From positions 690,501 through 754,500 of the forward strand of contig JASPKZ010007287.1 of the NCBI GenBank assembly GCA_030220185.1: a stretch of DNA of 64,000 nt. The letters are read 5' to 3'. The translations under genes were made by a program, and so were the position numbers. Each line of letters begins with the position of its first letter. Positions within the stretch are counted from its first letter, which is position 1. Below are positions 1-64,000 of this stretch, piece after piece. Origin of the DNA: Diploptera punctata (taxonomy: Eukaryota > Arthropoda > Insecta > Blattodea > Blaberidae). The notes under the pieces are model-generated. The model did no database searches. It was not told where the DNA came from and was given only the letters and a program-made list of their open reading frames with translations.

Positions 1-238
1 GTAAGCTACATTGCATGTATATCACAATAGATTGTATATAAACATTTAAGTTGAATTCAAAGGAAGATTTCTGTGATAATTTGTCTGAAAATGCTGAAAG
101 AGTCTTTGTCGATAATTTAAAATAAATTTTATTACGCATTAATATTTTAATTACGTTGTAAACAACATTTAGAAAACGATAATTTTCGATCAGATGAGCA
201 TGTTGCCAATTGTGTATTGGATTAAATATCTATTTCAG
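1..238 (+). other. 5'UTR intron of RBM39, inferred
   Basis: The window opens with GTAAGC, a good splice donor, and ATCTATTTCAG ends at 238, two bases before the RBM39 start codon. The simplest reading is a 238 bp intron in the 5'UTR, whose upstream noncoding exon lies just outside the window. The donor cannot be proven without the sequence to its left. Confidence 0.6.
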
Positions 239-294
239 AAATGGCTGAAGATTTTGATGTTGAAGCCATGTTGGAAGCACCATACAAAAAAGGA
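239..294 (+). CDS. RBM39: RBM39 exon with start codon
   Basis: The exon follows TATTTCAG and ends at GTAAGT (295-300). The ATG at 241 opens MAEDFDVEAMLEAPYKKG, close to the conserved N-terminus of RBM39/Caper. The 54 coding bases end in phase 0. This is the only plausible start because the motif begins at it. Confidence 0.95.
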
Positions 295-3200
295 GTAAGT
301 TCAATTTCATAATGTTATATTACTATATTTTAATAAAAAAGTTAATGTACATATTTATATATAAGAACAATTTGTATTTGACAGTGATTGTTTTTTATGT
401 GTATTACAATAGTGTATCTAAATTGTACATCAGATATTGTACAAACATCAATTAAGGCTAATTGTGGCATATTTTAATTGCACACAGCAGTTTCAGTGTG
501 AATGTTGAAAATAAATTCGTGGAATGATTAGGGAAATGGTGCACTACCATAACTTTAAAAAGAACAAATTACTGTTGTACAATCTTATAACCAATCTGAG
601 GTATATGTATGTGGAAAAAATATTTTAGAACATAACCTAGAAATAATAATATAAAAAAATATGCATCCTGCAAAGGAAGCACTGCGGCCGGGTGGGAGTA
701 CACAAGCTTTTTTTCTACCCACTTTAAAAGTATCTAATTACAATAAATATTAATAAAACACTATATTAAACGTATTTAGCTAAGAGATGTAATTATCACT
801 TCATTATTTTACTTGTAAATATGAAAATAAAGTCAAACTATTTCCTGTCATGACCACATAGGTTAGTAACTATGTCCTGTCATGACCACATAGGTTAGTA
901 ACTATGTCCTGTCATGACCACATAGGTTAGTAACTGTGTCCTGTCATGACCACATAGGTTATAAGAGTCCGTACTTCTAACCAGCGATAAACTAACAATT
1001 ATCAAACTTTTAACCAGCGATATACCACAAATGAGCAAAAACTAATGAATTTAACTCCTTTGCATGTTAGTGCGCTTTCCAGTTATTACTAAATGAGCAC
1101 AATGTGTACATTTAATCAAGGGATTCATATCTATATACCATATCCATGGTTTCAACAAATCAGGTCCGGACTTATCCGTTACTTATTTAACCGCGTAAAA
1201 TAATAAAAAGGACGTTCCTTGGATTTCACCTAGTTAGAGTAATTGATTTGTGTTACAGTAATTGATTTAGGTTTGGTTAGCTTTTAGGTTCCTTGCTTTT
1301 TAAATGTGATTTAATACGTAAAATAAATTACCTCTTCATTTCTGTTATTCTATGAAAAATTCAAAATGTCGGACGGTTACCATGTAAAATCATATTTCCA
1401 CTAGTTCATTTCGTGTTAATTATACATATTTAGGCGGCGGTTACATCTCTTAGGAATATTGATTCATTAACACTTTACAATACTTTAAATTACATCAAAA
1501 TTGGCATAAGTCGCGTAAGTAAAAAGCTTGTCTTATACAACCCCACCAGCACTGCTTAATGATTAAAAACAGAAATAGCACTATAACATACCCTATATTT
1601 TCTTATTTTTTCTAAGTCCTATAGAACAACATTGCGCATGTGCCAGAGTTTATAGAGCCAGCGATAAACCACCATCGAACCATACAGCGATAACCCACTG
1701 GCCACATTATCGATTATCATCCTTGCCTAATGGGTTATCGCTACTTGCCACATATTATTATTATCGTACTAAAGTTTATACAGCTTATGCTAGATGGCAT
1801 GTCACTGTGAAATTTGAATGACCAATCTTCGCAATAAATCCCCTAATCTATTTAAAAAAATATATTAATAATATTCAATTACCAAAGTTTATTAAAAATG
1901 GGTGTACACTTACTTATCACTCCCTAACGTCTTCCCAGTCAGCGAACCCACCAATGGGTTGTTAGTAGTTTATTGCTGGGAAGAAGAGAGAGAAATCAAA
2001 GACTAAGTAATATATTCTGTGGAGAAAATAGCAGTCAGCATCACAATATTGTGTAAGAGTGTTGTAATGTTAATGTTTTTTCGTATTTAAATAAATAGTT
2101 AAAAATTGTCAAGTAATGTTATAAAAATTGGGATAAGGTGGACAATCCGTCGCACATGAATTCTTCTAAGTTCTACAGAATCACAGTGCGCATGTGCGAG
2201 TTGCTGTAATGGTTAATGTAGCTTCTGGTAGATGGCTCTGAAGTTGGTGTTACTAACTTTCGGAATAAATTCCCAAATGCTAAAAGAAAATGGATGTAAA
2301 CTAACTTCCCATTTTCTAACCTAACAAAACAATTTACGTGAATATTATTTAATAAACTAATTTTACATACATTAACTTGTTCCATCAGAATCTAACAAAA
2401 TGAAGTTAATTTCTTGAAATATGGTTTGGAATTATTTTCAAATGTTGGTAACTCCGATTTGAGAACCACTTAGCAGATGTTACATGAAGCATTTGCATGT
2501 CTGTAGAACTCTATGCACAATATTCACGTAATTTATAAATATTTAAAAATCGTAAGGAATGTTTATAAAATGGTTCCAAAATGTTTGAAATAGTACCGTA
2601 CATTGTTATAAATGGTTGAAAAGTATTTAGTGCATCAGTGGCATAAGAATGTTGGATGGAAAATTGTGTGGGTCGGTTTGTCAACCTCAGCCAAAAATTG
2701 TTTGAAAAATTTTAAATTATTAAAAAAATGTTAAATACAAAAGAAGAGCTATAGTTTACAACAATAAACTGAAAAATCAAGGGTAAGTAGAACTGCAGTT
2801 GAACCACAGATTTGCCAATGTATGTGAATATTTGTGTTTAAGACAGATCATATTCCCACTTGGTTCAGTGTGTCCACACTGACATAACTTTTTTCCTCCA
2901 TAGTCCTTGGTAGAAATCCCCATGACTTTTTCGTAATAGGATATAGGATGTTGTATTGAACAATGTGATATCACAATATGAGAAAAAAATGTTTTGGTAC
3001 CATGAACGTAGCCATGTAAAGAATCTAATCAATTTAGTTTGCAACCTATGGCTTTATACTTCATTCTAACATATATAGTGCATCATTTTCTTAACAATAG
3101 CGTAAATTCAAATTCAATTTATTCATAAATAAATTGTTTGGACAATATCTATTATACAATTTACAATTTTCAAGCCCATTGATGTGACTTTTTTTACTGA

Positions 3201-6200
3201 TATGGACTCCTCCATTTCTGTATCTTGTAGACCCTTACATGTCACAGCTTGGCTCAGAACCGAGCCATAGACCCAGCCTGGGGCTCAAAGCACAGAGGTA
3301 CTGCAATCTTTAATTAGGTATCTTTAATCATTTGTAGTTATCTTAGTGTTAAAATAAATTTTAAATACTTGAGTTTTAGGTAGTTAATTTAGTTTTTACA
3401 TAATCAAATTCAGAGACTAACATAATTTAGTTTCACATAATCAGATTGAGGACAATTTTATTGCACAATATATTTTTAACTGTAGTTTTTAATTATATAT
3501 TAATTTTCAGTAAATATTATAACAGGAATTAAAAAGTAAAATATTTATTTTTATACATAAATATATGGCTGCGGAAGTTTTATGTGGCAAGGTTTCTGAA
3601 TGTGTCCCATTCTGTCACCCCAGGGTCCTACCCAGATGGGTTTGCAAGCAACAGTCACTCTTAACCAAGAGATCGCTCGACGGAAGAAGATTCAAACCAG
3701 GAGGCTGTGGAAGGCCAAAATTCCCGCACAGTAGCCTAGTCCGCACATTTACACACAGCCACGGCCAGATGAGCTTTGCCGTGTATGTGTTTGTTGATTT
3801 GAGTGAAAGATTGTGTGAATATATGAATGAATGATGGCATGAATGTGTATTGTCTGGACGACAGCTCAATTGGTACCTGATCTGTATAAATAGATCTTTA
3901 AGGTGAGCAGCAAATCATGTACCAATGCTTTTTATATGTTGAATTTGCAGTATATATTAAAATACACATTATGCCCAATCAATAGGAGTAGCAAAGCTAT
4001 AATATTAACAGGAATATTTGTAACAACTTTCTGTTTGCATTATTGCTTTGTATCATACCTGGACCCCTTTCCATCATTAAACTTTACAATAAGTATCACT
4101 GAAATATGTAAAGATAGCTCATCTTCTGAGGAGAATAGATTCATTACAGAAATAAGATTAGGTATTAATTAATGTATCATATTGTAATGGTAATAAACTG
4201 ATACTTACATTCTTTGTTTAAAAGTATTATGTTTTCAAAAAAATGTAATCTTAATTGAAGACTCTTGAGGAAATGGAGGTATCATCTCAACATTTCAATT
4301 GAGGGCAACCATTTAAAAATTGAAACCAATTTAACTTTATACTGAGAGAAAAATTTAAATATGAATTTTTTTTTAGTGAGTAGCTTCCTGTTTTTTTCTG
4401 GTCTTTAAACCACATAAACTATCATTCAGGATATTCATAGAAACTCATATTGTCCGATTCATTGATTTATCTCCCTTTTCCCCTAGAGTTTTCAATTCAT
4501 TTGTATAAGTTGTAATATATTGTAAATAAATATACTTTTTAAATATTATAAATACTAATAATTTGGGGGATGAGTTATAATGAATATAAAAGAATATATT
4601 TAAAAAGATATGGAAATTTTGATCATAATAAATAAAAAAACTGTGGAATTGTTTACATAAACAACATAAGTGAAAAATGTATAATAATTTATTCTAAAAC
4701 TTTGTAGTATGGAAATAAAATTGCAGAGCAGCTATATTGGTGATGAAAATTCTTTCTGCCACATTAGTTGCTCCTTTTGCGATTGGTGAAATAGGAATAC
4801 CGTACAGTATTCAAAAATTGGTTGAATTGTTGTAAATTTATGATGGAATAGGGCTATAGTTTGGGAAAACGGGCACAAAAATGATTTATAACAAAATTTA
4901 AAGCCTCCAAATTGAGATGTCTGATGGGCTGTATCTTTGCAGAAGTAAGGATGTATTTGGCCAAGCGGGAGGATGATCGCTTACGTAATAGGAGGTGAGT
5001 AACGTTTCTAGGGAATTTCCCCAAAGCAACCTCTCCTGAATTCCTTCAACAGCAAACGCGTGAGCAGGAAAAGAAGAGGAAAAAAAAAAAAAATTAAAAA
5101 CCCTCCTAAAAATAGAATCATTCAAATTAAATTTAGAATGGAAGTATTAATGGAATGCTGGTGTGTGTTTTTCTTCCTTTTTTTTTTTACTTCCTGCGTG
5201 ATGCCTGGTTGCGTTGCCGTGGGTTACCAACACTTTGTGTGGCTGTTTCATAGGATGATGTATCGGGTGGGAAGACTTCATCACAGCGGGAGAATGGCAC
5301 TTCGAGCAGTGGCTACAAATCATCTGGGTGAGTATTTTTAACAAGTTTTTTAAGAAAATCTAATTGAGATCTCATTGAATTAGATCTGAAATGAATTATC
5401 TGTGTTCTGTTTGTTATAGAAACTGTACAGTTCATAGCAGTGCTTAGTAGTTACTTTGATTGGTGAGTATGGTGGGGCTGAATAGCTGCAGAATGTTGCC
5501 ATAAATTTATTTCATGTTTCGGGGAATTTAGTAGTCCAGTGATTTGCAAATGTTTCGGTCCATGGATTTCCCAAAATAAGTTTAAAAATATGTATGATTA
5601 TGTAAAGTATGTATACACACACACATCCCCAAATGTGTCTCGTGGAGACATAGGTGCTCCCCTAGTAATACTTTCTTGAACAAGCATAATTTAGTTATGC
5701 TTATTTCCTTACAGATGTCAATGAGTGACATGTGGTCAACATATTGTCTCACTAAGACATCTAATTGGCAAATATGATATTACTTGGATGTGGAAGGTTG
5801 GTTATATTTTGTTCAGAGGCACTAATTTAGGCTTGAGGTTCTTTCATGAGCACCTAAATCTTTGAGATTTGGGACTCAAGGCTTGAAATCCCTCCCGAGA
5901 ACTTGTCCTTTAGATTTTTCCACTCTGAAGATGGATTGACCTCGGCCAAGTTTCAACATTTGACCCTTGCAGAGGCAAGGAACATAACTCTTAGACCACC
6001 GTAAGATGTAAGCAATTCGATGTAATTTACAAAAATATTATATTATTTTCAGTCTGATCATCTTACCTCAATATTAATGTTGATTTGTTCTTGGCCATGT
6101 TTCAAAACAATTCTGTTTTATCGTCAGCTTGTCCAGACTGGTTTCATTTATGTTGCACACCCTGGATGTCGATGTCAGCTCCATCTTGTGGTTGGCTAAT

Positions 6201-6203
6201 GTA

Positions 6204-6234
<31 letters not shown>

Positions 6235-9200
6235 TATTATTATTATTATTATTATTATAATATAGTATTAAAATATTTTTTTAATTATATGTAGAATATG
6301 CAATAGGTCATATATATTTTTGCCCTACTGTAATAGTATTATATAATCCATCCATCCATCCATCCATCCATAGTAATTCTGTCCGAGGGTAGGTCTTTCA
6401 CTGCAATCATAGCATTTGCGTGCTTTGCTTGCAGCTTTACTGGGGAATTTTAGGTGTGGTAGCTTCCCGTTGCTTTCCACACAGGTGAAGGATGATGATG
6501 ATGGCCATATGATTTCAGGGACTGTTTGGGCTTTTAAGTTTTCCTAACATTTGTCTTACAGGTGAGGAAAAACCCCAATAAAAACCTCACCCAGAAAGAC
6601 TGCCCCAACCAGGGATCGATCCCGGGCCTGCTGCATGACAAGGCAGCACGCTACCTCGAGACCACAGCGGTGGACTACTTTCTACATAAGCCTTGTAATA
6701 AAAAGTATGTTTTTTTTGTTTTCTTTGTAAAATCATACATACAAGATAACTTGTCATTCTAAGTGCTCTGAATTCTTTTATTTTTTCTTATTTGTTAACT
6801 CAAATTAGCTAGTATGTTGGCATCTGACAGTATTACCTCATTCCATATTATTGCTAATTGAAATGTTAATGATGGTGATGCTGATAATACTAGTAATAAT
6901 ACTAATTAATGTTAACAATGGAGTTACTGATGGCACAACCCTACCAATGACTAAGAAAAACAAGTCTAAATAAATCATAATGAAAATACAGATACCAAAA
7001 AGAGGAAGATAACCAGGAAAGGAAAAACTGATCCAATAACAGTGTTGAAGAGAGAAATGTCTTGAAATGACTGTGGGATAAAGCTTGTTGTATTGTCACG
7101 GGTCCTCTACAAGTATACAAAGTTTCAAGTCGATCCAATGTTTCTAAGTTGGTGAAAATCGCGTTGAAAGATTCCGTTACATAGATACAAAAAACACTTT
7201 TTTTTATTTTCTGATGATTATGGCCAGGATTTTAGAAAATAAATATGAAATTATTGTATTGTCACGGGTCCTCTACAAGTATACAAAGTTTCAAGTCGAT
7301 CCGATGATTTTAAGTGGGTGAAAATCGCATTGAAAGATTCCGTTACATAGATAGATAGATAGATACAGGTCAAGCTAATATAAAGCGTGTAAAAAGAGTG
7401 GGTCTTTGACATAGATTGTCAAGCCAGAAAACTTAAATTGTCATGTGGTACAGATCATAGCAGGGAGAAAGTTTTAAATGGCTTATTTTTTAATAAGACT
7501 GAAACTCAATGTTTCACAAATTTTGGAACTTGTCTCCTTGGAATGAACACCATACTTTCTTAAGATGTATAGCCGAATGTCAGCCAACTAAAAGAAAGGG
7601 AGGGGATCAATGAAAAGTGATTATCATCACTTCTATGATGAACTTCCACACATATCCAATCAATTATAATGCAAACATTCAACCACGTCTTTCCTTTAAA
7701 AAAATGTTTGTCACAGTAGGAATGGTGTCACTTTGAGAGCCTTAACGATTAACCTACGAGGCAATTTTGCACTAATTATTACGTTATTATAAAGTATGAC
7801 ACGTATATGAAGCTACACACAAAACCTTGTAACTCCAAATATCCTAACAAGAAATTACATTTAATTAATGTTGGGAAGTAAAAATATGAGGTATAATCAT
7901 TAAAATTCATCGGAGAACATATTGTTTAAACAACTCACCTCATAGGATTCATGCTTCCATGATATCGCGATTTCAAACATAGTCATGTTCATCGTCAGCC
8001 ATAACTCCGACTGACGAAATTCTTCGGCCGTCAACTATTCTATTGTCGCCATCTTCAGTGCTGCCATCTATGGTTGAATTTATGAACTTCGAAATCAATG
8101 TAATTTCGTTAGGGAAAACTTTTAAAACAAGTAGAGAAACCTTTGGAATTGACAGTTTGGGAAAAAATATACATTCAGAAAAACAAAAATAGATCAATGA
8201 ATTTTGATATCCTTAACGAAATTACATTGATTTTGAAGTTCATAAATTCAACCATAGATGGCAGCACTGAAGATGGCAACAATAGAATAGTTGACGGCCG
8301 AAGAATTTCGTCAGTCGGAGTTATGGCTGACGATGAACATGACTATGTTTGAAATCGCGATATCATGGAAGCATGAATCCTATGAGGTAAGTTGTTTAAA
8401 CAATATGTTCTCCGATGAATTTTAAGAAATTACAGCCTAACACTTGTAAATCCATTTTCCATTATGTTAAATTGATTGTTTGTTAATCTAGGCTCGAGTT
8501 TTTTATCCCTATTAAATTATATTTTATTTTTGGACTAACAGTGACAATATTATATTATTTTTGGTCTGGACATCTTACCTCAATATTAATGTTGATTTGT
8601 TCTTCGACATGTTTCAAAACAATTCTGTTTTATCGTCAGCTTCCCCAGACTGAGTCTGGGAATTGTTTTGAAACATGTCCAAGAACAAATCAACATTAAT
8701 ATTGAGGTAAGATGTCCAGACCAAAAATAATATAATTAAAATAACCTCAAAATATAACTTCCTAAAATTAAATATTAGTGACAATATGTTTTATATTCAA
8801 GTCCTAATATTACAATATATGCTTGTTGCACCTTTAAGTTTGTGGCTATGGATTTAAAATAAAATTAATAGCATAAAATATATCAACTTGACTCCCAGAC
8901 TGTGAACTCAAGACTAAATGAAAAAGAACAAAGAAATTCCCTTAAAATTATGTTTCATAATATTTTAAAAATTCCATTATTAACAGCCATAACAAAAGTA
9001 AACAAACAGAAAAAAATCATGTAGGCACACTTACAATTTTAGACTTATACAATTAGCAAAATCAAGTTAAATGTTAGGGGGGGATGTAAATTACAAGTCC
9101 CAAGTCACCATCAGATGTTAAAAGTATATTTCTGGTAAAATGGTGTTCCACGATTTTATAAACAAAGAGTGGGGGACTTTAAAAATACAAAGATACTAAA

Positions 9201-12200
9201 TTTGGCGTACTCACTTTTAAAAGGACATTTACCACTGGTAGAAGGCAAGGACGTTCTCTTCTGGGTTTTGTGAACTGTTTTTTGCAGATCCATGTATCAA
9301 GACAAAATTTAATGGTTTTTCATAAGGAATAAAAAAAATCCCACACATGTTTTACTTTAATTATAGCATTCAGTGTGTCAGTGTCCATGCAGTTTTGCTC
9401 TTTTGTCCAAACTGCATTCACAAGGGAGAATATGCTTTCTACAGCACCATTGGTTCCTGGAATACAAAATGAGAATTCAAACAGTTTATTATGTTTTCAA
9501 GCAATAAATCTAGTTTATAGTAATGAAAACTTCTGCCAACACTCCATAGTAGATAATTTGTTTCCCAGAACATTTTCCTATTGTCCACACATACGCATTT
9601 TCATTAAGCAACGTATTTTCATTAACCGAGTAATCAAATTTCATGTCTATAATAAACTTGAGGGAGTTCTGTACATCTTCCCATGTATAAGACTTTTTTA
9701 GAGAAGTACTTGCCAAACAAGTTAACCTTTATATTCCGGGGTATTTAAAAATACCGCATGAATTGTAGGACGGAATTTAAATCCCAGTCCGTGATATTAA
9801 ATGGATGGTAGAGCACGCATACTAACAACAATTTTTTTTTATGAAAAACTATATGAGAGATAAGTATAAAATAACTTTTATTTAATTCATAAAAGAGTGT
9901 ATTATTCAATGAAATGTTTAATTTTTACATACAATAGAGAATTTTATTATTAAAAGTTAAAATTTATTTGCGAGGTCTATAGTTTTTGGTTTGACTTTAT
10001 AACGGGTTCAGTTTATGATTTGAAGGTGACTGTACTCTTGCAAAGAGGATTTGATGATGTAGTTGGAACACCACGTGTGCCATGAAAATTCTGCTTTGAA
10101 AGCATAAACATGAATTAATGCCCGCCTTGTTGACGACATAGTTATCAGCACATTTTTTTTGGCTGTGGCACTCAAACCTTATACAACACTAAGATTCAAT
10201 CTTGAATTAGTAACTAGACTGTGGTTTGTTTTGTAACATATAAAAAAATGGCTTCACGTATATGGCATCCTGGATTATCAAAATATTGTGAGTAGAATAT
10301 GAAATATTTTAAAAAAATAATACTAACAAGATATTACCATGTTAACTCGTTATAATTTAAATACAAAATTAGGGGTGAAAAAGACACCACATGTTTTTTT
10401 TCTTATTTTTGATGAATAATTGATCTAAAACACAATAGGTTAGAGCCACAAATAACTTCCTTGCAATATTTTCTGAATTTTTATAATTTTACAAAGAAAT
10501 AATGTTATCATGGGAAAAATATGTAAAAATTAGGGGTGAAAAAGGCACCTGATGTGTTTTTTAATTTTTTGTGAATACTTGATTGGAACACAATAGGTTA
10601 GAGCCACCAATAATTCCTTTACAATATTTTCTGAATTTTTTTAATTTTACAAAGAAATAATGTTATCATTGGACAAATATGTCCACTAAGTCCTTTAGGG
10701 CTTTACATTTAATGGACAAAATATGTCCCTCAAGTCTTCTAAAAGTTAATTCATCAAATGGATAACTCTATTCTTTACATACTCCATGAATGTGTCATAA
10801 AAACTAAATACTGCTTACTTATTCCATCTTCAGATTCTAACTTAGATGCTTTTTCCTCTCCAATATAGATATTGATGATTATATCTTTTATTTTCTAATA
10901 TACATCTACTCCTTAAATATTATTCTGTTAAAGATATTTTATTGAAGAGTTAAACAATCCTAGCTGGTTATACAAGAATATAAGAAACAACTGTGAATTT
11001 TTAGACTCAAAGAATATTTTTAGCATTGTTGAACATTTTTCCATAGTTGTATGATTTTAAACCGGGATATATGTCAGTTATTCTCTTTACAGCAGGTATT
11101 AATGAAATCCGCCTTGTTTTAATGTATCCCTATATATATTCCATTACTACAAAATTGCAAAAAAATCCTGGATATATGTCAGTTATTCTCTTTATAGCAG
11201 GTATTAATGAAATCCACCTTGTTTTAATGTATCCTTATATGTTTGTATATTCCATTACTATAAAATTGCAAAAAATCCTAAATGTGTTCGAACATGCATT
11301 GTGAAATTGTACAAAAATTTTGACACACAATGCTTTGAGTGTCCACTGGCAAACAGACACAACCCACATATATTACTTTCCTCTTTGTCTTGTTATTTTT
11401 TTGATTACATAAATTTACTATTTGTATTATCTGTTAAAAATGATAATTTTTATCGGTATACTCAGCATCAAGAAGTACCTGCAATATGTGTTCTGTTCGC
11501 ATGTCATAGGTGTTTTTCCATCAAGTTTGACAAGGCAATTATTTTGATATTCTATATTTGAAGAGGAAAATTCTCACCCAGACCAAGACTCCAACCCAGG
11601 ACCTTTGGCTTTCTAGGCCAGTGCTCTACCATCTGAGCTATCGGGGCAAGTTCCGATCTAGATGCAAATTTTTCTGTTATATACGTTGTAATTCCCTGCA
11701 CCAAATGCTATGAATATGAGCCTTTGCTTCTATCTTTGCAAATGGTGGCTTCTTAGTTAAGAAGACAGCAGGAATTTAAACACTACTTTATAAAGCCGGT
11801 AGGGCTGAGATGGTAGAGCATTGACCTAGAAAGCCAAAGATCCCGGGTTCGAGTCTCGGTCTGTGCAAGAATTTGTCTCTTCAAATATAATTTATCCTTC
11901 ACTGAGAAATGTTAAATTAATAATAGAAACATCAATTATTTTGATTTTAATTCCCTCAGATTGAACAAAATAACAAATGAACACCAAAACTACTTGTATA
12001 TGCTTTTATTAGATGAATGTGTCATTCCTGATATCTATTGGCTGCGGAAATTACTGGAACCTAAGGTTACATGTGCCCAAACTAAAGTGAAAGCAATCAT
12101 TTGAAATGTTTTTGCAACATTAGCATACACTCATACGAGAGTTTCAAGTCAATACGTATAACTCCTCTTTAGCTGCCGGCACTGTTACCAATACACATGT

Positions 12201-13703
12201 TGGAGAAATACAAATTAATTGTTTTGCTTGATACTCACAAAATCTGCCTCTGTATGTTTTTTAGTTTCAAATATTTTTGAATATTATTACTACTGCCATG
12301 GTCGATTGAAAAAGTAGAATTGCAAGTAACAAAACACTTTATCCATCAGTACTTTTAAAAATGCATGGTAATCCACTGGTGAGGTTATTAATTTAAATCT
12401 TTAAGTCCATACCTGATATATCAATTGTCCTTAACTAGAACAATTTTCAGTGCTAATAACAAAAGGAAATTTGCATTTTAAAAGAAGCACATACTTTTTC
12501 TTCGGTGGCATCTTGTTTTCTTCACAGTCATAAGAAAACAAACCCATTCCCGGAAATTCACATCACAATATGTTATTGACTGTTCATTTATATACTATTT
12601 AACAATTAAGTTTAATTTAAAAAATACTGGTGCCACGTGAGTCGTGTGGTGGTGATTGGTTGGTAAACTGTTGACAATAAGAGGTAAGAAAGGCAATAAT
12701 AAAAGCAAGATAGGGAACCTGCTATTTGACATAACAATGTAATAGTAATTGAGTTTGTATCTTTTAAACATTCTTACCTCATATGATAGTTTTGTCGGAC
12801 ATATGTTTCTAGGCTGTTGCCCCTTGAAACACATGTCCGACAAAACTATCATATGAGATAAGAATGTTTAAAAAATACAAACTAAATTATTAAATTAAAC
12901 CTCATAATGTTACTTCCTAATGATTTTAAAATGTAATAGTAATAAGACTTCATAAAAAATCTGTCAGCCCATAAAATCATAAAGCAAGTTTATTGAGTCT
13001 AATATCTTACCTCAATTTAATGATTTGTTCTCGACCATGTTTCGATTAGTCTTCTAATCATTATCAGCATGGCCAGACCGGTTAGATTTATGTTGTAAAC
13101 TCTGGATGTCGATGCCAGCTCCCTCTTGCGGTTGGCCGAAGAACTTCCAAACAAGATCACTCTCAATCGGTATTTCAAAATCCATAACTCTGTTTTTGTT
13201 CTTCTGGATGTAGATTTTTTCCCCAAATAGTTCTTTTGTATTTTCTAACTGTTTTAATAATTTAATGTTCAAATTTATATTATGTTTTTCAGACCAAACA
13301 TGAGCAGCAACTGCAGATTTTTCTATTTCCCCATTTTTAATATTCCTTATGTGTTCCTTGGTTCTAATTTTCAGGTTTCTTTTCGTTTTTCCTATATATA
13401 TATATATATATATATATATAATCTCTTTTTTTTACAACCAGTACATTAAATTTGATATATTCCTGATTTTTTACTTTGATCAGTTTTTAATTTTTTTTTT
13501 TTTGTTTGTATTAGTTTATTTAAACTGTGGTTAATTTTCGGTGCTAATTTAATATTAAATTTGTCAGATATCTTTTTTGGGCACACGATAAATTCCGAAA
13601 AATAACCACAGTTTAAATAAACTAATAAAAACCAACAAAAATAAAAAAAAATTGATCAAAGTAAAAAATCAGGAATATATCAAATTGAATGTACTGGTTG
13701 TGA

Positions 13704-13752
<49 letters not shown>

Positions 13753-16700
13753 AAAAACAAAAAGAAACCTGAAAATTAGAACCAAGGAACACAAGAAATA
13801 TTAAAATGGGGAAATAGAAAAATTTGCAGTTGCTGCTCATGTTTGGTCTGAAAAACATAATATAAATTCTAACACTAAATTATTAAAACAGTCAGAAAAT
13901 ACAAAAGAACAAACTATTTGGGGGAAAAAATCTACATTCAGAAGGGAAAAAAAGAGTTATGAATTTCGAAATACCGACTGAGCATGACCTCGTTTGGAGG
14001 TTTTCGGCCAACTGCAGGAGGGAGCTGACATCGACATCCAGGGTTTACAACATAAATCTAACCAGTCTGGCCATGCAGATGATGATTAGAAGACTAATCG
14101 AAACGTGTTCGAGAACAAATTAACATTAAATTGAGGTAAGAAATTACAGACTCAATAAACTTAATTTAAAGAACCTCAAAATATTACTTCCTAAAATAAA
14201 ACATCATAAAGCAAATTAAGAAATAGAAAAGCATCCTTAAAAAGCACATACAGGTCCTCATAAAATCAATATGTATGGGATCCCTATGGCAAAATTTCAG
14301 ATATAAAGACCTACTTCCAGATGTGATTAGACTTAAAACAGAAATAAAGTTAAATGCACCAAACTTATTGCAGTAGTAAGTTTTTTTTTTTAAATTACTT
14401 TCGTAAATTTGGTATGGTTCTCTTGAGATATTATTGTAAACAGTTGGGAATCCATGGACCAACTTTGGGAATCACAATAAGTTAATAGGTGGTAGTACAA
14501 ACAGCAGGTAGCAGTTGAGAGTAAATTACTGTCTGATTTAAAATATATTTTATTTTATAACCTTTGTTTCTCTATGTATTGGTGCAGAGATTATTACGAT
14601 GACAGGAAGAGCAGACATCGCAGTCGATCAAGAGAACGACGACGGAGCAGGAGTCGATCACATCATCGTGAACGCCGTCGCAGCAGAGAGAAATCAAGGG
14701 ATCGGAGGCGTAGCAGGAGCAAATCACATCATCATGATAAGCATGAGCGACGAAGAAGTCGAGACAGAGATCATCATTCTAGAGATAGAGAAAGAGAAAG
14801 AACACGAGAACGTGACCGTGAACGTAAAAAAAGATCCCTTTCTCCCATTATGCTTCCTCGAGCCAGAGATAAATTTCCTTTCAAAAAAGGATCTTCACCT
14901 CTTGGAATGTAAGTTAATTAGTTTTTAAGACCAAATCATCAATAACTGTATGAGTATTGTATGTTGAGGTTAGCTTCTCTGGTTAGGTTTTTAAGTTTTA
15001 ACTCTTAGATAAATTGTATAATTTTAATTTTTAAAGTAAAATTTCAAATATAACCATTAACACCAACGTTATTATACAAAAACAAATATGCAATTTTTAT
15101 AACTCAAAACGTCTAATATTGAAAAACTGTTAGTAGAGTGAGAGCAGCATTAAAATCAAATTATAATAAACATTAGACTACCAGCCCTAAACATTCATTA
15201 TAGTCCACGCAGTGAAAATAGTAACTTGTGACATTTCCATAACATCTGTTCCTAAATTCCTTTCACATACTGTTCATATGGATCAGCTAATAGGAATTTG
15301 ATTAATCACCAGCCTTCATGTTCTTACCAAAGATGTGCTCATAGAATTTGCATTTTTTTATCCTTCACTAATTTTATATAGACATGATTATATATTTGAA
15401 GAGAAAAATTTTCGCCTAGACCGGGACTCGAACCCGGGACCCTTGGCTTTCCGGGCCAAGCCATAACTCCGACAGTTATGGCTGAAGATGAACATGACTA
15501 TGTTTGAAATCGCGATATCATGGAAGCATGAGTCCTATGAGGTGAGTTGTTTAAACAATATGTTCTCCGATGAATTTTAATACCTCATAGTGTTACTCTT
15601 AAAAAAGTAATGATTATATATATTTTGTTACTAGTTGTCTTACAACATTTCTGGCATTTTCTCAGGCATTTGAGGTTGGGGGCACCTTTAGGGCAGAGAA
15701 ATGATATGTTGATTATTGAAGTGTAAGAGAGCAACTGCTTTACATTAGATACTAATCAATCACAGTGATTATGATATCAGTAAATTTGTTTTTTCATGTT
15801 GTATTTTGTTTGTAATATTAATGAATTTTCTACAAATGTAATGAGAATTATAATTGGTTGTGATAGACTCAGCATTGCAACTTCCTGCGAATAACTCTAT
15901 CTTTTATTACCTGCTCACCTTACGTGTTATTGGTGGAGTGAGGGTTTAAGGAACTGCCGTTAGATATTGTAACATTATACTCTAGGATCTGATGTTCACA
16001 TTCTTTATTCAAAGTGGTTAGAAGTTGTTTTTGCACTGAGAAAGTTTCAAAATGGTAAATAAAGATAAAATGTGTATTGTTGAAAATTAAAACCCACTAT
16101 TATCATCATCATGGTTAAAAGCATGTGAAGGCAGGCTATCTTGAAGCTGTTTCTTCAGGAAAGAACCACTTTAATGGATTTGTTGCACTTTTTACGTACC
16201 AGCCATCACCAGTGGTGTGATATCGTATGTAAAATGTTAAAAAATCCATTAAAGTGGTTCTTTAATATTTAATTTTAGGAAGAAACACTTCCAACATAGC
16301 CCTCCTTCATTTGCCTTTAGCCATGACACTCACAATAATATATTATTTTTGTTTTGATTTTAAAGGCCTCCAGACGAGCTATCACCTGAAGAGAGAGATG
16401 CTCGTACTGTGTTCTGTATGCAGCTTTCACAGAGGATAAGAGCTAGAGATTTGGAAGAATTCTTTTCTTCGGTTGGAAAGGTTGGTATCAACTTGAAAGC
16501 AAGTCATTATGTATAGGAATTACACAATAAAAAATATATATCTAAAATACTGTATAATGTCTCAGAATAATTTGCATCCTTAAATTCGAATTTAAAGTAA
16601 TTTACAGATGACATTTTTATGCATCAGGTTGAAAGGAAAATAATAGGTTAAAATTATTTTAGATAAAGATTATGACAGTACTTAATGGTTGGATTGAAGC

Positions 16701-19700
16701 ATGAAAAGAACTGATCGTTAATTGGTCGTTTCTCAATTAAATTCTATTTAATCATTACTCATGTCTCCAAGTAGTTGAAGAAAATTATGTCTGTGTGAAC
16801 TCCTGCTTTGATAGTGCTACTTAGTTCAATAATTGGTTACTACCCATTTTACACTAAATAATTGTATGTGATCATGATACAATTATTAACCTACTATATT
16901 AACTGAATTTGGTGTGTGGTGGTACGATATTTCTAGCCTGAAAATATTCAAATTATGGCAGAATAAAATATGTAAATTAGATCCCTGGTCGGGACAGTTT
17001 CCTCAGTGAGGTTTTTATTGGAGTTTTTCCTCACTGTAAGACAAATGTCAGGAAACTTTAAGGCCCAAATGGTCCCTGAACATCATATGGCCATCACTAT
17101 CATCATTCATATTCATCTTAGATTAAGCTTAGGATTAAGGACTCTCCTGGTGCACCACTAGCATCATCATCACCCATCATATCATCAAGGCAATGTAATC
17201 CTGCCTTCCAGGCGTCCCAACCTCAGAAGAGGGTTACAGTTATGCCAATGCCAGGAGAGAACACCAGAAATGTCCAAAAAAAAACAACCTAGGGCATTAA
17301 AAAAAATATATACACAGACAAGCCATCTGTAAGTAATATTTAACACAACTAAGAGAAATTTTTGCCTGTGCCAGGATTTGAACTTAAGACTTTCAGCTTC
17401 ACGTGCTGACACACTTATCATTGAGCTATGTAGGAACGCCGTGAGGAAACATAAATTTAATATTTAATTTTAGGAATTTATATTTTGAGGTTATTTTAAT
17501 TATATTATTTTTAGTCTGGACATCTTACCTCAATATTAATGTTGATGGACATGTTTCAAAACAATTCTGTTTTATCGTCAGCTTTCCCAGACTGAAAGCT
17601 GACGATAAAACAGAATTGTTTTGAAACATGTCCAAGAACAAATCAACATTAATATTGAGGTAAGATGTCCAGACTAAAAATAATATAAAAAACATAAATT
17701 TCTCTCTCTTTATTCCCTGTGGCTTCGTAGTACTGAAACTTTCTAATCATAAGTAAAGTGTGAAGTAACACTATGAGGTATTTTCAATTTATAGATGAGT
17801 TGGAGAATATGTTTATATATCTCACCTCATAAAGTTCTGTTTTTTCACGATACCTGTTTCAAAGGTCATTTTACCTTCATCTTCAAACTCCAACATGGAA
17901 CTTTATGAGGTGAGATATAAAGACTTTTTCTCCAACTCATTTATATACTGAAACTTTATTCACAATACCATAGTTTGCTTCTAAATCAAGAAAACATTAT
18001 GATGAGATTTACTCTATGAGCTAATTATGAACATAATATGGAAATCAATATATTCAAGCAATGCATCTGCAAGCATTAGTTAACGCAACTAAAGAGACAA
18101 ATAGTGAGAAGTGTTAAATTAATAATAAAAACATCTAAAAAGACAAATATCTGCCTGTGCCAGAATTTTAACCCATGACCTCCAGCTTTACATGCTGGCG
18201 CTCTACTATTGTGCTACTCTAGAAGCAAGCAAAAATTTCTCTTTAATCCTTGTGGTTCTGCAGTAGTAAAAATTTGTTCACAATACTGTAGGGATGCTTC
18301 TAAATCAAGAAAAAATTGGTTATATAAACTTATGGAGAAAGAATGATTGCAAAATAGATATTCTGAATATATTAGTGAGGATGGAATCATTAGATTAAAA
18401 ATAATAATTTCAAAGTAATGAAATAAATACAATATAAATTGACTTTTTAGTTTTAAAAATACTGTGGAAGTAACATTAAGAGTTAATAAATTAATGAGTC
18501 ATTTTTACATCTTACCTCATATATCATGTTTCATTAAACACGGTAACTATAGTTTTCAAATGATCTTGTCATTCATTTTCAACCGCCATTATGACTACCG
18601 GATATTCGTTGGAATCTCCCTCTGTATCGTTGCCATCTGGTATTGATTTGATGAACTTCGAGATGAGGTCACGTTCCATCCGGAATGTCGAAATTCATGG
18701 ATTTAAATTTGTTCTTCTGAATAAATATTTTCTCCCAAACTGTCAAATCCAAATATGAGGTAAGATGTAAAAATGACTCATTAATTTATTAATTAAGAAC
18801 CTCATAATGTGTTTCCCATTTTTAACTTTGAACATTAAGAGGTTTGACGATTTTATTATTAATTTAACACTTCTCATTGAAGGATAAATTATATTTGAAG
18901 AGAAAAATTTTCGCCAGAAGCTATGGTTTCAAGCATTTGGCGCGTGGGAATTACAACGTACATAAGAGAAAAATTTGCGTCTAGATCGTAACTCGCCTCG
19001 GTAGCTCAGTTGGTAGAGCACTTGGCCCGGAAAGCCAAGGGTCCCGGGTTCGAGTCCCGGTCTAGGCGAAAATTTTTCTCTTCAAATATAATTTATCCTT
19101 CTATGAGAAGTGTTAAATTAATAATAAAATCGTCAATAGAAGCCCTACTGGCTATAAAGTAGTGTTAAATTCCCATAAATGTCTTCTTAACTAAGAAGCC
19201 GCCATTTGCAAAGATAGAAGCTATGGTTTCAAGCATTTGGCGCGTGGGAATTACAACGTACATAAGAGAAAAATTTGCGTCTAGATCGTAACTCGCCTCG
19301 GTAGCTCAGTTGGTAGAGCACTTGGCCCGGAAAGCCAAGGGTCCCGGGTTCGAGTCCCGGTCTAGGCGAAAATTTTTCTCTTCAAATATAATTTATCCTT
19401 CTATGAGAAGTGTTAAATTAATAATAAAATCGTCAATAGAAGCCCTACTGGCTATAAAGTAGTGTTAAATTCCCAATAAATGTCTTAACTAAGAAGCCGC
19501 CATTTGCAAAGATAGAAGCTATGGTTTCAAGCATTTGGCGCGTGGGAATTACAACGTACATAAGAGAAAAATTTGCATCTAGATCGTAACTCGCCTCGGT
19601 AGCTCAGTTGGTAGAGCACTTGGCCCGGAAAGCCAAGGGTCCCGGGTTCGAGTCCCGGTCTAGGCAAAAATTTTTCTCTTCAAATATAATTTATCCTTCA

Positions 19701-22700
19701 ATGAGAAGTGTTAAATTAATAATAAAATCGTCAATAGAAGCCCTACTGGCTATAAAGTAGTGTTAAATTCCCAATAAATGTCTTCTTAACTAAGAAGCCG
19801 CCATTTGCAAAGATAGAAGCTATGGTTTCAAGCATTTGGCGCGTGGGAATTACAACGTACATAAGAGAAAAATTTGCGTCTAGATCGTAACTCGCCTCGG
19901 TAGCTCAGTTGGTAGAGCACTTGGCCCGGAAAGCCAAGGGTCCCGGGTTCGAGTCCCGGTCTAGGCGAAAATTTTTCTCTTCAAATATAAAAAATATTAT
20001 TAAGAGGTTTATTTAATAATCAATATATTTGGTCTGTGTATTCTTACCTCTTATGATTGTTTTTGTGGAACATATGTTTCAAGGCTTCTGAACCCCATCC
20101 TCAGCGATTACAGAGCCTGTAATCTGTAGTAATTGCTGAAGATGGGATTCAGAAGCCTTGGCTCTTTAGTTTGTATTTTTCATATAGGTTCGATATATTA
20201 AATTAATCACATGCATTAAATAAGGTTTAAAATAATTGCTTATGTTGAATAAATAAATTTACTCCTTAGTTTTTTTCTTTAAATTTAATGTGCCATTCAG
20301 TGAGAAGTGATAAATTTAATATTAAACATTGACTCTTTAGTTGTTTGTATTTTTGTTATAGGTTCGAGATGTTAGATTAATCACATGCAATAAGACAAGG
20401 AGGTTTAAAGGAATTGCTTATGTGGAATTCAAGGATCCGGAGTCAGTGCCTTTGGTAAGTGTCTGATATCAAAAGAGAAAATCATATATTACACATCTCA
20501 CCTCATATTAAATTTTCTCAACTGCACTTGCATTGGTAACCATTGTCTCCATTTTCAGTTAGATTCCTACCATATCTAGTTGAGAATGGAAATAGTGGTC
20601 TCTGAAACATATTTAGATGAGAAAATTTAATAAGCGGTGAGGTGTATATTTACAGTTATCTCTCTTGATAATATTAACTCATAATGTCGCTTTTTATTTA
20701 TTAACTATTGATTCAATTCGTTAGAATTTTAGACATAGCTACATTTACTGAAATTTGCACACCAAGTAATGTATATAAGTGTACATAATTTGAAGTCATG
20801 TTATTACTAACCCAAGTTAAATCTGCATGCGGAAAATATGTTAAGTATGTGCTATTTGGTTATCTTTCTTCTCTGTGTTGCCATTTCCTGTCCCTTGTAT
20901 TGTGTTACTGTATTTACACCTGTATAGGCCACACCGAAGTTTTGCGATAATAAATTGGGGAAAAAAATAAATGTCTTCTTAACTAAGAAGCCGCCATTTG
21001 CAAAGATAGAAGCAATGGTTTCAAAAGCATTTGGCGGTAGGGAATTACAACGTATATAAGAGAAAATTTTGCGTCTAGATCGTAACTTGCCTCGGTAGCT
21101 CAGTTGGTAGAGCACTTGGCCCGGAAAGCCAAGGGTCCCGGGTTCGAGTCTCGGTCTAGGTGAAAATTTTTCTCTTCAAATATAAAAAAATATTTGTCTT
21201 ATATTTTCGCTAAGAGTCAGTGCAAAGACAGAACTTTTAAATCTGGCAATGTTGTAAATTCCAGAGCTTCTGTTTCCGGCTATGTAAGAGTACATTTGGG
21301 CTGCAGCTCAGTCATTAACACAAGGATAAAAGGGACGGTCAGTTGGTAGGTACAGTATTCATTGTCATTCCTGTTCACTGTATGTAAACATGGGTCGGTG
21401 CAGAGCAAGTTATACCTCCAAATTCAAGCCACAAATGGTGCACTATGCAGCAGAACATGGATATAAGACAGCAGGAAGAAAGTTTAATGTGGACGAAAAA
21501 ATGTGCGACTATGGATCCAAACAGAACATGCACTTTAAAACATGTCAGCGACAATCTTTATGTGGAAAGAAAGCGAAATATGTACAGTTAGAAAGAGTTC
21601 TCCTGGATTATGTGTGAAAAACAAGGCCAGACGGATTTTCTGTACCCGTCGAAATGATACAGTTCGAAGGCGTCAAGATAGCAAAGAATATGGAAATCCC
21701 ATGCAATGAATTTAAGGCAAGTTATGGCTGGGCAAGGCAACTTATGACACATCATGACCTTGTAATTCGGCGGCATACATCAATAGCACAGGAACTTTCC
21801 AATATGTACCAGGAGAAATTGCTCACTTGTTGGAGTATTTGTAAGGTATGTGGGCCTTGTAATTAATTAGACAAATTTGTTCTAAAATAAATCAGTTATT
21901 TCATGTATAAGCTGCATCCTAATTTTGAAGCTTTTATTTTAGGTAAAAAAGTGTGGCCTATACATGCGTAAATACGGTACTTGAGTGTTGGAGGGGAGCA
22001 TGGGCAAATAGTGTCCTTTTTAAATGATCCGTCTCCCACAGTAGTCATTGACCAAATAAATAATCTGGCAACTATATTACTACTGCGGAATGAGCTGTCC
22101 CTCCTTTGCTTTTCTCATTACAGGTTGCCAATTCCCATTGTTTTAAAATACAATAGGAAGTAACATTAAGAGGTTTGTTTAATAATTAAAATACATTTTG
22201 TCTGTACATTCTTACTTCTTACGGTTGTTTTTGTCGAACATATGTTTCAAGGTTTCTGAGCTTAATCATCAGCGATTACAATTACAGATTGAATTTTCTC
22301 AAGTTGTCGGTCCTGATTCTTGATTCGTACTCTCTCTGCCCCTGGTCCAATGAATTTACTAGTGAGATTCCTTTCTCCGGGAATTTCAAAATTCATAATT
22401 ATTTCCTTGTTCTTCTGTATGTAGATTTTTTCCCATATGGCAAGTTCATTTTTGTTTTCTAACTGTTTTAATAATTATGTGTTTACATCTGTTTTGTGTT
22501 TTCCTGACCAAACATGAGCAGCCACTGCAGATTTTTCTACTTCCCCTTTTTTTACATATCTTATGTGTTCTTTAGTTCTAATGGTTAAATTTCTTTTTGT
22601 TTTCCCTATGTATATCTTATCATAGTCTGCACATTTTATTTGATACATTGCTGATTTTTTTACCATCATCAATCTTTTCATTTTTATTAGTTTTTAATAG

Positions 22701-25700
22701 TTTATTTAAACTATAACCATTCTTTGGTACTAAACTAATATTAAATTTTTCAAAAATCTTTTGAAATTTGTTGTGTGCCCAATATGTGAATTTCCTGTAT
22801 CTCTTATATTTTGGTTTTTCTATCTGAAGAGTGCTTTTGTTCCTCAATTTGTTTTTTTTTGTTTTTTTTTCAATGGAAAAAATAACACAAAAAAAATTGA
22901 GAAGTACAAAAAACTGAAATTGAGGAACGAAAGCACTCTTCAGATAGAAAAACCAAAAGATAAGAGATACAGGAAATTCACATATCACCCTTGGGTGCAC
23001 AACAAATTTCAAAAGATTTAAAAAAAAAATTAATATTAACCAGCTATAATGGCTGGGGACCCGACATGCTGACCACATGTCACCCCTACACTGGTTAGAT
23101 GATCGTCTACCTCTGTAATAAACATGTGGATGTGATGCCGGCTGGTAGGCCAAGGACCTTCTAGGCCTGTCGCGCTTGGAGATTTTTTAATATTAGTTTA
23201 GTACCAAAGAATGATTATAGTTTAAATAAACTAATGAAAATGAAAAGATTGATTATGGTAAAAAACAAAAATATATCAAATAAAATGTGCTGACTATGAT
23301 AAGATATACACAGGGAAAACAAAAAGAAATTTAACCATTAGAACTAAAGAACATATAAGATATGTAAAAAAAGGGAAGTAGAAAAATCTGCAGTGGCTGC
23401 TCATGTTTGGTCAGAAAAACACAAAATAGATGTAAACACAAAATTATTAAAACAGTTAGAAAACAAAAATGAACTCGCCATATGGGAAAAAATCTAGTAC
23501 AGAAGAACAAGGAAATAATTATGAATTTTGAAATTCCCAGAGAAAGGAATCTCACTAGTAAATTCATTGGACCAGGGGCAGAGAGAGTATGAATCAAGAA
23601 TCAGGATTGACAACTTGAGAAAATTCAGTCTGCGATTGCTGACGACGGGGCTCTGAGGCCTTGAAACACATTATATTATTTTTGGTCTGGACATCTTACC
23701 TCAATATTAATGTTGATTTGTTCTTGGACATGTTTCAAAACAATTCTCTGTTTTATCTTCAGCTTTCCCAGACTGGTTTTATTTATGTTGCATTATGTTG
23801 CACCACCTGGATGTCGATGTCAGCTCCATCCTGTGGTTGGCCAAAGAACCTCCAAACAAGGTCACCCTCCATCGGAATATCAAAATTCATAACTCTGTTT
23901 CTGTTCTTCTGAATATAAATTTTTTCCCAAATAGTCAGCTCGTTTGTATTTTCTAACTGTTTTAATAATTTAGTGTCTGAATTAATATTATGTTTTTCAG
24001 ACCAAACATGAGCAGCAACTGCAGATTTTTCAATTTCTCCATTTTTAATATTTCTTATGTGTTCTTTGGTTCTAATTTTTAGGTTTCTTTTTGTTTTCCC
24101 TATATATATCTTTTCACAACCCATGCATTCAATTTGATATATTCCTGACTTTTTATTTTTATCAGTTTTTTGTTTTTTCATTTTTGTTGGTTTTTATTAG
24201 TTTATTTAAACTGTAGTTATTTTTTGGTGCTAATTTAATATTAAACTTCTCAAATATATTTTGAAATTTTATTATGTACCCAGGGGTGATATGTGAATTT
24301 CCTATATTTTTTCATAGGTGGTTCTTCTTTTTCAAGATTACTTCTGTTTATCATTTTTTGTTTTTTATTATACTTTTCTATCCTTTTATGTACCATTTTT
24401 TCATCAAACCCATTTCTCTTTGCTACTTTGATTATGTGTTTTTTCTCATGTTTGAAATCTTCTTCGTTTAAGGGTAAGTTTACCAATCTATGAGTTAAAC
24501 TATTAAATGCTGCTAATTTATGTCCAATTGGATTGAACCCTGTTGATTTTATAAAATTTTCCGTATGAGTTTCTTTTCTATGAATCCTGAATTCAATTTT
24601 TCTTTTTTTTCTTCGTTTCTGACCAATTTAAGATCCAAAAAAGGTATTTGTTTATTGTCTTCTATTTCTTTGGTGAATTTAATGTTTGTACTCTGTAAAT
24701 TTAATAGTTTTAGGGAATCTTCTACATGTTTTTCTTTAACAATACAAATTATATCATCAACATATCTACTCTCCAAAATTTAAACATTGTGGGATGTGCT
24801 TTAGTGATTTTACATTCAAAATCGCTCATAAATAAATTTGCCAGGAAGGGTGATAATGGGTTTCCCATTGAGAGCCCTGATTTTTGTCTATAGAAACTCC
24901 CATTGAATGTAAAAAACATTTGATCAATGCATAACGCAGTTAATTTCAAATAATCTTCTTTGATCTCTCTGTCTATGTTGTTTTTTTGTTTTTTCTTAAC
25001 CAATTGTTCAATATCTCCAAAGTTTTTTGTTTCGGTACATTTGTGAATAGTGAAACTACATCAAACGAAACCAACCTATCTGTGGGTTCAATTTCCACTT
25101 TTTCTAATTTGTTAACTAATTCCAATGAATTTTCAATCTGCAGACTTTCAAAATTATTAATTCTTTTAAATTGATTAATCAATTTAAAAGAATTAATAAT
25201 TTTGAAAGTCTGCAGATTGAAAATTCATTGGAATTAGTTAACAAATTAGAAAAAGTGGAAATTGAACCCACAGATAGGTTGGTTTCGTTTGATGTAGTTT
25301 CACTATTCACAAATGTACCGAAACAAAAAACTTTGGAGATATTGAACAATTGGTTAAGAAAAAACAACATAGACAGAGAGATCAAAGAAGATTATTTGAA
25401 ATTAACTGCGTTATGCATTGATCAAATGTTTTTTACATTCAATGGGAGTTTCTATAGACAAAAATCAGGGCTCTCAATGGGAAACCCATTATCACCCTTC
25501 CTGGCAAATTTATTTATGAGCGATTTTGAATGTAAAATCACTAAAGCACATCCCACAATGTTTAAATTTTGGAGTAGATATGTTGATGATATAATTTGTA
25601 TTGTTAAAGAAAAACATGTAGAAGATTCCCTAAAACTATTAAATTTACAGAGTACAAACATTAAATTCACCAAAGAAATAGAAGACAATAAACAAATACC

Positions 25701-28700
25701 TTTTTTGGATCTTAAATTGGTCAGAAACGAAGAAAAAAGAAAAATTGAATTCAGGATTCATAGAAAAGAAACTCATACGGAAAATTTTATAAAATCAACA
25801 GGGTTCAATCCAATTGGACATAAATTAGCAGCATTTAATAGTTTAACTCATAGATTGGTAAACTTACCCTTAAACGAAGAAGATTTCAAACATGAGAAAA
25901 ACACATAATCAAAGTAGCAAGAGAAAATGGGTTTGATGAAAAAATGGTACATAAAAGGATAGAAAAGTATAAAAAAAAAAAATGATAAACAGAAGTAATC
26001 TTGAAAAGAAGAACCACCTATGAAAAAATATAGGAAATTCACATATCACCCCTGGGTACATAATAAATTTCAAAATATATTTGAGAAGTTTAATATTAAA
26101 TTAGCACCAAAAAATAACTACAGTTTAAATAAACTAATAAAAACCAACAAAAATGAAAAAACTGATAAAAATAAAAGTCAGGAATATATCAAATTGAATG
26201 CAATGGGTTGTGAAAAGATATATATAGGGAAAACAAAAAGAAACCTAAAAATTAGAACCAAAGAACACATAAGAAATATTAAAAATGGAGAAATTGAAAA
26301 ATCTGCAGTTGCTGCTCATGTTTGGTCTGAAAAACATAATATTAATTCAGACACTAAATTATTAAAACAGTTAGAAAATACAAACGAGCTGACTATTTGG
26401 GAAAAAATTTATATTCAGAAGAACAGAAAACAGAGTTATGAATTTTGATATTCCGATGGAGGGTGACCTTGTTTGGAGGTTCTTTGGCCAACCACAGGAT
26501 GGAGCTGACATCGACATCCAGGTGGTGCAACATAATGCAACATAAATAAAACCAGTCTGGGAAAGCTGAAGATAAAACAGAGAATTGTTTTGAAACATGT
26601 CCAAGAACAAATCAACATTAATATTGAGGTAAGATGTCCAGACCAAAAATAATATAATTAAAATAACCTCAAAATATAACTTCCTAAAATTAAATATTAA
26701 TTACAACTTGAAACACATGTTCAACAAAACAACCATAAGAGGTAAGAATGTACAGACAAAATGTCTTAATCCCATTGTTTTGTTTGTGTTGTGAGGCTGG
26801 TAATAGAGAAATGACAAACACTGTGAATTTAAATGAACCAAACTTCAGAAGTCGTCGATTAATTGAATAAATTGACAACCTTGTAATGATATTTTACATG
26901 TATATAGGGATTCTCTCTTCCATAGAGTAATAGTTTGGCGACACTAGTGCTAACACACTTCCCATCTAACCATACAGACTTAACTTAGGCAAATAATATT
27001 TTCACTTATATTGAACTTTTATAGGAAAAAAATCACTGTGAGATTTCATTTAAGATTAAATTAAAATGTTTTATACATCACCTCTTATTCAGTTTTCTAA
27101 CTAGACCGTTTCGAAGCCTGGGCAGTTTCATCTTCAGTAATTTCTCGTCGACTGATGTTATGTCGATCAGAAGAATCTTCTGCTAGATATCGGTGAAATT
27201 GGAATGACAATATTGAAAAATTTATGTTAAATGGATGTTCACTTACTTCATATTGCCAGGTTTTGATATGACAAGTTAGGATACATCAGATTAGAACACA
27301 TTTCATTAAATAAGATACATGTAATTTAATATATGAGGTATCTTTTAATTATTATGAGTTAGGGATTTAGACACACCTCATATTGATGTTTCTATTATTA
27401 ATTTAACACATCTCATTGAATGATAAATTTAATTTGAACAGAAAAATTTTCACCCAGACCGGGACCTTTGGTTTACTGTACCAATGCTCTTCCAACTGAC
27501 CTACTGGAGTGAATTCCAATCTTGACGCAAATTTTTCTCTTATATACGTTGTAATTCCCTCACACCAAATGGTCCTGGTCTGGGTGAAAATTTTTCTCTT
27601 CAAATTAAATTTATCATTCAATGAGATGTGTTAAACTAATAATAAAAAGCATCAATAGAAGCCTACTGGCTTTTAAAAGTAATGTTTAAATTCCCAATAA
27701 AGTCTTAATTGAGAAGCCGCCATTTGCAAAGATGAAGCCACAGCTTCAAGCATTTGGTGCGCAGGAATTACAACATATATAAGAGAAAAATTTGCGTCTA
27801 GTTTGGAACTTGCCCTGGTAGCTCAGTTGGAAGAGCATTGGTATGGTAAACCAAAGGTCCTGGGTTTGGGTCCCAGTCTGGGTGAAAATTTTTTCTCTTC
27901 ATATTAAACACCTCATATTTTTTAATTTTCCTGCAGACCATGGTTTCTTCACATATGTGACTTAGGAAGCATTGACAATATCACACACATGTGAAGAAAC
28001 CATGGGCTGCAAGAAAATTAAAATATATGAGGCGAGTCTAAATCCCTAACTCATAAAAGTCATAAAAATTAATACATGTAATTTATTTTGTTACATTAGG
28101 AAGGGGAAGTTGGTGTACATCCATTTCTTTCTAATAAATGTTCAGGAATTTATTGTAAAGTTTGGTCATACCGATTTTACATCTACATCGTTCCATCTAG
28201 TGGCGAGTCTATAAAAATTTTGTAGGACTTCACATATATGTGGGCGACAACTCTATAAACTTTGTGCATGCATACTGTTATTCTGTAGGACTTAGAAAAT
28301 TTATTAGGGAAGGTAAACTAAAGTTTTTCCAAACTTTTTTTTGTACAATATGTATTTGACTTGTCTGCTCCTGAGCCCAGATATTGAGATTTTGTCTGTG
28401 GCTAGTTAAATTTAGTTGCATAGCATACAAGTAGACCCAGCTTGGCAGAGTGCTTTGCTTGGGGGGAACACGTATGCAAAATTAAAAGAATTGCTTAACA
28501 ATGCTCAGAGACAAACATTCTTATGTAGCAGTACAAAGTGATTCTGATAATATTTATATACAGTAAAAGCTCCGTATTCACGGGTTAAATAATTGTATTT
28601 GTGGCTAAAAATTTATTTGCGGACCCAGTCGTTATGTTAGAAGGATTAGTATCCTTTATTAACCATTAGCAACTTTTTTTTACTGCAGGCACGTGCCAAT

Positions 28701-31700
28701 GCGGCTTTTACATGTAGGGATTCAAACCAAATGGACAAATTAATAACAAAGTAAAACAATTGAATTATTTGGAGTCTATTTATCTTACCTCAATATTAAT
28801 GTTGATTTGTTCTTGAACATGTTTCTATTATATCATATAATAGATGATTATGATATAATTGAAACATGTTCAAGAACAAATCAACATTTGTATTGAGGTA
28901 AGATTAACAAACTCAAAATAATTCAATTAAAAGAACCTCAAAATATGTTGTTGTTGTTGTTTTCAAATGCTGGGCCTTGGCACCGAAGCCATTAGCGTTC
29001 TTGCTCTCCAATATTTCTCTATTGTGGATCCAACAGGTAATACTTCACAGGTTTGTAGGTGTTCTTCATTCATTTCTTCGTCTTTGTTGCATAGAGGACA
29101 ATTTGGATTCGTGTAGATTCCTATTTTATATAAATGTTTGGCCAAATAGTCATGTTCTGTAAGCAGTCTAAATGTTGCTATTGTAGTTTTACGTGGAAAT
29201 TCTGGAATAATATCTGGCTTCTTTACTAAAATATTCCATTTTTTGTCTTTGGCTTTATTACATAGGTCTTGGTTTTGTTTGATTTTATATTTGTTTTTAA
29301 CTATTCTTTTTATGGGTGTGAAAGGTAAGCTTTTAGTAGTATTCTGAATTAAATTGGAGCCTTTTTTGGCAAGAAAATCAGCAGTGTCATTTCCAGCAAT
29401 TCCACAATGTGCAGGTATCCATTGCAATTGAATTCTTTTCTGTAGTCTTTGGACCTCAAAATATTACTTCCTAAAATAAAACATTAAAGTAAAACAAACC
29501 ACCGTAAATCATGGTACTGCTATGTCCATTGATAAATGCCGCCCTCACCTCAATCGGTGTTACATTGTTTCAATTTGTCATTCGTTGCATTAATTTTTAT
29601 TGGATAACACATGTCTCTTCTGTTTTGTTGTCAATTTATAATGTTAAGTAAGAGGAAAGAAAATAAATTTCGAAGCAGAAAAAAGTAGTGTTGCCACTTA
29701 AAGTAAAAATAGAAATGTTTGATCAATTATATTATTTTTGGTCTGGACATCTTACCTCAATATTAATGTTGATTTGTTTTTGGACATGTTTCAAAACAAT
29801 TCTCTGTTTTATCTTCAGCTTTCCCAGACTGTTTGATCGTTTACGTCTTGGCGAGTCATTTGCATCTATATCATACTGTTTCAATGTTGATGAATCAACT
29901 GTATGATACATTAAGTAACCCGAAGACAAAGGAATGATATCGCTGAATTCACAGCTAAATATCAATCAGAATTGAAAGACATTATAAAAGTGGCAAAACA
30001 GGAAAATATTACTAAGTTCTTTAAGTCCTTGCCTAAGCCTGACAGTAATAATTAATAGAAATTGTTCAGAATCTCTGATTAATTGATTTTATTTTGATAA
30101 TTTTTATTTTGGAACCTTGGAATGTACCATTCCATATTTGCGGAATATATCCCCTGAAAATAAGGAGCTTCTACTTTATTAAAATTTAAAATAAATTCTT
30201 CTCATCCCGTCTTCCTAAAATTCACTACCTTTTTAATTTTTTTTTACAGTGTTCTGCCCTAGGGCAGATCCTTCACTGCAATCATAGCATTTTCATGCTA
30301 CGCTTTGCAGCTTTACTAGGGGATTGTAGGTATGGTAGCTTTCAGTTGCTTTCCACACCAGGAATGATAATGATTTTGTTTATTTTTTATTATTTCACTC
30401 ACATCATACTTCATATTCATAGCAGACCCAGGGTTTCTTCACATCATTTGTGACATTCTCAATGCTGTGTCACAAATGATGTGAAGAAACCCTGGGTCTG
30501 CTATGAATATGAAGTATGAGGTGAGTGAAATAATAAAAAATAAACAATATTAAAAAACCTCATAGTGTTATTTCCTATCTACATAACTTAATAATGATAA
30601 TGATTGTTGCTAGATGATGATTCAATATCTATATGTTTATTAAGTTATGTAGATAGGAAATAACACTATGAGGTTCTTTAATATTGTTTATTTTTTATCA
30701 TTTCACTCACCTCATACTTCATAATTTATAGCAGACCCAGGGTTTCTTCACGTAATTCGTGACATTGTCAATGCTGCGTCATGTTCACAACTGACGTCCA
30801 ACGGCCTTCTATCCTGCAGACTGACCTCCGCGCCATCTGGTGGCCGACCGAAGAATTTCCAAATCAGGCCTCTTTCTTTATAACCGGGTATTTCAAAATT
30901 CATAGTTGTATTTTCATTCTTGCATATGTAAATTTTTTCCCAAATTGTGAGTTCCTTCGGTTTTTCCAATTGTTTAAGTAATTTTGTTTTGGTTTCTATT
31001 CTATAGAAATTACTTAAACAATTGGAAAAACCGAAGGAACTCACAATTTGGGAAAAAATTTACATATGCAAGAATGAAAATACAACTATGAATTTTGAAA
31101 TACCCGGTTATAAAGAAAGAGGCCTGATTTGGAAATTCTTCGGTCGGCCACCAGATGGCGCGGAGGTCAGTCTGCAGGATAGAAGGCCGTTGGACGTCAG
31201 TTGTGAACATGACGCAGCATTGACAATGTCACGAATTACGTGAAGAAACCCTGGGTCTGCTATAAATTATGAAGTATGAGGTGAGTGAAATGATAAAAAA
31301 TAAACAATATCTATATTATATTTGAAGAGAAAAATTTTCGCCTAGACCGGGACTCGAACCCGGGACCCTTGGCTTTCCGGGCCAAGTGCTCTACCAACTG
31401 AGCTACCGAGGCGAGTTACGATCTAGACGCAAATTTTTCTCTTATGTACGTTGATAATTCCCTCGCGCCAAATGCTTGAAACCGTAGCTTCTATCTTTGC
31501 AAATGGCGAGGGTCCCGGGTTCGAGTCCCGGTCTAGGCGAAAATTTTTCTCTTCAAATATAATTTATCCTTCTATGAGAAGTGTTAAATTAATAATAAAA
31601 TCGTCAATAGAAGCCCTACTGGCTATAAAGTAGTGTTAAATTCCCAATAAATGTCTTCTTAACTAAGAAGCCGCCATTTGCAAAGATAGAAGCTACGGTT

Positions 31701-34700
31701 TCAAGCATTTGGCGCGAGGGAATTATCAACGTACATAAGAGAAAAATTTGCGTCTAGATCGTAACTCGCCTCGGTAGCTCAGTTGGTAGAGCACTTGGCC
31801 CGGAAAGCCAAGGGTCCCGGGTTCGAGTCCCGGTCTAGGCGAAAATTTTTCTCTTCAAATATAATTTATCCTTCTATGAGAAGTGTTAAATTAATAATAA
31901 AATCGTCAATATCTATATGTTTATTTTTAACTGAATAAGAAGTCAACAGTCATGGCTAATTTTAAATACCTGGAGGCTGCATTTTGTAATGAACTTCTAT
32001 GATTAAAGAAATAAATTATACAATAAAATGTTGACCTTTTAGGAATTAACACTTTGAGGTACATTTATTTAAGTAGGCTAAACTTCCCAACTTTGAGTAT
32101 CCAAATCCTGATGTTTTTATTATTAATTTAACACTTCTTACTGAAGGATAAATTGTATTTGAAGAGAAAAATTTTCATCTAGACCGAGACTCTAACCCGG
32201 GACCTTTGGCTTTTCGGGCCAAATGCTCTACTGACTGAGCTACCGAGGCAAGTTGCGATCTAGATGCAAATTTTTCTCTTATATACATTGTAATTAGAGC
32301 ATGGAAGTCTATATGCTGCGAGTATATCCATGTTCGTGTGGAAAATCATACATAGGAACCACAAAAAAAGAAGTATAGCTGCCCGTTTATCAGAATACAA
32401 AAGAAACTGCAGACAAGGACAAATGACAATCAGCTTGGCAGAACATGCTATTATAAACAGACATCAGATTCTTTATGAGGATACACAAGTTTTAGCCAGA
32501 ACACCCTATTATTTGATGTTTCACTGAAGGATAAATTATATTTGAAGAGAAAAATTTTCGCCTAGACCGAGACTCGAACCCGGGACCTTTGGCTTTCTGG
32601 GCCAAATGCTCTACCAACTGAGCTGTCGAGGTGAGTTGTGATCTAGATGCAAATTTTTCTCTTTATATGTTGTAATTCCCTCATGCCAAATGCTTTGAAA
32701 CCGTTGCTTCTATCTTTGCATATGGCAGCCTCTTAGTTAAGGAGACATTAATTGGGAATTTAACAGTACTTTATAAAGCCAGTAGTATGAAGTGAGTTAT
32801 TAAAAATATGTTCTCCACTCACTATTAAAAATTTTAATTTGAAACTGTTGTGATGCTTGTGCATTGTTAGACTGACAAAATTTTAAAAACCAAACTGATT
32901 TAAATTGGGTACGGCACAAAAAGTGACATCCAAATTTCAATGCAATTTTGGTTTTAAATTAAGCTTAGGGGCACCAATGATGAAAATGCAAAAAAAAAAA
33001 AAAATTGCAGATCATCCAGAAACAAACCAGTAAAATAACATTATTTAAGCACTACAGAATCTTGTAATCAAATGGTAAAGAGAAAAATTTATGCCTGAAC
33101 CGGGAATCGAACCCCAAACCCAGCTTTCCGTGCTGATGCTCTAACCATTGAGCTAATCCAGGCTTCCTTCCCATCCAAGCATAAATCCTTCCTTTACCTT
33201 ACTGTCTTGGTCCCACATTCAAATGCTATGAATCATCATTCACAAATACACAATGAATGGCTTCTACCTGAAGATGACATGAAGGGACTCCACAGCTATA
33301 GCATTATTTATTAAATTAATATTAAGAAGCTAAAGCTGTTACTATGATTGAAATAAGTATATTAAAGTACACTACTAAATTATTGTAATCAAATGGTAAA
33401 GAGAAAAATGGGAAGGAAGCCTGGATTAGCTCAATGGTTAGAGCATCAGCACGGAAAGCTGAAGGTTCGGGGTTCGATTCCCGGTTCAGGCATAAATTTT
33501 TCTCTTTACCATTTGATTACAATAATTTGGTAGTGTACTTTAATATACTTATTTCAATCATAGTAACAGCTTTAGCTTCTTAATATTAATTTAATACTAC
33601 AGAATCTCATTAGTTTACTGTATGGGACATCCCAATTTGATATAATTTTGGTTTTAAAATGAAGTTTAGGATCACCAAAGATGAAACACGAAACAATTTG
33701 CAGACCATCAATAAACAAACCAGTAAAATAACATTTTTTGAAGCACTATACAATCCATATCCTAATAGTTTAACATACATCACATCGAATTCCTGGTAAC
33801 AATATAATGCTGAGAGATGTTTTCTTTTCTTTGCGGATTAATACATAAGCCCAGTACAAGCGATGCGGTGAATTTAGAGAGATACAGGAAATTTAGTTTT
33901 ATTAATTACAGCGACGCGACGAGATTTTGTCAGGTTAGATGAGGAAAATAGTGTACACCAGATTAATTATATTATTTTTGGTCTGGACATCTTACCTCAA
34001 TATATTGAGGTAAGATGTCCAGACCAAAAATAATATAATTAAAATAACCTCAAAATATAACTTCCTAAAATTAAATATTAATTACACCAGATTAGTTTAT
34101 TGGTTTTGTTAGGTTAGATGACATATTAGTATACACCAGATTAGATTCATTTCCCATTTAATATTTATAGGAAGTAACACTATGAGGTTCTTTTAATTAT
34201 TATGAGTTAGGATGTATCGACAATGTCACATAAATGTGACAAAACTATAGTCTGTAAGAAAATATAAAATAAGAGGTGAGTGAAAATCCTTAACTCGTAA
34301 TAATTAAGATTTTTTCTGAGACTGGGAATATCCTACCTCAATTTAATGTTGATTTGTTCTCAAACATGTTTCAATATAATCTTCTATATCATCTTCAGCT
34401 TGCCCAGACTTGATGAGTTTTATGTTGTGAACCCTGGATGTCGATAGACTCTCATCAATCTGGGCAAGCTGAAGATGATAAAGAAGATTACATCGAAACA
34501 TGTTCAAGAACAAATCAACATTAAATTGAGGTAAGATGTTTCCAGTCTCAAAAAAAACTTGATAAAAGAACCACAAAAATATTACTTTCTAAAATAAACC
34601 ATTAGATCATAATAATTAATTTCCCTTGTTCATTTTCGAGAAGTCCACCGCTGTGGTCTCGAGGTAGCATGCTGCCTTGTCACGCAGCGGGCCCGGGTTC

Positions 34701-37700
34701 GATCCCCAGTCGGGGCAGTTTTTCTGAGTGAGGTTTTCATCGGGGTTTTACCTCACCTGTAAGTCAAATGTCAGGGGAAACTTTAAAGCCCAAACAGTCC
34801 CCGAAATCATATGGCCATCATCATCCTTCACCAGTGTGGAAAGCAACGGGAAGCTACCACACCTACAATTCCCTAGTAAAACTGCAAGCATAGCATTAAA
34901 ATGCTATGATTGCAGTGAAAGACCTGCCTTCGGACAGAATTACTATGGATGGATTTTTGAGAAATAGGTACAATTACATATCAATTATTGTTGAAAGTCT
35001 AGAATCAATTCAGTTACACAATTTTAAGATTTTTCAGTGTGTAGAATGTGAATTTTCTTAAATTTCAATATCTTTGCTATGCAATTTAATTACGATAAAA
35101 TATTTATTCTGATTTGCCTCTTTATTGGGGGGGGGGAGCATCTAAACATGTTTCCATCCTGGACTAACATCTGAATATCGAAACTGACGTCATGACCACA
35201 ATGACTGCCACATTCTTCAGGTAACATAGGTGTTTATTTGAATATAGTGCTTTATAAAATTATTTTCCTGCTTTGTTTCTGGATGGTCCACAAATTATTT
35301 TTGTGATTTCATCTTTGATGTTCCTAAGCTTAATTTTAAAACCAAAATTGTCTTGAAATTTGGATCTCTGCTTTTTGCACCGCACCCAAAAATTACTTGA
35401 TTTGAATAATCCTTGGTATGCATACAAATATTTTCTTGATTTGAAAAAGAAAATCAAATTTCTTTGGGAAATGCTAAAACCGGAAAATTAATAAATGAGC
35501 AAGTGGGATTTATAGTTGTTTATATATTATATATTTATTTAAAGGCACATGTTTCTTTTTTTTTTTTTTAACAGGCATTAGGTCTGGCAGGACAAAAGTT
35601 GCTAGGTATCCCAATCATTGTACAACATACACAAGCAGAGAAAAATCGTGCTGGAAATTCAATGCCCAATATGGTGATACCAAAAGGCAATAGTGGACCA
35701 ATGAGGCTTTATGTTGGATCTTTGCATTTCAACATCACAGAAGACATGCTTAGAGGAATTTTTGAACCATTTGGAAAAATTGACAACATTCAACTTATCA
35801 TGGATCCAGAAACTGGGCGATCAAAAGGCTATGGTTTTCTAACAGTAAGTGCATGAACATATTACAGATGCTTAAGAATTTTCTGTTCCATCCATACAAG
35901 TAAGCAATTTACTCTGAGTAATTATATTATTTTCAGTCTGTTTATCTTACCTCAATATTAATAATAATAATAATAATAGCTTTATTTTACCTGGCAGAGT
36001 TAAGTCCTTAAGGCCCTGTCTACCACTCAACCAATATTAAGGTAAGATAAACATACTCAAAATAATATAATTAAAAGAACCTCAAAATATTACTTCCTAA
36101 AATAAAACATTAATTAATTAAATAAAAATAAAACTTAGTTTTATTTGATTTTCATATTTATTAAGATATAATTCAGTGACACCTGTTTCAGTACATTGTA
36201 CCTTCTTCAGACATGTTAAATTATAAATTGTTATTAATAAAACATTAATTACTCGTGAGTATTTTGGTCATATAGAAAAAGATATTTTTTTTACGATTCT
36301 AAATTAAAGTAATCTCTTATCTGTATTTATTAAAGTAATCTCTATATGTATTTAAACATTCCTGATGACTTCAATAATATTTAACTTACACTGTTTATAC
36401 TTGTGTTAAATATTCTAAATTGAGATGAATTTTTTTTAGATATGTAATTCATGAGAATGGCTTCCTTTGTAAGGGAATTAAAGCTTTGAATCTTAGTTGG
36501 TAGATATACATCACATAAAATAATCTTAAGCTTTAAGAGTCTTGTAAACAAAACTTGTCTACACTTTCAATAACTTTACCTATTAAAGAGTGTAATTAAA
36601 TTAGGAACTTTGGTATAAATGGTGAAATTAAATGTTTCTTACCTCTCCTCATATATATTTTCTAAGTTGATCGCGATTTCGAGACTATAACTGTCTCATC
36701 ATCAGAACTTTGTTGGCGACTGGTGTTATGTCGATCCGAAGAAACTCTTCTTCTTCCCTCTGTTGGTGGACCGATGAACCTCTGGATCAGGTCAAAATTT
36801 GCAGGAATTTCGAAGTTCATAAGTTTTCTTTTGTTTTTCTGAATGTGGATCTTTTCCCAAACCATGAGTTCCTTTTGTTTGTCTATTTGTTTAATTAGAC
36901 TGGCTTTTGATTCAATTAAATGTTTTTCGGACCAAGCATGAGCAGCTACTGCTGATTTTTCCACTTCTCCATTTTTGATGTTTCTAAGATGTTCTTTCAC
37001 CCTTGTTTTCAAATTTCTTTTCGTTTTTCAATATAAATTTTGTCACAATCACTGCATTTGATCTTAAAAATTCCTGATTTGTTTTCGTTTTCAATTTTTA
37101 ATTTTTATTGGTTTTAATTATCCTATTAAGGCTGTATTCATTCTTTGGTGCTAATCTTATATTAAACATTTTGAAATTTTTTTGAAATTTATAGTGTTTC
37201 AATGGATGATAAGTGAATTTCTTGAATTTTATTTTTTCTGTTTCTTTTATAAGTGTGCCTTCATTTATTAATTTTTGTCTTTTGAATTTATTTATTTTCT
37301 TGTGTACCATATTTTCTTCATAACTGTTATCTATTGCAACATTAATTGTGTTCTTTTTCTTTTTCATAGTTTTCTTTGCTCATAGGTGTATTTACCAATC
37401 TATGTGTCAAACTATTGAAGACTGCCTCTTTGTGAGCAAAATGGTTGAATCCTGAAGCTTTAATATAGTTGTCAATATGTGTGTTCTTTCTATGTATTCC
37501 AAATTCTATCTTGTTTTCTTCATTTCTTCTTAAAGTGAGATCTAAAAATGGGATTTGTCTTTCATTTTCAGTTTCCATGGTAAATTTTATAGTTCTACTC
37601 TGAATGTTCAACAGCTTTAAAGCATCCTCGGATCAGGATTCAAACCCTTGATCTCTAACTCTGCACTTTAGTATGATACCGATTACACCATCCGAACTAC

Positions 37701-40700
37701 GATACGAATATCAACAATTCTTTCCATTTACATAATTCTCTTTCATCAGAAGGCCAGTAGTTGTCACTACCATCAACGCCATCTGATGACTTCTATTTCT
37801 AGAAAGTGTTAATTTAAGAATATAATATATAAAAATAGAAAATAATTTAATTTTAAATTTTAATACTCTTACTGTTTAATCATTCACACCCCTCTTATTA
37901 TGTATCTAGAAAATTGACTGATCCATGAATTGGGCATTTGTTGTTAACTTTTAATATACATTTGTGTTACAATACAAATTTTGTTTTTTAAAAAAAATTA
38001 AATGTTGATCTAAAAAATTTTTCTTTACAGTTCCATAATTCAGAAGATGCAAAGAAGGCATTAGAACAATTAAATGGTTTTGAACTTGCTGGTCGACCAA
38101 TGAAAGTTGGTAATGTCACAGAACGTTCAGATTCTGCACAAGGGCCTTCAATACTTGATAGCGATGAGTTGGATAGGACAGGCATTGATCTTGGGGCAAC
38201 AGGACGTTTACAACTTATGTTCAAACTTGCTGAAGGTTAGTTGGTTTGTAATTTTTTATATGGACACAACATTTAATGAAGTGCATAAAAATGTTGTAAT
38301 TGTGCACACTGTAGCATAGTTGGTTAAGGTAATACACTAAAAGCCAGAAAGTCCCAGTGGGGGTGAGCATTTTTAAACTGGTCTTCTGGCAGCACTATGG
38401 CCATGGGGTCTGCTTAGCCTCTAATGGAAATGAGACCAGGCGCTTGTTCTGGGGGTAAATATAGCCATCATGCATGGCTGACATCTCATGCCAATTTTCT
38501 AGAGGCCTTAATCTCCTACTACCCCTAAGGCCTGTAGTGGGATTACTTTACTTTTACTGCTGTAGAAACTAGATATTTAAAAATATCAAGTTGTTTTTGA
38601 GAATGGGAACATCTTACCTCAAATTAATGATAATTTGAGGTAAGATGTTCCCATTCTCAAAAAAAAACTTGATTTAAAGAACCTCAAAATGTTACTTCCT
38701 AAAATAAACCATTATCTAAAAATATGTTAGATGCCAAAATAGATCATATGAAATTTCTTGTATTCAACCGAGTGCAAATTTTGATTTGGAGACTTTTTGA
38801 TATGTTGGAACAGCTTTATACATTGAAATTTTATAGGAAAAAAATCACTATGAGGTTGAATTTAATATTAAATTAAAATACTTCATATCTCATCTCATAT
38901 CCAGTCTTCTAATTATACTGTAGTTTCAAAGCCTTGATAGCTTCATATGTCATCGACTGATGTTATGTCAATCAGAAGAACTACTTCTTCCCTCAAAGAA
39001 GTAGTTCTTCTGATTGACATAACATCAATGAGATATTACTGAAGATGAAACTGCAGTATAATTAGAAGACGGATATGAGGTGAGGTATGAAGTATTTTAA
39101 TTTAAGTTTTATACATTACTTAGAAAATGCTGAATTTTAAAGATAATTTGTTATGAGTATAATTTTCCAGTTAATATACATAGGTACAGCGGTTCCCAAA
39201 CTTCTTTGAATTGCAAACCCCTTTTACAGAGATCTGAGTAGCACGAACTATTGACTTATTAAATATACAGTAAACATGGATATAATTTTAATTCCAAACA
39301 AAAGATTTAATTTTCGGTGTTTTTATTTTAAATTTATCACTCACACTGAAGGACAAATTATTTAACACTCTAAGTTAAATTAAAGTTACTCTTAATTACA
39401 CAATGAATAGGTCTACTTACAATATTTTAAATTTCTTTCTTAACCTAAAATACATGTTTTCATTATAGAGTTACTCACCTCTTCCTTGGAATTCAGTGAG
39501 AAGGATGTGACTGCTTTTCATGGCACAGAGCTTTGAAGTCAGGAACTACAGAAGTTAAAGTCTCAAAATCACTTTCAGCATTAAGTCTGTTCCTGTATAT
39601 ATTTTGTAAATAGGGATATGAAGAAAAAGGCTTTTTGCACAAATATGTGGATGAAAAAAGGTAATAAAGCTGTATGGCTTTATTCGCTAACACTGGGAAC
39701 TCTTTTAAACTTAACCAGAAATCGATTGACAAAGATTTAAAACTTTTCTGCAACTGAAAATCAGAGGAAATATCAAGACACTTGTTTTATGTGTTTGCTT
39801 AACCCCTTAACTGGCCACCTAGCTAATGCAGTTCTACAGCTCTGTGGGGAGTCGTTTCTTCCTTTAATTTAAAATATTATAAAAAATACAGCTTCTAATT
39901 ACATTTCTTATTATTTTGCCCCTATTTTTAGTCTATTTTTGTCTTTATTATTATGAATAATCTTTCCTTATTTAAGAGGTCTTTATTCATTTGTAAACAT
40001 TTGTAACATATCCATCAAAATATTATACAAAACAACCATTCTCTTTCATTTGGTCATATTTTTTAATCAAAATTTCATATTTTTTATTTTTTTCAACTTT
40101 AGTACAAAAACGGCACAAGTGTCTTCTCGTGTTCAATTTAAAAGTAATTTGGAAAACATTATGTATATTACATGTAAAGAATATTAAAAATTGTGCAAAT
40201 CTCTTAAATGCAATTAATGTTAACTCTGGCATTACATGGTATCTGTCATCAGTGGGTTATTTCAAGTCTTACATCGAATATAAACTAAGCATTTAGGATA
40301 TATATAAATTAATTTATTTATTTATATTGGCAATTTACTCCTATGTTTATAATGTAAATATACAATCTCTTTTAACACTGTATAAATATTATAATTTAGA
40401 ACACACATGACCAGTGGCATTACTAAATACTATCAGTTACAAAGAATCGCTATTTTTTTTTATTTTTAGAACTTGAATATACCGTAAAAAATATATCTGT
40501 AATTAGTAGTTTTTATTGTAATAGTGATTATTGACGTCATTAGATATTATCAGTGGCGTTCTTGAACATTTCATCGCATTTTTTATAAGCTACTTACAAT
40601 TTACTGAAAATATGAGTGGTTTCTAAAATGAAGTAATTTAGCATTCATAATACTACAATTCCGTACTAACAATAATAATAACCAGTGACTTCTCAACACA

Positions 40701-43700
40701 CAAATGTCTATACTTTCACCAAAATTGAATAATAATAATAACTTATATACTATATAACAATTATTATATTATATATTTTCATAGTAATAAATATTGAGTT
40801 GTTTTGGTAGTGTTTATTTATGTTGAGAGAAATTTATTCAGTTTCTCAAATATTATGATACTGAAACAGATAGGCTACAGGTTAATGTAAATTTATAATT
40901 ATATAATATTTTAATTGCTTACCTATCAGTTGTTGTTTACAGTCTACAGTTTGAAAATGAAGAAAAATAAAAGTGTTTTTGCAAATGTTCACAAATGCAG
41001 TAAAAATACTTCACTGTACACAATATAGTTTACATTTTATACAAAAATTTAAAAAATTGTTTTATTTAGGCCTACACTGTCACACTTACATCCCTGGGTG
41101 TGGTAAATTCGGAAGCAGGGAACTGCACACAAGGGCACCTTACATCTTCTTCTTCTTCCTTTCATGTGATAGACCTAGTGGTCTGTTACGATCTCAATCC
41201 AACGTTTGAAGGGTCTGCCCAAAGATCTCTTGACTGGTAATTTAAGATCTGACGTATTCTTGTTCTGCTCATTCTTCGTACATGAGATTTCCAGTTGTTT
41301 CTGTATTTTTGTACATATTCCTTGACTGATTCTGTGTGTAATTCTTTGAGAAATCAGAATTCCTTTTATGGTCTGTCCTTGAATAGCCCGCAGTACGTCT
41401 CATAAATTTCATTTCTGCCACAGTTAGTCTTTGTTCATCTACACTGCGAATTGTCCAGGCCTCACTGCCGTAACATAATATGGGTCTGGCCAGTGTTTTA
41501 TAAATTCTAGTTCGTGTGTGTTGCTGTACTGTGTTTGGCTTGAAAATATTATTTATAATTCCTGTTACTCTGTTAAATTTTATAATTTTTTGACTAAAAT
41601 CGTTTTCTTCTTCGTATGTAACTTGCTATCCAAGATAGTTAAATGTGTTGGTTTGTTCTAATATTTTATTATTAATAACAATTTTACTGCGAACTGGGTC
41701 TTTTCCTAGGAAAGCCATGACTTTAGATTTCTCTGTTGAGATTTCCATGTTGTAGTTTATTGCTTCTTCTCGTATAAGACTTGAAAGCATAATAATAGTC
41801 CCTTCGATTGGTTGCCGGCCAAAGGAAGGCAAGACCAGTGATGGGGCTGCCATCTTATAGCCTCTGGTCAGGCTTTTCTGGAGAAGAAAAGAAAATAAAG
41901 GAAAGAAGAAATGGAAGAAAGGAAAGGCTCCCTAGCCCTCAGATGCCCTAACAGCGTCGGGGTCGGAAAAAAACAAAGAGTTAACCAAGAGAGGTTAGAT
42001 AGTAAAGTTAAAAGAGTGCAAAACACAAGTAAGTGGAAGAAATGTTTTGCTCAGCTTGGGCACCTTGTGGTCGCCATCCACATATCCCCTAGATGAGGAC
42101 CCCTGAGGGTGTAGTTTATTGCAATTTGGTGAAAAGAGTGGACTGAACGTTGTAGGTCGTCTTCTGAATTCGCTATAAACACAATGTCATCTGCAAATAA
42201 TAGGGTGTCTAAATTATATAATCTATTAAGTGGTATACTGCCATGTGGCAGTAGATGTGGTTGTAGTCTCCATTCTTTAATAATTGAGTTCATGTATATT
42301 ATGAAGAGCATTGGTGAAAGACCACATCCTTGTCTAACTCCTTGATTAATTGGTCTGCATTCCGAGATTTTATTTTCAATCTTAACTTGGATGTAATTAT
42401 CCTTATAAATATCATATATAGCTTTTATCAGTTGGTCTGGGATTCCATCATATTTGAGGATTTCTAATAATTTGTTTCTATTTACTTTGTCAAATGCCTT
42501 CTTCAAGTCAATAATTTTATATACTGTTTCTTTTCTTTCTTTTTTAGAAACACACAACACATCTCTTACTCTCGTGTTTCTTTTTCCCTGATTTGGAAGG
42601 CGAATTCAAGTCAGGGAAATATCGACCATGAAATCTGCTGGGGGAGTACGTATTGTGTAAACAGGTGCAGCTTCGCTAGGTGTTGTTCCCGCATACTCTT
42701 CTAGCATTTTTTGAATGAGATGCATGCGGAACTGTAAGTTAGTGTATCTACCACCTTTTTTTTTTATGTATTACAAATGAATTGAACACTGTCAGATCCA
42801 GTAGATGTCGGAAATTTTTTTGATAGTATTTCTTGAGGCGTTTTCGTGTTGTGGCGTAAGTTACGATTTACTGGTCAGAAAGATCAACTCCCCCCCCCCC
42901 ATAGCATCGTTATATTCAATGCAGACTACTGGCTTATTCTTGGTACCAGTAGTACTTTTTCTTTCAAGAACAGCCCTGACCTCCGCATCATGAACACTGC
43001 TAAGCATACAAACTTCCCTCTTAGCTTTCCATTTCAGAGTCATCAGTTTCTTCCTGTACGAATATGCTATTTCTCCCTTCTTCAGTTTTTTATTCATGAC
43101 ATCTTTAGGTAGTCCTTTTCTATTGCTTCTTACAGTCCCAACAGCATCTGTGTTCAAAGTGTTGAGAAAGTCAAAAAGCTCAGGGCTGCTATAATAATTA
43201 TTAAGGCCAATCAAGTAGCCTTGATTCAATAAATTTTGTGCTAATGTGCACACAATTTTGTTAGGCTTGAGCATCCAAGAAATGTCCACTCCAAGCACCT
43301 CGTCATTGAGCTCTGTAGTTCTTCCTGTATACCAGAGCATGTTCCATACATACCCAGTCCCTGCTTCACACAATTTATAAGACTCCATCCCAAATCGAGA
43401 TCGTTTTTTTTGGGATGAGTACTCTCCAACTAAGTCGTCCTTTCCACAGAAGCAGACCTTCGTCTATGGATATGCTTCTATCTGGTGTATATGCTTCCGA
43501 GATTTTAGAAACCAAATGGTCAAAAATTTACTTTATAAATTTTAGGAGACATTTGCCTATCGTATTCTTCATTATTTGAAAAATGAAGGAAACTGAGGAG
43601 GAGAAAATCTTTTTTCTGTCATTAGTTGATAAAAGATTGGAGTAGCCAACAAACAATTTCTAGAAAAATAATGTCCTAATTTTGGTTTTTGAATTATACC

Positions 43701-46700
43701 CTGTAATAATAGAATTGCAAAAAATCATATTTCATTTTTGTTGGTAGGCATCCAATCCTGATCCCTGCTCCTCCTCTTCATTTTTCCAAGCAACGTTTTT
43801 GCCGAAATTTGTTGCTGGGCATATAAATTTGACTGCTCAGCAATGTGCTGGCAAATATTGTCGTCAAAAAATAATTAAAAAATTGTTTCGGGTTCGATTT
43901 TTCCCATAAATTCTCCCTTTACCCCAGGAATAAATTTAGCTGAGAATTTGTCCCTCTTTTGACCATTATCTGTCCACACTGTAGATACTGATGGGTTGTT
44001 ATCATAGTCTTCTTCACTTTCTTGATCTTCTTCACCACTACTATCACTAGATGAACAACTGTCCGATAAAAAAAGAGGTTCATTCACCGGTAAAATAGGG
44101 CAAATTACAGAACTACTTGTTCCTGGAATATTATCATCTGGTACAATTTCCCCTTCATCAGAACTGGGCTCACTAAAAATGTCTTCTTCGCCACTGAATT
44201 CCAACATTTTGTTTACCATTTCTCGCAAATCGTCGCTAGGCAAATCGGCCGACCAATATTGCCTTTTCGACATATTCAATTAAATAATCCAATGCAAAAT
44301 ATGTAAATAAATAAATAAGGTTAACTATTCAAAGTTAAAAATGGGAAACACATTATGAGGTTCTTAATTAATAAATTAATGAGTAATTTTTACATCTTAC
44401 CTCATATATCATGTTTTATTAAACACGGTAACTATAGTTTTCAAATGTCCGGTAGTCATAATGGCGGTTGAAAATGAATGACAAGATCATTTGAAAACTA
44501 TAGTTACCGTGTTTAATAAAACATGATATATGAGGTAAGATGTAAAAATGACTCATTGATTTATTAAGGTTAACTATATAAATGAATAAAAATAACTGAT
44601 AATATAATTTGAACTAAAAAAACTAGATACGAAATAACACATTCGAACATCTAACTAGTTAAGTTATGTAGATAGGAAATAACACTATGAGGTTCTTTAA
44701 TATTGTTTATTTTTTATTATTTCACTCATCTCATACTTCATTATGAAGTATGAGGTGAGTGAAATAATAAAAAATAAACAATATCTAACTAGTTACTTGA
44801 AGACTGGAGAATGGAGGGTAAAAGTTAGCAACCCCAATGGAATGTTTGTGCAATATTTTTCTACTGTGATAAAAGACAGACCTCTCATTTAAACGTGTGA
44901 GAAGGTACAAGAAACTGTACCAGAGTTACAATTTTTTCATTAACTTCGACCGTTTTTGCATTAAGGTTTAAGGCTAATCTGAGTTGAGAGATATATTATG
45001 TTGAACAAACAGATGGTGTCTGTTTTTTTTTTTTTTTTTTTTTTTTGAACACGTCTAGTGAATTATATTTTATCATGAATGTTATACAGTTGGCCAGTTA
45101 CCGATATACGTTAGTCCGTTCTTGCGCGCATACATGATGTGTGATTTTAAGCCATGTAATAAGAAACCGGTAAAAGGGAGTTGAAAAAATCACACTAGAT
45201 GTCATACCCATACAGAACAGATCTTCAAAGTTTTGCGTTCCTGTATTGTCAAATAACTTAGAAAAAAATATATATCTTGCTGAATATATCCATAACTCCC
45301 ACTGAGTGAAGGTTTTATTGATGCGGATATTCACGTAACGCCCACCCAATGGGTTAATTCTATTCTATAGTGTTCTGCCCAAGGGCATATCTTTCACTGC
45401 AATCATAGCATTTTCATGCTATTCTTCGCAGATTTACCAAGGAATTATAGGTAGGCAGGGTAGTTTCCCATTGCTTTCCACACCAGTGAAATAATGATGA
45501 TGATGATGGCCGGATGATTTTCGGGGACTGTTGGGCCCTAGGCTTCTTGACATTTGTCTTATAGGCGACGAAAAATCCCAAAAAAAACCTCACCTGGGAG
45601 CCTGTCCTGAATGGAAATTGAATCCAGCCCGCTGCGTGACAAGGCACCATGCAATCTTGAGACCACATCGGTGGACGTTTGCTTAATATCGATTTTAAAA
45701 TTCCCTCTTTCAAGCGATTGTGAATTCAATTGTTATTTATTTGACATATAACAAAGAAATATTCTCAGATTTTTCTAATTTCCTTTAAATGTTTTAACCA
45801 TGTTCTTGCCATTTTCATCCAAAGAAAATTGATTTTGTACCAAGGAATTGTTAAGAGTATCAAAGCACTTTGTTTAATTATTTAAATATTTCCCAATGTC
45901 TTTATTGAATGATTCAATATGGTTTTCCTCAATATGTAAATGTTTATAGTGACCCCTGAACGAAATAAGTTGAAACTGTTGATTTTCAATAAAATTTCTG
46001 AGAAATAAGCAAAAGTTTGAAGCCAGATTTAATCTTCATGCATTTTACTTTGAAGGCATGACTGGTGAGAAAAATGTTGGAACTTCCTCTTAAGCTCTTA
46101 CACACTGTAAATGGTTCTATCTCAAGATAGTGACCAACTTCAATGTGAGATAATAAACAGTTATAAAAAATGTTCATTTCCTAACAAAAGTGCTAAAAAA
46201 ATGCAGGAATTTGTTGGGTGAACCTACCTTAATTATAATTAAAATTTCTTCATTGTCCAACATACATTTCAATCTATTGGACATGCATTGGAACAAAGTG
46301 TTTGTCTATGAATGAAACAGTGTATCCAACAGTTTGATGCTACTGATTTCACACTAGCAACACACCTATCATAGATTTTGCACTGTTTGAACAAATATAT
46401 ACGTAACAAGTACAGTGTAGCATTTCCATGGAAGTATACGTAACAAGTACAGTGTAGCATTTCCATGGAAGTATTTATCGGTTAACTTAAATGTATCTTC
46501 TCTAGTACTTCTGTCTTTTAAGGATCTGCAGAATAATAGCTTTTCTGCAATATCCCCATTTAATGTAACTAGCAACATTGATCAATTCAACTAGAATTGC
46601 AAAAAAAAAAAAGCATTGAACTCTTTCCAAAATCTTATTTTCAATCTATACTAATTCTGAACTAAGTTCTAGTTGTATTGTAAACAAAATTGCATAAGGT

Positions 46701-49700
46701 ATTACTTCGCTGACACTGTCTATTGGGGTAACATTTTTCATCTGCCATGAGGCTGAATTGTGTACTGAAATGTCATCGATAAAAACATTGTTCTTAGGCA
46801 ACTTTGTATTTTATGGGAAATGGACTGAATAATAGATAAGATGGTACCAGCAATTAGGAACTTCCATTTCTAATTTATTTATGATAAAAATTATATATGG
46901 GCCTTACTTATTTTAGGAATTCACACTATGAGGTATATTCATTTAGGTAGAATTTTTTATCACTCACCTCATATTGTTCAATATGAACAATATGAGGTGA
47001 GTGATAAAAAATTCTATCTAAAAATATATGGGCCTCCCTAATCAGACGTTTATATTTCCTCCATGATGTCGATAGATATCCTTTATTTAACAATTTCATT
47101 ATGAGCAGAATTTATGCTCCATGCTGATTTACCTGTAAATTCTGCAGTTATTTTCACCATATTCTCAATGGCTGATATAGGATATTTTTCACTAAACTGT
47201 TTGAAAACATTCAAAATAATTTGTTTTTATCCACTTTTCAAAGGTTTCCTTTTTAATGCTTTAAAATTTGTATAGATGAAGCAGATATATTGAAACAATT
47301 GAAATTCCAATCAATATATTCTGCATTGTGCATGCGTAAGAATTGAACAATGAAATGCTTAATAAGAATCAAATGAATCATGAATTCTTCTTACCCCTTA
47401 ACACAGAACTGCTTCACCATTCATTTGATTCTTATTAAGAAAATCTCATGTAAAAATTCCCAACTTTATTATATGAATGAAATGCTTTTTTAGAATCAAT
47501 GCTATGAGTTATTATATTAATGTTGAAGTAAAATTATGAGGTATCAAGTTTTCTTTAGTCAGACTCAAAAAAACTTGATTAAAAGAACCTCAAAATATTA
47601 CTTCCTAAAATAAACAATTATGAGGTATAATCATTTAAATTTATCGGAGAACATTTTTTTTAAACAACTCACCTTATAGAATTCATGTTTTTCACAATAC
47701 TGTGGTTTCAAATTCAATTGCGTTCATCCTCAGCCATAACTCCGACTTATGAAATTCTTCGACTTCCAACTCTTCTATTGTCACCATCTTCAGCGCTGCC
47801 ATCTATGGTTGAATTTGTGAACTTCAAAATCAAATTTATTTTCATTAGGAATATCAAAATTCATCTTTATTTTTCTGAATGTATATCTTTTCCCAAACTG
47901 TCATAAAGGTTTATCCACTTATTTTAAAGTTATGCTTCTCTTCCAATTGTATGATGTTCTAATAAAGTATGTGCAGAAATTGCAGATTTTTCAATTTCAC
48001 AATTTTTAATATTTCTAAAATGTTCTTTTGTACGAGTTTCTAAATTCCTTTTAGTTTTTTCTGTATAAACTTAATTGCAATCTTTACAACTTATTTGATA
48101 AATTCCAAATTTCTTACTATGTGGGACATTGACTTTTTTTTATTGGTAATTAGATTATCCAGAATAAATTTATTTATTGGTGCCAATGAAATATTGTATT
48201 TGTCAAAAAAATTTTTGAAATATTTTTCTGTGCATTTTATATTCATGTGAGATTTCATGACTCAATATTTATTAGTTATTAAACTGAAATGCTTATGTAT
48301 TAATCTATTATAATTGTAATTACATATTTTAGGATTTTCTTTTATATAACACACATAAACATGTGCTAGATAATATATATTTTTATTATTTTTATTTCCT
48401 TCATTTTGAGTGTTAGAGATTGAAATAGATTTTCTTACATGCTTAAAGGTAAACCATTATTCAACCAATGAAAATACAGTCATACATCTGGTTTGTTTAC
48501 ATTACAACTGGAACTTAGCTCAGAGGAGGTATAGTTTGCCGTATCTTAATTCAGCAGTTGATCATGTTTGTCCGACAATGTACCATATTGGCTTATTACA
48601 CAAAAAAAATTCTTTGCATGCACTGAACTACATCATTTATATGTGGCCATACTAGAATTTCTCTGCTCAAATGAAGTTTTGCAATTCTGTAGCTAATGCA
48701 ATAAGATGCTTCGAGAGCTTTTTCGTTGTCACTGTTTACAGCAAATACAAAAGACATTAAATAATTTCTCAATTCGTTAGTTTTTATGTATATAATAATG
48801 AACAAGGATCACTTGGTGTTCTGCACTGATCTTCAGAAAATAGTTGGAACACCATTCCAAATTGCTGAATATTATTGGGAAGCCCACAAGTGAATGATGA
48901 CAAATCAAGAGCTTCAGAACATTTAAATACTACTACTACCACCACCACTGCCACCATCCCCACTTTCATATAAATAATAAAACAACTTGATTACATGGGT
49001 GGAATATTTATTTTCTAAATGACATTTAAGTAGAGACTTTTTCATACTACTATTAGCAACACTCTGATCTTGATAGTCTCACCTGTATAAGAAAATCCAA
49101 ACCTAATGTAATAATAAAAATTAGTTTTCTTAACATATGGTGTACCATTATCAGATTGACACAGTTTACTAGAAATCGAATGCCCTGTTGAGTTTGATAT
49201 TGATGCAACACCAATTACCAATTATACTTCTAGTTTCCATTTCAAACTTGCACTTCTCAACCAATTATCATAAGTAATGCCACGAGTGATTTCCAAATTT
49301 AACTAGAGGATTTGGAAATCAAGAATGGGGAAGAAGCCGCCCTGGCTTGGATGGACTCTAGCATGAATGTGGTATGATAATTGTCATGTAAGAGTATTAT
49401 TTATTTATTCACTTTCTTTTTCTTTTTGAATGATCAAATGTTTATCTTGGTTATGTTTTTACTTGAGACTTCTTGTTTACATTAAATATCATTTTTATAT
49501 TTATATATTAAATTTGGGAATTTTTAACATTATGAGGTTCAATTAATAATAATTAAATGAATCGTGATTTTTTCTTACCTCATACATCTATGTTTCTTTA
49601 AACACAGCACTGCAGTATCGGCGACCCTTTGTCGTCATCGTCAGCTGTTTTCACGACTGTCAATTTTTTCTCCTTTTTGCCGGTAATTATCTAGACTGCC

Positions 49701-52700
49701 ATCTGGTGTTCTTTTGAAGGAATTCCTCTTCAAACTGCCATCTGGTGTTGTTTTGAATGAATCATTTCCTAAACTGCTATCTGTTGTATTTTTGAAGAAC
49801 TTTGTAATCAAGCTTGGTTCTTCCGGAATCTCGAAGTTCATAGTTCTAGTATGGTTTTTTTGAATATATATTTTTTCCCAAACTGTTAAATCCAAAGGTT
49901 TTTTTTAACAGTTTGGGAAAAAATATATATTCAAAAAAACCATACTAGAACTATGAACTTCGAGATTCCGGAAGAACCAAGCTTGATTACAAAGTTCTTC
50001 AAAAATACAACAGATAGCAGTTTAGGAAATGATTCATTCAAAACAACACCAGATGGCAGTTTGAAGAGGAATTCCTTCAAAAGAACACCAGATGGCAGTC
50101 TAGATAATTACCGGCAAAAAGGAGAAAAAATTGACAGTCGTGAAAACAGCTGACGATGACGACAAAGGGTCGCCGATACTGCAGTGCTGTGTTTAAAGAA
50201 ACATAGATGTATGAGGTAAGAAAAAATCACGATTCATTTAATTATTATCATTTTTATACTTAATGTTCAAAGTGATTTATGTGCATGTAGCTGTTTATAT
50301 TCCTATACGGAAACTCACTCAGTTAGGAGATCATTCCAGCTCCCTTTATTTTTCTGTCTAGCTTTCCTGATTGATTATTATAGTGAAAACACTCATTTTA
50401 AGTCACTCTGTTGTTTTGAGAACTATTATTGAGTTATGCTAAAACGCTTAGGTAAGAAAGATGAATCAATCCTTGCCTCCTATGGGCCCAGGGCAAGTAG
50501 CTTTGTGATTAATAACCTTGGAGGTAATCAGATCTACGCTAATAGAAGCAACAGAAACAAAAGACGATCCAGAGCGGCACGAAGGGTAGCGAGTAGTGAG
50601 GTTTTAACCCGCACAAAATGGTAGCAGAGCGTGGTTATAACCTCACTACTCGCTACCCTTCGTGCCGCTCTGGATCGTCTTTTGTTTCTGTTGCTTCTAC
50701 TAGCATAGATCTGATTACCTCCAAGGTTATTAATCACAAAGCAACTTGTCCCGGGCCCATAGGAGGCAAGGATTGATTCATCTTTCTTACCTAAGCATTT
50801 TAGCATAACTCAATAATAGTTCTCAAAACAACAGAGTGACTTAAAATGAGTGTTTTCACTATAATTATCAATCAGGAAAGCTAGACAGAAAAATAAAGGG
50901 AGCTGGAATGATCTCCTAATTGAGTGAGTTTCCGTATAGGAATATAAACAGCTACATGCACATAAATCACTTTGAACATTAAGTATAAAAATGATATTTA
51001 TTGTAAACAAGAAGTCTGAAGTAAAAACATAACCAAGATAAACATTTGATCATTCAAAAAGAAGAAAGAAAGTGAATAAATAAATAATACTCTTACATGA
51101 CAATTATCATACCACATTCATGCTAGAGTCCAAGCCAGGGCGGCTTCTTCCCCGGTCTTCAGGACCAACATAAATTCTGCCACTCGTGGCTCCAGACGAC
51201 CTTGTCCACTTAAAAAGTCCGATCCCATCCCGGAATGGATAGATGAATGAAAATGAATGATAACGTTCTCGCTGTGCATAACGTATTTGAAGGTTCCGAG
51301 GTAGAGGGGAGATGTGCCGTAGGAACAGCGCACCAGGAGAGGTAAAGAGGGAGAGTGGGGGTAGATGCATAGAGAAAGGAATATTGGCATAGTTCATGAA
51401 TCTCACAGTCTAGGGAGGATAACGACGCTGCAGTAATGAGCCGAAAAACGCACTTTCGGTTCAAGGACTATTTAACAAATAAAATTTAAGCTGTTTACTC
51501 ACAAATTATTATTTAAATATAGTTATTTTAAAATATTTATACATTTCATGTAAATGGCTATGTTGAAAACAAATGAGAAATGTTTGGTTATTAACATTGA
51601 GGTAAGATAAACAGACTCAAAATAATATGTTTGGTTATGTTTCATTTGTTCATCACTGCAACTTGATCATATTTATTGGCGAATAGGATCGCAATATTGT
51701 AAGAATGCACCCTAGTGGAGAAAAAATTAAACACATTAAACTGTATATTATAATATAGGTTATTAATTTTTTTTAGGAAACAACTCAGTAAAATCATTAT
51801 TTAAAAAAACACAATTATTAAACACACAATTATCAAATGTTTAGTTCAAAGGAATATGTTCATTATGTGTTATATTCAATATGTTTGTTGGAGGGTCAAT
51901 CAATGCAAAATAATGCTCTGACCTGTTCAGAATATTAAAAAGTAGGAGCTTTCTTTATTTTCATAAACATAATTTGATGAATATTGAGGTGAAACACGAC
52001 CGTTATTGGTTGTAAAGCAAAATTTATTGAAATTTGATTGGTCATTGTCTGCCATTTGGGGCATGAGTTAAATAGTCCATTTTAGATGTGAATGGAAACA
52101 GTTATGTTACTCAACTAACAACTGCATTTTCTACCAGGTGAAGGAGAAGTAGGTAGGATACTTGTTTATTTTTTATTTCACTCACCTCATACTTCATAAC
52201 TCCTAGCAACTCGTGCTAGGAGTTATGAAGTATGAAGTGAGTGAAATAAAAAATAAACAATATTAAAAAACCTCATAGTGTTATTTCCTATCTACATAAC
52301 TTAATATGGTAGGATACTGTTCAAAATAAAATAATTGTAATTAATTGTTATTCAAACTTCAGTTTAGATTTTCTTATATAAATATTTACTGGCTATAATA
52401 GTTGTGTAAAAATTTGTATAATGTCTTCTTGAATTAGAATCCGTCCGATTGCATTGCAAGCGGTGGCTAGGTGCCTCAGACGTAGAGAATTGTGTATGAG
52501 AAAAGGAAAATTGAGCATGCACTAGAAGCCTGGATTAGTATAACGGTTAGCATGCTAACGTACAAAGTTTGAGGTTCAGATTCAAATCCCAGATCGGGCA
52601 TTAATTTTTCTTTACAAATTAATAATCCAGTCTAGAATTTTAATTTTTTAAGAGAATAATTTCCGGCCAAACTGGAATTTGATCCCAAGATCTCTAGTTC

Positions 52701-55700
52701 TACATACTAGCACATTGACACTGTACTATCTGGGAATCGCATATTAGACTGAAATTTCTCTTTATATATAAATCTGAAATTTATTAGGGAAGGTAAACTT
52801 AAGTTTTTCCAAACTTCTTTGGTACAATATGTATTTTATTTGTCTGCTCCTGAGCTCAGATATTGAGTTTTTGTCAGTGCTAGTTAAAATTTAATTAATC
52901 AATTGAGTTGATGTTTACTTGATGAAAATCCATATCTATTAATTAAATAAAAATAAAACATATGAATCCCCTTTGTTAAATTAAAAAATTTAAATAAATA
53001 TTGTTGTATTGTTGCTTAGATCAGTTGGAACACAATTCATAATTTGTTAACATGTCTGAAGAAGGTACAGCTGTCACTGAATTATAATAAATATGAAAAT
53101 CAAATAAAACTACGTTTTATTTTTATTTAATTAATAAAATTTTAATTGTATAGCATACAAGTAGACCCAGCTTGGCAGAGTGCTTTGCTTGGGGGGAACA
53201 CGTATGCAAAATTAAAAGAATTGCTTAACAATGCGTTGAGAGACAAACATTCTCACGTAGCAGTAAAAAGTGATTCTAATAATATTTATATATTAAAATT
53301 TAAAATAAATTCTTCTCATCTCATATCCCATCTTCCTATAATTCAATACTTTTCTTTATCTTTCTTCGTCCACACAATGTCACCTGGCTACTTATTCAAG
53401 TAGGTTTTTAAATAGGATTTAACAATACTATTTTAGCTGTAATGCCAAATTGTGATTTTTATATAAATTTATACATTCACACTGAACGAAAAACTAATTT
53501 TTAAGAGAAATTTTTGCCCAAACTGGAATTTGAACCCAAGATCTCTACTTCTATGTACTGGTGCATTGACCAATATGCACTTGGGCATCACACTGGAAAT
53601 TTCTCTCTCTTATATATAATCCCAGTCCCACACTGTAGCCGAGTTGTTAGGGCAAGAAGCCTTGGCGCAGAGTTATGGGTCTTGTGCTGGTTCGGGTCTC
53701 CTTGGGGGAAGAAATTTTCTCGTGGAATTTCAGCCTGTAAGGGACTGGTGTCCACCCAGCATCATGAGGAATTTGGGTAGCTACAATAAGTAGTGGCTCC
53801 AGCTGGGGGACCCGAGATGCTGACCTCATGTCACCCCTAAACTGATAGGATGATCATCTACCTCTGTGATTAATACATGTAGAAGTGAGGCTGGCTGGTA
53901 AGCCAAGGGCCTTCTAGGCCTGCCGCGCTATGGAGTTTATACAGTATTACTCCTCTTTTACACTTTTCAAGGGACCAGAGGGAAAGTGTAAATTATGGAA
54001 AACAAGGAGCAGCTAAAAAATATTTACCCTCGTATTGAGCAACCATTCTAGAACATGCAAAAAACCAGTGACTGGCTAAATAATGTAATGTTTCTTCATC
54101 ATCATCATCCGGTATCATGACAGCTGCTGCCATCTTCCGGAAACCAAATGCCATTCCTCTCTGTCCATCCATTGATCTTCCTCCATTCATCTGATATTCA
54201 TAGCTGCTTGTACCCCTTCTATCCAAGTTTTCTTCGGTCTTCCTCCTTTCCATTTGGATCCATTCCATAACAATTTTTGGCAATCTTTGCTCTGGCATTC
54301 TTTTGACATGGTCATACCACTGTAATCTTTTCTTTTCTATGATGTCTGGCTCCTCTTGCACACCCATAATTTCCCTTATTTTTTTTATTTCGTATTCTAT
54401 CCATTCTAGATTTTCTTCTTAAAACATCCATTTCTGTTCTTAAAATTCTTTTCATTTCCCTGGTAGGAATTTGCCAGACTTCAGCACCATATGTTAAAAT
54501 GCTCTGATTTATGGTTTGATATATTTGTAATTTTCTATTTTTTGTAATATTTTTGCTCCACCAAACAGGGTTTAAAGCATTTATTGCTTGTTTTGTTTGT
54601 GCGATTCTATTTTTAATTTCCACTGTGTTATTGCCTGAATGTTCCTAAATAAGTGCATTCAGTACTAGGTTTTAGTTCTTCTCCATTGTTGAAATTTATA
54701 TTTTCCAATTCTTCTCCTATACACAGATATTTAGTTTCTTTTAATTTAAAATAAAATTCTTTACACCTCACCTCATATCCTGTCTTTTATTTATTTGGAA
54801 GACAGGATATCAGGTGAGGTGAAAAGATTTTTATATTAAATTAAACCTCATAGTGATTTTCCTATAATAGTTCAATGTAATGTGTGTTTTGAACTATTGT
54901 AAACATAAAATTACTTTCTTTTACTTTCACCATTTAAAAAATAAATAACAAGGAGAGGTTCAGCAAGCAGCACTATGAATCTTTATTGAGAGATTAAAAA
55001 AAAATTGCCATAGAAGTACAAGGGTTGAATTTCAGAAATGTTTGAAAGCTCTGATGGCTCAAACATGCTCTGCTCTTTATCGATAGTACAAAAGCCAGCT
55101 TCATTGGCTCATTAAACTTGCTTGTCTCCTTATCGATTATATAGCAGCCAGCTTCGTTGACTTAATGAACTTGCTCTGCCATATATCGATTGTACAGAAG
55201 CAAGATAATTGATCAAATAAGTTGAATATCTTTGATGTTTAACACTGAAGATTGACATGATGTGACGTAAATTGCGGAAAAACATTTTAGGAACGTAAAA
55301 GTGGGGTTTTTAATATATTGTACATATAGGGAACTGAAGGAACCTTTAAAAATGTTCTAAAAACAGGATAATACTGTATATAATCCCATGTGCACATGGC
55401 AGTGAACCTTTGTCCACTCAGTGCTACCTGGCTAATTCTTATTCAGGAAGATTTTAATAGGATTTAACATTACTATTATAGCTGTAAAGCTAATGTTGCT
55501 ATGCTTTTATATAAATTTGTACATTTTTACTTAATGATAAATTATTTTTAGGAGAAAAATGTTTACCAAACTGGGATTTTAACCCAAACTCTCTAGTTCT
55601 GTGTACTGGTCCATCAATTTTGAAATTTGTTATTTTTTTTTAAAGTAACCATTTCCATGAGAAATGTACTTTGTAAATTAATGCATATAAAGTGTAATTT

Positions 55701-58700
55701 TAAATCCAACTCAAACTGCAATTCACCACTTTTTATGAACATTCTGTATGTTACCTAAAGAGAACAGTCTCTCTTACATAATGTCTGCAAATTTAACAAG
55801 TTGGAAGAACATAAAAAAAAAACAGATGGTAGACTACTGCTACATTTTTGAACATATACATATCCATGCTTGTATTATTGGAAAACAAGAGTTTATGAAT
55901 GTTGAATCTGTATGGCACAATTCAAATAATCATTAATTTAATAATAATAATAATACTTGTAATATCCTAGCAATAGGAAAACAATCTGCCATTATGGAAA
56001 ATGTTTGGCGAACCCCAGTTTGGGAACTGCTGTATTAGTATATCTATAGTTCTGAGATTTATGCATTGAACTGCAGCCTTCAGCAAATAAGATTGAAAAA
56101 CTAATGAATGTATATTGGATTATTTAAATGTTTATTGCTCCAATGCTACCCCACTGCACTTTTCATGCTCCGGATTCTGCACTAGATGGATAGATGGCAT
56201 TAATGTGGTTTATTTTCAATTTATGCAACCATCTATGTAAATGACATATTGTTTACATATAGTAGTAGGATGAGTGTAAGAATCAAGAATCGTTTTCAAT
56301 ATCACCATGTGCCTTCTCAACATATGAACTGCAGTGGAATATCAAACTTGGTCAGGAAGCAGACATGCTACCACCTGCTGAGCTATGTGAAACCAACATT
56401 ATTACCAGAAAAAAATTTACAGGAACATCTTAACAGAATGCTTAGAAATCTCTACAGGACATTACATGGTATCGATCACATGGGAAGAGATCCTTGTGTC
56501 AGACCATAAGTTCCTCAAGAGTTAATACGTGGAAGGAAGGTTATGATAATGGACTTTAATTCTTGGTCTTGTGATGCTGTAATGTTGTAATGTTAGTAAA
56601 AGTAGATTTTTTTAGCTTTACCTTCTTTTGGTTACATTTATACTATATGTATAATTCAAGAATCTGCAAGAGTGTAGTCTCAATTCCAACTTCTTTTAAA
56701 AACACTATCTGGTTTTACTTCTAAACACTTTTGTTCTGCGAGAAACTATTGAACCATAACAAAATATCCCATTATTTTTAACCAGTCTACTGATCGCCTC
56801 ATATACATTGCGAGTTTGCTGAATTCATTCTAGGTGGGAAAAGTTGTTCATTCTAAATTCTCCAATAACTATCTTATTAATGAACACAGAATTCATTTTT
56901 TCAAACTATGTTGAATAATGTATGAAAGAAGCAGCATTTTCAGTCATCAATTTTTTTCACAATGTATGTTGCATTTCACTAGAATTTTGTACTTTTTAAA
57001 CATTATATTCATTATAAATGCAGTTGAAACTAAAATTATTTAATTTTAATTGCCTTTTTACGTCCCTTTTTTTAATTTTCTGGTCTTTTTAAGGATATCT
57101 TAGGTTCTTTTTAAAGGTATTTTATAGGTCCTAAACTTCTGAGTTCTAATTATGATTGATTTGAAGTAATTCATTCATTCTATACTCATTTATTTATTGC
57201 ATTATGAAATGGAATTTTAAGGGAATGTTGCTTTTTATAAGAGCGTAATACTATAATAAAATTTTAATTGCATGAATTCTTTAAAATAGGCATTTTAAAT
57301 ATTTTCATTGTTTTTGACAGGTACAGGTTTACAAATACCTCAGGCAGCTGCTAATGCTTTGAATTTGAATCCTTCAGGTAATCTGCCCATACAACAGGCT
57401 ACACCTCCTATAGCGACACAGTGTTTCATGCTTGCCAACATGTTTGACCCTGCCACGTAAGTTTTTTTTTTAATTTACATAACTACAATTAAATTTGATT
57501 AAACAGAAGTTTTTGTAACAGTAATATGACTTGAAATTATGAATTTGAACCCAATTATTTTTAGAATTTTATTTCATAAATTAATAATGGAAAATAACAT
57601 TGAGGTTTTCAAGTTAAAAACTAATAACTGTTAAGTCTTGAAATCTCGCCTCATGATTTTCAAGCACAGAAATGCAGTTTCGAGAAGCATCCTTCTCATC
57701 TTCAGCCTTCTTTATGGGTCATAAAGAAGATGAGAGGAATGCCTCTCGAAACTGCAGTCCCGTGCTGGAAGATCACGGCTCTTTTTGTTTGTTTTTTTTT
57801 TTTTTCGAGGCATCCCTCTCATCTTCAGCCATCATTACGAGTTGTAGTTGTAAAGAAGATGAGAGGAATGCCTTCGAAACTGCGGTTGCATGCTTGAAGT
57901 TGCGGAGTTTGAGGTGAAGACTTCATTACTCAATAATTATTAGTTTTTAATTTAGAATTTTATTTAGATAATTAATCCTTATTTAAATTGGGACAAGTTT
58001 CTGATGAGATATTTCCATCTTAGCATTTTATTTAATGATGCTCTTTAAACAATTTAGATCAAACATCAAATCTGCATATGAAAGGGCCAATAAATTTTGC
58101 CCAGAGACCACTTTATTTCAGGGTTTTCCCATATTAAATCTTTCCTTGTTTCCAAACATTTCTAAAAAAATCATAAATTAAGTTGAATTGATCGTATGAA
58201 GTTTTTTTTTTTTTTGACAGTGATTAACTTAAAGCTTTGAATTTAAGAATATGTTCCAGACCGTCATGATCATTAATGATGTAAATATTAATATTTCATC
58301 TCAAGTTTATAGTTTCAAAATGTTACTTCTTCAATGTTCTTTTTTATTCTCTTTCTGATTACTTCCAATATTTTCCTCTTAATCTTTGTTCTTCTCAGTA
58401 AATTTGTATGTCTTGGGAGTCTCATTTCTAATCTTATTCATAACAATCAGCCTGTCACTAATCTAAATTCAACAAAATTACCATTTTTATTGTGGTAACT
58501 CTATGGCTTATAGAACTAATAGGTAGTTGGTCTCTTATTGCAAATGGTTGACACATCTCTTTGGCATCCCAATATTTATCTATTTTCTTGCTGCTGACTG
58601 AACACAAGGAGGTGCTTCATTCATCATTGAACCTGGTTGTTGATAAATGGTCCACTCGACTGAATTCAGTAGTCCTATTTTTTAAACCTAGCCAGACATA

Positions 58701-58842
58701 ACCAGTCTTCATATGGATTATCCTCTTGCTTCCTTTCATAACTTTTTTTTAAGCCTTGTTTCATGAATATCTTTCTGCTTCTTCGTATTTGTTTTTCGGG
58801 CTGTCATGTTTGTGAATTATTGTAGCAGGTAATTTTGGTTTT

Positions 58843-58880
<38 letters not shown>

Positions 58881-61417: not shown

Positions 61418-61894
61418 GTAAGATCACATCTTAAATGAATTATTTATTGAGAGTAATATTTTCACAGTGTAAGATTTAATATACTAAACTAAAGAATGCA
61501 TTAGAAATTATTTTTTCCAGGCAAACCATCTTAGAAAAAAGTTAACATAACTAGAGAGGGAAATAAATTCACTACTTGTGGTGACTCGAGAGATTAAAAG
61601 AGAAGGAAATTTATGCTCACTCCCGGATTTTGTCTCAGTGATAGAGCACTAGCACATAAAGCTAGAGATTAGGTACAAATTTTCTTTTTTAGTTATGTTA
61701 AAAGAGTACATATAAAGTAAGTGTTCTTTTTTTTTTTTTTTTTTACAACTAAGTGACCAGGTGCTCTTACAGGGGGAAGGCATTTCATTCTTGCATGATG
61801 ACAGAAAGAATATACTAATATCTCACTGCAAATGTATTTTCACACCTCTCAGATCAACAAAATTACCATTTAAACTTTTCTTCAAATGGGTTAA

Positions 61895-62030
61895 TCTATT
61901 AAGTTATGTAGATAGGAAATAACACTATGAGGTTCTTTAATATTAAGTTATGTAGATAGGAAATAACACTATGAGGTTCTTTAATATTGTTTATTTTTTA
62001 ACATTTCACTCACCTCATACTTCATATATA
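61895..62030 (-). mobile_element. family E PLE end with duplicated tail
   Basis: TAAGTTATGTAGATAGGAAAT with AACACTATGAGG occurs twice in tandem (61900-61939 and 61943-61985), followed by one arm ending in a TA run. No inverted partner. Confidence 0.8.
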
Positions 62031-62037
62031 TATATAT

Positions 62038-62175
62038 AGTATTACCCCTCTTTTACACTTTTCAATGGACCAGAGGAAAAATGTCAATTATGGAAAAAAA
62101 GTTATTACTACTACTTGTCAATGCTGACAATATTTGTTCATCTGTTAGTGCTAACATTATTTTTCTTCCTCTATC

Positions 62176-62243
<68 letters not shown>

Positions 62244-62960
62244 TTACCCCTCTTTTACACTTTTCAATGGACCAGAGGAAAAATGTCAATTATGGAAAAC
62301 GAGGAGGAGCTAAAAAAAGTTAATGCGCATATTCTGCAACGTTCAAGGACATGCAAAAAATGCATTGACTGGTATAATATACAATATTGGATAAATGTTA
62401 TAATGTTTTTTTTTATTTAAAATAAAATTCTTTGCGCCTTTACCTCATATCCTGCCTTTTATATATTTAGAAGACAGGATATGAGGTGAGCTGTAAAGAA
62501 TTTTATTTTAAATTAAATCTCATAGTGATATTCCTATAATAGTTCAATGTAATGTGTGTGTTGAACCGCCGTAAACATAAAATTACCTTTTTTCTTTTAC
62601 CTTCTTAGAAAATAAATAACAGGAGAGGTTCAGCAAGCAGCACTATGAATCTTTATTGACAGATTAAAAAAAAAATTGTTTTCCCATAGTAGTACGTGGG
62701 TTGAATTCTAGAAATGTTTGTCTTCTCTGTGCAGTTTCATTGGCTTAATGAACATGTCCTTCTCCTTATCAATTGTACAAAAACCAGCTTAGTTGGCTCA
62801 ATTAACTTGCTCTACTATATATCGATTGTACAGAAGCGAGATAATTGAATAAATAAATCTAATATATTCAATCTTTAACGCTGAAGAACGTGATGGAACG
62901 TAAAATTTAGGATTCTAATACATTATGAATATTGGAAAACTGAAGGGACCTTTAAAGAAT
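62038..62960. repeat. CAGT-ended repeat copy with TA array
   Basis: Two starts of GTATTACCCCTCTTTTACAC (62039 and 62241) flank a TA array of about 30 units (62179-62240). The rest of the element follows, with a short hairpin at 62420-62540 in the position seen in the other copies. Confidence 0.8.
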
Positions 62961-63009
62961 TTTGTAAAACGCGGTAAAATGTAAAATTCAGGTTCATACT
63001 GTGTGTGTG

Positions 63010-63057
<48 letters not shown>

Positions 63058-63061
<4 letters not shown>

Positions 63062-64000
63062 ATTACCCCTCTTTTACACTTTTCAAGGGACCATGGGGAA
63101 AATGGTGTAGAATAGGGGAAAGTGTAAATTGAGGGAAATGATAAGCTCAAAAATGTTGACCCATACTCCACATCCATTCCAAAACATGAAAAAAAAACAG
63201 ATGGGGATAATGTACTACAGTATTACCCCTCTTTTACATTTTTCAAATGACCAGAGGGAAAGTGGTGTAAATTGGGGATAAGTATAAATTATGGGAAACG
63301 AGGAGGAGCTAAAAATGTTGACCATCATATTCAGCAACTATTCTAGAACATGCAAAAGAAGCACTGATTGGGATAATGTACAATATTGGATAAAAAAATG
63401 TAATGTTTCTTTTAATTTAAAATAGAATTCTTTACACTTCACCTCATATCCTGTATTTTATTTATTCAGGAGACAGAATATCAGGTGAGGTGTAAAGAAT
63501 TTTATTTTAAATTAAACCTCAGTGATATTCCTATAATAGTTCAATGTAATGTGTTTTGAACTGCTGTAAACATAAAATTACTTTATTTCTTTTACTTTCA
63601 CATTTAAAAAATAAATGGCAAGGAGAGGTTCAGCAAACAGCACTATGAATTTTTATTGAGAAATCAAAAAAAAAATTTGATTTGCCATAGAAGTACATAG
63701 GTTGAATTTCAGAAATGTTTGAAAGTTCTGAGCCAGCCTCATTGGCTCATTAACTTGCTTGACTCCTTATCGATTGTATAGCAGCCGGCTTTGTTGGCTC
63801 AATGAACTTGCTCTGCTGTATATCGATTATACAGAAGCAAGATAATCGATAAAATAAATTGAATATCTTCAATCTTTAACACTGAAGATCGACGTGATGT
63901 GACGTAAATTGTGGGAAAACAAAATTTCAGAAACATAAAAGCAAGGTTTTTAATACATTGTGAATATAGGTAAACTGAAGGGACCTTTAAAGAATGTTGT
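63058..64000. repeat. CAGT-ended repeat copies, tandem
   Basis: Starts at 63060 and again at 63220, preceded by GT/TA/CA microsatellite (63000-63057). The second copy runs to the window edge and carries the hairpin at 63410-63535. Confidence 0.8.

Follow-up and report, generated by a model that had tools for sequence, protein, structure and literature searches.

Short tRNA-bearing repeats in Diploptera punctata that were probably inserted by PLE enzymes

How does a short repeat that carries a tRNA-like domain and no enzyme of its own come to be inserted in a genome, and what does the domain do for it? Five composite repeats in the window (the whole stretch of 64,000 nucleotides analysed here) raise this question. 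A first-pass annotation had proposed a nonautonomous element that is mobilised by the machinery of Penelope-like elements (PLEs) and holds a tRNA-like domain where PLEs carry a hammerhead. Both proposals are supported, the first one well: the elements have two kinds of outer end (sites A and B), head-to-head arms, target duplications of mostly 12-14 bp, and two chimeras with PLEs. We conclude with high confidence that they form a family of short, young and non-autonomous elements that relies on the PLE reverse transcriptase (RT) and GIY-YIG endonuclease for its insertion.

The repeat unit is about 301 bp long, with a G+C content of 0.405, and runs from the tRNA-like domain through a trailer, site A, the tail and site B to a linker. 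A unit of this size leaves no room for RT and GIY-YIG endonuclease domains, and is therefore non-autonomous. The tail, GAAGTGTTAAATTAATAATAAAA, is found at only one end of each insertion; the opposite end halts about 43 nt earlier, after CTTCAAATATA. ARAGORN and Rfam call tRNAs inside all five window composites. Across 23 representatives, pairing reaches 95-96% in the D, anticodon and T stems, 78.9% in the acceptor stem and 92.3% in the 21-bp stem formed by the flanks, where eight pairs are altered on both sides. The outer part of this flank stem, adjoining site A, is the most conserved stretch among 45 divergent matches. The domain has neither the stable cloverleaf nor the paired acceptor stem of a functional tRNA gene, and by eye it lacks the long variable arm expected of a serine tRNA. 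The doubled unit consensus contains no hammerhead core (CTGANGA..GAAA) on either strand, and the unit matched no ribozyme in Rfam, a search that also missed the local PLE cores.

Reading the sequence confirmed an inverted and a direct copy in all five composites, each with a perfect target duplication of the 11-13 bp described earlier (Table 1). The conserved tail that had been assigned to all five is present in four of them and at one end only; the composite at 33063-33595 belongs to a second family (fam2) with an unrelated tail. Because the right end of the composite at 18846-19998 is of type A and its left end of type B, its tail lies on the inverted copy and not on the direct array. A second copy of fam2 was found at locus L037, and both copies have one A end and one B end. 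Additional matches to the tRNA element in the window lie at 15391-15460, 18105-18130 (26 bp only), 20966-21185 and 32109-32785, with weak matches at 52387-52453 and 53386-53586. The GIY-YIG fragment at 32296-32515 was considered as proof of an autonomous tRNA-bearing PLE and rejected, since the 8-bp match in its flanks belongs to the unit's own B end.

Table 1. Positions in the window of tRNA elements, a chimera and PLE insertions
Feature	Position	Strand	Description
PLE family P4, hammerhead-bearing	7877..8425	+	Head-to-head, tail on left arm only; duplication AGAAATTACA by eye
PLE family P1 insertion	8552..8776	+	A left, B right (by eye); 11-bp duplication
Chimeric insertion	15384..15621	+	A-started tRNA-element minus arm 15391-15460, then hammerhead-bearing PLE P4 plus arm with tail, to 15609
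Composite 1	11536..11945	+	Minus arm ends at site A (left), plus arm at site B (right); 13-bp duplication CAATTATTTTGAT at 11536-11548 and 11933-11945, by eye
Two PLE insertions, 12762-12925 and 12998-14198	12762..14198	+	Each A left, B right (by eye); duplications 14 and 12 bp
PLE family P1 insertion	17456..17690	+	B left, A right (by eye); 12-bp duplication
Composite 2	18834..20010	+	Short minus arm ends at B; plus arm with four tandem tRNA copies ends at A; 12-bp duplication ATTAAGAGGTTT at 18834-18845 and 19999-20010
Mapping unit	19295..19592	+	tRNA-like domain 19295-19367, TTTTT trailer, site A, tail, site B, linker, 5' flank strand of long stem
Longer PLE P1 insertion	23673..26702	+	RT (RVT_1) and endonuclease pieces in both arms; A left, B right (by eye); 12-bp duplication
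Composite 3	27373..27919	+	Older, 79-84% to consensus; B end on minus arm, A end on plus arm; 12-bp duplication ACACCTCATATT
Composite 4	31306..31918	+	A end on minus arm, B end on plus arm; 11-bp duplication AATATCTATAT
Two tRNA copies flanking a PLE GIY-YIG-like fragment (~32296-32515)	32109..32785	-	
Composite 5 (fam2)	33051..33607	+	Own tRNA-like domain and tail; A left, B right; 12-bp duplication ACTACAGAATCT
Short PLE insertion	38601..38705	+	A left, B right (by eye); 9-bp exact duplication

A first genome-wide look gave 784 candidate copies. We fetched 38 loci, of which 28 were classified for their ends; the sample represents the best-scoring, young copies. An end was scored as A at phases 88-112 and as B at phases 128-150. 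The classification leaves out loci with one end outside the fetched sequence (L021, L031, L040), with a single arm (L028, L029, L038) or with no clear arm pair (L015, L030, L046), and the chimera L025. All 28 insertions have head-to-head arms, minus then plus (the short minus arm of L012 and the short plus arm of L044 by eye), and in 27 the two outer ends differ, one lying at site A and one at site B; the exception, L042, has two A ends and lacks a duplication. Arms range from less than one unit to more than 12 (L040 has more than 12 unit lengths in one arm). The inverted and direct anatomy of the PLE layout proposed earlier holds, but the composites are not only dimers. Arm length did not differ with end type (medians 598 and 588, n = 25, P 0.67).

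An exact target duplication of 12-16 bp was found in 23 of the 28 insertions; by size, 22 duplications measure 12-14 bp, one 16, three 9 and one 8 (13 with a wider flank), and one insertion has none. As a control, left flanks compared with the right flanks of other loci never matched over more than 11 bp. The 26 duplications of at least 9 bp are AT-rich (80% A+T). Poly(A) endings had been set beforehand as a finding that would count against PLE mobilisation, and an A-run of at least 15 occurs at one end in just two of the 28 (L014, L034). The inner joints, where the arms meet, overlap by at least 2 nt in 20 of 32 cases against 17% in simulation, an excess that may be somewhat inflated because overlaps were mapped by BLAST extension and simulated by exact matching; the 32 joints exclude L012, L044, window composite 1 and loci without two arms. 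The single units within a PLE endonuclease ORF at L028, L029 and L038 were not counted, being single-ended and without a duplication.

The PLEs in the same sequences follow the same rule: all seven delimited insertions have one A and one B end (end types by eye), and their duplications, at 9-14 bp, are similar though not identical to those of the tRNA elements. An eighth stretch (22165-23660), with no more than a 6-bp match, is not among the insertions counted. What ties the tRNA elements to PLE enzymes is a pair of chimeric insertions, the only two clear cases. The one at 15384-15621 is flanked by a single 12-bp duplication, ATGATTATATAT, at 15384-15395 and 15610-15621; about 14 nt between its arms match the minus strand of PLE P4 by eye, and could be diverged plus strand. 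The other, L025, is an insertion of PLE P3 with ends A' and B' and the duplication AATTAATTGTT, in which a 1629-bp tRNA array lies between the arms.

The claimed resemblance of the element's tail to PLE tails did not hold up. Compared with five PLE tails (a set that excludes P2, P4 and other PLE families), neither the tail of the first family (p 0.16-0.86 against shuffles) nor that of fam2 (p 0.09-0.99) scored significantly, whereas PLE tails compared with one another gave p 0.012 or less in the same test. Loss of this similarity was among the outcomes that the first-pass annotation had itself named as speaking against its reading. Set against these five, the element's tail is equivalent to a PLE tail in position and not in its letters.

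From these ends and joints we infer how insertion may proceed. A PLE enzyme, probably a dimer, would nick both strands 12-14 nt apart. Both nicks would prime reverse transcription from inside the unit, one of them starting on A and the other on B. The cDNAs would then each circle the unit of about 301 nt for less than one to more than 12 rounds, on a circular or repeatedly re-copied monomer, and their two free ends would finally be joined through short stretches of microhomology or where the flank stem makes them complementary. Placed like the hammerhead of PLE pLTRs, the tRNA-like domain would top the 21-bp stem ending next to site A; most likely it serves as the structure presenting site A to the RT. 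According to the available part of PMC11167929, the lizard PLE PAc cleaves and extends both strands, and two internal starts bound its tail; its start site in vitro was no different between top and bottom strand, so that one A and one B per insertion is not seen in PAc in vitro, as far as that part describes it.

Several alternatives concern the template and its transcription, and these exclude neither the PLE-driven insertion favoured here nor one another. Units differ at a mean of 3.15 positions within an arm, 3.83 across the arms of one locus and 9.45 between loci (medians 3, 3 and 7), a near-identity within insertions that would fit repeated copying of one monomer, perhaps a circle. It is quite possible, if not probable, that the arrays were copied instead from long transcripts of tandem genomic arrays. 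Unit types are mixed in the plus arm of L018 (five of one type, one of another) and in the window array at 18846, and the units of L031 alternate; in addition, unprocessed RNA is regarded as the main in vitro substrate in the available part of PMC11167929, where a multi-copy mRNA is proposed. However, some variants are locus-specific: among the units listed, those of L021 occur in 9 of 9 (counting both arms), those of L040 in 12 of 12 (in the minus arm) and those of L014 in 6 of 7, and no other listed array showed them. Variants confined to their own arrays would require a single-unit bottleneck or homogenised parents.

Another reading, which we consider somewhat unlikely, is that the domain persists because it provides an internal RNA polymerase III promoter such as SINEs, Cassandra and Helenus have. 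Among 105 units, selected because both their ends showed an exact match to the first 15 bases of the tRNA, and hence biased toward intact tRNAs, 98 have an exact B box and all have an A-box-like motif; a B-box-like sequence is also present in the families aligned (by eye). Yet in 101 of the 105 a five-T run 3' of the tRNA precedes sites A and B. Both start sites would therefore be missing from an ordinary Pol III transcript, and arms of more than 12 units would need read-through of every terminator.

The earlier proposal was that tandem transcripts are cleaved at the tRNA by RNase P, RNase Z or both, giving monomers that are ligated and copied as with the hammerhead in PLEs and retrozymes. It fares worse, and we rate it as improbable. 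The monomer-like bottleneck in the insertions does make a monomer-forming step likely, and the cloverleaf arms show paired changes across families. But acceptor pairing has a probability of 0.00 in the modelled unit, where the 21-bp flank stem out-competes it; a forced cloverleaf is worse by 15 kcal/mol, pair 5 of the acceptor is mismatched in 18 of the 23 representatives, and the unit consensus has no CCA. Arm 5' ends were considered as clustering at the tRNA borders. Of 61 such ends, none falls on the RNase P site (phases 298 to 3), the closest being at 297 in L013. Five fall within phases 71-77, next to the 3' end of the tRNA, where 1.4 would be expected (P 0.014), and the L012 arm at 75, outside this set, would make a sixth. 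This weak excess at the RNase Z site falls on the palindrome AAAATTTT, where cDNAs can anneal, and the clustering was rejected on that account. (The 61 ends exclude L012, L015, L025, L028-L030, L038, L044, L046, one L010 arm and the window's two older composites.) Double cutting would strip the tRNA from the copied RNA, yet the mapped arms cross it unbroken. At L025 the switch one base before the unit end had suggested a jump onto an RNase P-made 3' end; we rejected this when the intact P3 sequence showed an AACT microhomology, common to P3, that accounts for the switch. A version in which the domain functionally replaces the ribozyme, with host tRNA enzymes cutting the unit once and ligating a circle from which the PLE RT rolls from both nicks, on A and B, is also improbable; if true, such a host-enzyme-cut circle would be a protein-processed counterpart of a retrozyme.

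Finally, an ordinary tRNA-derived SINE mobilised through a LINE, inverted by twin priming and tandemly duplicated later, could supply the tRNA domain, the microhomology at inversion joints and the two ends with A-runs. Such an origin is very improbable, given that 27 of 28 insertions have a fixed 3' end at each of their two sides, that so few have A-run ends, that the anatomy equals that of local PLEs, and that there are chimeras with PLEs, the partners searched for. Judged by their own ends, the 28 insertions show no single 3' end with a poly(A), simple-repeat or LINE-like tail.

If the elements are inserted by PLE enzymes acting in trans on a hammerhead-less RNA, they would be the PLE counterparts of SINEs. 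Their near-identical, short copies, of which there are dozens and probably hundreds, would offer a clean read-out of the little-understood PLE insertion: one cDNA per start site, one at each end of the insertion, joined by microhomology. The "optional tail" of PLEs would become a rule open to testing in vitro.

The closest known systems are the EN-containing PLEs (Penelope/Poseidon; PAc of A. carolinensis, Pen2a of A. vaga), which, in the available parts of PMC11167929 and PMC3846280, likewise have inverted and direct copies with the tail on one inverted copy, two internal RT starts bounding that tail, AT-rich targets and partial tandems. The tRNA element differs in having no ORF or hammerhead, and has instead a tRNA-like hairpin, a 301-bp unit and a tail of its own. 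Metazoan non-LTR retrozymes, as described in the available part of PMC7229834, are likewise non-autonomous, with short tandem units (150-450 bp), duplications of more than 4 bp and G+C below 50%; in contrast to them, the tRNA element has a tRNA-like domain in place of a type I hammerhead, with neither a hammerhead core nor an Rfam ribozyme match. Helenus and Cassandra, TRIMs whose LTR harbours a small-RNA gene, are also non-autonomous with tRNA- or 5S-like sequence inside repeats, but those have LTRs, PBS/PPT and 4-5 bp duplications (available part of PMC10886601), whereas the tRNA element has PLE anatomy, and its duplications in the 28 insertions, mostly 12-14 bp, are not of the 4-5 bp class, the comparison being one of duplication size. 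The tRNA-derived SINEs, for example Sbg1-9 of Blattella germanica, likewise contain tRNA-like sequence with A and B boxes (available part of PMC9191728); the tRNA element, unlike them, has as a rule no poly(A) or microsatellite tail, and has a terminator directly after the tRNA, head-to-head arms and two fixed ends.

Base-by-base reading of the five tRNA-bearing composites in the window bore out the layout given in the first-pass annotation, with an inverted copy, a direct copy and a perfect 11-13 bp duplication at the borders in all five. Each also yields tRNA-like calls from ARAGORN and Rfam, typed as Ser or Thr; because the long variable arm is absent by eye, these are not ordinary tRNA-Ser genes. 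The idea that the composites are one kind of element held for four of the five, which form one family, while 33063-33595 belongs to a second, with a different tRNA-like domain and tail. Additional tRNA-bearing families, again with other domains and tails, are seen at 2989-3115 of L053, a locus outside the window, where the folded sequence has a flank stem of the same kind as that of the main family, and at window positions 18150-18240, 37632-37710 and 52540-53600, which were read by eye only.

We searched the 3.12 Gb source assembly with a 300-bp unit and obtained 784 first-look candidates, 40 of which were scored; these gave 128 matches, many at 98-100% and some of them pieces of a single locus. 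Because the 38 loci that we fetched were taken around the scored matches, the sample is skewed toward young copies. The majority sequence from 105 complete units is 301 bp long with 40.5% G+C. Classified insertions consist of minus copies followed by plus copies, and the arms, or runs of same-strand copies, vary in length from less than one unit to 4,023 bp, more than 12 units, in the minus arm of L040.

Anatomy of the repeat unit, and transposon pieces of other kinds in the window
Feature	Position	Strand	Remarks
tRNA-like domain	unit 1-73		numbering starts at its first base
T-rich trailer	unit, between tRNA-like domain and site A		
Site A	near unit position 97		CTTCAAATATA
Tail	unit, between site A and site B		
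Site B	unit ~137-142		AATAATAAAATCGTC
Linker	unit, between site B and 5' flank		
5' flank	unit 268-301		largely complementary to trailer and 3' half of tRNA
DDE_Tnp_1_7 transposase piece	window 42864-43463	minus	other transposon
RVT_1 piece	window 42054-42605	minus	domain match, other transposon
RNase H/zf-RVT piece	window 28966-29463	minus	zf-RVT below its cut-off

The window may represent an intron-rich gene; the plus-strand stretches 14496-14912 and 38030-38240 are presumably RS-rich and RRM-like exons resembling RBM39. Palindromic stretches at 27920-28040 and 20467-20670 look like short DNA-transposon copies.

One outer end lies at site A and the other at site B in 27 of the 28 classified insertions, with site B on the left in 15 and site A in 12; L042 alone departs from this, with A/A ends and no duplication. 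Duplications of 12-16 bp accompany 23 of the 28, and flanks swapped between loci as a control never had more than 11 bp in common. At L014 the duplication is 8 bp in the standard comparison and 13 bp with a wider flank. The second family follows the A/B rule in both copies seen. Penelope-like element (PLE) insertions set out by hand, six in the window and one in L025, carry the tail at a single end in seven of seven cases, with 9-14 bp duplications. By eye, an insertion of PLE family P4 at 7877-8425, outside the seven, looks alike in anatomy; 22165-23660, a candidate eighth, has no duplication and hence was not counted.

At L014 and L034 an A-run of at least 15 adjoins one element end, for which untemplated addition and odd priming are candidate readings. 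On three contigs with similar flanks (L028 2663-2978, L029 2664-2979 and L038 2652-2968), a PLE endonuclease ORF holds a single unit with 15 nt more, which ends at site A; no duplication is present.

The anatomy shared with PLEs, together with two chimeras, ties the tRNA elements to PLE enzymes. The left arm of the first chimera (15384-15621) is 70 bp of tRNA element, A-started and 100% to consensus; the next ~14 nt match the P4 minus strand by eye, the right arm consists of P4 sequence, including its hammerhead core and tail, and one 12-bp duplication encloses the whole. As a chance control, at least 12 bp were shared with its left flank in 24 of 5,000 random window draws. The second chimera, L025, is an insertion of PLE family P3 with the A-type end (A') on the left, the tail end and an A-run on the right, and the duplication AATTAATTGTT; its two P3 arms are separated by a 1,629-bp tandem array of tRNA units. 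A scan of the window and fetched loci for head-to-head joints, limited to tRNA/PLE pairs, gave four hits: these two, an ambiguous one at 32109-32514 and a trivial 32-bp match in L044.

Judged by sequence, P3 is a very young PLE family; its search gave 245 candidates, and the 40 scored yielded 41 matches at 99-100%. The P3 unit measures 2,608 bp and is tandemly repeated in L057, and tandems of ~2.6 kb occur among L025, L057, C3398, C5128 and C6959. Frames are broken in both copies examined (L025 and L057). Pfam finds a GIY-YIG domain in the L025 copy and no family for the N-terminal 199 aa of its protein; the P3-like endonuclease piece of the window had no family hit either. Most named relatives of the P3 protein come from insects, Bemisia tabaci and Diploptera punctata among them, and one comes from a lamprey. 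Within 32109-32785, a GIY-YIG-like fragment of PLE family P2 is flanked by two minus-strand tRNA copies; of the places in the genome that were scored, 39 others match this fragment at 85-87%. The CTGANGA..GAAA core is present on at least one strand in six of six window PLE stretches tested and in L057. By itself this hammerhead motif is weak evidence, because the window contains 31 such cores, counting both strands, and Rfam makes no hammerhead call in the window PLE stretches or, at E up to 1, in L057.

PAc, according to its authors the first PLE active in vitro, cuts and extends both strands, with reverse transcription starting at two internal sites bounding the tail and no difference in start site between strands (PMC11167929). 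In an earlier account of rotifer PLEs, one of the two inverted pLTRs may optionally carry the tail (PMC3846280); the present data sharpen this, each insertion having one start of either kind. Of 32 inner joints, 20 show an overlap of 2 nt or more (17% in simulation), with four overlaps of at least 15 nt at the complementary flank stem, and 1-12 inserted bases are found in six. These overlaps and insertions fit two separate cDNAs that would anneal and be joined.

Units differ at a mean of 3.15 positions within an arm, 3.83 across the arms of a locus and 9.45 between loci, the last inflated by the divergent L014 (medians 3, 3 and 7). Locus-specific variants are carried by nine of nine listed units in L021, 12 of 12 in L040 and six of seven in L014. 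The simplest reading of such near-identical units would be a monomer bottleneck, for example a circular RNA; from the mixed arrays of L018, L031 (alternating) and the window, we infer that some templates are multi-unit or switched. Rare variants are shared by alternate units of the L031 minus arm and, twice, by every fourth unit of the L040 minus arm, as if the template held two and four units, respectively.

Cutting of transcripts into monomers by RNase P/Z, also proposed initially, is possible but found no support: none of 61 arm ends lies at the RNase P site, and an L025 end apparently there is a microhomology switch instead. Phases 71-77 of the unit, where AAAATTTT is self-complementary, hold five of the 61 ends (1.4 expected, P 0.014). 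Nearly every unit keeps intact A and B boxes for Pol III, but a TTTTT run stands directly behind the tRNA in 101 of 105, ahead of both start sites.

Pairing in 23 representatives reaches 90.0% for the cloverleaf, which has 11 pairs changed on both sides, but only 78.9% for its acceptor stem, where pair 5 fails in 18; it is 92.3% for the flank stem, with eight such changes, a count reached by 8 of 500 shuffles. Both structures exceed shuffles on most measures, subject to the relatedness of the sequences; an exception is the number of pair types in the cloverleaf (464 of 500). The predicted minimum-energy fold of the unit is a long hairpin (z -6.4), with a forced cloverleaf 15 kcal/mol worse and an acceptor probability of 0.00. 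In a profile of 45 divergent matches in 16 sequences, conservation peaks along the outer stretch of the stem, next to site A (0.974 for TTTTTCTCTTCA, ~0.96 for the partner strand); farther in, the 5' strand is at 0.80-0.88, and the tRNA body is at 0.838. Because that outer part is the most conserved, we take the stem adjoining A to be the putative functional core, with the tRNA as its cap.

The tRNA-bearing PLE satellite is without an earlier published report that we could find in the titles and abstract starts listed, most subscription journals and all bioRxiv preprints lying outside the search. In PLE pLTRs, a hammerhead sits in the place where the unit has its tRNA-capped stem, and the closest known systems are metazoan retrozymes and Helenus.
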